Origin: Spongilla lacustris
Lineage: Eukaryota; Porifera; Demospongiae; Spongillida; Spongillidae
Direction: 5' to 3'
Assembly: GCA_949361645.1 (NCBI GenBank)
Contig: OX442419.1
Coordinates: 3,941,757 to 4,005,756 of the forward strand
DNA: 64,000 bases
Program-made: the position numbers and the translations under genes
Shown here: positions 1-64,000 of the stretch, one piece after another
Layout of the letters: each line of letters opens with the position of its first letter
Position numbering within the stretch: position 1 is the stretch's first letter
The notes under the pieces: model-generated
Database searches by the model: none
Told to the model about the DNA's origin: nothing
The model's input: the letters and a program-made list of their open reading frames with translations, nothing else

Positions 1-25
1 CACACACACACACACACATGCACAA

Positions 26-79
<54 letters not shown>

Positions 80-92
80 ACACACACACACA
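1..92. repeat. (CA)n microsatellite
   Basis: Near-pure CA dinucleotide repeat with a few caaac and cactc interruptions. It runs off the left edge of the window. Confidence 0.95.
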
Positions 93-1540
93 GAGTCAAG
101 GAGAGGTGGCCAGGTAAAACAGTGAAACCATATCTGTTGCTAAGCTGCAAACCACAACCAAAGGAGAATGTCAAAGAAGGTGTTGATCATCCCTAAGAAT
201 GTAATCATACTTCCTCCATTGGGTAACCAGTTAGCTTCAAGCTAAGGGATATTGTTGCCAATCAACTCGACGCAGTTGCGTATACGTTGATTATTGTATA
301 TTCCAAGATAATAGAAGCATACTAATGCCTATCACTTATCTCCTCCACCACTGCACAGGTCTGCTGGTATAGCACCAAGCCAAGCACCTTGAGTGGTTGT
401 AAGAGGAGTCTTAGAATAAAGGCTCTGTGTAAGCAATACCGCAGCTAGAATGTCATTTACTGTTAATATCTGGGAGCCTCAAGATGATACTTATCGGTAA
501 TTGCGCTTGACAATGTAAAGAAGGACCTATCAATACTAATCTTACTTCAAGCTCCAACTCCAGACATTTTTACATTTCAATGATTACATGTACCAAGGCC
601 ATGCATCAATACGGACACCTGGCTATCACACGCCTGACCTGGCCTCTTACCTCAAACAAATCCCTATACAGTACGGCACGTGCTCGCACGACACACCGCG
701 TAGTTACGTAAGAGTATTGGTATATTTAGCACGTATACATGTACGATATACCCTTAGTTATAGGTGCATTCCAGCGCATGTTTAACTTGCACTCCTTTCC
801 ACTTTTTGGACTCTGTTATATAAGTTATAGACATGATATTTTGCGCGTCGAGAGGCCCATTTCTTGCCCGTAACGACAAGGTGATATCCCCAGCCTGATA
901 TGCATTCCACTTTTTGCGTAGCGGTTATGTAATCCATCCGTTGCTGCCATATGTGGGTCTGGGGACGAGACTAGGGTGATCACAGGTCCAGCGCGCGAGG
1001 TTGCTTCCCTTAAGATCTCACAAGGTTGAATTTCCGACCATGTTCTCCAACCTTGATGGTGTGATTTTCATATCTCACTCAGAACTGTTCCTACCGGCAA
1101 CACTGCCGCTCGGTACTGATTATATACATGTTGCCATATGGAGAAATGGCCCATACATAGGCAGTCATCATGCTTTTATTTTCAAATTGAATTTTAAACA
1201 CATTTATAATTTACTATAAATCGGTCTGATTGTGAATCTGTGTTTTATATAATTATGACATGAACCATTCGTGTAGTAAAATCAAGACAAAAAATTAATT
1301 TCTACCGCGCATAATTTATTCATAATATGTCATAACGTAATACCTTGCGTCATCTGGGATTAAGTTACAGTTATTGCGTACGTTGCAACTAGTTAACTGT
1401 TAATTGCAGATGAATTATTAATGATAATACACAATCGTAGCTTTGGAGATGTGGAGGCAGCAATAAACGGATTGCCCTGCATGATTTCAACTTCTGAGAT
1501 TCAAGTGTTTTGGTGAGTATACTGTGTGAATTTAGTATGT
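93..1540. other. Intergenic, no gene recognised
   Basis: Unique-looking AT-rich DNA. Short open frames at 588–785 and 1,001–1,219 have no recognisable domain, no splice context and ordinary intergenic composition. No repeat structure was noticed. Confidence 0.5.
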
Positions 1541-1579
1541 GCAGAACAGGCATATATTCGATGCAGTGAAGGGGAGGAG

Positions 1580-2365
1580 ATATGGCCTTCTCCCTATACT
1601 AGTACTGTATGGAATTCTCCCTGTACTGTTGGCCTTCTCCCGGACCGTTAATTGCCCGTCTCCCTATACTGTTGGCCTTCTCCCTATACTGTTGGCCTTC
1701 TTCCTATACATTGGCCTTCTCCCTATACTGTTAGCCTTCTCCCTATATACTGTTGGCCTTCTCCCTATACTTTTGGCCTTCTCCCTATACTGTTGGCCTT
1801 CTTCCTATGCTGGTGGCCTTCTCCCTATACTATTCCTATACAGTTGGCCTTCTCCCTGTACTGTTGACCCTTCTCCCTATATGGTTGACCTTATCCCTAT
1901 ACAGTTGGCCGTCTCCCTATGCTGTTGGCTTTCTCCCTATACTGTTGGCCTTCTCCCTATACTGTTGGCCTTCTCCCTATACTGTTGGTCTTCTCCCTAT
2001 ACTATTCCTATACAGTTGGCCTTCTCCCTATACTGTTGACCCTTCTCCCTATATGGTTGACCTTATCCCTATACAGTTGGCCGTCTCCCTATGCTGTTGG
2101 CTTTCTCCCTATACTTTTGGCCTTCTCCCTATACTGTTGGCCTTCTTCCTATGCTGGTGGCCTTCTCCCTATACTATTCCTATACAGTTGGCCTTCTCCC
2201 TATACTGTTGACCCTTCTCCCTATATGGTTGACCTTATCCCTATACAGTTGGCCGTCTCTCTATGCTGTTGGCTTTCTCCCTATACTGTCTGTTGGCCTT
2301 ATCCCTATACTATTTCCTATACAGTTGGCCTTCTCCCTATACTATTGGCTTGTATAGCATCTCTG
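1580..2365. repeat. Minisatellite, ~20-bp unit, with ~172-bp higher-order repeat
   Basis: About 40 variants of a unit close to tgttggccttctccctatac run head to tail. Variant types recur in the same order (…tatactattcctatacagttgg…, …tatatggttgaccttatcc…) at about 1,830, 2,003 and 2,175. That gives a higher-order period of about 172 bp. Open frames across it in several phases follow from a stop-poor unit and are not genes. Confidence 0.93.
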
Positions 2366-3387
2366 TCCCTTTGTTTACCATGTGTATAGCTGACCTGTGG
2401 GACACACACACTACACACGTGCATGGACACTTCCAGCAAGTCACGCATGCTCAGTTACAGTGTGGACACTCAATGTAGTAGCTCTACTGGTGGCGATGCA
2501 CATATTCACAAGTGTCTCCATCATGTGCACACTACACACGCTGATGTAGAGCTGTGTATTGTGTGCTTCAAACATGGGCACACACACCAATGATGTCCAC
2601 ACATATACCTGTACACAGTGGTACTTACATGTCACTTGGGTGACGGCTCCATCAGAGGTCTTTGAACATGCATGTTAAAGTACTTCTGTTTAAGGGCCTG
2701 GAGAGGTACATTAACTTGTACATGTACTCTTTGTTACATGTACTATTGTCTATCTTTATAGACACCATCTACTGTTACATAATCCTGTACCTAGTATATG
2801 TACCCAGGACTAATTTCAAAAATGGTCTCATCTGGTGGCTACCAGATACAGGTATAAACCCTAACCCTGACTACCTACACAATAGTTCTGGTAAATTTAA
2901 TATTACTACATTTGCATCTGAGGCTGTGCTTTAAAAGGCGACCATGCGCTATATTCATTTGAGTTGCACACAACATGTTACCTACGTGTGGTCACCTTAA
3001 CCCTTCTATACATGTACATGTATGTAGCCAAGTTATCGTATGCCCTTCATGCAACTTTTTTGGCTGTAGGTCACTACATGTACATGCATCAAAGATACAT
3101 GTAGGTAGTGATTTTAGTGGTTACCTAAGTTTTGCAAAGCAACCACATCCATTGTGTGGACAAGGAAACCACAAGCCAGCCCTAAGCTAGCTACTGGCCT
3201 AACAAGGGATAATGGTTCTGGGGCTATGCTAAAGCTTCATACATGTATGTAAGTTGGCCCATGCCCATTTAGTGTTTGCATTAGTTATCACAAATAGAAT
3301 AACCTTATGGGCCCACTTCGTACATACATGTATGGACACACCTCCCTTGACAACTTACATGTACATGTACATGTTATATACTATACT
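2366..3387. other. Intergenic, CATGTA-rich
   Basis: No gene is recognised. The stretch is notable only for many scattered acatgta/tacatg words, for example around 2,670–2,760 and 3,000–3,110. A 90-codon open frame at 2,662–2,934 has no recognisable feature. Confidence 0.5.
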
Positions 3388-3497
3388 GTTGGTCAGTTGG
3401 CCTTCTCCCTATACTGTTGGCCTTCTCCCTATACTGTTGGCCTTCTCCCTATATAGTTGGCCTTCTCCCTATATAGTTGGCCTTCTCCCTATACTTA
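3388..3497. repeat. Second array of the ~20-bp minisatellite
   Basis: Five tandem copies of the same ttggccttctccctatac-type unit as at 1,580–2,365, about 1 kb away. The intervening sequence is unrelated, so the unit was dispersed or the array was split by later DNA. Confidence 0.9.
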
Positions 3498-3901
3498 GTA
3501 TGCACGGCATTACATGTAGTACCTTGCTCTCATTACTGTCAACAGTAAGGCTCTCAACTGTAATACTCCAAGCCTAGCTGGCAACAAGTAGACAGGCAAT
3601 AGAATAACCCTGGGGCTCACCAAAAATGTACATACATGTATGGACACAAGTAGTAGTGCTGCACATCTGTTAACATACTATGAACTTCCAGGACATAGCT
3701 ATTCCCTAGGACAGCCAGCAAAACCAGGCCTAGGGGTTGTATTTGCACAAAGATGCATGGCATTGTGCATGAGATTATTCACTGTATGTACAGACCTAGA
3801 CCTTTTATCAGCAGTCTGGCCACACAACAAAATTCATGACATTGGGCCTTTGTTACTTTGTACAAACATCGAAATAAGATAGGATCAGCAGGTGTTTATG
3901 T

Positions 3902-3902
<1 letters not shown>

Positions 3903-3960
<58 letters not shown>

Positions 3961-3990
3961 CACACGCACACGCACACACACACACACATC
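3903..3990. repeat. (CA)n microsatellite
   Basis: About 85 bp of CA repeat with a few CG interruptions near its right end. Confidence 0.95.
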
Positions 3991-5200
3991 AGCTGAACGT
4001 GGGGAGGAGGAGGCAGGAATAGGCAACATCTGCCAGTATCACTTACGGTTTCCAGTCATGCATTTGCTACAGATGTTACGTGTACAAGAAGCACACCATT
4101 ACATGCACGTACTTCCTACATGTATAACACCAGGGATTTACCGCACCTACCCCCTGGTGTACACGTGGCATGTCACTTGCTGTTCTGTCAATTAATCCAG
4201 GGTTCACAAACATGCCATTTAACTGTACATATGAAGGGAAGACTTCCTACAATAATACTGCAGCAATGCAAGTAGAACATCATAACACAAACTTTCATGA
4301 ATCCCTCAATTGTATTTAGCCAGTCAGACACTCAATGTTTTGGCATATACAAACTGCCACCACAACCTGTACAAAAAAACCCAAATAATACTTTCTCTTT
4401 TCCTCCTCCCTTCAATTTCCTTACCTCCCCTTCCATCTCCCTCCCTCCTCATCCCATCAATTTTCCTACCTCCCCCTCCCTCCCATCACTCTCGCTCCTC
4501 CTCTCTCCTTTCCTCCCCTTATCCCCATTCACCCCGCTGGCCCCAGCTCTCATCTTATAGCGCATGACAAATGAAGTACTATCCGGCTGAAAGGATCGTG
4601 TGTGAAAGGAAAAAGGTAAGCTGGCTGGGTTTGTTTTTAAAAAACAAAATAAAACTGAATAATACCATGCTTTCCAGAATGGAAGAATAGTATCTAGTGT
4701 TGTAAAGTGGTTTTAAGAAGACACTTATATTGGGTTGAAGAAAAGGACGTAAGTTAACCTGTTCTCTTCTACAGTATGCAATATGTGTGTTCAGGTGTAT
4801 TCTAGTAATCACTGCATTTTTATTTCAGGGAGTTCAAGTGTCAGCTTAAATTGATTTTTCACATACAACGCTCACTAGCTGCAGGAACAATCAGAAGGAA
4901 CAGTGCATGTGCATGGATGTCACTATGGATGTAATGTAGCGTTACTGTTGTGTTAATTTAACTGCAGGTGTCACAACAAAGCACTGTTGTACATGTACAT
5001 GTGATCATGTTTCAAAAGATTCAACCACATGCAATGGCGTCCTAGGCTGGTTTGTTTCTCAGACACTCGATACCTCAGGATGCACTCGGATAGCTCACAA
5101 CATCAACAACCATTCATTCATTATACTGAATCATACATGTAATCACATTCACACACGTGATCCTATATATCTCTAATCACTGAATGTTTCCGGACATCAC
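3991..5200. other. Intergenic with pyrimidine-rich tract
   Basis: No gene is recognised. Positions 4,395–4,550 are almost pure C/T on the plus strand (ctccctcctc runs) and produce spurious Pro/Ser/Leu open frames. At 5,073–5,100 a short block (cctcaggatgcactcggata) recurs with one change at 6,927–6,952, beside the Gag remnant, and may be the edge of an old repeat. Confidence 0.5.
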
Positions 5201-5204
5201 AGTT

Positions 5205-5415
5205 CCTCCCCATTTCACACTGGTGACAGACCACCATCCCTTGGTGTCCATTCTCAACCCGGAAAAGGGATTACCAGCAGTGACGGCAGCACGGTTGCAT
5301 TGATATATGCGGTAGGCTAGCCCTATCTTGATATCAGGTACAAGAGTACCACTCAGCACACAAATGCTGATGCACTTTCACATCTCCCAGTGGTGGCCGA
5401 CATGCAGATGGCACA
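5205..5415 (+). pseudogene. Ty3-type RNase H remnant
   Basis: Translation shows LVTDHHPLVSILNPEKG at the left and YKSTTQHTNADALSHLP at the right. These are the two conserved ends of the RNase H domain of Ty3/gypsy polyproteins: the TDH catalytic-region motif and the HxNADALS signature before the integrase. The stretch between them is shortened and contains in-frame stops at about 5,302 and 5,317. No RT or integrase is found beside it. It is a dead fragment, of a lineage different from the two complete Ty3 elements in the window. Confidence 0.7.
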
Positions 5416-5635
5416 AATGGACGAGGAGGAAGGAGGGACATTCCCAACTACAAACCCTCCTGGTCGAGGTGGCAAAATTAGGAAGAACAACAACAATTAA
5501 GGGACCTGGTGTTAGCAAGGGTGTTTCAGCCTATTCAGGAGGGATGGCCACCCAAAACTACAGAAGAGGTCCGGTTATAAAGGTAGAGACATGAACTATA
5601 CATGTACAGCAGTACAATCCTGTGAAAGGATACAG

Positions 5636-5754
5636 GGAGAGGTATAGGCCTGTACCACTGTTCACGGAGGGGTACAGGCCTGCTCAGGGATACAGGCATG
5701 TTCAAGGAGGGGTACAGGGATACAAGCCTGGACAGGGGTACAGGCCTGTACTGG

Positions 5755-5786
<32 letters not shown>

Positions 5787-5990
5787 ACAGGACTGTACAG
5801 TGGGTACAGGCTTGTACAGGGGTAAAGGCGTGTACATGCAGGGAGGGGTACAAGCCTGGACAGGGGTACAGGCCTGTACTGGGGGGGGGGGGGGGGGGGG
5901 GTTGGGGGTACAGGACTGTACAAGGGTATAGGCTTGTACAGGGGTGCAGGCCTGTACAAGGGTAATGGCGTGTACAGGGAGGGGTAGTGG
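5636..5990. repeat. Palindromic minisatellite with poly-G tracts
   Basis: Repeats of (g)ggtacaggcctgtac, a unit whose core tacaggcctgta is a perfect palindrome. Two homopolymer G runs of about 29 and 20 bases (5,756–5,785 and 5,881–5,900) interrupt the array. Proline-rich or glycine-rich open frames across it are artefacts. The G runs are likely to be length-variable and poorly assembled. Confidence 0.93.
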
Positions 5991-6059
5991 CCTAAAATTG
6001 TACAGGCCTGTGCAATTTGGGGTACAACCAATTGTATTGATACATAGCAGTTGTTCATT

Positions 6060-6960
6060 CATGATGAACTCCACATACATATAGGTTTACCCATTATCCT
6101 CTGTTTCATTCCATTTCTCTTGTCTTTTGCTAGGCCATGTAGTGATCCCCATTTCAGTCTGTCCCATTCTTCTTTGCTTTCATCGTCCCCCTTTAGTTCC
6201 TTCACAGAGTGGTCTCTAGTGGGTACACCCTTTCCAACACCTGTTCCTTCTGCCCTTTTCTTTGCACAACACGCCCTCTCAATTTGCCCCCATTTCCTGC
6301 AAACTTTGTTTCTGAACCTGCACTGTTGAGTATCATGCGTTCCTCCACACCTGTTGCAAGCCCCTAGGCCTGACGGTCTCCCCCTTCTTGGTGGTGCTGC
6401 CACTTGATGTCCTTCCTGTTTTGTGACACTCTGCAACTGTTCTGCGCGTCTTTAGTCTCCCTTTCCGCTTTGGCAAAAGTGAGGTCTGCCTTTGTGAGGA
6501 GTCTCTTCTGTACCCCCTCGTCCCTCATACCAAAGAACACCCTGTCTCTCAGCGTCTCTGATAACGTCGCACCAAACGCACAGGCAAACTTGCTGCATAC
6601 CACATATCACACTTTCTCCCTCCTTTTGTCCCGTTTGTGGAACCGTACGTTCTGCGATGACTAGAGGTTTAGGCGCTACGTGTGTCGTTAAGGCTGCGAC
6701 CAGTTGCTCGTACGTTCGGTCTTTCAATTTCTGGGGTGCTACGAGCGCTCGGAGCAGGCCAAATGTAATACAGGCGTCCTTTTTCTGTTCGGCTTCCACT
6801 TTATTTGCCAGGAAGAAATGTTCTAGCCGCTCGACGTATTAACTCAACCAGTCTTCCGTTGACGCGTCACACTCCCCTGCCATCCTTCTTAGCTATCCCA
6901 TGCACCCTCGTCGCCACTGTAGACCTCAGGATGCACTTGGATAGCTCAGATCCAGCTACA
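6060..6960 (-). pseudogene. Ty3-type Gag remnant
   Basis: On the minus strand, fragments in three frames read as one Gag protein. From 6,799 comes a segment with LLRALVAPQKLKDRTYEQLV and PKPLVIAER. From about 6,603 comes the part with FGATLSETLRDR, FGMRDEGVQKRLL and ADLTFAKA. From about 6,436 comes a Cys/His-rich part with CNRCGGTHDTQQCRF and a degenerate CCHC knuckle. These are typical of the K02A2.6-like Gag found beside many animal Ty3 elements. Frames change near 6,600 and 6,437. No LTR or Pol was found next to it, and the RNase H remnant at 5.2 kb lies on the opposite strand. It is a decayed fragment of a different family from the two full elements. Confidence 0.7.
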
Positions 6961-7269
6961 GCTACGTGTAGGCCTACATCTCCTGTCTGAGCAGCCGGTC
7001 GAGGTAAGCAGCCTAACATCATTTTAATACAACGATCTGTCTTGCAGAAAACACAGACTCGAAGCTTTTAGTATTCCATGGCATGTACTAGTAGTTACCC
7101 CTGGCACGGGGCGGCACCTGGCCCACCACGCCCTCTGCTCGACTCCAGCTTTGCAAAATGCTGGCATCATTTTATTAACTATGGAATACCCTTGATTTTA
7201 CTACATGTAAATATCTATGGCAACACATAGAAACGCCATTTAAAAATGGCGCCTTATTGCACCAAAACT

Positions 7270-7600
7270 GATTTACTATTTTTAAAAATGGTCCCCAAAT
7301 TCTTCACGACAACATCCACTTTTTTTCATATATTATATTATTTGGATAGTTGTAGAATTGTTTCAGAGGGTGGCAAAAGTTCTAACCCCCCTCTGTTCAT
7401 TAGTTATAACTAATGGAATATCTTAATTAGCATGATTTTTTTCCATTTTCTGTACAAGTCTATGGAATATCATATTTTCAGAAATGGTCCCAGAATTTTG
7501 GACGATACAAGGTATAAAATTTGAAATTGCCTACATTTAAACATCATTTAGAGTAGTATTAGAGGGTGGCAAAAGTTGCAGGTCCGTTAGTTAAGTAAAT
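7270..7600. repeat. Imperfect direct duplication
   Basis: Two stretches of about 150 bp, 7,275–7,400 and 7,478–7,580, share aaatggtccc…aatt, a facing cgac/gacgata block, and end in agagggtggcaaaagtt. They are an imperfect tandem duplication in AT-rich DNA. No gene is recognised in 7,000–7,830. Confidence 0.6.
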
Positions 7601-7839
7601 AATAATCAAGTTAGTAAAAACGCCATACATTCTCTATGGAACGTACCGCGGAATGAAATCCAAAAATTTACAAACCGCAACTTTCGTGTCCGTTGATTTC
7701 TCCATATGCAATTGTATATTCTATATGCTGCAGCGTGGTTGCATGATGCACCCAGTTTGGCCATGCAGTATATAAATGCATGCACACTTACGCGTATATC
7801 AAACAGCACTATTACGGCTATGCAAGATTATATAAATGG

Positions 7840-9828
7840 GACAACATTAAAGCTCTGATGGCTAACCGACTTATTGCCTTAGACAAGTGTCCTGGAGTAC
7901 GACCCATCAGCATTGGAGAGTGTTTGCGTCGCATTATTGGTAGAGTGATGGCCCTAACCACAGGTACTGATGTTGAAATGTTGTGTGGAACAGATCAGTT
8001 GGCATCAGGTTTGAAAGCAGGCATAGAAGGAGCAGTGCATGCAATGATGGAGCTTTACACCCAGCATTCTGGTAATGGATGGGGGCTGTTGTTAGTGGAT
8101 GCCAAGAATGCTTTTAACATGGTGAACCGAGTTGCTGCCTTGTGGAATGCTCGCGTGTTATGGCCTCGATGCAGCCGTTTTTTGTTCAACACCTATAGAG
8201 GATTTGCTAGGCTTGTCTTAAGAGGATCTGATGAATGTCTATTCAGTAAGGAAGGTGTTACTCAAGGTGATCCTCTATCCATGCTCATCTATGCAGTTGC
8301 ACTATTACCACTTGTTAAGTCACTGAAGGTCAAAGAGAACAGGTTGCAGACCTGGTATGCAGATGACTCAGCTTGCATTGGTAACATCAATGAGGTTCGC
8401 TCATGGTATGATCAGTTGGCTGAGCAAGGCCCAGCTTATGGATACTTTCCTGAGCCCAAGAAAAGCTGTCTGATTGTTACCCCTCAATTTGAAGATGAGG
8501 CCAGGATATAGTCTTTGGTGATTTGCATGGGTGTGCAGATAGTGAACGGACATCGCTTTCTTGGGGGTGTTATTGGAGACTGCATGATAGCAGATGATTT
8601 TGTGAGGAAGAAGGTTGCAATGTGGGTAGATTGTGTTGTGAAACTCTCCAAGGCAGCTACCAAGTCACCACAAGCTGCTTATACTGCTCTCTCCAGATCC
8701 CTTCAGTGTGAATGGTCATACCTGCAGCGAGTCATGCATAACTGTGGAGGTGCTTTTGTCCCACTGCAAGATGCGATTTTAAAGGCTTTCTACCCAGCAT
8801 TGTTTGAAGGAGATTTGTCAGATGCTGAATGTAAACTGTTTTCTTTACCAACTCGTTTTGCTGGCTTGGGAATCAATAATCCTACTGAGACAGCATCATC
8901 GTCCTACCACACCTCTACCCATAGAAGCTATTAAGGGATGTGGTGAATTTAGCTCTACCTGTCACCTGGATGCAATCAGCAAGGCAAGATATGAGACGCG
9001 AAAAGCACTTGACGAGGTTTCCAAACAGAAACTAGAAGCCATTCTTGCAACTCTTTCACCAGGCAGACAACGTGCAATCATGAGGGTGGTTGAGGGCAAA
9101 ACATCCAGCTGGTTGACGACTCTGCCACTCCAAAGTTGCCACTTTGATTTGGCTCCTGTACAGTTCAGAGATGGCCTAGCTCTACGCTATTTGCGACATC
9201 CATCTAATCTGCCAGCCAAGTGTGATGGTTGTGGAGCTGATTTCACCCTCCAACATGCCCTAGACTGTAAGAAGGGGGGACTTGTTATACTACGCCACAA
9301 TGAGATCCGTGACTGCCTTGGTGACCTTGCCAGTCAGGTGTGGCCCCAAGTTATAAAGGAGCCTATTGTCAATGAGACTACTGCCACCTCAAGTGATCCA
9401 GGACTAAGGCTTGACCTGGGAATCAGAGGTGTTTGGCAACCACAGGTGGAGGCATTGTTTGATGTCCGTGTCATAGACACTGACGCCCCATCACACTCCT
9501 AATGCCATTCTTGAGTCAAGCTCACTGGAGAAGAAGAGAATGTACAAAAAGGCAGTTGAAGACAGAAGAGGCACCTTCACCCCATTTGTCCTTTTCGTGG
9601 ACGGACTACTACACAAAGAGGCTAGTCACTTCCTAAAGCACATGGCCACTGCTCTGTCTTCCAAGTGGGACAAAGCTTATTCCATTACCAGCAGCTATGC
9701 ATGTCAGATCACGGCTTGCTTTTGCAGGGGTTCGAGCTGTGAGCCTCTGTCTTAGAGGATCCCGCACCAAATGGAGAAGTGGGCTGGGGTTTGAAGATGA
9801 TGCACCTCTGGCCTCATTCATGGAGTAA
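7840..9828 (+). pseudogene. Non-LTR-type reverse transcriptase with zinc-knuckle/nuclease C-terminus, 5'-truncated and broken
   Basis: The first block (to 8,510) carries reverse-transcriptase motifs: ALDKCPGVRPISIGE, LLLVDAKNAFNMVNR, the QGDPLSM block and the catalytic YADDSA. A second block (8,525–8,920) is the thumb-like region (GHRFLGGVIGD). A third (to 9,502) has a CDGCG…HALDCKKGG…RHNEIRD zinc knuckle, then LRLDLGIRG…ALFDVRVIDTD, the arrangement of a PD-(D/E)XK-type endonuclease as in R2/NeSL-like retrotransposons. The last block ends in SLCLRGSRTKWRSG. The frame is broken near 8,507, 8,527, 8,915, 9,495 and 9,699. Two of the breaks (8,527 and 9,699) coincide with the hexamer TGCATG. The 5' part of the element is missing. 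A fragment of a related 3' end lies at 48,640–48,880. Exact clade is uncertain. Confidence 0.85.
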
Positions 9829-9829
9829 A

Positions 9830-10486
9830 TTTATTGACTTATTATTTGTCTTTTTAATTACTTATCATCTAATTGTATGTATTTCATGTTTTTATTAAAT
9901 TAATTAAGTATATGAAGAAAATAAACTACTGCATGCAGAATTAAGTTGCTCATTTATCCATATGCTCCTGTAGATCCACCTCGTTATCTTAGCGGTGCTG
10001 CATGTGATGTGACAGCTTGGACAACAGAATTAAAGGAATGTTTATGGCAAGCATTAATACTGAAGTTATGATGTTACATCTCCATGCCCGCTGCCCGCAT
10101 GCGCACTGATTAAAAAAAGGGTGTTACCGCAACACACTTTGGGGTGTTCGTACGACTGTTTAGGAATAACACCCCATGGAGGGTAGTGGTAAGTGCTAGT
10201 GCCAACACCCCTGATGCCGGTGTAGCTAGTACACTCTAATGGGTGGTGACACAGGTATAAATAGTTCATTGGAGTCACTGATCGCGCAAAGTAAGTTAAA
10301 ATACTTCTGCAAAGTGGCTTGCGGGAGTGCGTGCGAGTGCTGTACTGAAATGTGTGAGTCTCCCGCGAAATGCGCGAGAGTTGGCGCTTGTTTGCACCAA
10401 CTACCACAGAGATGTGAAAATCCCTTATACTATACACTGTAGATATTTAAATAGTGGACAGATGTAGATCCTCCTCGATAGTATTA
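9830..10486. other. RT-element 3' flank and intergenic DNA
   Basis: An AT-rich tail (attttattaaattaattaag) at 9,840–9,930 probably belongs to the RT element. The rest shows no gene. A short block (ctcctgtagatccacctcgt) at 9,964–9,983 has an inverted match at 31,277–31,300. Confidence 0.5.
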
Positions 10487-10605
10487 CTAATATCCTCTTG
10501 TGGCAAAGTGCGCATGATGGCCATGATGACCGACATGATGTGCAGTATGTCCTATGTGTCCATGATGTGCAGTATGTCCTATGTGTCCATGATGTGCAGT
10601 ATGTC
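10487..10605 (-). CDS. His/Gly-rich secreted repeat protein, C-terminal part of interrupted gene
   Basis: On the minus strand, in the frame described for 15,694–15,954, this stretch continues the 9-residue repeat (HGHIGHTAH). It ends in a His-rich tail (VGHHGHHAHFATRGY) and a TAG at 10,487–10,489. It is separated from the upstream part by the Ty3 element at 10,606–15,689. When the 4-base duplication is counted once, the two parts are exactly in frame. The protein has no recognised enzyme domain. Its role (metal binding or extracellular matrix) is inference from composition only. Confidence 0.5.
10530..10605. repeat. 27-bp minisatellite, left part
   Basis: About 2.5 copies of a 27-bp unit (tgtcctatgtgtccatgatgtgcagta), continuing at 15,690 beyond the LTR element. 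The period is nine codons. Confidence 0.9.
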
Positions 10606-10740
10606 TGTAGCGGCCTCATCCATTCCATCTATATAGCAGCAAGGTTACAAAGACTGACACGAATACTCACTACAGACACCTATATATGTAATCATACGCA
10701 TGCGCACATAGCAATTATACAGTTTCCAATACCCGTTACA
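10606..10740 (-). repeat. 3' LTR of element 1
   Basis: 135 bp, matching 15,555–15,689 base for base as far as I can read. It ends TG…CA in both orientations. It includes a NRF1-like word acgcatgcgcac at 10,697–10,708. Confidence 0.95.
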
Positions 10741-10758
10741 CAGCTCCCCCTTTTCAGG
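10741..10758 (-). other. Polypurine tract of element 1
   Basis: On the minus strand AAAAGGGGGAGCTG lies directly before the 3' LTR, the position used to prime plus-strand DNA synthesis. Confidence 0.8.
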
Positions 10759-10774
10759 GAGTGGGTCCACACAC

Positions 10775-11677
10775 TCAAATATCGTCCGGTAGACTCCATG
10801 GGTTTCCGTATCTGTCCGGCGGTCTTCTGTTTCTCGCAGATCTCCTCAATACCTGTTGCGCCTCCTCATTTGATTCTGCCCCATCTGCTTGTCTCTCTTC
10901 CCCGTCTGAGTCACCCAATACGGACAAATGATCCCCATCTCTTATTTGTTCTACGTTCCTCTCGGGTTCGGCCACCGGCCCTTGTCTTACTCTCTCTCCC
11001 CTCTCCGTGGATTCATCCACAGTATAATCCTCTTCTTCGTCGCCTTCATGATTTTCAGCGGTGTTATCCCTACTGTCTTCTTCGAACGGCTCAGGGAGTT
11101 GCCTTCGTTCCGAGACTAACTTAGAAGGAGCAGGCTTTAATCTGTTGAAATGAACAACATACTTTTTCCTCGAGTTAGAGCAGTCAACGATACGATAGAC
11201 GCACGGGCTTACCACTTTTGTTACCTTAAATGGCCCTCGCCATGGCCTGTGGAACTTCTTGCATTTGTTCCTCGGCACGGCTGGACTGTGAAGAAATACC
11301 AAGTCATTTACCTTGCATGATGTTCCACGGCACTTTAAATCATAAACAACCTTTTGGCGCTGCTGTTTTCTACTTGCATATTTCTGAACCCACTGATAGC
11401 TCTGTTGCAGCCGTTCTATTAATGCAGTACTGTACTCATCCACTGACTGATACTCTGGAGTAGGAATATTGTACAACAAGTCTTCAGGCAACCGAGGGTC
11501 ACGGCCGAACATAGGCTGGAATGGTGTAGTTGCTGTGGTTTCATGGGCGCTTGTTCTATAAGCAAACAAAAGCGAGGGCAGAAAAAGATCCCAATCACGT
11601 TCCCTTTCCAAAACAGTCATGCTCAACATTTCCAGTAATGTTTTGTTAAACCGTTCTACTAACCCATCTGACTGCAT
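10775..11677 (-). pseudogene. Element 1 integrase C-terminus and acidic tail
   Basis: This is the end of the Pol polyprotein, in a different frame from the core. It contains the end of the integrase catalytic domain (GLVERFNKTLL, with the third catalytic acid), the host-DNA-side region (AYRTSAHETTATTPF), and the GPY/F-like module (WRGPFKVTKV…YVVHFNRLKP). A long acidic, Arg-spotted tail ends RRSARNRRPPDRYG. The frame break from the upstream integrase lies at 11,674–11,678, at a CATGC/GCATG word. It is separate from the rest of Pol only because of that break. Confidence 0.9.
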
Positions 11678-14607
11678 GGGGGTGGTAGGGTGTAGTTCGT
11701 GTCTTCCTTACCCCCAGCAAAATACAAATTTCTTTTACCAGTTTGGACTCGAAGTTCTTTCCTTGGTCAGTATGTATACTGTCAGGTACTCCAAAGCGGC
11801 ATATGAACTCGTTTACCAGTACCCTGGCAACAGAAGTGGCCTCCATATCTCTTAGGGGAAAAGCTTCTTTCCATTTGGTAAAGTAATCGCCGATAACCAA
11901 AATATAGCGATATCCTCGAGGGGTTTCAGGAAGGGGGCCTAAAATATCCATTGCCACACGTTCGAGTGGCCTTTTAGCAAAACACGCTTCCATAGGTGCT
12001 CTTCCCCTCGGCGGCGATTTTCTTGAATTACAAATTGAACATTCATGACACCACTTCTCAACGTCTTTCCTCTGCCCCGGCCAGTAGAATCGAGCGCGAG
12101 CTTTCTCCAGAACTTTACGAGCCCCAAGATGACCTCCCGCAAGTGAATTATGCAGGCCCTCTAATACCTCAGAAACTAAATTCGCCGGCAGGACCAACTG
12201 CAAATGTGCGTGCAAGCCATTACCTTCGACATCTTGCCACTGCCTATATAACATGCCATCTTTAAGTACCAAATACTTCCTCTGTACCCAAAGTGACTGC
12301 AACTTCCAATTAGCTTCAACCGGGCAGGAAGCAGGTAGGGAACCGGATGCTAGCCATTTAATTGCCTCTCCCAAGGCTGGGTCCGCTCTTTGCCTTTCTC
12401 GAAGCTCTATCTCTGTCCACACAGGCAAAAACTGTGCCCCTGTGGACATGCACCCAAAGCTAACATCGGAATCCTCCATTTCACTGGATCCGAAATCCAG
12501 TCCACACTGTTTGCAGTTGCTACGAGAAAGTGAATCAGCATTGCCATGCTGCTTACCCGGTCTGTGGATGACTCTATATTGAAACTCAGCGAGACTTTCA
12601 AGCCAGCGCGCCACCTGACCCTCTGGCTCCTTGAAGGAATGCAGCCATTTCAGACAGTGATGGTCTGTACGAAGTTCGAACTGTCGTCCATACAGGTACG
12701 GACGAAAGTGATGCGCAGCCCACACAACAGCCAACATCTCGCGGCGAGTTACACAATACTTACGCTCAGTTCTGGATAGCACCCTACTCGCGTAGGCTAC
12801 TACTCGTTCCTTGCCATCCACGACTTGGGATAGCACAGCTCCTATTCCTTCCCCACTAGCATCCGTGTCAAGAACAAAGTCAAGCTTAAAATCAGGAAAG
12901 ACCAGAACAGGAGAAGTCATTAGCTGCTTTTTTAGTTCAAAGAATGCATCATTGCAGCTGTTGAACCATTCCCACGATGCTTCACTATTGGACAAAGCGT
13001 GCAACGGGGCAGCAATCTGTGCAAAATTCTTAATAAAACGTCGATAATAGGAGGCTAATCCAAGGAAACATTTCAATTTTCTAACGTCGTTGGGCACTGG
13101 CCAGTCTGCAATGCACTGGATCTTATCAGGGTCAGTTTTAATTCCCTCTTTACACACCACGTGACCTAAATATTTCACACTGGACTGGAATAAATGACAC
13201 TTGCTTGGTTTCATTTTCAACCCTGCCCCTTTAAGACGCAAGCACACTTCTTTGAGCCGCTCGAGGTGTTCTTCCACTGTCGCACTGAACACAATGATAT
13301 CGTCTAGGTAGACCAAGCATGTGGACCAATGCAGACCTGCTAGTACGTGCTCCATCAAGCGTTGGAACGTGGCGGGCGCATTACAAAGACCGAATGGCAT
13401 TACCCGGAATTGGAATAACCCATGTGGTGTAACGAACGCAGTTTTTTCCCTGTCCCCAGGCTTAACCTCTACTTGCCAATAGCCAGACGCTAAGTCCAGC
13501 GTAGAAAAATAGCAGGCGCGTCCAAGAGCATCCAGAGTATCGTCGATCCTGGGCAAGGGCTGTGCGTCCTTGCGTGTCACGTCATTAAGCCTACGGAAAT
13601 CAACACAAAATCTAGTTGACCCATCTCGCTTCTTAGCAAGCACGATAGGCGCCGCCCACGGACTGCTACTAGGCTCGATGACTCCCCGAGTCAACATGGA
13701 ATCGAGTAACTTACGGACTTCATCCCTCCGATGGTAGTGAAGTCTACGTGGTTGCTGGCGTATTGGGCTAGCTCCCTCTGTGTCTATTCCATGGTACACT
13801 AAGCTCGTCCGACCAAAGTCGTCATCGTTTTTGGCAAAAATGTTCTCAAACTCCATTAACAGGTGCATAGCAGCATCCTTCTGGGCTGCAGACAAGTCGT
13901 GTGCCCCAGCAAGCATCTTCTCTGCCCACGTCATGTCTCGGTTTTTCAAAGTCGAAGGGTGATTGACTGCGTTTTTTCTGGCCTCCCGCCATTCAGCCAC
14001 AGGTTTCAAGACCCCGACCTTCTCGTCCTTATGCACTGTCACCGGGGCTGGATTGAGATTAAGGATTTCGACCATCATGTGATCCGAGTTGGCCTTCATC
14101 AGTGAGTGGGCAACCAACAAGGAATGCTGGTCATTAAATTTCATCAGTGGCTCCATGATGACATCTGATGACATGGTGGTGTTCCCGCTGTGTACCGTCA
14201 CAGGTAACCGCATGCGGCACGAGGCAGGAATTACAATGGTCTCCGACATACAACTGCACCTGACTCCCATTGTTGCATTCTGATGCACACATTGTTACAG
14301 ACTGGTCGCCTCCTAACAATACCCGATTATGTAGGTCAATTATGCAATTGTGTTGACACAGAAAGTCGGCACCCAAGAGACAGTCATGGGTGAGCTGTCT
14401 AGCCACTAACACCATATGCTTTTTAACCAATCCCCCTAACACAACATCCAATTCCACTTGTCCCAATACATCAAGTGTTTCACCATTAGCTACCACCACC
14501 GCCCTAGTAGGTTCTTCCAGTGGAGCACTTCCATTTGGAGACGAGCCCAGTTCCCTCCACACCTTCTCTCCAATCAACGTCACCCCAGAACCCGTATCCA
14601 CCAACAT
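11674..14607 (-). pseudogene. Element 1 Pol: protease, RT, RNase H, integrase core
   Basis: The protease lies at 14,600–14,290, with catalytic LVDTGSGVTL and the flap-side HDCLLGADFL. The frame then shifts near 14,280. RT follows with FCVDFRRLNDVT, FSTLDLASGYWQ and catalytic CLVYLDDIIVFS. RNase H has LDTDASGEGIGAVLS and the TDHHCLKWL and HGNADSLSR motifs. The integrase has an HHCC zinc site (H…H…CHECSIC) and the core (MDILGPLP…HTDQGKNFES). The domain order RT–RH–IN defines Ty3/Metaviridae. The RT to integrase part is one 880-codon open stretch, so decay is limited to the protease junction and the integrase end. Enzymes would copy and integrate the element. The nearest relative in the window is element 2. 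Confidence 0.93.
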
Positions 14608-14639
14608 TCGGGTCTTGCGACCGGAAATACACCCGTTAA

Positions 14640-15464
14640 CTATATTAAAGAAGAACTTACAGCTGCCGTTCCCGCGGGACTAGACTGTTTCTTTCGCCGT
14701 GGACAGAATCGTTTCGTATGTCCCGCCTGCCCACATGCCCAGCACACAATTCTCCTCTTTTCCTGTCCCCGGAACGGTTGGGTTTCACCTAGTTTCCTCC
14801 TCAATCTCTCAGTCAACTCCGAGAGCCGTCTTATTTCCATCTCGGACTCTTCAAGTTGCTTGGCTATGTCCTCTGCTCTTCGACCAGACGACACACTCAC
14901 TTTATGCGCATGCAGCAGCAGCCGTGCTCCTGTCCCTTTCACTAGGTTCCAACGCCTCGGCGACCGTTGCCCGTTCCTTCTGAAATGTCCTTTGAGCAGC
15001 TTCAATCGTCCAAGGACTCAGGGTTCTCCCGCATGAGCTTCATCTGCATGGACGAGGAACGTAAACCCTGAATAAATTGACGTCTCACCACTTCTAGTCG
15101 CTGTCCCCCGGACCACTGAGGGTAGGCTTTGTCCGCGAGAAACCGCAGGGCGCCTACAAACTCCGTCAGTTTCTCACCAGACGACTGCACCCGCTGTTGA
15201 AACCTGCAATGAAACTCCAATTCATTACCTTCTGGGTCATACTGCCGGCGCAGGCACTGTACGACTTCGTCGTAGTCGGTAGAGTCAACGAGTCCCTGCA
15301 TGCTGCACCACTACCCGAAAAGGCTCGTCCTCCTACAATGGAAACAGCTCGCTAGTCCTCTTCTCATCTGGTATTTTTGCCTCGAGCACGTACCTTTCGA
15401 ACCTTCTTATCCACAGCGCGAAGTCAGCTTTCTCCGTGAACCGTGCCGGTGGCCGCAGACTCAT
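14640..15464 (-). pseudogene. Element 1 Gag with CCHC knuckle
   Basis: Gag starts near ATG 15,464 (MSLRPPARFTEK…WIRRFERYVLEAKIPDEK), aligning with Gag of element 2. The frame is open further upstream through the primer site, so the true start is uncertain. The middle has LEFHCRFQQRVQSSGEKLTEF, FLADKAYPQW and QFIQGLRSSSMQ. The end has a predicted coiled-coil-like Glu/Arg stretch and a single zinc knuckle (CWACGQAGHTKRFC). An in-frame TAG (about 15,328) and frame changes at 15,298–15,303, about 15,006 and 14,908–14,913 break it. Two of the frame changes fall on GCATGC. Gag would form the particle core. Confidence 0.88.
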
Positions 15465-15534
15465 TCGGACCGCGCGAGGAGTGACCTCGCCCCCTGTGGG
15501 ATGACTTTGCACGTCCTCACTACCCAGGGACGTG

Positions 15535-15552
15535 ATCCCACTTCTGACACCA
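15535..15552 (-). other. Primer binding site of element 1 (tRNA-Leu type)
   Basis: On the minus strand TGGTGTCAGAAGTGGGAT lies two bases inside the 5' LTR. It is complementary to the 3' end (with CCA) of animal tRNA-Leu of the …CCCACTTCTGACA type, from knowledge of tRNA sequences. Confidence 0.8.
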
Positions 15553-15554
15553 TT

Positions 15555-15689
15555 TGTAGCGGCCTCATCCATTCCATCTATATAGCAGCAAGGTTACAAA
15601 GACTGACACGAATACTCACTACAGACACCTATATATGTAATCATACGCATGCGCACATAGCAATTATACAGTTTCCAATACCCGTTACA
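15555..15689 (-). repeat. 5' LTR of element 1
   Basis: 135 bp, matching the 3' LTR at 10,606–10,740. It supplies promoter and transcript start on the minus strand; no clear TATA box was singled out. Confidence 0.95.
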
Positions 15690-15868
15690 TGTCCTATGTG
15701 TCCATGATGTGCAGTATGTCCTATGTGTCCATGATGTGCAGTATGTCCTATGTGTCCATGATGTGCAGTATGTCCTATGTGTCCATGATGTGCAGTATGT
15801 CCTATGTGTCCATGATGTGCAGTATGTCCTATGTGTCCATGATGTGCAGTATGTCCAATGTGTCCGCC
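15690..15868. repeat. 27-bp minisatellite, right part
   Basis: Six or more near-perfect copies of the unit also seen at 10,530–10,605, separated from it by the LTR element. Three shorter gatgtccgt units follow to 15,915. Confidence 0.95.
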
Positions 15869-15954
15869 ATGGTGATTTCCGTGATGTCCGTGATGTCCGT
15901 GATGTCCGTGACCGTGAGGCAATGCCGATTTGCAGACGACAAATGTTACGATTA
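15694..15954 (-). CDS. His/Gly-rich secreted repeat protein, N-terminal part (exon) of interrupted gene
   Basis: On the minus strand this reads a hydrophobic signal-like segment (DLIVTFVVCKSALP), then HGHGHHGHHGHHGNHHGG and six or more copies of the 9-residue repeat HGHIGHTAH. The frame stays open to the LTR element and continues in frame at 10,605–10,487. No ATG lies just upstream in frame: a stop is met near 15,998. A preceding exon is therefore likely, with a possible acceptor in cccggtggcag at about 15,955. Other frames through this repeat are also open. This one was chosen for its signal-like leader, regular His/Gly composition and clean C-terminus. The protein resembles secreted histidine-rich proteins only in composition. 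Confidence 0.5.
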
Positions 15955-16091
15955 GATCTGCCACCGGGAAAAGTTCGTATAGCCACAGTGCCACGCCTTA
16001 ATTTACTCAAACCTGTTACATCACCTGCATGACCGTAATATTTCTTACTGCAATCAACTATGAATAAGGGATAATCAATCGTTAGAGCCAT

Positions 16092-17500
16092 TCTTGCACA
16101 GGGCCCGCGGAGGGTACTATAAAGTAGGGGGGGGGGGGGGGGGCAGCAATTAAGATTGATCTAATATTCCTTCGCACCTCCCATCACGGTTGTTCGGAGT
16201 TGGAAACTAGGTTGCGTATTAAGAACATACGGTACGGGTTCTTAACACAACTTTTAATGAGCTCATTATCGCAGTCGTTTTATCGTATATACCTTTTCAG
16301 AGGTCTATTTCTTACTGTATTAACACTCTTATTAAAAACCCGCAAGAACTCAGGGTAAGTCTGGCATTTTCGTAAAGAGAAAAGATGGGGGCACAAGGCT
16401 ATGTATACCAAAAGACGAGAACGATAATTTTTCTCTTGCTGTGATATTTGCATTTTCATGAATAAATGACACGCTTGCGACTTAATATGTAGGGCAAATG
16501 GATTACCGCATCAAGCAACTTGGTAGAATGTGTAGGAAACGAGTGGTTGACCATCGTGGGAAGAGAAGCTGCACTGTATATCAGTGTAAGGAGGTGGCAG
16601 AACAACTTCTTATAGCTCAGTATCAGTCAAAATATTAAACGATGATGTACCACAACTCTAAAAAATGAAGGGTGTTCCAAAAAAAAAAAAAAAAAAAAAA
16701 AAAAAACGAAAAAAACAAGTCACCTCTGGCTAGCTCACTGAGTTCAGGAGTGTAAGGTACAAGTAACATTATTAAAAATGTACAATTGAATAAAATGGCA
16801 TATACTATTCACCTCATAACAAGTATCAAAGGCAGACGAAAACATCATCAAACCCATGCATCAATCGCAGGAGTACTTATCAGACACATACATGTACATC
16901 AACTGTACACTGTCCTGATTGTCCTAGGCCCCCACTGGCATCCTCTGTGTTTGGAACTCCTCTCACAGCCAGTAGCCCATGCAATGCACTTGTTTGTGCT
17001 AAGTGCATCATCATGTGGCTGACAACTTGAGGCAGTACACTGTGTCAATGCTGCCGCTTAGAAAGGCCCATGCATGCATGTCTCGGCCCTTAGAAGTGAA
17101 ATGTGTTCCAGAATTGATACTGCTGCTTCTGAGTGATGTGATGGCTCACTGTGTAGCCAGTACATTTGAAGTTAATCTCCCTACCAGAAGTGAAATGCAT
17201 ATGGCAGTTGATGTATATAGCAGTCCTCCTAGCTGCATGATGAGTGCCTCTTGCAAGTCCCTACCTGTGGAACAGTTAGGTTTGTCAACTATTCTTTTTT
17301 TTTTAGTTAATAGTATTTTCCAACATGGCCTACTTGTGGAGCATGCAAAGTTCAGCCAGTTCACTCAGTACCACACCATACCAGCACCACACCATGCATG
17401 AATGTCAAGCTCTAACGACTTGTGTCTATATAGTAAAGCACCACTTTCTAACACTTAGTACAACATCACTTCAGTTGTATCACAACCGAAAAAGATAACA
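16092..17500. other. Intergenic with poly-G and poly-A runs
   Basis: A G run of about 18 bases at 16,127–16,143 and an A run of about 28 bases at 16,679–16,706. Short open frames at 16,786–17,022 and 17,003–17,401 show no recognisable domain. Nothing else was seen. Confidence 0.5.
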
Positions 17501-17577
17501 CAATAACAACTCTTTATCAACACTCGAAAACCGCTAAAATAAAATGGCTAGTTTTGTTCGTGTATAACTTCGCAAAA

Positions 17578-17800
17578 TTATCGTTCTCGATTAGCCTGCA
17601 CAACAAAACGGTACACACATGCCTTAGCTGTACCTTCCACGTTGGTTTTTCGGTGTTTCTTGCTGGAGGTCGTGGGAAATCCATTCTTTCTGAGAGGTGT
17701 TCTTTTGAGGTAGGCCGCTGACGAAGGCCACAGTTCTTCGTGGGAGTGCGGCCCGAGCACGTGATTAGCACCATACAAAGTGCACAGGTCACAGTACTAC
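17578..17800 (-). CDS. Possible internal exon of unknown gene
   Basis: On the minus strand a hydrophilic frame (YGANHVLGPHSHEELWPSSA, then KRTPLRKNGFPTTSSKKHRK) is followed by gtacagctaag, a plausible splice donor. It lies downstream of a possible first exon at 18,288–18,322 on the same strand. I do not recognise the protein, and the evidence is weak. An alternative reading is a chance open frame. Confidence 0.2.
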
Positions 17801-18287
17801 ATGCACCGTGCAATAAACTTGTCTAGTAGGACATGTGTTTTGCTGTACATTCCAAAGGTCATTTCGTTGTCGGGGTAGTTGCTAAGAAATGACGCAAGCA
17901 CGTTTCAATATTACTTTTCTAAACCCAGTTTCCAAGGTTTCAATGGAAATGAACAACCGTGCCATAGAAATGCGCATACAAAAATAAGCCAAATGCACAA
18001 AAATCCCACCAAAATATCGCTTTCTCAGAGGCAATTTCGTCCAGGTCAATATTAGCTGTTCTGTCGCTATTAATCACGAGAGTAGCTAAGTTATACGAAT
18101 ATCAGGACCCACGGTAGTGGGTCCTATGTAGGATTGACTTCGGATTTGCTTAGGTGGGCGTGGTTTTGGATCGAGCATTTTAAAACGGTAACGAAGCGTT
18201 GCCTTTACTCCCCAGCTCGTACACAATCTATCACAAACATGACTGATGTGCACATGTAACGTGAGCTTCGCTAAATAGTGCAGTTTA

Positions 18288-18322
18288 CCTTGAGCGACAA
18301 GTTGGCGCCTAAATTCCGCCAT
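18288..18322 (-). CDS. Possible first coding exon of unknown gene
   Basis: On the minus strand ATG at 18,322 in good context (ttaaATGGCGGAA) encodes MAEFRRQLVAQ. It runs straight into gtaaactgc, a good splice donor. The upstream 60 bp lacks ATG in frame. This is the usual look of a short first exon, but the following exons are not certain (see 17,578–17,800). Confidence 0.3.
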
Positions 18323-18870
18323 TTAATTTTTCGTTCTTCTTCCGTTCATTACGTAGAACTCGCGACAGGAACGTCGTAAGAAGACTAAATTAGCTTCAAA
18401 AAGTTGCATTTGATTTCCAAACGTGCCCTTTCATACAAATAAGACCTAAAGTTGTTAGTTGATGATGAAATGCCGTGAAATGACCCAAGCAGGTGCAATT
18501 CATTATCGGTGATATTTCTCGTTGCCTAGCAGTATGCAATATGACGCCACACACGCGCTTAATTTACTGTTGCCAGGCTACGCACACAGCTGCAGATACA
18601 TGTACGTTTACAACAGGCGGTTCTAATTCAGCAAAGGTGACCAAGCCAATGAAAGCGGCTCGTTAACAAGGAGAACTCTGAGTTTAAGGTATCCAAAGAA
18701 CAAAGGTAGACCTATCAATAAAATTAAAAAGAGGCCTATATACTCAGATTACCCAATACCAATAAGAGGAATCTAAGTGTCCTATGCATTGCAACGAATA
18801 CACTATTAAGCCATATATTGTATTGACTGAACACTCCTGGCAGGGGAAAAAAAAATTAGGGGAACAACTA

Positions 18871-19162
18871 AATCAAAAACTTCTCTATTGAGAAAGTGAT
18901 TGGTGGTATGTAGGATTGGTGGTGCAAAAAGCAAGGAAACAAGGTACAGTATGTTAAAGTGAGGTTTGGTAGGATCCTACAAGGCTACAACTATAACAGT
19001 CCTACATTTGCAAATAGGCTTCTTCATTTGCAAATTCAGGACTGTGAGTTGTAGGATCCTACCAAACCTCACTTTAACATACTGTACCTTGTCTCCTTGC
19101 TTTTTGCACCACCAATCCTACATACCACCAATCAATTTTTCTCGATAGAGAAGTTTTTGATT
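18871..19162. mobile_element. Palindromic MITE, TA-flanked (Tc1/mariner-like)
   Basis: Two arms of about 115 bp (18,871–18,985 and 19,045–19,162) are near-perfect inverted copies. The central 60 bp is itself partly inverted (acatttgcaaat…atttgcaaatt). The ends read aatcaaaaacttctctat on each strand, and each side is flanked by TA (18,869–18,870 and 19,163–19,164). TA flanks fit a non-autonomous Tc1/mariner-type element. A diverged half-copy lies at 57,480–57,600. Confidence 0.85.
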
Positions 19163-20784
19163 TACTTGTTGAATCTAATTTGATTCATGCTTGAACGAAG
19201 CTAACGGCTGCATTAGTAGCCGGGGGATTGACCACAAGATCAGTTTAAACCTCCGAAAATAGGCTCTTTTCACATTGGTCAAGGCTTTGAAAAGCACTGT
19301 AAATTTAGTGGAATTCTAGCTGGATCTTTGTTTCGGGCAGTTCATTAATAATTTACCCCCAAATTTTGCTCGCATAGACGTACATTAGACTCATCGTAGA
19401 AGATTCTGCCGATACCTTTCGGAGTAAGCACGTTTGTAACAACGTAGCTATGCTGCACTGTTTCTGATCTTACAAGGAGGTTCGCCCATTGTGTTACGTA
19501 TACGTGGCGAACCGGCCGGGCAAATAGAATTCGAATCCAATCGGTTGGCTATCTATACAACACAAGCAAATATATTTCGGAGTTTCCTTCGTCAAGCAAA
19601 GAATCTAATCGCTATAAGATACAAGCGTCAAGCACTGCACAATAACAAAATAACAAAAGTCCGGCTGGTCTGCTATAAATTGAGCCATGCCCATGGAACC
19701 GCCTCGCGCCTGCATGCGCGTGTACGTGTACGTACCTACCTGTACAGTAAATAAATTAATATTATCGGCCAAAAAAGTGTGTGTGTGTGTGTGTAGGGGG
19801 GGGGGGGGGGGGCAGCCCTGTTGCACACAAATAAAAGTTGGTTTCCTACCATTCTGGCCTGCAAATAATCATGCAGGTGACTGTGGCTCGAGCCACTCTG
19901 GCACTCGAGTAGAGAGTTGCTGACCATGCAGCCGCCGGCATGCACTGTCTGATTAAATCCGTCATTCATATGCATGTATATATCCTCATAACGTATATTC
20001 ATATACCGGTGTAATAGGAATATATGTCCCCCCTAATTAGGTACTTCAATAAATTGCGTTTGCGTGGGCGGAAGCAGGTGATCTATAATACGTCAAAAAT
20101 TGTGACCGTAATTTCGATTACTCGACGAGTGGCTTAAGAAGACGCGCGCTTTGAAAAGTTGTTTGGAAGGTATTTAACACTTTATTAGTAGATTTCAGAA
20201 GAAAAGGGGTTGCACAGTACACTAATGGTGTCTAAATGTTAGCTAGCATACGGCGTTATTTTGTGTGCCTCGTTGATTTCTATGGTGATCTATCGCGATT
20301 AGTTATTCCCTAGTTTGTTAAGGCACTAACTTGAGAAAGCGTTTTCCATGTTTACTAGGTCCTAGTCTATATCAGGATACAATTTCATGAGCTTTGGATG
20401 GTGCACAAGGATTCATTTATCGCCGCAGGCGTTTACTGTTGGATTGCTATAGCTTTACATAATGTTGCTTAAACTGGTATTTATATGTTATTGCCCTGAG
20501 AATTAGACTTGTCTTTTGTATTTTCAATGCACAGACAATCTATTTCTGTTTATGTGGCAAAGAAGTTTGGGATGTTCTATTTAATACACACCGAATCCGT
20601 CAAGGCACGCGTTATACATAGAAAATATTATACAGCATGGACCCTCATGTAATTAAAAACAGCTGTATTATCAATATGTGATGGTGCACACACAGCGTAT
20701 TTTTCAAGACAGTATATTCATGTTAGTATATCCTAGCTATGCATTAACATTGAGAAATGCATTCTATTTGTATTGTTGTTTAGA

Positions 20785-23634
20785 ATGAGGACTGCTAATG
20801 ATCTGAGGAACCATCTTTTAATGTTCAAAAATGATATTGATGAGCATTACAAACTGCTTGTTCCTGAAATAAGGAATGGATTAGTGCTATACATTAATAT
20901 TGACCTGGCAAGTCTTAACAAGCAGGAAACAGTGAGGTTGGTTTCAAAGCTGGTACCAAATGATGATGCAAACTTAAAGGCATTATCCCAGTCCATTACA
21001 CGTTTATTAGCATCAGTGAAGGACATGAAGAAATGTCTTAGTAGAACTTGGGATAACTTAGTATCATTTTTGAATCAGAAATTCACAGTGCCTTTGAACT
21101 CATCAAGTACTTTGCATGTATTGTCATTGCCACACTATACTAGTGGTGAAGGTGGACACACCTCATGTCCAGTATCTAACACTTTAATTTCCGATTGTCA
21201 TAAATGTGCTAACAGAAGAATAGCTCTTAGAAGAATGTTTGCTTCTAAGGTTTCTCTTAAGGCGAAGCTTTTGAATAAGCATAGCACTAATAATAAACGA
21301 CTAAGTCAAGCCTTAAGTAGGAAGAAAGCAATTGAAGCTGTGATTCGTTCCAAATTAACAGCTGCAAAGAAGGAGATAAATGCAAAAGATACACTCATTA
21401 GGAAGTTAAAAAATGATAATGTAGTATTGAAACATGGAAGCAGTCAATCCGAAGTAAGAAGTCTGAGAAGATTGCTGGCTGTTATAAGATCTAAGTTCAG
21501 GAAGTTTAAGATATCTCATACACATTTGGTACAAGTATTGAAAAGAGAGAATAATGTATTAAGACATCAAGTGCACAATCTTAAAGCTGATAATGATATA
21601 CTTCAATCGGAGTACAATTCTGACGTTTTAATGCAAACAGAGCCAAAATACATAGACACTAAATCTGATGGGAAATCCTATAGTACATCATGCCGCAAAG
21701 CCATTTACTACTGCCTGGAATATCATGTACCCGTAACCTGCATATGCCCCGTTATTGAAGTGATTTTAAATCAAATGGCGGGTTTGAAAGTTACTTCTCT
21801 CCCTGAACCATCTACGGTCAGTTATTTAGCATATGAACTTGAAGTACTAAGTGATTTGCAAGTTGGTGAAATAATGTATAATGGTAATAATATAACACTT
21901 TCGTGGGACTCTACAACCATTAATGGAGAACATATAAATGAAGTACATATAAGTGTTTCTTTAGTACCACCAAAATCATATGTGTTAAGCTTAAGATCCC
22001 TCGCCGGAGGTACAACTGAAGACTACATGTCTCATATTTGTGATTCCATAAACTCTATTATTACTACATATGCCGCATATCATGGAGTAGACTATCTTCA
22101 TGCCAAGTCCAGGATTATTAAGCATTTGAAGAACACCCTCAGTGACAGAGTTGCAGTAAATCACTGTGTAGTGCAACAGCTAGAATCGGCATTTGAAGTA
22201 GAATTATTAGAACTAAAGTGCAATATTCATCCTCTTGATGGGATTGCAAAGAAGTGTACGAACATTTTAAAGGTATATGACAATCAAAATAATGTTACAA
22301 GTGACACATTTGGCAGGGACTGCTGTGCTGTTAATTTTATTATTGCTATGAACAAAATGAGATTTAAGCAAGGAAAGGGAGACCCATCTGGTTTTAAGCA
22401 ATTTTTACGACAAAATAATATCAAACAAAGTATTATAATTCGGTATGTTGGTAATCGTTTTCACGTACTGTTTCATCTTGCCGGTGTTTTGTATTATCTA
22501 AGAACAACGCTAGTGATATATTTGGAAAAAAGTTGTAATAATAATACAACTTTACGAACATCACTGGTGAAAGACTTGAGAAACATTAACATTTTATTAC
22601 AATTGCGTGCACTTGGAATCATAGGGAAAATGGTCACAGGACCATGGATGCATGAACTATATACTAATTCAGGTATTTCAAACCTTGATAGCATAAACTA
22701 TATAAAAATGTGTTTAGAGAACCTGAATGCATTAAAAGAAAACCCTTTAATGATGTTGCAGGCAAACACTGATACGTTTGGTGTATCCTTGGATGTAGGT
22801 TCTGATGCTGTGTTAAATGAACTTCAAAATTCTGCCACAACTGAGCAAGATAAGTTGGTATTAAACGATATTCTAGTACAGCTACTTGAAGGTGTAATAT
22901 GTGTAATAAAGAAACAGTTGCATGACTACCTAGAAGGTACGTTAACGAATCTATCACCATCCATTGTCCATCAAGCATCATCAGCACCAGTCCACAATAT
23001 GTTTGCTGAACATACCCTTGGCATGGCTGACTACCTTTATAGAAAAGCTTCTAACATTAAAGTAGGGTTCCTTGATGGAAAAGTGAAATGTAAAATTAAT
23101 GGAACAATGCAGTGGCTGTGTGCACATTCTCAGGACAAGCAAGAAGATATAGTCAAATTTTGCATCAGACAAGGTCAGAGAGTGAAGTTAGTTAATAAAC
23201 AACATGAGCACAATGTTTCTATATTACAAGATCAGAGAATTAAAGTTAAGATTCAAAAGAAGGAGAACAGTTTAAGGAGGAAGATAGAAAAGAAGTTGCA
23301 ATGTGTTGCAGAAAAGGAATTAGATTTATCAAATGAGTTTCAAGATATTTCAGAGTGTAAAAAGAATGTAATATTAAGCGTTTTATCAAATGAGTCTGTT
23401 TTGAATGGTTTGTATTTTGAACAGCTGTGGTACGTTGATAACCAGAATGTGCTTTACAATGGACACATCATATGTGTAAAGCAATCCAAGAAGTCTCAAG
23501 TTCCTAAAGTAGTTATTACATACTGGAAGAATGATGAATGCGAAGAAGAAGGAGATAATGTTACATTAACATTATACGGGCTATTAGCTGATTATATCAT
23601 GGGAGACCTAAATTTAGATGTAATGTTAACTTAA
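20785..23634 (+). CDS. Transposase-like protein, unrecognised family (~949 aa)
   Basis: One open frame from ATG 20,785. A polypyrimidine/AG acceptor ends at 20,783, and the same arrangement recurs at 48,287 in a related copy, so an upstream exon is likely. Residues 1–140 hold an NGLVLYI motif shared with that copy. Residues ~140–280 have a CHKC pair and a Lys-rich coiled coil. The core has NITLSWDSTTINGEHINEVH (Asp375), LKCNIHPLDGIAKKC (Asp485) and PVHNMFAEHTLGMADYLY (Glu742). This order could form an RNase H-fold D/D/E site with a large insertion before the Glu, as in hAT and KDZ enzymes. A second basic coiled coil lies at ~800–860. I know similar uncharacterised proteins in invertebrates, but not a named superfamily. 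The neighbour is a convergent Ulp1/PHD gene. DNA transposase is inference. Confidence 0.6.
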   Translation: MRTANDLRNHLLMFKNDIDEHYKLLVPEIRNGLVLYINIDLASLNKQETVRLVSKLVPNDDANLKALSQSITRLLASVKDMKKCLSRTWDNLVSFLNQKFTVPLNSSSTLHVLSLPHYTSGEGGHTSCPVSNTLISDCHKCANRRIALRRMFASKVSLKAKLLNKHSTNNKRLSQALSRKKAIEAVIRSKLTAAKKEINAKDTLIRKLKNDNVVLKHGSSQSEVRSLRRLLAVIRSKFRKFKISHTHLVQVLKRENNVLRHQVHNLKADNDILQSEYNSDVLMQTEPKYIDTKSDGKSYSTSCRKAIYYCLEYHVPVTCICPVIEVILNQMAGLKVTSLPEPSTVSYLAYELEVLSDLQVGEIMYNGNNITLSWDSTTINGEHINEVHISVSLVPPKSYVLSLRSLAGGTTEDYMSHICDSINSIITTYAAYHGVDYLHAKSRIIKHLKNTLSDRVAVNHCVVQQLESAFEVELLELKCNIHPLDGIAKKCTNILKVYDNQNNVTSDTFGRDCCAVNFIIAMNKMRFKQGKGDPSGFKQFLRQNNIKQSIIIRYVGNRFHVLFHLAGVLYYLRTTLVIYLEKSCNNNTTLRTSLVKDLRNINILLQLRALGIIGKMVTGPWMHELYTNSGISNLDSINYIKMCLENLNALKENPLMMLQANTDTFGVSLDVGSDAVLNELQNSATTEQDKLVLNDILVQLLEGVICVIKKQLHDYLEGTLTNLSPSIVHQASSAPVHNMFAEHTLGMADYLYRKASNIKVGFLDGKVKCKINGTMQWLCAHSQDKQEDIVKFCIRQGQRVKLVNKQHEHNVSILQDQRIKVKIQKKENSLRRKIEKKLQCVAEKELDLSNEFQDISECKKNVILSVLSNESVLNGLYFEQLWYVDNQNVLYNGHIICVKQSKKSQVPKVVITYWKNDECEEEGDNVTLTLYGLLADYIMGDLNLDVMLT

Positions 23635-23916
23635 CCTTATTAACCTTGAAAAGTGTATATATCTTCTATTTTATGCAATTATGGCATCAATATCTTGAAT
23701 ACTTTCACGGGAACTGCATGGAGAAGTCAAGCGGTCACAGTTTTTTATATCGCGGTCCATTGACATTGCATACATTGTTAGTTACCAGTGACGCAATGTT
23801 TGAAATGCTATAACTTTTGAAGTAGCAATCTGATTTCCGTGGCAAAAGCATATTTTTGATGCATTTAATTTGCTCTGTTAGGCTATGTATAAAAGTTTAA
23901 GTTATATAAATTTTCA

Positions 23917-24160
23917 AAAATTTATTGAAGTACCTACCCTAATAATTGTCCGGCCGGACAATTATTCCTAGGAAGCATTGTCCGCCGGACACGTCTTCCT
24001 AGGAAGGAGTGTCCCCCCCGGACACTGCCTCCTAGGAACAGGTGTCCGCCTCCAGGAGTGTGTGTCCCCCAAACTTGACCTTCAATAAGTGTCCGCCTGA
24101 GGGCCTCCAGGAGTGCGTGTCCCTCAAACTTGACCTTCAATAAGTGTCCTACATGTAACA
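23917..24160. repeat. Right-side terminal/subterminal repeats with CCTAGGAA palindromes
   Basis: 23,917–23,945 is the inverted copy of the left-end block (aggtacttcaataaatt). Beyond it, three units of about 30–35 bp alternate tgtccgcc…ggaca hairpins with cctaggaa (23,967, 23,998 and 24,031). Then two direct copies of caaacttgaccttcaataag follow (24,071 and 24,125). Such arrays are typical transposase-binding regions. Confidence 0.65.
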
Positions 24161-24535
24161 GGTGTCTTATATAGTTGTATATAAACATTTCCGTCTCATC
24201 GCTGAATAGCCTCATGCATGTGATATGTTAATTGATTTACGTATAAGTCATGCAGCAGCTGTTTCTTACACTGAACATGCCCTAGGACCTATGTACAACA
24301 TATAAAGATTTGGCTAAAATCACAACCCAAACTGAACTGTGTGCATAGCGCTAGCGCGTCCGTGAATCAAGTCCCTGCATGTATACTGAACCATGCAGCA
24401 CGCGTGCATATATATGCCACCTTTAATTGCATGCATACATAAATTACCGCACTTCTCAGGTTTATATATGTAGACATGAAATTGCACTAAGACATGAAAT
24501 TGCACTAAAACTTCATGCATGCACACAACTTAGGC

Positions 24536-25372
24536 TTAGCATCTTTTGCAATTTCTGCAGTACCATTTGTTCTTTAAATAATAAACTGTTTTAGGAATCG
24601 AGGTTTCACATTCCTTGTGGTACCACTCCGAACATCCTGAGCACTCGATCATAAATGAGGACTGTGGTTGTCGGCAGTGGCAGTATAAATTAATGAGTTC
24701 TTCGTTGACAAATGTTTGTGCTCTTTTTACCATGTTGGAAGGGAAGTTTAACATCTGCCTGGTTTGCAAGCATTGTACTAGATGCTCCCTCATCTTCTGG
24801 CTGTTGTAATGTACAGATGTAACGTCATCACCATTACATAAGCTGGTGGCATATGCAATGGCATACAATCCACAGTCATGCCCATTTTCTTGCTTATCTA
24901 TATTGATGTGATGAACAGTAATTGTTCGCTGGCAGCTGTGCATAAGTGCACAAATTTGATCTCTTAGAGATTCTGTAATAGTTGAATATTTGCTGTCATA
25001 AATATTGACATGCGATGGTTGAGTGTTGATAGTGGACACAGTCACCCAGTGGTTAGTTCCGTTGTGCAGTATCTGCACAAAGCTTTCTTTCACGACTTCA
25101 AAGCTTAGATTTGAACCTAACACTTGTGGACTGCAGCCCTGGAGTACGAGTCCTGCTTTTCAGAAGTGCTTGGGCTGCATTTATAACTCTGTCATCTAAC
25201 CACCCAGACTGTAAAATCAAGTTCCTTTTGTCCCTTTCATAAAGCTGGATAGTTTCCACTTTCCCCCACTGTGTCACCGCCTTAACCTTTTTACATGTCT
25301 TTCTTCTGGGATGCTTTTCTGTACAATCATCAAGCACTACATATTTTTCTTGATTTGACAAAGCCTTTTCTG
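24536..25372 (-). pseudogene. Ulp1-type cysteine protease with PHD finger, one frame break
   Basis: The minus-strand exon begins after a tttacaacag acceptor at about 25,373 and reads KALSNQEKYVVLDD… to about 25,120. The frame then shifts by +1 near a CTGCAG word, and it stays open to the stop at 24,536. The protease (C48/Ulp1 fold) shows the catalytic order His (GTNHWVTVST), Asp (VNIYDSKYS), Gln and Cys (QENGHDCGLYAIAYA). The C-terminus is a C4HC3 PHD finger (CHCRQPQ…CSGCSEWYHKEC…WYCRNCKRC). Ulp1 domains cleave SUMO-like modifiers and are recurrent passengers of DNA transposons (CACTA, MULE, Ginger). The PHD finger would read histone tails. It converges on the transposase-like gene in the same insertion, so both probably served one element. 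If the break is a sequencing slip the gene is intact. Confidence 0.8.
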
Positions 25373-25445
25373 TTGTAAAACAATATTCAATATTTCTATC
25401 TTCTAAACGGTAGTCTATAATGGAAATTTATCATGTGCATTACAC

Positions 25446-26600
25446 TACACACGATTCGTATTTATTTATTTCATTATAACATGATACCGGTGTTGGAACT
25501 AGGAGGGTAAATTGTTCTTCGGCAGAATACATATGCCATGCAGTAGTGTAAAATGTCCCAACGCGGTAGTAGGGCCCGCCCGACTATTCCCGCAGACATT
25601 CTACATGTCACCCTACCTAAAATTTAACCTAGGATAAAATTTTGCTGCCAAAAAAAAACCGCATTTTGACTGTCAAATTTCACCCATCCACGAAATAGTG
25701 TACTGTGCCCTCGTTTTGCAAATTTAAAAAGTGTTGAAGTTAATTGTTACTAGCTCCAATCAGATATGGACCTCTCCTGCAGAGACATGGTACGCGTGCA
25801 TGAGTGAACCCCCGGCCCCTCCATCCTGCAGTGACCTCCAGTCAGGATACAACAGCGGCTATAGGGACAGTGTGGGAGGGTAGCCCGTGCGGAATGTCCC
25901 CCCGGACATTCTGCAATAGTGCACAATGTCCCCCCGCGAACAATCTATGCTAGGGCAAACTGTCCCCCTCCAGGGTAAAATGTCCCCCCTCATAACATTT
26001 TATTTGACAAGGCAGGTATATTTAAACTTTAAATACAATCCTAATATGGACTTGAAATGTACAAAACGGTGGTATTTTCAAATACCGTATCGCACAAAGG
26101 CAGTATACACGGGAGCACGTTGATGCATGCCAGTACTCAGTAGCTCCTAGTCCCATCCGTCGTCAAAGCTGCATGTCGTTCTTAAAATTAATATTCATTG
26201 AAACCAATACTCATGTAGTAGTTGTCAGTTGATATAATTCATGGTGTAAATCTCAAGCATATCATATGAGAGATTGAAATATCTTGAGATCAATAGGATC
26301 ATAGCCTGAAAAGTAATGTCATATACATAAACACAGCTCCACACTTCGTGTAGCGCCTGGCATAACTCAGGAAGGTTATTTAATGCAAAGGTTAACGTTA
26401 TTCCCAAACTTGCATGGAACGTGCAATCACGCTGCGTGCGCATAGATTATGTAACTGTAAGTTGTAACACGGAATACTGGGCGACATGGTATATGAGTAC
26501 AGACGATAATAATAATTTCCACGCCACATCAACACCAATCCACCCATCAGAATTAACTGACTATGCAGCATGACCTCTGTGATGCCATCACGGCGTTCAT
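25446..26600. other. R1 non-coding segment with foldback repeats
   Basis: Part of R1 without a recognised gene. Short blocks based on aatgtcccccc and ggacattctgc (25,550–25,620 and 25,890–25,990) face each other, as in a foldback element. The block tgtcacc…aaaatt at 25,605 resembles the terminal repeat of the element at 54,266. In R2 the corresponding block is 13 bases longer. Confidence 0.5.
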
Positions 26601-26830
26601 TGGGAAGGTAGCGTGTTGTTTTGCATACAGTTGCAGCCTCAGGATTGGGCAATGGGTTTACCCCCCACAATGATCCAGAACCTTGATCGATGGCTCAGCT
26701 CAACCTTCACAGCATACACGCGGCACTGGCAGATCCCTCAGACAGTGCGGCTATTGCCTCAGCCAAGTGACCTTTGCCTGCACTTATACCGGCTTTGCCA
26801 ATCTGTACATGTACCATGCTAGTGTCCTAA
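26600..26830 (+). pseudogene. Tyrosine-recombinase C-terminal remnant
   Basis: Plus-strand frame reads LPPTMIQNLDRWLSSTFTAYTR. This matches the C-terminal signature of DIRS/Ngaro/Crypton-type tyrosine recombinases (…IQxLGRWxSxAFxxYIR), including the catalytic Tyr region. The upstream HxxR region is not intact here. An inverted counterpart lies in R2 near 62,170. Confidence 0.55.
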
Positions 26831-27595
26831 GGCCATCAACCACTCAAACTATTATTTGAGGCTATTTAGTTTACACTTACACTTGGGCAGCACCCTGAGC
26901 CTCTGGTTTGAACCCAATTAGCATTAGCCACCCAACCATGGCCATACAGAGCCACAGTGTGGAATGCAGGCCAAACCCAATGTTATAGGTAGCCAGTGCT
27001 TATCATTTGTCCCTGCAGGGCTGGTAGCTATCGCCCATCTGTGGCAGCTTGCCTGCCTGTCAGCAGTGGGCAACCATATATTACACACATATCCCAGGGA
27101 GCATTCTAGGGAAAGCATTAGAAGGTTCTGGTAAGGTAGCATATGTAAACATATGTCTGTGTGAATGCTTCCTACAGGTCTGCACCTTAGCATCAATGCA
27201 GACAAGCCTTACTCCTTTGACCCCTCAAAATGGGTCTTAAACTGCAAAAACTCCCCAACTGGTTGAGAGCAGTCTGGTCCCAGGCTCATCCAGTCATCAG
27301 CCACTACAGTACACAAGTCCCCTGACCCACTTCTCATATTTCAATTCAGGATTTTCCACAGGCAGGTGGCACCCTCTTGGCTTCTACCACAATTGCCACC
27401 TAAAAGGCCAGCCTCGTGGTTTGGTATGCAGGTCAACCCAATGGTAGCCAGAGCTTATCATGGGTCCCTGTTAGCTAGGTAGCATCTGCCCAGCTGTGGT
27501 AGCATCAGTGCCCTCAGTGTGCAAACAATGTTGGCAACCCATTTACTATACAGTGTACATACACACACTCCAGTGAGAATTCCAGGGAAAGATTT

Positions 27596-27898
<303 letters not shown>

Positions 27899-28614
27899 GC
27901 ACACTGTTTTTTCATAGGAACCTTGAAGAATAAGAGTTGCGATGGTAAACAATCCAGGAGGAGGACCTTATGAACTTAGCTGTCAGGTTACTCCTGATTT
28001 AAAGAGGAATATTATACTTGTTTTTGGAAAAAATCAGTGGAGGCCAGTCATGCACTGAAATGTTATATACAACGAATCCCATCAAATCACTCACCAGTAA
28101 TATAAAATTTTGATGCTGTGGCACCCGAGGTCTGACCAGCTTCGTAAATCAATGAATTATTGAGGGTGTGTATAACCTTGATGACAAATGCTGCAGACCA
28201 AGACAGCTACCATTTTGGCTGGTATCAAAATGTCAGTGGGGTGCACCCTGTCTTCGCCTGGACCAATCGGACCATGCCCAACCTTGCTCCTAAAGAGGTA
28301 ACGTATTGTGTGCTGGGTACAAGAATATTTGTTTGCATGTTTTTATTTTATTTTTAAGGCAGCAAAAGATCTAAATCAATGTACTTTAATAATAAAGTAA
28401 TGCTCTACATGTATATACCAGTAATGGTGGAAGTGTGGGCGTGGCTTGGATGTGGCAGCTGCAGCTATCGTTTCTATTGTGGTTATTGTATATATAATTA
28501 TAATTAATTTTATAATTATAATTTATTTGCATTTTATAATACCTCTATGCGGTGCTAACATTCACTGGTGCGCATGTTGAAAGGCTATATTCCACATGCG
28601 GCCTTTCTGTTTGA

Positions 28615-28760
28615 TCAGGTAGAGTGGCCAGTTGAACTCCCACAGCAGGAACAGGGGCAGCAACAGCAGCTGGCAGGGTTGGATTACCCCCAGCAATGAT
28701 TCAAAACCATGGTCGAGGGCACAGTTCAGCCTTCACAGCATACAGTGTACACCCGGGACC
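28615..28760 (+). pseudogene. Tyrosine-recombinase C-terminal remnant, second copy
   Basis: The plus strand reads GTGAATAAGRVGLPPAMIQN followed by …GHSSAFTAYS. This is the GAATxAA…GLPPxMIQ…SSxAFTAY motif of DIRS/Crypton-type tyrosine recombinases, with the Leu-Gly-Arg-Trp block mutated. The following ~450-bp non-coding block (gtagccagtgcttatcattgg…) also follows the copy at 26.6 kb. Confidence 0.6.
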
Positions 28761-29639
28761 ATCAATCATCTAACCTTACTTACACACTTCGATGGCACTT
28801 CTACTCCAATATAGCCACCCGACCATGGCCAGATTAAGCCTCACGGTTTGCATGGACTGCAGGCCAAACCAATGTTATAGCCAGTGCTTATCATTGGTCC
28901 CTGCTGGCCTGGTAGCTATTACCCATCTGTGGCAGCTTGCTTGTGTAGGCAACCCATTTACTGCACATGTACATATATATTCCAGGGAGCATTCCATGCA
29001 GCTAGGGAAAGCATTAAACTAAGGTTCTGTTTGGGTTAATGTCTGTGGGAATGCTGCCTACAGGTCTACCCCTACACTAGCATCAATGCAGACTAGCCTT
29101 AATCCTCTGACCCCTCAAAAGGGATCTTAAACCACAAATCTTCCCCAACTGGCTAAGTGATTTGGTCCCAAGCTCACCCACTAAGGCACACAAGTCACCT
29201 GATACACACCTGTTATGTACGACATTTGAGTATTCCACCTTTTAACCACAGGTACATGTAGGTGGCACCCTCTGGGCATCAACCCCAACAGCCACCTAAC
29301 CATTTCAGGACAACCCAATGGTAGCCAGCACTTTTCATTGCAATCAATGTTGGCAACCCATTCGAGGGATAATTCCAGGGTAAGCATTAATATGTGTATG
29401 TGTATATGTTATTCACACTGTTTCTCTTTTATGTTCATAGGAACCTTGAATAATAAGAGTTGCAATGGTAACAATACAGTAAGGCTGCGCCCTATTTAAA
29501 GAGGATCAAGAATATTTCTGAGTGGATGGCTTCACATAGTCCATGTAGCTCTGCATTGCCAGAACTGGGACTGTGGGTCTGTCCCATACGTATCCTGCAG
29601 CCCATGCAAGCCAGCTAGCTCATTGTTCCCTCATGCACG

Positions 29640-30290
29640 ACACGGGTTCAACCCTGACTGCAAGGGACATTGCTGTATTTAAGGACAGCCTCATGGTGTC
29701 CATATAAGGAAGTCCAAGACAAGACTGATAAGCAGAAGTGCAATATAACGGCTGCTTTGAGTGTAAGGCGGTCATGGGTGGTCCTGTGATCTTTCCCTAG
29801 TTGGCTTAGCATCTGTCCTAGCATCCTATTGGTAATTAGCTGACGTTTTGGTTTGAAATGGGCCATAGCATTTTTAGTGCCTTGGATGAGGCTTGCTTGA
29901 TCATGGGGTTATTGCTGGCTGCATGGACTGCTGTGCCCATAGATGTGGTGCAGGTGCAATACATGTATGCCTGCAACGTGGCTCGGGTGTCATGCTAAGG
30001 TGCACGGGTGATGAACAAGGAGGGAGTGTGCTTTGAGCCTATATAGGAGCTGTTGTTGGTGGAAGGTGCTGCAAAAGGCATACCAAGTTACGGGGCATGC
30101 AGGTATCTTCTGATCGCTTTTTGGTATAGGTCTTGGAAGTGTTGTTGGCCAGCGCTCTGCTGAGAAGCTGATCCATAATATGTGGTCTTTGAGGAGCAAG
30201 AACAGAGAATTCAATAGTAACAGCTGGTTGTGCGCGATAGTACATCCACATTGATGCCTGTCTTTAGGGAGATTCCCACACACATTCACA
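29640..30290 (-). pseudogene. Tyrosine-recombinase N-terminal/core remnant
   Basis: On the minus strand an arm-like segment (LLSRALANNTSKTYTK at about 30,150) is followed, after stops and shifts, by FKPKRQLITNRMLGQMLSQL…TLKAAVILHF at 29,860–29,700. These resemble the N-terminal SAM-like domain and the start of the catalytic domain of retroelement or Crypton-type tyrosine recombinases. The FKPKRQ part is repeated in R2 at 52,635–52,850, but the upstream part is absent there. Decayed. Confidence 0.5.
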
Positions 30291-30411
30291 TTGAACAATG
30301 TTTACGTACGTACGCTACCTAAACAGAAAATAATAACTTTGATGTTAATTGCGCATGTTCCCGGCTATATATAGGCGATGCATGCGGAGACCGCGGCGCA
30401 ACATCTCTTGC

Positions 30412-31189
30412 ATGGAAATGAAGAACAGTTCGCTTTACCGGATTTTCGCCTTGTCCTTGATCTTTGTGACCGCGAACAAGCTTTATGCAAAGGCAGATGA
30501 GATATGCGAAATTGGTCAGTATATATTCATTATTCAGTTACTGAAATATATAAGACACAGCGCTGATATAATTATGCATTGTAAGTATGAGTTGACATGC
30601 AACTTAGATGGAATTCATTATGCATGTATATAATTTGTACGGCTGGATGGTCTTCACTGATTTCTCCACGCAGCTTACAGTCGATGCAAAGCTGAAAACA
30701 AGGCACTTCTGCCTGCTAATCCAGTATTGGTTAGTGGCAATCAAATAGCTTCAATCTCTGGAACTACTGGAAACTACAGGCTTTCCTTTGAAATAGTATT
30801 GGCTGGTACCGTTGGGGGGTGGGGCAGCATTGTGCATTTTACTAATGACGGTAACTGCTGCAATTTTGGAAATCGTTCTCCTGGTATTTGGTTTTGGCCG
30901 GGTACTACTCAACTGTTTGTCAGAATAGGCGATTCTACTGATGGAAACTGGGGTATTGAAACAACATGTGCACTACTTCTCAATACCCGTACCAATGTTA
31001 CGCTCGAGTGCAAAGGAGCGGATGTGAAGCTGACTGTGGGAACGACAATAGATACTGCTAAGCAACCAACCCGTCGTTTCTCAGGTGGCGTTCTCAATGT
31101 CTATGCTGGTGATCCTTGGCACACGGCTGCAAACGCTGCAGTATATAATCTAGACTACCAGATCTTGCCTGCAGACGGACTTAATGCCG
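30412..31189 (+). CDS. Secreted protein with ConA/LamG-like domain, first two exons
   Basis: Exon 1 (30,412–30,514) starts MEMKNSSLYRIFALSLIFVT, a signal peptide, and ends at g|gtcagt in phase 1. Exon 2 (30,674–31,189) follows cacgcag and ends at gccg|gtaagt, again phase 1. It encodes about 170 residues with YRLSFEIVLAGTVGGWGSIV, NCCNFGNRSPGIWFWPGTT and a final NLDYQIL strand. This β-rich pattern is that of concanavalin A/laminin-G-like domains found in extracellular proteins of invertebrates, algae and oomycetes. The phase 1–1 exon is a typical shuffled extracellular module. The nearest ATG upstream (30,378) gives a longer Arg-rich leader and is less likely. Later exons were not found in the following 7 kb, so the gene is incomplete, truncated or has long introns. 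The protein would be secreted and might bind carbohydrate. Confidence 0.75.
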
Positions 31190-31445
31190 GTAAGTGGCGG
31201 TAATGGCCATAATGTGGGTGATAACACAATAATTAAGTAATTCCTGCTATAAACATTCCCTTAATTCCCGCTATAGGATGACGAGGTGGATCTACAGGAG
31301 AACATGGGCAAATGAACAACAGCACCTGCATTTTTTTTTTTTCTTCATACCTACACATGTAATACTGATGATGCACTGACGCTCACGCATGCAGCATATT
31401 GAATACAATTTAATCAATGGTGATTTACATGTAGGTCGATCCGGC

Positions 31446-31590
31446 CAGTCACGCGAAAATTGGTCAGGGTATAGCCTAAATTTGTCCAGGCGGACCATTA
31501 TTAGTCGCCAAAATTGATCCGATCAGGACTACTTTTGGTTGCCAAAATTGGTCTGGGTCGCAAAAGTGGTCCGGGTATATATCAAATTGC
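31446..31590. repeat. Degenerate copy of aaattgg/gtcacgc terminal repeat
   Basis: Sequence agtcacgcgaaaattggtc, then repeats of aaaattggtc and aaaagtggtc, parallels the terminal repeats of the element at 54,266–55,463. Only one side was found. Confidence 0.5.
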
Positions 31591-32112
31591 AGGAAACCGT
31601 TCCTTGCTTTCTGACGTTTGTGTAGGACCCATTTATATTTATAATTATAATGTAATTATATAGCCGTGCAAGCATAATTATGGGACAGTGTCCAGCAAAA
31701 TCGGGCTTGAGGGGTTATAATTTTATCACTATAAAAATTGCATGTTGTACTAAACAACACATCTTCGCGACGGTACTACGTTTTCCCAGAGATAGTATCT
31801 CTATACTATCTCTGGTTTTCCTTTCAAATATCGTACACTTGTTCCCACACCATTTCTCTGTGTGAAAATCGATTTTTGTGATCTACACATTTTCCGTGCC
31901 GTGGAAACAACAATCGTTAACCCCGCGGGTTAGAATTCCTCATTTCTCCACGTACGAGTGTTGAAAACGCGTCATGTACGATCATGGCCGAACATCTGGA
32001 AAAGAGCCAGCCCCGGGTGTACCTAACTATTTGGAAACCTGTCGGCACATAGCACGTTTGATTAACGCACATATGTACTATACATGTACTGCTGAGATTT
32101 ATCGTACCGTGC
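31591..32112. other. Intergenic, nothing recognised
   Basis: No gene or repeat stands out beyond a short inverted agatagtatct…agatactatctct at about 31,790–31,815. Confidence 0.4.
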
Positions 32113-32500
32113 CAGGTCCCCAGACTAAGTGTTGATTACATCAACAATATTGCTTTTTAGCGATTTAATAACCCGTAAATTAGTAAGGCTTTGTACAGGC
32201 GGGAAAAGCAAAGGTCATATAAAAAGGGCTAATCGATTATCATTTCCTACCGATTTTTGCATATGAAGGAAACGAACATTGACTAATCGCGACTTTGAAA
32301 AACAGAATAGGTTTCTTCGACTAAAGGAAATCGGTAACCTGCTATTCTACTAAATGCATAGTCGACCGAATAGGTAATCGCCTGTAAAACCTGAAAATCG
32401 GTTACACACCTTAAGCTTACTTACTAACAGGTTAATAAATCGGTAGAAAGAACCTTTGTTTATGTAATCAACGCTTAGACTTAGTCTGGGGACCTGACTA
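32113..32500. mobile_element. Foldback MITE
   Basis: The left arm at 32,113–32,145 (caggtccccagactaag then gttgattacat) is inverted at 32,466–32,499. Inner parts (aataacccg…gtaaatt, and the cgatta/taatcg words around 32,230–32,380) also pair. The ends are CAGGTCCCCAG…CTGGGGACCTG. No target duplication was seen and no coding potential. Confidence 0.6.
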
Positions 32501-33049
32501 ATTCTTTGGCCCGCGTGACCTACCGGGTGTAATTTATTGGTAGATTTATCACATCCATCCCGGCCGGCGTCCGCCCAACGAAACTCCAAAACGTCACAGC
32601 CTCCGCGAGGGGAGAAAGGACACAGCCTTTGAACTCTTCATTTTACAAAACCAGGGAGATCAGTGACATGTTTGGGAGGCTAAATATCAAATTGGTGAGA
32701 GCCATAGCAAGGGCCATACTGGCCAGGAATGTGGTCCCTACTTATTGTAATCAAATTTTAGTTTAGTGCATGGTGTCAAATAACAATTTTGTGTAACTAG
32801 TAATGATATTGGCATTTTTATAATTTTTATATTTTTATATTAGATATATTTTGTTTACTATTGTGCAACAGACAATATAGCAAGCAAGTAACAGAAAACT
32901 GTTCAAATGGGCTCAATCCTACTTAGGATGGCCAATGCTACTGATCGCACAAGATAGGTGTTTAGTCTGCCATATATATATATATAGGTCGTGTGTGATG
33001 ACAGACTTTTCCTTGGAGCAGATGATTGCCAGCCATGATTAAATTAATG

Positions 33050-34430
33050 ACAGAAAATGAATAATACATAGAATAATTAATGTATTTCACTGTCCTCAAA
33101 AACAAGGCAATCTTCACTAGCGAAGGTGCCCAGGACTGTGACAGCATTACCTCGCTCTACAGCTAAAACAAGGCATTGAAGTAGATATGAAAAGGACTAC
33201 ACTTCTTCCTGGCACCTTACGAACATGACAAGCAAGATCCTCTAGGAACTCCAAAGTCTGTTTTCCAAACACACACAATGTTTCAATGACAGCTGGAGCA
33301 AACAGATACATATTGGGGTCCATATCTGAGTATTTGTCGGATTTCCTTCTCTCAGCTTTTCAGCCACTGCCCATGCCTCCTGTGATGCAACTCTGCAGAA
33401 GGTGCATAGGTGTTGCATCCCATACAAGATGTTTTCTACATTTCCATGGAACCAAGGTAGGCCTCTTACCATCAAAACAAGTGATTCCATTGGGTTCAAA
33501 TAGTGATGGAATCCGAGACGCCCTTAAAGCTCTGTGAATGATATCATTCAAACAACTATGATGGTGCTAACGATGGACACAACTAAGGCCATGGGTGGCA
33601 AAGGTGGTGACCTCAGAACCACAGTGATGGCAACAATGTGGTTTACAAAATGCCAAGCCAAGACAATCTGAAAGGTGGAGTCATCCATTCGGAGACCCAA
33701 TAAAGACAATGACAGTGCATTAAGCCAAATGTTGCTAGAAGGTGACTTTTTGATGTCTCATTTGTTGCTGAGTTCAATAAAGACTTCTTTGATGGCTAGG
33801 ATTGTTGGTATGTTCCATGACGTTTGGTGATAGGAAGTAATACCTTCTGGAGAAGATTGGTTACAGCTGTTGATCCATAAGGCAAGAGCTTCCCAAAAAC
33901 TGGGTAAATCAATATCACTGAACTGTCAAGGAAGAATTTGGTGGACTAGAGTGGAGGAGGCAGCAGCTGTAGCCAAGAAGGCAGAAGGTGCCAGCTGCAA
34001 AGCACTACTAATTCCAGGACCACCATGCCTTACCGAAGGAACAGCTGGAGTCCACACAGAATGATCATGGGAGAGGTAAGGTATTTCACATAATTCTTTT
34101 GAGAACAGCATCGTATTGGTGAAGTTGTGGTGATACAAAGCATGATGCAGTGCGAATACAGTACAGTAGCTTTGGAAGGGCATTGGTTAGGCATCATGTG
34201 TTGATAGTAGTGTCAATCTCTAGCTCAGTGTGTACTGATGAAATACCAGGCACCGACATCACCTAATGGTGAACCCAGTAGAGTGGCCATAAATAGTTTT
34301 ACAATTCTTGAACAAGGGGGGTTAAGTTTTAGGCCAACGTCTTTGGCTCCTTGCTTAAACATGTCTAGACCATTGGAAATATCCTCCACATCTCCACCCA
34401 AGCTGATATCATCAAGCTAGGACATTCTTA
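33050..34430 (-). pseudogene. Decayed YLDD-type reverse transcriptase element, 3' half
   Basis: Read right to left on the minus strand. At about 34,425–34,330 is LDDISLGGDVEDISNGLDMF, the RT active-site block, with the Tyr codon replaced by TAG. At about 34,060–33,930 is VRHGGPGISSALQLAPSAFL. At about 33,550–33,250 is SLFEPNGITCFDGKRPTLVP…HLVWDAT, the C-terminal nuclease-like part. At about 33,170–33,110 is LVLAVERGNAVTVLGT. This order matches a group of invertebrate non-LTR-like retroelements. Numerous stops and frame changes make it dead. Confidence 0.7.
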
Positions 34431-34699
34431 ACTCTGAACTTAGAGTCAGTATTAATGTTATTATTACAATCATACATACACCATGCACTTATCATATACC
34501 ATGCAAGTAATCTAACTGCTCATACTCGAATAGACATAAATTACTATTTATTTTGCTACTTTTATTTACACTAATATCATACATGCACATGTATAACAAA
34601 TACACCCAAAATGACCATATTGTGTCAATGTCAGCAGTAACTTGCAATGATCTTGCAAGGATAGCCCTAGCATTTGTTCACACCAGTATGATGCTGAGC

Positions 34700-37100
34700 C
34701 TGCCCTATAGATCTCCTAAAACTTGGGATTTACTGGAGAATGGCTTCTTGCATGGCTATGTAGGAGAAAGTGTTGCATGCCTCTTCACCCAAGGCTCCAT
34801 AGGTTTTAACTACTAGTGGAATGCACTACCAACCAATACCTTAGCACATTGTGTCATTGTTTTAATGTTTACATGATTCTGCAGCATTCCCACTTTGGAA
34901 ACAATTTTGGGACTTAGCGGTGAAGTTACTGTGATGTCAAAAGCAGCAGTATCTTTAATTCTCCAGCTGGACACTAGAATATCTGGAGGCCAGATTCTGA
35001 GTTTAATACTGCCTAAATGACATCCTGCCATAAGGCAAGCATGTAATGAAGCATGCACTTGCATTGCGAAGGCAATTGTGTCCGTTTGTAATACCGATCG
35101 CTTCCATGTTGGCATAGAGTCTAGTGCTTTTTTTGGCCACCATCTTCATGGTGAGAGGATACCAAAAAGCAATCTTGCCCTATGAGCGCATGACATGGAA
35201 TCAAATAACTGTGAAAAAGAGAAGGTCTCCAGCTTGTCAGAGAGGCTGTGTCATGTGAATTTTATTGTGCAAGCAGGATTCAATGGATATGATGTCAGAG
35301 GAGATGACAGACAGATTGAATGAGTCAATTGATGTGTGTAATCTGGGGTGCCACATTCATAGTTGCACAGAGATGAAATATATGCAGCTGTCAAGTGATG
35401 TGAAAGTAATTGGAAACCTAGGTCTCCCCTGTGTGGGCTTATTTGAAATTGGATTCATGCAGTACACTCAGAGAAGCATTTATTTTTGATTGACACAGAA
35501 AGGTGCTGGAGTAGGAACTGGTAGGATTGTGAGTCTCCAGTGGTTTGATGCAGACAATGGCCAAGGTCCTTAAGAAATTGTTTCAGCACCAAACTATTGT
35601 TATTATTTTATTAGATCTGACATGGATACACAAATCAGCATCAATCCACAGTATTGCCTATCTCACACATACAGCACACATAATACACACTATCTACAAC
35701 AATAACATGCAGTGTTTACAGAGAGCAGGACAGCTACAGGGTGGCTCGAGAATTTGCTCTCACAAGGGCCAAATTAATGCAATAGTTACAATCTCATAAT
35801 AAATATATATGTGCACACACAAGCATATAGTATAGATTATATATAGTCAAACTATTTATAACACCCTACAATTATATACGTCATAAAAGGTTGTTGGTGG
35901 GACACATCTGGCCAAAACAGCCCTGGCATTCTGCCTCATGAGGTCACAGCTGAGCAACTGTAAATGCCTAATATAAAAGGTGAACATAGCTGAGTTACTA
36001 CTATTTTAGAACTGAAGCACATTGATAGCTTCATTGACCCATTCATCCTCTAAGGGCACATGCCCCATAATTTCTTGAGAACTTGGCCTCCTCCTATCGC
36101 AGCAGGTTTGAGCCACTTCTGGCAATTAATAGCAGCCAGAGATTGATTACCTTTCGGTCAAATGGGGGTGGGAGAGGGGCCAATTTGACACTAGAATGTT
36201 CTGCAGGTCTAGATGTCCCCATGCAAGCATTTATGTTGTGGTGACAAAGTGGGCATGAATGAAGTGCCATCAGGCGTAAAAGGAAAGCCAAGCCACCATT
36301 TTAGAATCACGTGCGCTTCATCAGGCATCAATACAAAACCTAACTCTCTTTAAGCCATGCATGGGCTTGAGGTGCAGAAATAGCCTGCAATCTGGCCTTT
36401 TTTCTCAGTTGGTGGCATCTGAAAATAGCCGGGGAATATTTAAGTCAGCTTCTTCAATAATATGTCAGTGCTGGCAAGGTGGAACATCTAGTACACTTTG
36501 AAATGAGATGGCATCTGGCTGACTGACCATGGCATTGTAAGCAGCAGGAAGGTGCTCCTTTGAAGTCACAGTGTAATTATCTGAATTAAGGCACTGACAT
36601 GGTTAGAGATGGGATGTATATGCAGCAGGAGCGTGGCAACGAACGCAGACCAAGACCACCATGGCTCAGGTTAAGTGTGGCCTGCTTGGCTGCTGGAAGT
36701 GTTAGCTCAGTTGCTGCTGGTAATTCAAAGCTGTGAAGAACATCATTGTCAAATTGACTAAACACTGACTCAGATAGGAGGTGTTGACCATCCGAAACTT
36801 AGCACTTGATCTCAGGATGATGACAGCAACTTGAGGGTTGCACATTTGGGGTATAGAAGTGACAATAGATGAAATGCATCATTTCTTTTGGACTCAAATG
36901 TATTGATAGTGTCTCAGCACTCCTAATGGTGGCACCTAGTAATATGAAGACAAGCTGAGCATGGAATATCACAAGAGAACGGGGAGATTACTTGGGTACT
37001 GAATAATGGAAAATTGATGTGGTGAGCAAATGGATGTGTCATTGTTGCACGGCTGGCAAAATATCTAGAGCTCTGGATAGTGCAGCCCCATCCTCCAGAT
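34700..37100 (-). pseudogene. Second decayed RT element, C-terminal half
   Basis: On the minus strand LGFVLMPDEAHVILKWWLGF and CPLCHHNINAC lie at 36,360–36,220. These are the pre-knuckle and zinc-knuckle regions. At 35,100–34,860 are IKLRIWPPDILVSSWRIKDT and AAFDITVTSPLS, the PD-(D/E)XK-like nuclease region. At about 34,830 is PLVVKTYGALGEEA. The pieces are in several frames with stops, and about 1 kb of unrelated-looking DNA lies between. It is distinct from the YLDD remnant downstream, because its nuclease block is of a different subtype. Confidence 0.6.
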
Positions 37101-38226
37101 ATCAGCAGTTCAGCAACATTGTATTGTGATATTACATGTATTTACATATATATATATATATATATATTATTATTTTTGGATGCATAATTAAATCAACATA
37201 AATCCACAATATCACCCATCTCACACCTACTGTACACATAATACACACTCTACCTAAGGTTCAACACTAAAATGCAGAGCAGAACAGCAAGGCTCGAGAG
37301 TTTGCTCTCACAAAGACCAAACTGACTTAGGATGGCCCTGCCTCATGGACAAATGAGTGACAAGTCAGGAAAGTGCTTGAGTACCACAACATCCATATGT
37401 CTCCACCACAAGTGGGATACAAACCCAACCAGTTCCCTGCACCTTTCTATTGTCATTAACACTACACCAAACACAAAATTAAGCAGTTAGGAAAGTGGGA
37501 GCTCACTAGCCAGGATGGCTCTGGCAATGGGCCATATTCATTCACCCACAACTCTTATAATTAGCCATGCACCACTGATGACTTGCATTGCGAGGGGGGG
37601 GGGGGGGGGGGGGGGGGGGGGAGACTACATGGTGAATGGTCAGATGAGATGCCAGTATCCTGGGCCTCTTTAATTTGCCCAATTACCATATGTCTCCCCT
37701 GTCATTGGAATGCAGGACCAACCTAACTCCTAGCATTTGGGTCCATTTGAGTGTAGCATACAGGCCTCTGCTGCAAGGACAGCTGCACCAGCTTGTAGAC
37801 ATGACTAACCTATGATGGCTGGGCAGAGGGGTATAATGTCCAGTGCAGCTGGTTTTGCCAGCTGATTAAGGTCTCTAGTAAGGCCATGGCCTGTCTCTAA
37901 ATTAACACTCAGAATATTGATATAATTTTATTCCTATGGCTTATAAATATAATATACCTAACTATGCAGCACGTGTTATTTTAAATTGGCAAAATTGGAG
38001 AGTACGACAATGACTCAGCCTGGGCTCAAATCACGAATGATTGTATCAGTACATGTAGTTATATTACATGTACATGTACATGGAACCGGAAGGTGCAAGA
38101 AGGATCCTGTTTTATCGATCACATCACGAGACTTTGGGCTGAGCAATATACTAATCTAATTAACTCCTTTCCTTTGGAATGCTCATCATAGTTGTCACTT
38201 GAAATGCCACACAGGTGACACCAAAA
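37101..38226. other. Intergenic with TA and poly-G runs
   Basis: A TA repeat at 37,146–37,167 and a G run of about 26 bases at 37,596–37,621. No gene is recognised. 38,050–38,090 has tacatgtacatg words just upstream of the receptor gene. Confidence 0.5.
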
Positions 38227-39321
38227 ATGGCCGGCAACTCCCAGCCCAACTGTAGCGTGTCGGACATCGAGCTCAAGCTAACCGCCTTATTCGTCCTTAG
38301 TTCGACGGGAGGGGCAGCCGCCCTAGTATGCCTGCTAGCCGCCGTGTTGGTCATCGTCGCGAGGCTGCACAAGCTCTTCGCCTACCGCCTTGCCCTCTAC
38401 CACGTGCTTATCGGACTGGTGAGTGGGACTGTCTGTGCGTGCGAGTTGCTCTCCGTTTTGTACTACGACGATCCGGTTTCGGTTCATATTCCATGCACTG
38501 CAATAGCTTTTTTGATGCAGTACTCCCTGTGGATGAAGTTGTGTTTCACGGGCTGGGTGACCATCCATCTCTTCTGCTCCGCCATCTGCAACCGAGACCT
38601 CAAGAAACTCGAGATCCTGTGCATTTTCGCGTCTCTATTGATACCGGCGGTGATGTCCATCGTTCCCGTGGCATCACCCTCGTCCTCGTACGGGCTAGCC
38701 GGCGCGTGGTGCTGGATTAAGAGCATGAACGAGTGTTCTTCGAATGCCCAGTCAGAGGGCGTCGCCGCGCAGCTGACGCTCTGGCACGGCCCCGCGGCGG
38801 GAATGCTGGTCCTTGTTACTGTAACCCTCCTCACTGTGGTCGTTACTCTGGCTTGCAGAATGTATGCGGAGAAGGTGGACCGGGACAGGGCCGTTCTAGT
38901 CATCAGAAGGCCGACTCACACGAGTGACCTAAATCAGTTACTGCCTCTACTTGCTTACCCGGTCACGTGGTGTCTCATGGTAATTCCTTCCTTGCTGGAA
39001 GGTGTCTACCGCGCTTACTCCATTCCCAGGTGGGGCTTCGTGTTAGCTAACGCATTCTGCACCCCCGCCTGGAGTCTGGCTGCAGGCGTAACCATGGTGA
39101 TTCATGTTCTACTTGTGCTGGGCAACAGAGCGTCAAAGACCCTCGGGGAAAGACGTGCACGGTATGGGTCCATTGATGACGACAAGGACTTTGGGAGCAG
39201 TGCTGCATATTACAGTACGGAGTCAGTGAATTGGAGCAGCTCGTTTCGGTCCTCCACCTCTTGCGAGCTAGCCAATAGGAATACAGGTACTTGTTACCCA
39301 GGACATCAGCAAATTTTGTAA
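38227..39321 (+). CDS. Seven-transmembrane receptor (cAR/GPR157-like), 364 aa
   Basis: ATG 38,227 sits in a good context (ccaaaaATGGCC), and the frame is open without introns to 39,321. The extracellular N-terminus is short with an N-glycosylation site (NCS). Seven hydrophobic segments follow, at about residues 20–47, 55–82, 95–122, 130–150, 190–213, 240–262 and 272–296. The pair WMKLCFTGWVTIHLF and SYGLAGAWCWI resembles the transmembrane 3 and second extracellular loop region of Dictyostelium cAMP-receptor-like and GPR157-like receptors. The C-tail (from ~300) is Ser/Thr-rich and cytoplasmic. It would signal through G proteins at the plasma membrane; the ligand is unknown. The coding region is much richer in G+C than all its surroundings. 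Splicing beyond 39,290 (aatacaggt) cannot be excluded. Confidence 0.85.
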   Translation: MAGNSQPNCSVSDIELKLTALFVLSSTGGAAALVCLLAAVLVIVARLHKLFAYRLALYHVLIGLVSGTVCACELLSVLYYDDPVSVHIPCTAIAFLMQYSLWMKLCFTGWVTIHLFCSAICNRDLKKLEILCIFASLLIPAVMSIVPVASPSSSYGLAGAWCWIKSMNECSSNAQSEGVAAQLTLWHGPAAGMLVLVTVTLLTVVVTLACRMYAEKVDRDRAVLVIRRPTHTSDLNQLLPLLAYPVTWCLMVIPSLLEGVYRAYSIPRWGFVLANAFCTPAWSLAAGVTMVIHVLLVLGNRASKTLGERRARYGSIDDDKDFGSSAAYYSTESVNWSSSFRSSTSCELANRNTGTCYPGHQQIL

Positions 39322-39913
39322 CTAGAGTCAATTGAGGTGTTTAATTGACGCAGCGCGCAGGTGAAACATCAGGCAGATATTAAATACATAGTCACGTGGT
39401 AAGGAATAAATAATACGTTTCCTATAATTCCATGCATTAATGCTACCCTTATTAATTCGACACAGCACTTTTTAGTCCGCTTCCATTTTCAGCGCAGTTT
39501 TTTCTACCCACTATACATTAACACAACTCCGTAGACGTAGAATTCAGCTGTGATAATGTGGGAAGTGGGAACCCGACACGTGTGGCTAAACACGTCACTT
39601 TTTATCTATACTGTTAATTATTATCCATCTCAACATCTGGCCGCCATGGCCTTTCACACATCATTTCGTCATTAATTTGCATGGTTCCACCCTCACATTG
39701 TTGGCATAGTCTCGTACCCAGACCCTAAAATGTATGGATTCCATCATGACTTGACCGCACTTATATTCATATATTAACGTTTACCGGTTACGGCGGACTC
39801 GATTTCTAGCTGATCCCATGTACGTACATAACGTACTGATGCTAACGTGAGTGAATCTGGGAACAAGACTATGTTTGTCCATAAGCCTATAAAAGCTTTG
39901 TAATGTTCATGTG
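39322..39913. other. Intergenic downstream of receptor gene
   Basis: No gene recognised. 39,838–39,913 (gatgctaacgtgagtg … ttcatgtg) is duplicated in direct orientation at 41,210–41,290, and that copy lacks the hAT insertion. Confidence 0.6.
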
Positions 39914-40943
39914 CAGGGTTGCCGAAGACCAGTCCGGCATGACAGGTCGGCCTGCCAGGCCGGACATTTAGCTTGGCCTGGCAGGCCGGACCGTGACCTG
40001 ACAGGCCGGCAGGCCGGGATCCACCCACTTATTATAATAAATTATTAATTCATTTCGCGATGTCTATAGCTATATATGGGACAGTTTCCGAGATAACTTT
40101 CTATGTTTTATAACATTATAAAATAATCGTGTTATAACATTTAATTGAATTGCTGTATCTGCCGAACAATAAAGGCTATCGACTTCCTAGTTCCTATTTT
40201 CAACACTTCATACTACACCATTGTCCTATGGTAAAATACATTTTTGTGTCTTGCACTTGCTCAGTATCATCGTTGAAAGGTTCGATACCCCACCAGGTTC
40301 AAACCCAACATAACTTCTGTAGGAGTAATCAAATCGCTTCAAATTCGGTTTGTAGGTATAGAGAGGTCCTATATGGCTATATCGGCTATATATCGACCGT
40401 TACGGAGATATAGTTGAACAAACTATACGTGCACTTTTTCCCGCTCGATACGCGGCAATGATATAATCACCAGCTCCCATACTTTGAGCGGGACGCGATT
40501 TGCCCAAATCATCGGCGCGAATCGAGCGGGAAAATGTGCACGTACGGTTTGTTCCACTGTATCTCCGTAATAGGACCTCTCTACTTACAACCGAATTTGA
40601 AGCGATTTGATTACTCCTACAGATACAGAAACTGAGTCTGAGATACATATAACATGCAGTGATGCAAACAGCGCGCTTGCTATCTAAATACTTGTAATTA
40701 ACCATGCATTGTGCTTCAGCATGACACATGCCTCCAAACATTGAGGGAGAAGGTTCCATCTCTGGCGCTGTTGAATCAGCTTAGCTCGCGAAAACACCCG
40801 CTCGGATAAAGCTGAAGAAGTATGAATTTTTAATAAATTGTTTAATAACATCAATTTATCCGACCTGAGGCCGGCCTGGCAGGCCGGGGCTGTCAGGCCG
40901 GCCAGTCACAGGCCGGACCCCGGCCTGACTTTCGGCAACCCTG
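39914..40943. mobile_element. hAT-type non-autonomous element A
   Basis: The ends are CAGGGTTGCCGAA… and …TTCGGCAACCCTG. Each side is flanked by TTCATGTG (39,906–39,913 and 40,944–40,951), an 8-bp target duplication as made by hAT transposases. Subterminal blocks contain many aggccgg/ccggcct repeats. No transposase reading frame was seen. A 306-bp palindromic sequence is nested inside. A relative lies at 58,500–59,875. Confidence 0.93.
40317..40622. mobile_element. Palindromic MITE nested in hAT element A
   Basis: The arms begin ctgtaggagtaatcaaatcg and are inverted at the right end (…cgatttgattactcctacag). They run almost to the centre (cccgctcgat…atcgagcggg), so the whole 306 bp can fold. 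No convincing target duplication. Confidence 0.75.
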
Positions 40944-41285
40944 TTCATGTGTACATGCACCATTATAGATACATGTATTAGGGTGTTGCATGCGGTAGAC
41001 CATTTTAATACTACGAAGGGAAAGATCGGAGCTTTGTAGACTAAGAACTATGCCCGCATGCACCTGGCGTAACACTCATGACCTCAAACCAAGGTTTTGA
41101 ATCGCCTCCTCTTATTTGCAGACTGCTTGTATCACTGAACTTTCAATTTTTCCTATTCTCGTTCCCAGACTCACTTGCGTAAACGTTATCACATGCACAT
41201 AACGATATCGATGCTAACGTGAGTGCGGAATCTGGGAACAAGACTATGTTTCTCCATAAGCCTATGAAAGCTTTTTAATTTTCAT

Positions 41286-42136
41286 GTGTACATGCATCAT
41301 TCTGGTTGTGGTACAGTCAATTAAAACGTTCGAGAACATTTTGCACGGATTTTCCTAGCTTAGAGGTGCATATACATGCGCGTATAGTGAGTGCATATGT
41401 GTGCGTGTGTGTGTGCAGCGTGTGTGTGTGAGTGTAGAGAATATTGGATATGTATTATATAGTAAATGGGAAGTTCATTTATTTACTGACATGGTTTTAA
41501 CAAAATTAGATACAAGCATATAAGAATTAATTAAAACCTGCATGTGCATCCACAAGTAACTATTTGTAAGCACTGCTTGTGTTAATACAGCCGTTTTTTA
41601 TACACTGCATGTAGTTAGGATTATAGGGCAATATCGAATTTAATCAATATGTTACGATGCAGACCGGCCTAACTGAATTTGGCAATTAAATAGGGCATCA
41701 TTGCATTCCATGCACTCAGGCTTTATTTCCAGCCTAAATCGAAACTACTCATAGCGATAGCGGCAGTGCTACAGCCACCGCAGGCGCTCACTGCGCTCAC
41801 TGGAGTTGTGTATATGCTAATCAGCTAGCCTATATGTAGGTGCCGAAAGAAATTTTTCGAAAGCTAAACTCAGCAATTTTATGAGTACCCGAAATTGCCG
41901 AATGGAGCAAAATGAATGCTTGAAAACAATGTTTTTACCAAGCGTAAGGCATGATAGGCATCTACTTAGTAATTATTTTAAAATGTAGTTTCTCATCAGC
42001 CCGTCCGCATCGACTACTCACAACAGCATCAAAGTAAAGTGCCACAGCAAAAAGCATTTTCCAAACACAGTACAGCAATTGTAATAGCCACCATTAATAA
42101 TTATTTAACGTACGCGGCGCAAGTGAGGCTAAGCAT
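41286..42136. other. Intergenic
   Basis: A short TG-rich stretch at 41,398–41,432. No gene recognised. Confidence 0.5.
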
Positions 42137-42191
42137 TCAATTTCGACCCCATGTATTGCATATATTAGCCGCGCCACATAAACGTTGTACG
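42137..42191 (-). CDS. C-terminal end of ORF interrupted by Ty3 element 2
   Basis: The minus strand continues the reading frame of 47,240–47,529 across the insertion point (…LYV|QRLCGAANICNTWGRN) to a TGA at 42,137–42,139. With the TACG duplication counted once, the two parts sum to 345 nt, an exact multiple of three. Confidence 0.45.
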
Positions 42192-42311
42192 TGTGACAAA
42201 GACCAGCTTTAATCACCAGACTGATATTACGTACACTTACATTAGTATATATATACACAATAAATACTACTGCGCATGTGCGTGCATGATGTAATAACTG
42301 CGTACGCTACA
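42192..42311 (-). repeat. 3' LTR of element 2
   Basis: 120 bp, matching 47,116–47,235. On the minus strand it includes tgcgcag-type and tatatatatac words. Confidence 0.95.
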
Positions 42312-42334
42312 TTACTCCCCCTCCCTCCTCCTTT
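42312..42334 (-). other. Polypurine tract of element 2
   Basis: The minus strand reads AAAGGAGGAGGGAGGGGGAG immediately before TAA and the 3' LTR. Confidence 0.8.
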
Positions 42335-42347
42335 GAATGGTTCGACA

Positions 42348-45300
42348 TTACACATCATAAATATTCTGTCCCAGTTTATCGGGCTTTCTGCTGCTTCGTG
42401 TTGATCTTCTTGGTTGTCCTTCTTCTGCAACAATCGGCTCAGTTATTTCTTCATTATCACCAACAATTTCTTCTCCCGGTGCAGCCTGCTGTTGCTCGAC
42501 CTCCCCGTCCTCTTCGACTACTACTTCCTGGGGCTCAACAGGAACCTCCTCATGGTCCACTGGATCGTTCTGACGCTGATCAGGTCGTTCCCCAGGAACA
42601 ATTTCAATTTCAACGTCATCTTCCTGCTCGCCATTACTCGAACGCTGAGGGGGCGGTACTTCTTGTTCTTCATCCCTCTTTGACGAATGTACGTAGGGTT
42701 TCAGCCTATCAAAGTGTACGACACATTTCTTTCTGGGATGATCTCTGTGTTGGATTTTAAAGAGTACTTTCCCTAGCACATCTATCACCTTATACGGGCC
42801 CTGCCAGTAGCGATGAAGCTTCGCCGACTTCCCTTTAGGCACAGCTGGACAATGGAGCCACACGTGATCACCAATTGCATACAGTGATCCGTTTGTCGTT
42901 CTGTCATATAGAGCCTTCTGACGTCGCTGTTGTAGCTGCAGACGGTTGCGAACAAGCTGATAAGCCTGCTCCATGCGAAACCGCATGTCCTGAGCGTACT
43001 TGTTCACCTGCATAGGGGAAGAAGGAAGACGAAACATTACATCAGCAGGAAGACGCCCTTCTCGTCCAAACATCAAATAGAATGGCGTGCAGCCAGTAGA
43101 TTCCTGCACACTAGTCCGGTATGCCATCATCACCATTGGAATATGTAAGTCCCAGTCACGTTCATTCTCTGAAGCAGCCATACTAAGGAGGTTCAACAAG
43201 GTACGGTTGAATCTCTCGACCAAACCGTCTGATTGAGGGTGGTAAGGGGTAGTTCTCGTTTTGACCACTCCCAGTAGCTGGCACACTTCCTTTAGCAAAG
43301 CAGATTCGAAATTTCTTCCTTGATCGGTATGAAGAACGTCTGGTACACCAAACTGGCACACAAAACGCGACACAAATAGTTCAGCCACAGTCCCAGCTTC
43401 CATATTAGGCATGGCGTACGCTTCAACCCATTTTGTAAAGTAGTCCCCCACAACCAATACATACTTGTTACCTCTGTCGGTTAGTGGCAGGGGGCCCAAT
43501 ATGTCCATGACAACTCGTTGTTGTAGTGGACACCCGGTAAGGTCGCTCTGTAATGGGGCTCGTCTTTTTGTTGATGGAGATTTTCTAGACGCACACATCT
43601 CGCAACCCTTGCACCAGTCTTCTACGTCCTTGCGTTGGCCTGGCCAGTAGAACCTAGATCGAATCTTTTCCAGTGTCTTTGTCATGCCAAGATGGCTACC
43701 ACTTGGTGAGTCATGACATTCCTGTAAAATGGTTTTTACCAAAGCTTTCGGTAGCACAAACTGCAGATGCTTATTAAGCCCCTTTCCAGGAACGTCTTCC
43801 CATCGCCTGTAGAGAACTCCATCCTGAAGCATAAGGTGGCTACTCTGTGCCCACAAGGTTTGTAACCAGTAACTGCCATAACTGGGAAATTTGGTGGGAA
43901 CATTTCCATTTACAATCCATGCGGTAACTTGCGTTAAATCTGGATCCGACTGCTGCTCCCGCTTTTGATCGAAGAATGGTAGAACAGGTACCCAACTACT
44001 CATCGCCTGAAATGCCTCCGTAACACCTTTTGTGACGTCATTGCTTTCTTCTTTCTTCATCTCTGATAGGACCGCAGTTGCCTCGGAATCTTGACGGCCA
44101 CATTGCTTGCAGGGCAGTCTTGACAGTGCATCTGCGTTGCTGTGTTTCAGCCCAGGCCGATGTTGAATAGTGAAGTCGTATTCTGCAAGAATTTCAAGCC
44201 ACCGAGCAATCTGGCCCTGAGGATCTTTGAAATTCTGCAGCCAACGGAGAGAATTATGGTCAGTTCGAATAATAAACCGCCGCCCCCAAAGGTACGGACG
44301 AAAACATTTCACTGCCCACACCAAAGCCAACATTTCCCGTCTAGTGGCACAGTATTGCTTTTAAGCTTTCGACAAAACCCTGCTAGCATATGCAATGACT
44401 TGCTCGTGTCCTTCATGTGCCAGGACGGCACCAATACCCTCCTGGCTGGCATCAGTATCCACGACAAATGTTCGGTCAAACTGTGGAAAGGACAAAATGG
44501 GTGGTAGTAACAACTTTCCCTTTAAACTGGAAAACGCTGCTTCGCACTGTTCTGTCCATTGCCAAGATTTCGTCTTCTCCGTCAATGCATGCAGGGGAGC
44601 TGCTATCTCGGCAAAGTTCTGGATAAACTTTCTGTAATAAGAGGCAAATCCAAGAAACTGGCGCAACGTTTCGTGATTGTTGGGCACTGGCCAATTTTTA
44701 ACACAACTAGTTTTCGCAGGATCAATCTCAATGCCTTTCTCAGACACCACGTACCCCAAATATTGAACACTTTTGCGAAATAGTTGGCACTTACTAGGTT
44801 TTAGTTTCAAGCCATGCAGCTTCGTTTAACCTCCTGAGCACATCTGCATGCCAGGCGAGTAAAGTGTTCCTCCACTGTCTGGCTAAAGACGATGATATCG
44901 TCCAGGTAAACCAAGCAGGTATTCCAACTTAAACCAGCTAATACCAAGCCCATCAACCTTTGAAAGGTGCTGGGTGCATTGGTCAACCCAAAGGGCATTA
45001 CACGGAACTGGTGGAGACCAAAAGGGGTAACGAACGTGGTCTTCTCTTTGTCAGAAGGATCCATCTCCACCTGCCAGTATCCGCTGGCCAAGTCAATTGT
45101 AGAGAACCATTTTGCTCCTGCAAGGGTATCTAATGCATCGTCGATTCTGGGTATGGGGTGTACATCTTTTTTTGTTACATCATTGACACGACGATAATCG
45201 ACGCAGAACCTGAATGAACCGTCTTTCTTCTTAGCCAGAACTATGGGCGATGACCATGAACCATCAGCTGGTTCAATGATTCCTTGCTCTAACATTCCCT

Positions 45301-46351
45301 GGATCATTTTCTGGACCATGTCTCGCTGATGGAAAGGCAGCCTGCGAGCCTGTTGATGAATGGGCAAAGCATCCCCAGTATTAATCTTATGACGTAGTAC
45401 CCGTGTCCGTCCCAGGTCCCCATCCCCAACGGAAATTACATCAGCAAACTCTCGCAACAGACTGCTGAATTTAGTGTGTTCTCCCACGGTTAGGCCCTGC
45501 ACTTTACTAGCCATGTCATCAATTGTCTTACGAATAGCTTCCTCTGAACGCACTGTTGGTTTCTTATCCAATGATGGTTCTACCAGCCTCACCGTATCCG
45601 CTTCCTGCAAAAATGACAGCTTACCAATCTTTTCCTGGCTGTAAAGGGTCACTGGGACAGGTGTTGGATTTATCAACTGAATTGTCGTTTTCCCCCCATA
45701 AGTAGGAGATACAGAGTGAGCAACCATAACACCACCATGGTCTTCAGCAAAGTCCGTTTTAGGTTCAAACAGACCAACATGACCCGGAAAGTCTTCATCT
45801 GACGCCAGGTCTACAGGAAGCTGTACTTGATGATAAGCAGGAATAACAACTGTTTCCTTAACAAGAACATGACAAGTGCAAGCACAGTCTCCAGAGAACA
45901 ATGGTACAGGTGTCACATGCCCTGCTATTGTTAGCGTTCTATGACCCAAGTCAATAACACAATTGTGTCTCTCCAAAAAGTCTGTTCCCAACAGACATTC
46001 TTGTGTCATTTCTTTTACTACCAGAACACTGTGCACACCAACATGCTCTCCCACCTTTTACAAGACGTTACCTTGTCCACTCAGAACAAGACTTTCACCA
46101 TTCACTGCCATCACTGGATACTTAGCTGGACTGAGCTGTTTCTGTCCCCTCACTGCAGCTTTCCAGACATTCTCGTGAAGAAGGGTCACTGATGAACCTG
46201 TGTCAACTAACATGAGGGTGGGGTAGCCTTCTACAGCACCCTTTAGGGTAAGCGTACACGCAACCGCCGAGGTATGCCTCGCTGACCTGTCCCCTAGCTT
46301 TAACGTTATCCACGTTACCTGCTCGAAGCTGTGGGCAATTTCGACGCACAT
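42348..46351 (-). pseudogene. Element 2 Pol: protease, RT, RNase H, integrase
   Basis: Protease (LMLVDTGSSVTLL) is at about 46,220. An in-frame TAA lies at 46,055–46,057, then ECLLGTDFL. RT has FCVDYRRVNDVT, FSTIDLASGYWQ and catalytic CLVYLDDIIVF. The frame is lost between 44,851 and 44,813, where two TGCATG/CATGCA words occur. RNase H (VDTDASQEGIGAVL, TDHNSLRWL, HSNADALSRL) follows, with an in-frame TAA at 44,361. The integrase is intact: an HHCC zinc site (C…CKGCEMC), then the D,D,E core (MDILGPLP, HTDQGRNFES, GLVERFNRTLL) and GPY/F (WQGPYKVIDV). The acidic tail ends RRSTRSSRKPDKLG. The 661-codon part to 42,348 is fully open. It uses a +1 shift relative to Gag, with overlapping frames at 46,203–46,351. 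Confidence 0.93.
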
Positions 46352-47096
46352 GACCTGGTTTCCTGCAGTGCCAGCAATTCACCCTTCTCGAGTACTTTGT
46401 CTGGTGTTCATGTTTGAGCAGGCTGTCTAACCGCTGCGTCAATGATGTCACCTGCGCAGCTAATTCCTGGTAGCTGCTGTTTCCACTTGCCGTTGCAGCG
46501 TTAATGCCCCTTGTAGTATCTTCTGAAGGAGTTCCCACCTGTTTCGCTGTCTGCAGCATGCGCTGAGCTGACTCTATCGACTCCAATTGACACGCAAGTG
46601 TGACAGCACCGTCAAATGTGTTGGGCCTCTCCTGCATAAGTTTCAACTGGATGGACGAAGATACAACACCATTAATAAACTGGTTACGAGCCATTTCGAG
46701 TCTTTCGTTTGCTTTCCATGAAGGGAACGCTTTATCAGCTAACATACGTAACCTTCCAGCAAATTCGGTCAAGGATTCTGTACTCTTTTGCTGCGCTGCA
46801 TGCAGCCGACGTTGCCACTCCAATTCTACGCCAGCTGGTGAGAACTGTCTCTGAAGGCACATCTTCACTGCTGCGTACTCAACTTTGTCAGCGCAAAGCA
46901 AACCCATCTGACTTACGATTCGAAACCCATCGTCTTCCAGCAGTGAGACGAGTTCCTGGCCTTTCTTTTCATCGGGTATCTCCGCTTCTTTCATATACAG
47001 CTCTACTCTCTGAATCCACAGGGTGAAGTCTGTTCCAGCGACGAATCTTGCCGGCGGCCTCACGCTGAACCGAGGAGTCTTCTTTTCATCACCCAT
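46203..47096 (-). CDS. Element 2 Gag
   Basis: ATG at 47,096 (MGDEKKTPRFSVRPPARF) lies right at the end of the primer site. The open frame of about 297 residues is uninterrupted. It carries FTLWIQRVELYMKEAEIPDE, SLTEFAGRLRMLADKAFPSW and NQFINGVVSSSIQLKLMQ, then a Gln-rich linker and one CCHC knuckle (CWHCRKPGHVRRNC). It is the structural protein that packages the element RNA. It overlaps the protease frame by about 150 bp, so Pol is probably made by ribosomal frameshifting. Confidence 0.9.
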   Translation of the reverse strand: MGDEKKTPRFSVRPPARFVAGTDFTLWIQRVELYMKEAEIPDEKKGQELVSLLEDDGFRIVSQMGLLCADKVEYAAVKMCLQRQFSPAGVELEWQRRLHAAQQKSTESLTEFAGRLRMLADKAFPSWKANERLEMARNQFINGVVSSSIQLKLMQERPNTFDGAVTLACQLESIESAQRMLQTAKQVGTPSEDTTRGINAATASGNSSYQELAAQVTSLTQRLDSLLKHEHQTKYSRRVNCWHCRKPGHVRRNCPQLRAGNVDNVKARGQVSEAYLGGCVYAYPKGCCRRLPHPHVS

Positions 47097-47114
47097 ATCC
47101 CGCTTCTGACACCA
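47097..47114 (-). other. Primer binding site of element 2 (tRNA-Leu type)
   Basis: The minus strand reads TGGTGTCAGAAGCGGGAT, one base inside the 5' LTR. It differs from the site of element 1 at a single position. Confidence 0.8.
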
Positions 47115-47115
47115 A

Positions 47116-47235
47116 TGTGACAAAGACCAGCTTTAATCACCAGACTGATATTACGTACACTTACATTAGTATATATATACACAATAAATACTACTGCGCA
47201 TGTGCGTGCATGATGTAATAACTGCGTACGCTACA
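47116..47235 (-). repeat. 5' LTR of element 2
   Basis: 120 bp, matching the 3' LTR. The minus strand carries tatatatatact and a GCGCATG word like that in the LTR of element 1. Confidence 0.95.
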
Positions 47236-47239
47236 TACG

Positions 47240-47529
47240 TATAGTTCCATCTCATTTTTAAACAATGGGCCTGCATGCTGTTGCTCAAGAAACCGTTTAG
47301 CATATCGTATTCGTGACGAGTCAGCTAAAGCCAGAGGCAGCACCGAGTTAACGATTAGTTCCTGCAGAGATGGTGATAATTCACCCGTGGAGTTTGGGGG
47401 TTTGTACCTTCCTCTAATGCAACATTTGAGAACTTGCATGGCTGTTTCGCTAGATTCCCACTTCGAAAATGATCTTATATATAATCCGTAAAAATATACA
47501 AGCCGAGTAATACCTTTGACATACATCAT
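47240..47529 (-). CDS. Unrecognised ORF interrupted by Ty3 element 2 (114 aa with 42,137–42,191)
   Basis: On the minus strand ATG 47,529 opens a frame reading MMYVKGITRLVYFYGLYIRS, then LSPSLQELIVNSVLPLALAD and SSRIRYAKRFLEQQHAGPLF. It runs into the LTR element and continues in frame beyond it to 42,137. The composition is protein-like, with an amphipathic helical pattern, and may be one exon of a larger gene. I do not recognise the family. The 5' end abuts the partial transposon copy at 47,530, so upstream coding sequence may have been displaced. Confidence 0.45.
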
Positions 47530-48400
47530 ATTTAGGTAGTTGACAAAATCACATATTCGGGTCCGTAAATAGTTGATCTAAAAGTACGTCAAAAATTGGA
47601 CTGGAATTTGTGAAAGTTTGGAAAGTATACATAGAAGCGTAGAAACTTGCTTCGTTACGTGAGCGGTTTACCCGACTTCATTACTCGATCGAGGAAGGCA
47701 ATTGGTTGTAGAATACATTGCAATAGCCCGCTAAATTCAAGCTACTTCACGATCCATCGATATCAGGCACTTTCAATTTGTAGTAAAATCTTGCAAATGA
47801 GTCTTGAATTAGTCTTTTGATGCACAATCACAGGATAGTGATTTTTAGTTAGTATAGGTCCAAGTTCATGATACAATAAAGTTTCAGGAGATTTGGATGG
47901 TGCCCAAAGGGTGCTTTAATGGCCTAGGCGTTTCGTATTGGCCTGCCTGAAAGCATCTATCATTTTATTTGATATCACTATATTTACGCTTCAATCAACT
48001 TAGACTTCATATGTACATAGCATAACCAAGTAGACCTTTATTATAACACAATGTGTTGTGTTAACGTTGTGACAATTCTATTTATTACACACCCTATTCT
48101 TTGAAGCACATAGTTGTGAACAACATCCACTTGAAGTCCTGAGAGAGTAGTTTATTTTTATTGTTTTAGAATTGCAATATGATGGTGCCCACACATGGGT
48201 ATTATCAAGCCCTTTATTCATATTCAATTTTATACATATGCATACATGAGCAAAATAACGTTCCAATCTGTTTTGTTGCTATTCAGAATGAAGATTGTTC
48301 TTGATCTAGAGTGTCTCATTGAAGAGCATATTAATAAGTCAGCATCAGTGGTACCCTTAATAAATGGATTAGCGTTGTACATAACTACAAATTACTGAAC
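47530..48400 (+). mobile_element. Partial copy of the left end of the 20-kb transposase element
   Basis: Collinear with 20,033–20,850. Shared landmarks are the end block (tttaggtagttgacaaaat against taattaggtacttcaataaat), acgtcaaaaattg, gcccaaagg…taggcgttt, atggtgc…cacac, and the acceptor plus start of the gene. About 65–70% similar by eye. Only the 5' leader and the first ~37 codons remain. Confidence 0.7.
48288..48398 (+). pseudogene. 5' fragment of the transposase-like gene
   Basis: After ctattcag, ATG 48,288 encodes MKIVLDLECLIEEHINKSAS and a shared NGLALYI before a stop at 48,396–48,398. It aligns with the first residues of the 20,785 gene (MRTANDL…RNGLVLYINID) with a short internal deletion. 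Confidence 0.65.
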
Positions 48401-48639
48401 TAACGGTAGTTGACAACCGAGCAAATCAGCCTAAAGGCATAAGAATCACCATTTCTAGAGCTTGGAATTATGCTATCAGTTTTATTTGTAAATCTTCCAT
48501 TTAGACTTCCAATTGATATAGTCCCTATAGTACATATACATATCTATCCTTCTCTTTCAGTTTTAATACTCACGAGAGCAAACAACTAAACATTTCCTGT
48601 CCCATGTCAACTAAGCTTAGATACTGCAGTTTTGCAATA

Positions 48640-48880
48640 CGTCAAGCAACAAATATTTGCTTGCGTGGTTCTCACACCAAGTGGAGAAGTGGTGTTGGAA
48701 TGGATGATGATGCTGGGCTACCGGCAGAATTGCCAAAATTGGATTAACACTTTTATTTCATTCTTTTGTTCTGTCATTTTGTTGTTTATGTTTCCTCTTT
48801 TACGGTTATTATTATTATTTATGTATTACTTATGTATGATATATGTTGTTGGATTTATTTAAAAATAAATAAATTATGAT
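48640..48880 (+). pseudogene. 3' fragment of the RT element
   Basis: The plus strand reads ATNICLRGSHTKWRSGVGMD then DDAGLPAEL and a stop at 48,744–48,746. This is homologous to SLCLRGSRTKWRSGLGFEDD at 9,750. It is followed by a T-rich tail ending aaaaataaataaatt. A 5'-truncated copy is typical of target-primed retrotransposition. Confidence 0.7.
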
Positions 48881-49577
48881 TAATGGTACGAGCGCTGCAC
48901 GTTATTCAATTAGCTGAGCATGCCAGCTAGTTAATTGAACTACAAAATCGATTGATATTCAGTGTATCCCTTTCTGAACTACTGAAAGAAGCTTCGACCC
49001 GTACAAAGTAGTTTTAATACAAGGCTTACCGTCTTCATTCGCATGGCTACTGTATCTGTATAAATCGATGCTTTTACATGCGCACAGGCAAGATCGCAAA
49101 AAGACCTAAACTGGTCACAGTTTTTGCTTAGTTTTTGGAATTTTTCTACGCACCCTCCCGGTGGGCACTGGTACTTCAAATGGCCGCTGCACTTTATATT
49201 CCCTTCCTACGCCACTGTACATATACGTATGCTTTACAGACAATTGATGGCGTTCCGACTAATTGTTAGAAAGTCTGGTTCGACAGAAGAAGTATTCGAA
49301 TTTCATGGAACCGTGTAAAGTCTCTTTACTTTGCAAATTTAAAAATGCTAAATGATAAACACTTCCCAGACCGCCATCTATGTAATCACTACATGCGTTT
49401 CGGTCAGGGTACGAGATGGCACATAACTAAATTTATTTAGTATGCCTTGCCTTCAGGTGAGAAGTGTATGTGTACAAAAATAAATTAATTAAACACTGTG
49501 GTATCTCCTTAAAATTGATAGTAGACATGCATGCATGTCTAATGCACCAATTAGAAGTTTAGCAGGGATATAACCTT
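48881..49577. other. Intergenic, 3' of RasGEF gene
   Basis: No gene recognised. It probably includes the 3' UTR of the RasGEF gene near 49,480–49,577 (minus strand). Confidence 0.4.
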
Positions 49578-52474
49578 TCATAAAGGCTCCCTCTGATATG
49601 ATGACATGTAATTGTCCATTTCAGTATTACAGTGGTAATTCATGATAATGTCTCTGATCTTTTCTCTTGATTTAATCCTGGCAGTGCAATCTAGAGAGCA
49701 ATACTGATACTTCTGTAGAAGTGCCGTAGGGTAGTAAGTAATCATGTGGTTTGCAGAGTCCAGTTGAGTTTTTTCGTGACATTTCAATAGACTGTCTTGA
49801 TTAGCATGGGCCAGATGTGTTGGTACATTACGGAAACCAATGGTGAGATGCTGGGAGTGAGAACTGCTCTCAGTACCACAACACTTATGTGCTCCTGCTG
49901 AATCAGGAGATAAGATAGTGTCATTATGATCATCAGCACTGCTTATGCATACAACCGGGGTTCTGTAGTGTGCAGCATCTGAAAGCATACAATATTCTTT
50001 GTCATCTAGGTATACATTGCCTGATTTACTGGACGTTTGGGTGCTGAAGCCTGAATCATTACCCAAGCATGTGCTTTCTACATGGTCCTCATTACTGCTG
50101 TCCTTGTTGATACTACCCTTAGTAAGGTAAAGTGAAGAGTCTTCAAGCCAGCAGAACTCTTCTATTTCATCATTACCAGGGGGGCTTTTGATATATGACT
50201 CAGAATCCGCACTGCCGAAACTTGATGAAAAATATGAAGATCTGTCTGAGGAATCATATGAACTTTCTCTCAAAAGAAGGACTGGTGGGAAACACTCTGG
50301 TGGAGAACCAAGATCATTGCTACTGTTTGTTTGAAAACAGGTTGCATCCTTACTTTCCATTGGATCAACACTCATCAACTCATCAACACTCTCTACTTGA
50401 CAGCTGAGGTGAACTTGATGCCCCATTGGGCTGCTGAGGTCACTATCACTATCTGCAAGAATTTGATAGTTGAGATGATCTTGACTCTTCAATCTTAGGT
50501 CACTTGTACACACGTTGAGCTGATATTGACTTCCCATTTGACTGCTGAGATCACTATCGCCATCTAATTCATAGCTAAGATAATCTTCATTTTCCATTGA
50601 ACTGCTACCATCATTATCACTGTCTATTTCACAGTTGAGGCAATCTTGACTCCCCATTGGACTGTGGTCATATTGCTGTTCAGTTGAGCAGATGAAATCA
50701 TTATTTGTACTTGGCTTCAACCACTGGCTCTTCAACATCATTTGGTGGCAGGTATGGTGAACAACTTGGGTAAGAAAGAACCCAAGATATGGCACAAAAG
50801 GGATTTCATTTTTGAGATTTTGGTTTATCACTGAATGGTAGCGATTGCAATTTCCTTCTTCATTCATTAGCAAACTCAATTTCTGAAATGTCCTGTGTTG
50901 GATTTGAATATAATGTTAATCAAATAATAGTTATGTATTTTTAAAATTATATAAGGTGGCACTAACGTTTGGAGTCACAGAAACCAATCTAGTCCACTGG
51001 ACTTGTGCAACAATAAACCTTATAATAACAAGCTTCTAATTAAGTCAGCATGCATTGGCTACATGTATGGTAATAATTGTGTTTCACTGTGAAGGAGCAC
51101 ATGATGCCAATTTATTTAAAGAACCAGTAATATATAATCAGCAATGGTTATAGTAGTAGCATAATTTACCATTTAGAATTTATTGATTGTATTTTACATG
51201 TGTGGTCTTAATGAGTTACTCCCTCATGCAAATCAGTGTGTACCTCATTCTTGAGGATGGCACCCTCTTCCAGGTTTTCTTCAGTCTGTACACAGGTGTG
51301 CACTGAAGACCAGCTAACACTGCCTTCAGGGAGTGATAGTTCTTGAGCTTATGACATGCCTTTGCAATCTATATAGAGGATGTGATGCAAATAATGCAAT
51401 GGTTATGCCTTTACAATGCAAATATTCACCAACCTTAATGAAGTTAGAGATAACTTTAGCACGCAAATGGGGTGTGGTCTCAGCCAAAATTTCAGTTGGA
51501 ACCAAAAGTGCAAGGCCGTTGAAGTGGTGAACCATGGCAGTGATATTGGGGGACAGTTCTTCCTGTTGAGAAAAAGAGTAGTAAGCTAAATTATACACAT
51601 ATGGAAGTCAGGGTGGATCCGTGCCTCATCACACTTCTATAATCATCAACTGTTGTTTTTGATGTTCAGAAGACTTGTGCTATACACATGCATCTAGCTA
51701 TGATGTACTCGCACGAGCACACATCTATCTCCGTAATCATTAACGCTTGCGAACACATCATCAAGTTAACATTTCACGAGAGCACTCCAACAAGAATTGG
51801 ACGCATTCATGGTGTCTGAGATGGTTAACATATATGCTTTTTATATTGGTGTGGGCGGGGTGACCAATAATTCTAAGACTTAGGCGGATACTTAAAAGTA
51901 TCGTGTGGGGGGGAAATTAGAAAGAAACAACGTATCCCACGATACCGAGGAGTAAGTATCTCACATCTATGATACGTACGCAAGGATAAGAGTGCCGTAA
52001 CTAACATCTACAAAATTGTTCTCAACAAAACTAATGTTGTGTCTACGTCCAGTTACTTTTTTATGCTGGCACTTTTTATTATTTTTATTACGCACAAGAA
52101 AAACAACAAAATAAATAAGATTATTGATATACTGTCAACCAGAGACGACCAATGAAGGTCCAGCTCTTTGACAGCAGAGTTTATTAATTACGATCATATA
52201 TACACCACTTCTTATTTACCATACATACATATACTACTCATGCTCGAATATAGATATAGTCCTGGACAGGAAGGCTCTGCCGTATTATTATTATGCGTAC
52301 CTTCCGTTTACCGATCCAAGCCTCGTCAACCAGTTCTTCTGGAAATATCTTCCGTAACGCAGACGAATCAATAAGAAGCAATTCCTCTGCTACCTTCATG
52401 GGAGGCAATAGGTGAAGCTTCGACGTCTGCATAATGAAGCCGGGGCTTTTTTTGACACTCAATTCAGTTTCATG
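49578..52474 (-). CDS. RasGEF-domain protein with Ser/Asp-rich repeat tail, 3' four exons
   Basis: Minus-strand exons: A ~52,474–52,301, donor aag|gtacgc; B 51,562–51,434, phase 0; C 51,368–51,244; D 50,892–49,578 with stop. Joined phases agree. A gives [20 protein letters not shown]…WIGKRK. B gives [20 protein letters not shown]…VISNFIK. C gives [20 protein letters not shown] and [10 protein letters not shown] begins [20 protein letters not shown] and PYLGFFLTQ. These are the helices of the CDC25-homology (RasGEF) catalytic domain, which loads GTP on Ras-like GTPases. The ~390-residue tail is Ser/Asp/Gln-rich, with tandem variants of [20 protein letters not shown] every ~25 residues; function unknown. 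No N-terminal RasGEF_N or other domain was found. The boundary of R2 lies 140 bp upstream, so the 5' end may be displaced. Confidence 0.85.
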
Positions 52475-54265
52475 TACTTGGAGGTATAGAGATCTTATAT
52501 AGATATTCAACTGTCTACTATTTTATTGACTTCCGTTCGGCTGCTACTGATTGTAATTCAGTGGACAATGGAGCAATTAATTGGTACATGTACATTTTCC
52601 GGCACGGCGTGTTTTAAACACTAAAAATGCTATGGCCCATTTCAAACCAAAACGTCAGCTAATTACCAATAGGATGCTAGGACAGATGCTAAGCCAACTA
52701 GGGAAAGATCACAGGACCACCCATGACCGCCTTACACTCAAGGCAGCCGTTATATTGCACTTCTGCTTCTCAGTCCGGTCTTGGACTTCCTTATATGGAC
52801 ACCATGAGGCTGTCCTTAAATACAGCAATGACCCTTGCAGTCAGGGTTGAACCCGTGTCGTGCATGAGGGAACAATGAGCTAGCTGGCTTGCATGGGCTG
52901 CAGGATACGTATGGGACAGACCCACAGTCCCAGTTCTGGCAATGCAGAGCTACATGGACTATGTGAAACCATCCACTCAGAAATATTCTTGATCCTCTTT
53001 AAATAGGGCGCAGCCTTACTGTATTGTTACCATTGCAACTCTTATTATTCAAGGTTCCTATGAACATAAAAGAGAAACAGTGTGAATAACATATACACAT
53101 ACACATATTAATGCTTACCCTGGAATTATCCCTCGAATGGGTTGCCAACATTGATTGCAATGAAAAGTGCTGGCTACCATTGGGTTGTCCTGAAATGGTT
53201 AGGTGGCTGTTGGGGTTGATGCCCAGAGGGTGCCACCTACATGTACCTGTGGAAATCATGAATTAAAAGGTGGAATACTCAAATGTCGTACATAACAGGT
53301 GTGTATCAGGTGACTTGTGTGCCTTAGTGGGTGAGCTTGGGACCAAATCACTTAGCCAGTTGGGGAAGATTTAAGATCCCTTTTGAGGGGTCAGAGGATT
53401 AAGGCTAGTCTGCATTGATGCTAGTGTAGGGGTATAGACCTGTAGGCAGCATTCCCACAGACATTAACCCAAACAGAACCTTAGTTTAATGCTTTCCCTA
53501 GCTGCATGGAATACTCCCTGGAATATTTATGTACATGTGCAGTAAAAATGGGTTGCCTACACAAGCAAGCTGCCACAGATGGGCGATAGCTACCAGGCCA
53601 GCAGGGACCAATGATAAGCACTGGCTATAACATTGGTTTGGCCTGCAGTCCATGCAAACCGTGACGCTTAATCTGGCCATGGTTGGGTGTGTAAGTAAGG
53701 TTAGATGATTGATGGTCCCGGGTGCTGTGAAGGCTGAACTGTACCATCGTCCAAGGTTTTGAATCATTGCTGGGGGTAATCCAACCCTGGCAGCTGCTGT
53801 TGCTGCCCCTGTTCCTGCTGTGGGAGTTCAACTGGCCACTCTACTTGGTCAAGCAGAAAGGTTGCATGTGGAATATAGCCTTTCAACATGCAACCAGCAC
53901 CAGTTGTACATGTGAATGACCGCATAGAGTTATTATAAATATACATAATTATAATAATAATAATAATATTATTATATTATAATTATAATTATATATACAA
54001 TAACCACAATAGAAACGATAGCTGCAGCTGCCACATCCAAACCACGCCCACACTTCCGCCATTACTGGTATATACATGTAGAGCATTACTTTATAATTAA
54101 AGTACATTGATTTAGATCTTTTGCTGCCATAAAAATAAAATAAAACATGCAAACAAATATTCTAGTACCCAGCACACGATACGTTACCTCTTTAGGAGCA
54201 AGGTTGGGCATGGCCCGGTTACTCAGTTACCAGATCGATAGTGGTCCAGGCGAAGACAGGGTGCA

Positions 54266-55463
54266 TGTCACGCAAAAATTGTACCGGGCGAAAATTGTAC
54301 CGGCCGGTACAATTTTCGCAACCAAAATTGTACCGCCCGGTACAATTTTGGTTGCGGAAAGTGTACCGGCCTTGCCAAAAGTGTACTGGGTAGTGAGAAA
54401 GGACCGTTTGCTTTATATAGGATGTCGGATAACGTATTCTGCTAGTTTAATACGTGTTGTACACAGTTCGCTGAAATAAAAACTTGAACCTACAGTTATA
54501 CATGTATATAGTTGGTAATTCTGACACTATAGTGCACTTCACTGAACATAACATGCGTCGATCGGTATTGTACATTCCAAAGTAGCTATTTATTTGGCAA
54601 CATATCCAACCACTATGAATATGTTAGGCGAATGTAATAGTATAAACTCAATGTACATGCCTCGGTCTGAAACACTTTTTTATTGCTGATTTTGACGATG
54701 ATTTTTGATAACAGATATCGTTAATTATGACCTAGCCAATCATATTTGCACACAAAAAAACAACACCCTGTTAGGCTGTTAAGCGTTAAATGAATATTTA
54801 TACCAAATTTAGAAAGTGTATGTCATTTGAACAATGACCATATAGGCAAATTGCAATTACTAATGAGTTGCATTTAAATGCAGCAGACGTGCTTATATCA
54901 GTTAAAAAGCTTAGCACCAATATCAGGCCCGTAGGCCGTAGGCAAGTTTTTTAGATACCCCTTTTAATTTTGGTGTACAAGGGTTGTAGTACTGACTCGC
55001 TCTGTACACGAAGCATATTGGTACAGTACCGTCCACTGAGAGCCTATAAATACATGTACAGTGCAGAGGATAAAAATAATAATCATTAGGGATATTGGGG
55101 CTCCGCCCCAGACTCCGGTGGGGAGGCTTACAGCGCTCCCCAAAACCCCCTAGCTGTTGCAAGAGGGGGATCCGCCCCCCTTTGCACCCGCCGATCCACT
55201 TACCCCCCCCCCCCCCCCCCCGGTTTTTAAACCTTGTCCTGCTACGCGCCTGTATAGATATACGGACATCAAATATCCCTTCGCCAAGTCTAACCGACAA
55301 CTTACTTCTAGCTGGAAGCTAACGGTACTTTCTCACTACCCGGTACACTTTTGGCAAGGCCGGTACACTTTTGGCAACTAAAATTGTACCGGGCGGTACA
55401 ATTTTGGTTGCGAAAAGTGTACCGGCCGGTACAATTTTCGCCCGGTACAATTTTTGCGTGACA
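54266..55463. mobile_element. Non-autonomous DNA element with long palindromic ends
   Basis: Both ends begin TGTCACGCAAAAATTGTACC; the outer 25 bp are perfect inverted copies and similarity extends about 120 bp. R1 at 28,248–28,252 shows the empty site. TGCA lies on both sides (54,262–54,265 and 55,464–55,467), consistent with a 4-bp duplication. Inside the ends, palindromic ccggtaca/tgtaccgg blocks repeat. The interior contains a G/C-rich block at 55,095–55,225 but no transposase frame. Confidence 0.9.
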
Positions 55464-55699
55464 TGCACCCCACTGACATTTTGATACCAGCCAAAATGGT
55501 AGTTGTCTTGGTCTGCAGCATTTGTCATCAAGGTTATACACACCCTCAATAATTCATTGATTTACGAAGCTGGTCAGACCTCGGGTGCCACAGCATCAAA
55601 ATTTTATATTACCGGTGAGTGATTTGATGGGATTCGTTATGTATAACATTTCAGTGCATGACTGGCCTTCACTGATTTTTTCCAAAAACAAGTATAATA

Positions 55700-56172
55700 T
55701 CGAGAGTTACGGAAGTAACTCTCATATATGATTTGTGCCGTATCATGAATATCATTAAAAAAACGCGATCCGCGTATAACTCACGAACCGAGAAACGGAT
55801 AGTGTAGTTCTTTATTGCTATCGATCCACAATGGAAAGACGATCATTTTCATGTTTTGTTCAAGTCGCCAGACAGTTTACTTTAAGAGAACAAAAAAGCT
55901 CGAGTTCTCGTTCCCAGTCCCAAATTTCTCCTCCGACAGTTTTTTTGGGTGAGTATAACTCGGGATAGGAATGGTTGTAATTAGCGCAAAATACACCAAA
56001 AAATCTAGAAAATTCTGGAAGAACATCTACAGGTCTCAGATATGGAAATAAAGCATGTTACTGATATACGTAATATGCATATGGAGCTATATGAAAGCGT
56101 TCCCATGGCAATGTTAACGTGATATGTGTATTCTATCATTTTAAAACTCATATTGGCGAAGTTGTTTTTATC
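55700..56172. other. Private R2 insertion, left part
   Basis: Starts with the short palindrome gagagttacggaagtaactctc at 55,702. No gene recognised before 56,173. The right limit of the insertion is somewhere before the CA tract at 57,650. Confidence 0.4.
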
Positions 56173-57020
56173 AAAATGCCTTCACGACAACAACAGCGGA
56201 GAGCAAAGCGACGAGCGGAATAGAGACCTCTCTCGGGTTCGGCGCTTCTAAGAGGGGGCGTGTATGCTGTGATGAGCAGAATTCTGACGAGTTACGAGCT
56301 TCTAAGAGGCAAAAGCAGCAAGAGACCAATCGGGATTCCAAAAGGATACAATATTGGATAAACCCTTCTGCTGCATGTTTAGCGAAAAGGGCGCAATACC
56401 AGAAGCGTAAGCGTGAGGCCCAAAGGTGAGTTGTGCATGGAATATTATGGTTTGGCGCGCTTCTTTTAGTCTAGAGCAGCTGGAAAAGTGCTTTATACAT
56501 TGTGTTGCTAGGTGATGACATGTACAGCTGGATTTTGTCATGTTGCATAACGGGTGTTGCTACACAGTATTCATATTATTGATATTAGTTGCACTGTTTA
56601 TTATGTTTTGCAATACAGTTCAAGTGTCACCCCTAGTATAGTACACACAAATAATGCATGACATGGGGTTGACATTATTATGTGGCTTGTACATGTATTA
56701 CCAGTGAAGTATTGACTGCATGCTTCCATCTCCTTAATCATTTTAGCTACTGCCTGTATGAACCCAATGATAGTGTTCTAATGGAGTATAAGGGTGGCCT
56801 TGAAAAGGCTATTCTAAGCAATAGGACATTGCTAGATGAGTTAAAGGATGCCTTTTGCAAGACCCATCCATGGTTAGCGCAAAAGGTTACCACTAGATCT
56901 GCACATGCTGCTGTTAGCAAAGTTAGCGCAGATGCATTACTTGCTAAGGCACTGAACATTCGAAGAGCAAAAGCAGGGGGATTGTTAAAAGATGTTCGTG
57001 CCATTAATGCAATAAAATAA
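56173..57020 (+). CDS. Lys/Arg-rich protein, two exons, unknown; transposon-associated type
   Basis: ATG 56,173 encodes MPSRQQQRRAKRRAE and meets a stop. From about 56,215 a second frame is open: ASKRGRV…DELRASKRQKQQETNRDSKR, QYWINPSAACLAKRAQYQKR. It reaches a donor at 56,425 (caaag|gtgagt). Exon 2 follows attttag at 56,747–57,020 in matching phase and encodes PNDSVLMEYKGGLEKAILSN, QKVTTRSAHAAVSKVSADAL and AKAGGLLKDVRAINAIK. Repeated RASKRxxY-like basic motifs before such an α-helical end are known to me from uncharacterised, multi-copy, probably transposon-derived proteins in marine invertebrates. The frame break at the start makes the first exon uncertain. It lies wholly within DNA absent from R1. 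Confidence 0.45.
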
Positions 57021-57479
57021 TGATATTATAGCTGGGATAAGGCATCATAGTGCTGTCTCAGAACCCTATTTCTATTATACCTCTTACAATCACACAAAAC
57101 ACTGTATACAAGTAGACCTCAATGGTAGGTGTGTTATCAGCTGATTGTCCAAGCAGATTCATTTGCCTAAAATAGGCGACAATGAGTGAGATTGGGCCTC
57201 ATGATACCCTCCACCTTGAGTGGATAATACATATATGTCTGAGAAGCAGGCATAATATGGGGGACCTATCCTCAATGGCAATTGAATCAAATCACAAAGA
57301 AGGTAACCCCAGGAGTTTAAAAGTTTGATGTTGTTTGCTTCCATATATTCAGAAACAAACCACAAAAAATGATGTTGCTAGGCAGTGACATGTTCAGTGT
57401 TGCTACAGCTGAACATGGGTATGCATAGCATTTTGGTGGGTACTTCTGCACAGCTGGTATAAATGAAAATGAAGGAAAC

Positions 57480-57610
57480 AAGATATAAAAAACATTCTCT
57501 CTGAGAAAGTTGGTGGTATATAGGATTTGAAGGCAATGGTGGTGTAAAAAGGAAGGGAACAAGGGATCAACGATGATACAAGTTTTTTGTAACAGTCCTA
57601 TATTTAGCAA
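57480..57610. mobile_element. Half-copy of the palindromic MITE of 18.9 kb
   Basis: Reads aaaaacattctctctgagaaagttggtggtata-type sequence through gaacaagg and aacagtcctatattt, collinear with 18,876–19,010 at roughly 75%. The second arm is missing, replaced by the CA tract. Confidence 0.65.
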
Positions 57611-57649
57611 CGAAAAATGTACGTACTACAAAAGTGCTAAATACACAAA

Positions 57650-57852
57650 CACAAACACACACACACATACACACACGCACATATACACACACATACATGC
57701 ACACACACATGCACACACACACATACACACACATACACACATACACACACATGCACACACACATGCATACACACACATGCACACACACATGCACACACAC
57801 ATACACACACATACACACACATGCAAACACACATGCATACACACACATACAC
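57650..57852. repeat. (CA)n microsatellite
   Basis: CA repeat with TA interruptions, the R2 counterpart of the TG tract at 27,596–27,898. Confidence 0.95.
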
Positions 57853-58499
57853 TTAAGTCTTTTCCTGGAATTCTCACTGGAGTGTGTGTATGTACACTGT
57901 ATAGTAAATGGGTTGCCAACATTGATTGCACACTGAGGGCACTGATGCTACCACAGCTGGGCAGATGCTACCTAGCTAACAGGGACCCATGATAAGCTCT
58001 GGCTACCATTGGGTTGACCTGCATACCAAACCACGAGGCTGGCCTTTTAGATGGCAATTGTGGTAGAAGCCAAGAGGGTGCCACCTGCCTGTGGAAAATC
58101 CTGAATTGAAATATGAGAGGTGGGTCAGGGGACTTGTGTACTGTAGTGGCTGATGACTGGATGAGCCTGGGACCAGACTGCTCTCAACCAGTTGGGGAGT
58201 TTTTGCAGTTTAAGACCCATTTTGAGGGGTCAAAGGAGTAAGGCTTGTCTGCATTGATGCTAAGGTGCAGACCTGTAGGAAGCATTCACACATACATATG
58301 TTTACATATGCTACCTTACCAGAACCTTCTAATGCTTTCCCTAGAATGCTCCCTGGGATATGTGTGTAGTATATGGTTGCCCACTGCTGACAGGCAGGCA
58401 AGCTGCCACAGATGGGCGATAGATACCAGCCCTGCAGGGACCAATGATAAGCACTCAGGGGGCGGATACAGGATTTTGTGTTAGGGGGGGGCATATAGG

Positions 58500-59875
58500 C
58501 AGGGTTGCCGAAGGCCAGCCCGGCTTGACAGGTCGGCCTGCCAGGCCGGACTGTCCGCTTGGCCTGGCAGGCCAGACTCTCACCTGACAGGCCGGGATCC
58601 GCCCACAAAGTGGGAGTAGATTGTCACACCAATGCATGCGCCAGCAATTACATGCATTGTGTTATCAGAGATCATATATAGATGCACAGCTTTGACTGAT
58701 TTCAGGGTGCTCTGTCTCAGTTAGGAAGGATTACTGACTCTGCATGTGTGGCATTGGCAGTATTGAAAGTGCAAATAATACATACATGTACATAAATGTA
58801 AACTGCATGCCTGATCACATATAGAGATATAAAGGCCCAAGCATATTTCTGTGTCGAGTGTTCCACATTACATATACTACCAACAATTTTTATGGAGGTG
58901 AAAGTGGGTGGGGGTGGGGATGGGGGTGGGGAATGTATTGGACAGCTTCATTGATGTGGGTTATAGATTCCTGTTCCAAGTGATTAACATGTACATGATG
59001 CATTAGAGAAGTCATGCGAATAATGGAGTTCTTTAGCATGGTCAGTTGTGCACGAGAATGAGAAACTCACGTTGTCATTACCAAAAATGTACATGTACTT
59101 ACATGTACAAGGTTGCAAGTGCAACTCATGCATGGAGTTGTGATCAACAGATGACATAAAATATGAGTGGTGCATGACACAGATAATGGGGGAACCTTCA
59201 TTGTAAAATACTGTTCAAGTGGGGGCTTTTTAGCTTTTAGCAGCTAGAGTTCTTTCATATGAGAGATATATAGACTCTGTACACCTTGAAATGCGACCAA
59301 ACAATGGAAGTAGAGTTAGCGTTTTGTTTTCTACTTAGTGGGAATTCCAACCTGACGAATACTTTAGAGTACCGCGATATATCCCCCTCCCCATCCACCC
59401 CATGCACAGAAAAAAAATGGCCCGTGTTTAACAAACGTATATCGACGTAATCATAAAACTTCCTCGTACCCGTTTAAACATTTCACGAAAGTACTGGCAC
59501 TCCAGCAGGAGTTTAAAGTATGGCACGCAGCTCACGCAGCTGCGTTCATGATTACGTCGATGCGCTCGTTTAAACACGGGACCTTTTTTTTTTTTGGAGA
59601 GGGGGGGGGGGGGGCCAATACTCTACGGTAATTACGAATTCGTCTGGATTATGTATGCAAAGATCGGGGTTGGAGGAAGCACAGCTGATAAAAGTGGAGT
59701 ACCTGAAGTGGATTCGTGCGCAGCACAAATGAGTCTGAACAACATTCAAGGCCATTCATACAATCTAAGCGATCAAATTATTAGTAATACCGACCTGGCA
59801 GGCCGACCTGACAGGCCGGGGCTGTCAGACCGGCCGATCACAGGCCGGACCCCGGCCTGACTTTCCGCAACCCTG
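58500..59875. mobile_element. hAT-type non-autonomous element B
   Basis: The ends CAGGGTTGCCGAA… and …TTTCCGCAACCCTG match hAT element A (39,914–40,943), including the aggccgg subterminal repeats. CATATAGG flanks both sides (58,492–58,499 and 59,876–59,883), an 8-bp duplication. No transposase frame. The interior differs from element A. Confidence 0.93.
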
Positions 59876-60192
59876 CATATAGGGGGGAATGGGGGCGTGC
59901 CCCTCCGAACTTGCCAGGGTGTCTGGGAAAGCGCAGTAAGCACCATCATCTCCGCCCCAAAACCCTAGCCACTGGTGTTTTTAGGGTTAGGCACTCAAGA
60001 GTGGGCTCTGCTTTCTTCACTAAGTCTCACTCGTATGATTAATGATTCATTGGCACATACATTGTACACTTTTTGCACGCCGCAAACACTTCAGCAATGG
60101 TCAGCTGACGCTTAGCCATGGGATCCGGACGACGGCGGAATCCGCAGATCTACCACTTTCCTGACGGCAATTGAAATTGAAATTCGCAAATT

Positions 60193-60475
60193 ATGTACGA
60201 ACTGAACGCTGAACGAATGTACGAACTGAACGCTGAACGAATGTACGAACTGAACGCTGAACGAATGTACGAACTGAACGCTGAACGAATGTACGAACTG
60301 AACGCTGAACGAATGTACGAACTGAACGCTGAACGAATGTACGAACTGAACGCTGAACGAATGTACGAACTGAACGCTGAACGAATGTACGAACTGAACG
60401 CTGAACGAATGTACGAACTGAACGCTGAACGAATGTACGAACTGAACGCTGAACGAATGTACGAACTGAACGCTC
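60193..60475 (+). repeat. 24-bp minisatellite, about 12 copies
   Basis: Near-perfect tandem copies of atgtacgaactgaacgctgaacga-type units. The period is eight codons, and the plus strand reads MYELNAER repeated and ends 12 codons after the array. Other frames are open too. No promoter or conserved flank supports a gene, so it is annotated as a repeat. Confidence 0.93.
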
Positions 60476-60643
60476 AAAAGTACAATAGAAAAAGTGCCAC
60501 GTGTCAGGGGTGATACTTAGCACGTGCAACAGGTCTAGCGCCTGCAAGAGCTAAGACAGTGCGGCGCTGATGACATATAATTAAATTCATTACAATGGAC
60601 AGGAGGCGTATCCTTATTAGTTAGGGGGGGCATAGGCCGGGTT

Positions 60644-60675
<32 letters not shown>

Positions 60676-60706
60676 GTATCCGCCACTGGCACTGGCTACC
60701 TATAAC

Positions 60707-61875
60707 CATAGATTGAAGAATACCTGGATACGAAACGCGTCACGTGATCCATTGAATTGTCAATTGTGGGCGGCGGACCCTTTGAAGTGAACTGTGTTTC
60801 GGTTAACCCTTTTGTAGATTACGCTTTTCCCCCTGCTATCACTGCTGTTTAAGATAAAAATCGAGATCTTAGGCATTCTTCGTACTCCCACCGATCTTGC
60901 TTTCCAGGTTAGTAACTATTGTTCATGCAATTCACTAAGCACACTCTACGTAGGTACCGTATCTATCATTTCAGCCTCTTCGGAACATATATCTCAACTT
61001 AGAGATGCTTCCAACCATTCATTTCTAAAAGCAAAACATTATGCTATTCCCTCTGTGGAACGAACGTATAGCCGTTGGGGCTTTAGCATGTGGGTACAAC
61101 TGCCTGGTGAACAGGTCGCGGACCCATCGTGTTTCGGAACATAGTGTTTGAGTTAGACACACGCAACAAAGTCCAAATTTGTTTTTCAAAGTTCAGAAAG
61201 AGTTGTTCTGTGGAACGCATACAGCCAAAGGTGGACCAACGTTATGCAAATGTCTTATAGAAGTTATAGTTGTGTGGGTTATTTTCATTAAATCGTCCCT
61301 GGACCGATATATGTTTCGGTACATCTCTTGCACGGTCAGTGCAAGCTAGATAGCACTTAGACACATCTACGCAGTTACTATGATCAGTTGTAAGGAATGT
61401 ACTTATAGTACTTAAAGTTGTGTAGTAGCTGATTGAACAAATGCCTTGTAAGTGCGATTGATGATCCAACTGCAGTCCAATGACACAGAACAAGCGTTTC
61501 CAAATAGGTGGCAATTCCATCAAACGATCCTGTTTGAAACATCTGTAAGCTCTCTCTCTAACTGAATGTGCTTTTATTCTTGGGTGATGTAGACAAGCTA
61601 GAATAGCCGAACGTAACTCGGCCACTGCAAAATGTATTGAAAGCAACGTTGTAAGCAACTCGTTACGAGGATCTAGTCTGTTTTGGTCTGTGTTTCGGGT
61701 ACCTTACTGTCTGTAATCGTCTCCTGTATCGCTCGTATTATGGCAAGTCAGTTTCGGCCCTTGGTAGGCTATCCCTATATAAGTTTAATTTATTACACCA
61801 AATGTGTCACGTGCCGAAACGCGGATCATTTCTAATTATCTCCGCGTTTCGTATCCAGGTATTCTTCAATCTATG
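60707..61875. mobile_element. Non-autonomous DNA transposon with 7-bp target duplication
   Basis: The ends are CATAGATTGAAGAATACC… and the exact inverse …GGTATTCTTCAATCTATG, with about 33 bp of terminal repeat. The empty site in R1 (26,978–26,990) shows that CTATAAC (60,700–60,706 and 61,876–61,882) was duplicated. Many tttcgg/ccgaaa words inside (61,130, 61,312, 61,694, 61,753 and 61,815) look like dispersed subterminal binding motifs. A 138-codon open frame at 61,242–61,658 (minus) has no recognisable domain. Confidence 0.92.
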
Positions 61876-64000
61876 CTATAACATTGGGTTTGGCCTGCAT
61901 TCCACACTGCGGCTCTGTATGGCCATGGTTGGGTGGCTAATGCTAATTGGGTTCAAACCAGAGGCTCAGGGTGCTGCCCAAGTGTAAGTGTAAACTAAAT
62001 AGCCTCAAATAATAGTTTGAGTGGTTGATGGCCTTAGGACACTAGCATGGTACATGTACAGATTGGCAAAGCCGGTATAAGTGCAGGCAAAGGTCACTTG
62101 GCTGAGGCAATAGCCGCACTGTCTGAGGGATCTGTCAGTGCCGCGTGTATGCTGTGAAGGTTGAACTGAGCCATTGATCAAGGTTCTGGATCATTGTGGG
62201 GGGTAAACCCATTGCCCAATCCTGAGGCTGCAACTGTATGCAAAACAACACGCTACCTTCCCAATGAACGCCGTGATGGCATCACAGAGGTCATGCTGCA
62301 TAGTCAGTTAATTCTGATGGGTGGATTGGTGTTGATGTGGCGTGGAAATTATTATTATCGTCTGTACTCATATACCATGTCGCCCAGTATTCCGTGTTAC
62401 AACTTACAGTTACATAATCTATGCGCACGCAGCGTGATTGCACGTTCCATGCAAGTTTGGGAATAACGTTAACCTTTGCATTAAATAACCTTCCTGAGTT
62501 ATGCCAGGCGCTACACGAAGTGTGGAGCTGTGTTTATGTATATGACATTACTTTTCAGGCTATGATCCTATTGATCTCAAAATATCTCAATCTCTCATAT
62601 GATATGCTTGAGATTTACACCATGAATTATATCAACTGACAACTACTACATGTAAATGCTCGTGTATGTGTGTGAGTATTGGTTTCAATGAATATTAATT
62701 TCAAGAACGACATGCAGCTTTGACGACGGATGGGACATCAACGTGCTCCCGTGTATACTGCCTTTGTGCGATACGGTATTTGAAAATACCACCGTTTTGT
62801 ACATTTCAAGTCCATATTAGGATTGTATTTAAAGTTTAAATATACCTGCCTTGTCAAATAAAATGTTATGAGGGAGGACATTTTACCCTGGAGGGGGACA
62901 GTTTGCCCTAGCATAGATTGTTCGCGGGGGGACATTGTGCACTATTGCAGAATGTCCGCCGGGGGGACATTCCGCACGGGCTACCCTCCCACACCGTCCC
63001 TATAGCCACTGTTGTATCCTGACTGGAGGTCACTGCAGGATGGAGGGGCCGGGGGTTCACTCATGCACGCGTACCATGTCTCTGCAGGAGAGGTCCATAT
63101 CTGATTGGAGCTAGTAACAATTAACTTCAACACTTTTTAATTTGCAAAACGAGGGCACAGTCGTGGATGGGTGAAATTTGACAGTCAAAATGCGTTTTTT
63201 TTTGGCAGCAAAATTTTATCCTAGGATAAATTTTAGGTAGGATAATTTTTGTCGTGACATGTAGAATGTCTGCGGGAATAGTCGGGCGGGCCCTACTACC
63301 GCGTTGGGACATTTTACACTACTGGCATATGTATTCTGCCGAAGAACAATTTACCCTCCTAGTTCCAACACCGGTATCATGTTATAATTAAATAAATAAA
63401 TACGAATCGTGTGTAGCCCATATACCGGTATATGAATATACGTTATGAGGATATATACATGAATGACGGATTTAATCAGACAGTGCATGCCGGCGGCTGC
63501 ATGGTCAGCAACTCTCTACTCGAGTGCCAGAGTGGCTCGAGCCACAGTCACCTGCATGATTATTCGCAGGCCAGAATGGTAGGAAACCAACTTTTATTTG
63601 TGCGCAACAGGGCTGCCCCCCCCCCCCCCCCCCCCCCCCCTACACACACACACACACTTTTTTGGCCGATAATATTAATTTATTTACTGTACAGGTAGGT
63701 ACGTACACGTACACGCGCATGCAGGCGCGAGGCGGTTCCATGGGCATGGCTCAATTTATAGCAGACCAGTCGGACTTTTGTTATTTTGTTATTGTGCAGT
63801 GCTTGACGCTTGTATCTTATAGCGATTAGATTCTTTGCTTGACGAAGGAAACTCCGAAATATATTTGCTTGTGTTGTATAGATAGCCAACCGATTGGATT
63901 CGAATTCTATTTGCCCGGCCGGTTCGCCACGTATACGTAACACAATGGGCGAACCTCCTTGTAAGATCAGAAGCAGTGTAGCATAGCTACGTTGTTACAA

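Follow-up and report, generated by a model that had tools for sequence, protein, structure and literature searches.

Short palindromic insertions in retroelement copies of the sponge Spongilla lacustris as candidate footprints of transposon excision

Retroelements and inserted bases at the locus

The window, as the whole stretch analysed is called here, comprises 64,000 nucleotides of contig OX442419.1 of Spongilla lacustris and contains an element with a reverse transcriptase domain (RT element) and two Ty3-type elements on the opposite strand (Table 1). Between positions 7835 and 9905, the RT element is about 92-97% identical to its aligned relatives. Ty3-type element 1 has repeated ends near 10606-10740 and 15555-15689, while element 2 was compared with its relatives over 44600-47200.

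An earlier note on this DNA had reported seven frame breaks in “three unrelated retroelements”, each coinciding with a CATGCA or TGCATG hexamer that seemed to have gained four bases. There are indeed three elements, but two of them are of Ty3 type, which makes the wording slightly strong. All seven hexamers were found exactly where they had been placed, and at 7/7 sites, the window copy is longer by four bases than the relatives that span the site. The net gain of eight bases proposed for the two sites at 44.8 kb is reflected in a match length of 461 bases in the window against 453 in 13 other copies. Likewise, alignment with relatives confirmed that a +2 and a +4 insert are both present at 8.5 kb, where the ATATA doubling precedes the 8,524 site by 13 bases. 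A further suggested +1 site at 14,275 did not hold up: the window's version of the block measures 1,299 bases, compared with 1,317 for six of nine copies matched end to end, so that no four-base insert is apparent from the lengths alone. An eighth four-base insertion of the same form, CT-AG-CT, which had gone unmentioned, lies in element 2.

Table 1. Retroelements and inserted bases in the window. Relatives are aligned copies from the same genome.
Feature	Position	Strand	Remarks
RT element	7780..9905	+	RVT_1 domain at 7780-8508; outer limits provisional
ATATA, two-base (TA or AT) doubling	8506..8510	+	Private to the window; absent from 16/16 relatives
TG-CA-TG footprint	8524..8529	+	In RT element; exactly four bases absent from 17/17 relatives with sequence on either side
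TG-CA-TG footprint	9698..9703	+	In RT element; four bases absent from 29/29 relatives
Ty3-type element 1	10534..15865	-	RVT_1, RNase H and integrase domains; outer ends approximate
TG-CA-TG footprint	11673..11678	+	In element 1; four bases absent from 20/20 rows (13/13 close, 7 distant)
GCATGC, CA-TG-CA with the next base	14908..14913	+	In element 1; four bases absent from 13/13 relatives with sequence on either side (excluded: L102, stretch deleted; L103, broken at the site)
GCATGC, TG-CA-TG with the preceding base	15298..15303	+	In element 1; four bases absent from 15/15 relatives
Ty3-type element 2	42348..47200	-	Zinc-knuckle, RNase H and integrase domains; outer limits provisional
CA-TG-CA footprint	44813..44818	+	In element 2; four bases absent from 20/20 other rows
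GCATGC, TG-CA-TG with the preceding base	44846..44851	+	In element 2; four bases absent from 19/20 other rows (the exception, distant row L088, has its own distinct difference)
CT-AG-CT footprint	46294..46299	+	In element 2; four bases absent from 4/4 aligned relatives

Insertions among related copies

For the RT element, 29 of the 40 other rows entered the alignments. Coverage elsewhere was 29 of 37 rows (13 of them close) at 11,450-11,900, 15 of 16 other copies at 14,700-15,500, 20 of 39 rows at 44,600-45,060 and four copies at 45,060-47,200. In all, rare insertions and deletions were tallied in 13 alignment pieces, six of them without the window copy. The tallies exclude L053-L068 from element 1 (some of which were aligned separately as pieces X and Y), L088, L103 and alignment blocks with partly gapped rows, and the rows are not fully independent, as they include the near-duplicates L048/L049 and L033/L034.

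Among the rare four-base insertions in these pieces, 17/23 have the form U-rc(U)-U, in which a dinucleotide U is followed by its reverse complement and then by U again. Sixteen of these were marked by a script, and one, in L043 with L051, was added by hand, an overlapping insert in L045 having shifted the alignment. This form is expected in 1.3% of random tetramers and 11% of tandem duplications, giving binomial p values of about 1e-27 and 3e-12, respectively. The earlier note had expected one tetramer to predominate among four-base indels, and TG/CA is the commonest unit (11 of 17), but other dinucleotides also occur, each with its own complement: two cases are AC/GT, two are AG/CT and two are ambiguous ATAT. 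The latter have the form but break the overlap rule set out below; without them, the count is 15/23. Whichever dinucleotide is resident (TG, CA, GT, AC, AG or CT), its own reverse complement forms the middle pair, so that the middle bases are dictated by the target and are not remnants of an element end. Three of the remaining six insertions, in L023, L028 and L047, are exact reverse complements of the adjacent four bases, and three are of other kinds. The hallmark of a hairpin-type process, an insert that is the reverse complement of its flank, is thus seen in the 17 of 23 and in these three inverted neighbour copies.

Self-complementary dinucleotides mostly gain two bases instead of four, and 10/12 rare two-base insertions double such a pair, most often TA. 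Because these cases double a whole pair (with a shift of at least two in eight, the other two having been read from the alignments), the unit is two bases and a one-base unit (T to TAT) is ruled out. In every sandwich case, the duplicated unit is 2 bp, except in L052, where TGT-ACA-TGT is a three-base version. No doubled TG or CA, the product that blunt joining would give, was seen among the rare insertions, nor is there a clear extended target motif across 26 footprint sites.

Clustering of events

The events are concentrated in a few copies. The copy on contig C14 has eight events against only three private substitutions, while the window has eight against 24 in the same alignment pieces, and all remaining rows in those pieces together have 10 against 493. 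The copies closest to the C14 copy have zero events, and equally young copies elsewhere in the assembly have none of these inserts. In one young copy, eight footprints fall within 3.6 kb, followed by 1.3 kb without net length change. At two sites, an identical insert is present in copies that are not sisters (L043 and L051; L094 and L097).

Excision footprints as the favored explanation

The best explanation, which we hold with moderate confidence, is that the inserts were left behind by the excision of a cut-and-paste DNA transposon with a 2-bp target duplication. Entry of the element would duplicate two target bases, U. Upon excision, the element would be cut at its ends, and both flanks, ending in U, would be sealed as hairpins. 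Opening of the hairpins two bases off the tip would leave the ends U-rc(U) and rc(U)-U, which would anneal through their longest overlap before ligation. For a U that is not its own reverse complement (TG, CA, GT, AC, AG, CT), the ends would pair over rc(U) to give U-rc(U)-U, which exceeds the empty site by four bases. Ends with a self-complementary U (TA, AT, GC) would instead pair over all four bases and yield UU, a gain of only two. A single rule accounts for both the +4 class (17/23) and the +2 class (10/12).

What is observed is that the insertions fall into two classes, are private to single copies and cluster, and that the genome has a family with 2-bp target duplications. The hairpins, the distance from the tip at which they open and the former presence of an element at each site are what we infer. 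Excision is also the best supported of the three causes put forward in the earlier note, although not in the form of a fixed CATG left at a “2-bp CA target”, as the middle pair tracks the local dinucleotide.

A related copy with the element still in place was not encountered: no 2-bp element was seen at a footprint position in any other scored copy. None was found at the element 1 sites 11,673, 14,908 and 15,298, with 38/38 and 17/17 candidates scored, or among the candidates scored for the RT element (40 of 526) and for element 2 (40 of 73). In the C6 copy of element 2, about 1.9 kb replaces a stretch that spans both 44.8-kb sites.

A more detailed and more tentative picture is that of an undescribed, locally hopping transposon or tamed transposase whose cuts may be offset by 2 bp, chiefly at TG/CA and TA, and may leave hairpin flanks that are resolved almost deterministically. 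The target alone would then set the scar (+4 for TG-like, +2 for TA-like targets), and activity in bursts would affect some retroelement copies, in which scars can outnumber substitutions. It counts against the excision reading that eight footprints within 3.6 kb of one young copy would require very local, repeated hopping, yet the adjoining 1.3 kb has no net length change. Also against it are the six of 23 four-base insertions that lack the U-rc(U)-U form and the failure to find any footprint common by descent among the aligned copies.

A candidate family and other insertions

A family with inverted ends that begin CTCAGGG is present in about 115 copies in the genome, with 231 ends at two or fewer mismatches compared to 0 for a reversed control pattern. 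The two flanking bases are equal in 26/26 pairs read at both ends; as only two outside bases were viewed, a length of exactly 2 bp is taken from one empty site, that of a copy inside a Ty3-type relative, which has GT on either side and exactly 2 bp in excess of the empty site in L058. The 65 sites read consist of TA (21), CA/TG (17), AA/TT (14) and others (13). AA/TT thus makes up 14/65 of the family's sites but 0/26 footprints (p = 0.008), and the CTCAGGG family itself may for this reason not be the source. The 5-kb CTCAGGG copy at C2:10639007-10644051 had no DDE_Tnp_4 among the 139 matches listed, with 150 of 196 candidates scored. Given that no footprint site was seen occupied, that no transposase among the matches listed could be tied to the family and that the footprints lack AA/TT, the source element is putative.

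Several other insertions were considered. The element encoding 953 aa at 20,038-23,936 is ruled out as the source by its 7-bp flank duplications. A 3.6-kb insertion in a C11 copy of element 2 (L111) has no clear 2-bp duplication, and none of its nine listed frames looks transposase-like by eye. In a C1 copy (L109, L110), the duplication around an insertion of 3.7 kb is 2 or 3 bp long, and the C20 copy of element 1 holds a 4.75-kb insertion with a 2-bp overlap at CC, judged by coordinates only. Inverted ends with matching 2-bp flanks were also sought across the window; several inverted repeats came up, none linked to the footprints, and there was no match in Rfam.

Comparison with known transposons

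The target of Tc1/mariner elements is TA, whereas here TG/CA is commonest and the middle bases change with the unit. Tc1/mariner and Stowaway elements do share the 2-bp target duplication and small footprints, but the bases added in their footprints derive from the ends of the element, according to passages of PMC4561436, and not from the target as they do here. There is a likeness in form to the hAT element Ac/Ds of maize, which leaves palindromic footprints (P-nucleotides) copied from the flank, a pattern attributed to the joining of flanks that had been capped by hairpins (passages of PMC5873905, PMC4561436). However, the hAT duplication is described as 8 bp as a rule (in part of PMC12730594), or 5 to 7 in some groups, while the unit here is 2 bp; and 28 different Ds footprints were recorded at one site (in part of PMC5873905), whereas here one product dominates.

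Target duplications of 2 bp, as in the CTCAGGG family, also fit the CACTA-related elements of animals (TRC/EnSpm, CMCT), although the feature is common to other groups and not diagnostic. Excerpts of the literature report them in 7/14 copies of SmTRC1 and in elements of two insects (PMC1636069) and in PlavakaA (PMC12730594). The inverted ends differ, beginning CCC in animal TRC, CACTA in plants and TGT in PlavakaA, but CTCAGGG here. The PIF/Harbinger/ISL2EU (PHIS) group has duplications of 0, 2 or 3 bp (part of PMC12730594), but mPing excision is generally precise (part of PMC4561436). The transposase domain sought for this group was DDE_Tnp_4, which did not fall in the 5-kb CTCAGGG copy among the matches listed above. 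A footprint of the present kind is unreported in the titles and abstract openings of the open-access literature searched.

Alternative explanations

The inserts might instead arise with no transposon involved, by repair of a double-strand break in which the final two bases are copied in inverted form, through a minute foldback or a switch of template, before the ends are joined. The three inserts that are plain inverted copies of their neighbour speak for this, as do the rare deletions of up to 45 bases in the compared families. In yeast, short inverted templated insertions copied from break-adjacent DNA are described in part of PMC11724301, mostly about 5-34 bp and possibly down to 2 nt. The yeast insertions, however, are primed by inverted microhomology and vary in length, whereas the events here nearly always have a two-base unit without base loss. 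Foldback repair also does not predict the preference for TG/CA and TA or the split between +2 and +4, and we regard it as rather unlikely. Repeat-directed mutagenesis, a defence comparable in effect to RIP, in which a tamed or stray transposase-like nuclease would cut selected retroelement copies at TG/CA and TA in bursts without insertion, appears doubtful. It would suit the contrast between the C14 copy and its nearest relatives and, unless gene conversion moved them, the inserts found in non-sister copies, but most copies in the same families are untouched, and the comparison covered mobile-element families only.

The other two causes offered by the earlier note fare less well. Errors of sequencing or assembly in this region and a few others would, like the events, be confined to single loci, and no footprint common by descent was found among the aligned copies. 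Nevertheless, an artefact is improbable: the indels listed include no private one-base change, the usual sign of poor sequence, in the window copies, L045 or L094; copies just as young elsewhere in the assembly are free of inserts; and the same insert recurs among non-sister copies. We also know of no chemistry that writes U-rc(U)-U. Microsatellite-like slippage of CATG or TG can draw on a mild richness of TGCATG in the window (88 observed vs. 67 expected) and of U-rc(U)-U hexamers at large (a ratio of 1.21 vs. 1.03 for control words). It is rejected as scarcely credible because GT, AC, AG and CT each yield their own complement, and it fails for TA as well. Moreover, the relatives have a single TG or CA at the seven sites, which means that no tandem units were present, and there are no four-base deletions among 42 rare deletions in the 13 alignment pieces.

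Implications

If the excision reading is correct, past transposon excisions can be counted from their scars. Any genome rich in young repeat copies could be searched for the change of U to U-rc(U)-U (or to UU for a self-complementary pair), and this would reveal which transposases seal their flanks as hairpins. Bursts, which in one copy left more scars than private substitutions, would then amount to a potent cause of frameshifts, so far little noticed, in mobile elements and possibly also in genes.

Four-base inserts in the retroelements

The earlier note proposed that a recurrent 4-base CATG-type insert had turned a lone CA or TG into CATGCA or TGCATG, and the seven hexamers on which it relied are all present in the window at the positions it gave. 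The window occupies C5:3941757-4005756 of a 248.6 Mb genome (51 contigs), from which further copies of each family were collected and aligned piece by piece. The excess is borne out at every site: the window copy is four bases longer than the relatives that span it, which have a lone TG or CA, the exception being L088, a distant row with a difference of its own at 44,846. The nearest copy of Ty3-type element 1 is 0.32% away over 2.8 kb, and the window's Ty3-type element 2 carries four private substitutions in 2.1 kb. A 2-base TA/AT doubling lies close to the 8,524 site. If U is the target dinucleotide and rc(U) its reverse complement, the inserted sites read U-rc(U)-U.

Features of the window
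Feature	Position	Details
Hexamers, RT element	8,524; 9,698	
Hexamers, Ty3-type element 1	11,673; 14,908; 15,298	
Hexamers, Ty3-type element 2	44,813; 44,846	
Eighth 4-base insert	46,294-46,299	U-rc(U)-U form at CT, from alignment with relatives
Young DNA transposon	20038-23936	953-aa reading frame; ends TAGGTACTTCAATAAATT
27-base tandem repeat, both ends of Ty3-type element 1	10534-10605; 15689-15865	2.7 copies on one side, 6.6 on the other
Inverted-repeat stretches	54259-55470; 60710-61872; 40322-40617; 18871-19162	33-base units repeated in the arms of the first

Other features of these elements

The window's 13401-14699 stretch, in Ty3-type element 1, is a net 18 bases shorter than six of the nine end-to-end copies, and C3:3614997 is 4 longer than those six; elsewhere, window copies have private deletions of 17, 11 and 32 bases. 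In the C6 copy of Ty3-type element 2 (L107, L108), about 1.9 kb of other DNA, starting ATACCCCGTTTACACG, stands in place of about 100 bases spanning both 44.8-kb sites.

The young DNA transposon has 15 copies of 99-100% identity, the window's included, and relatives in Biomphalaria and Nymphon. Its reading frame has no Pfam match over the cut-off. Seven of 11 inspected copies (window's included) have a full 7-bp target duplication, two match over the six visible bases, and for two a reading of both ends was not possible. Some near-identical copies of 20700-23700 are 4 or 6 bases longer (C10:7099582, C15:3089562), as scars would yield.

The spectrum of rare insertions

Thirteen alignment pieces were compared, seven of which include the window copy; they cover mobile-element families, and in most family searches part of the candidates was scored. 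The 61 rare insertions, defined as present in one to three rows, comprise 23 of four bases, 12 of two, 11 of one and 15 of other lengths; none of the 42 rare deletions is of four bases. One 6-base insertion produces TGT-ACA-TGT. The U-rc(U)-U form accounts for 17 of the 23 4-base insertions, against null rates of 1.3% for random tetramers and 11% for tandem duplications. Sixteen were marked by script; the other, in L043 and L051, was added by a manual recount, since an overlapping L045 insert had shifted the alignment. Their units are TG/CA (11), AC/GT (2), AG/CT (2) and AT (2), although the two AT cases (ATAT) may instead reflect repeat growth. Three of the remaining six (L023, L028, L047) are exact inverted copies of the adjoining four bases, and three (L020, L101, L113) match no pattern. 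Ten of the 12 2-base insertions double a self-complementary pair (TA or AT in nine, one of the ten lying within a short ATAT run; GC in one), against a tandem null of 23%; the other two are a doubled TC and a doubled GG.

Clustering, repeated hits and their possible causes

Inserts of this kind in the compared pieces number eight in the window (6.1 kb, 24 private substitutions), eight in the C14 copy (L045 and L094 together; 3.6 kb, three private substitutions) and ten in all other rows combined (97.8 kb, 493 private substitutions). None was found in 47.0 kb of the 29 other RT rows, nor in the C14 copy's nearest copies, 0.11-0.12% away. Counting against clustering, the C14 copy has the common length over the 1.3 kb that follow, and hence no net insert there.

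At two sites, an identical insert occurs in non-sister copies. L043 and L051 share a TG insert that L051's sister L046 lacks, with a GT insert one base off in L045, and L094 and L097 share a TA insert that L097's sister L095 lacks. Unless they were moved by gene conversion, these are repeated hits. Local hopping of an element would produce both the clustering and the repeated hits, and a targeted nuclease would do likewise. A sequencing or assembly artefact would, as is seen, leave inserts private to single copies, but it is an unlikely origin: neither the window copies nor L045 and L094 have a private 1-base indel listed, the same sites are hit in non-sister copies, and the insert rule depends on the target's own complement.

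Candidate elements: a family with 2-bp target duplications

An 809-bp insertion in the Ty3-type relative L057 has inverted CTCAGGG ends and GT on each side, its target duplication being exactly 2 bp by comparison with the empty site in L058. Allowing up to two mismatches, there are 231 matches to the family's end, against none to the reversed control pattern, which would make about 115 copies if there are two ends per copy. Adjacency formed 39 pairs from the 116 exact ends; in all 26 pairs read on both sides the flanking bases are identical, with two bases in view. Among the matches listed, the longest paired copy (5.0 kb) contains no DDE_Tnp_4. The 65 sites read are TA (21), CA/TG (17), AA/TT (14) and others (13). 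The preference for TA and TG/CA is common to these sites and the footprints, but AA/TT is absent from 26 footprints (p = 0.008). The family thus shows that 2-bp elements are present in the genome, but given this mismatch it need not be the source of the footprints.

A proposed hairpin origin with a 2-bp duplication

Since the middle bases vary with the target, they are not element remnants. Both insert classes share a two-base unit, the 2-base cases doubling whole pairs. We infer that both arise by hairpin opening and overlap joining. Both flank ends would carry U and be capped as hairpins; opened two bases off the tip, one would become U-rc(U) and the other rc(U)-U. Joining by the longest overlap would yield UU where U is self-complementary and U-rc(U)-U where it is not, although for the two ATAT cases this rule predicts two added bases, not four. 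Palindromic footprints derived from the flank, and a hairpin account of them, are known for Ac/Ds (PMC5873905, PMC4561436).
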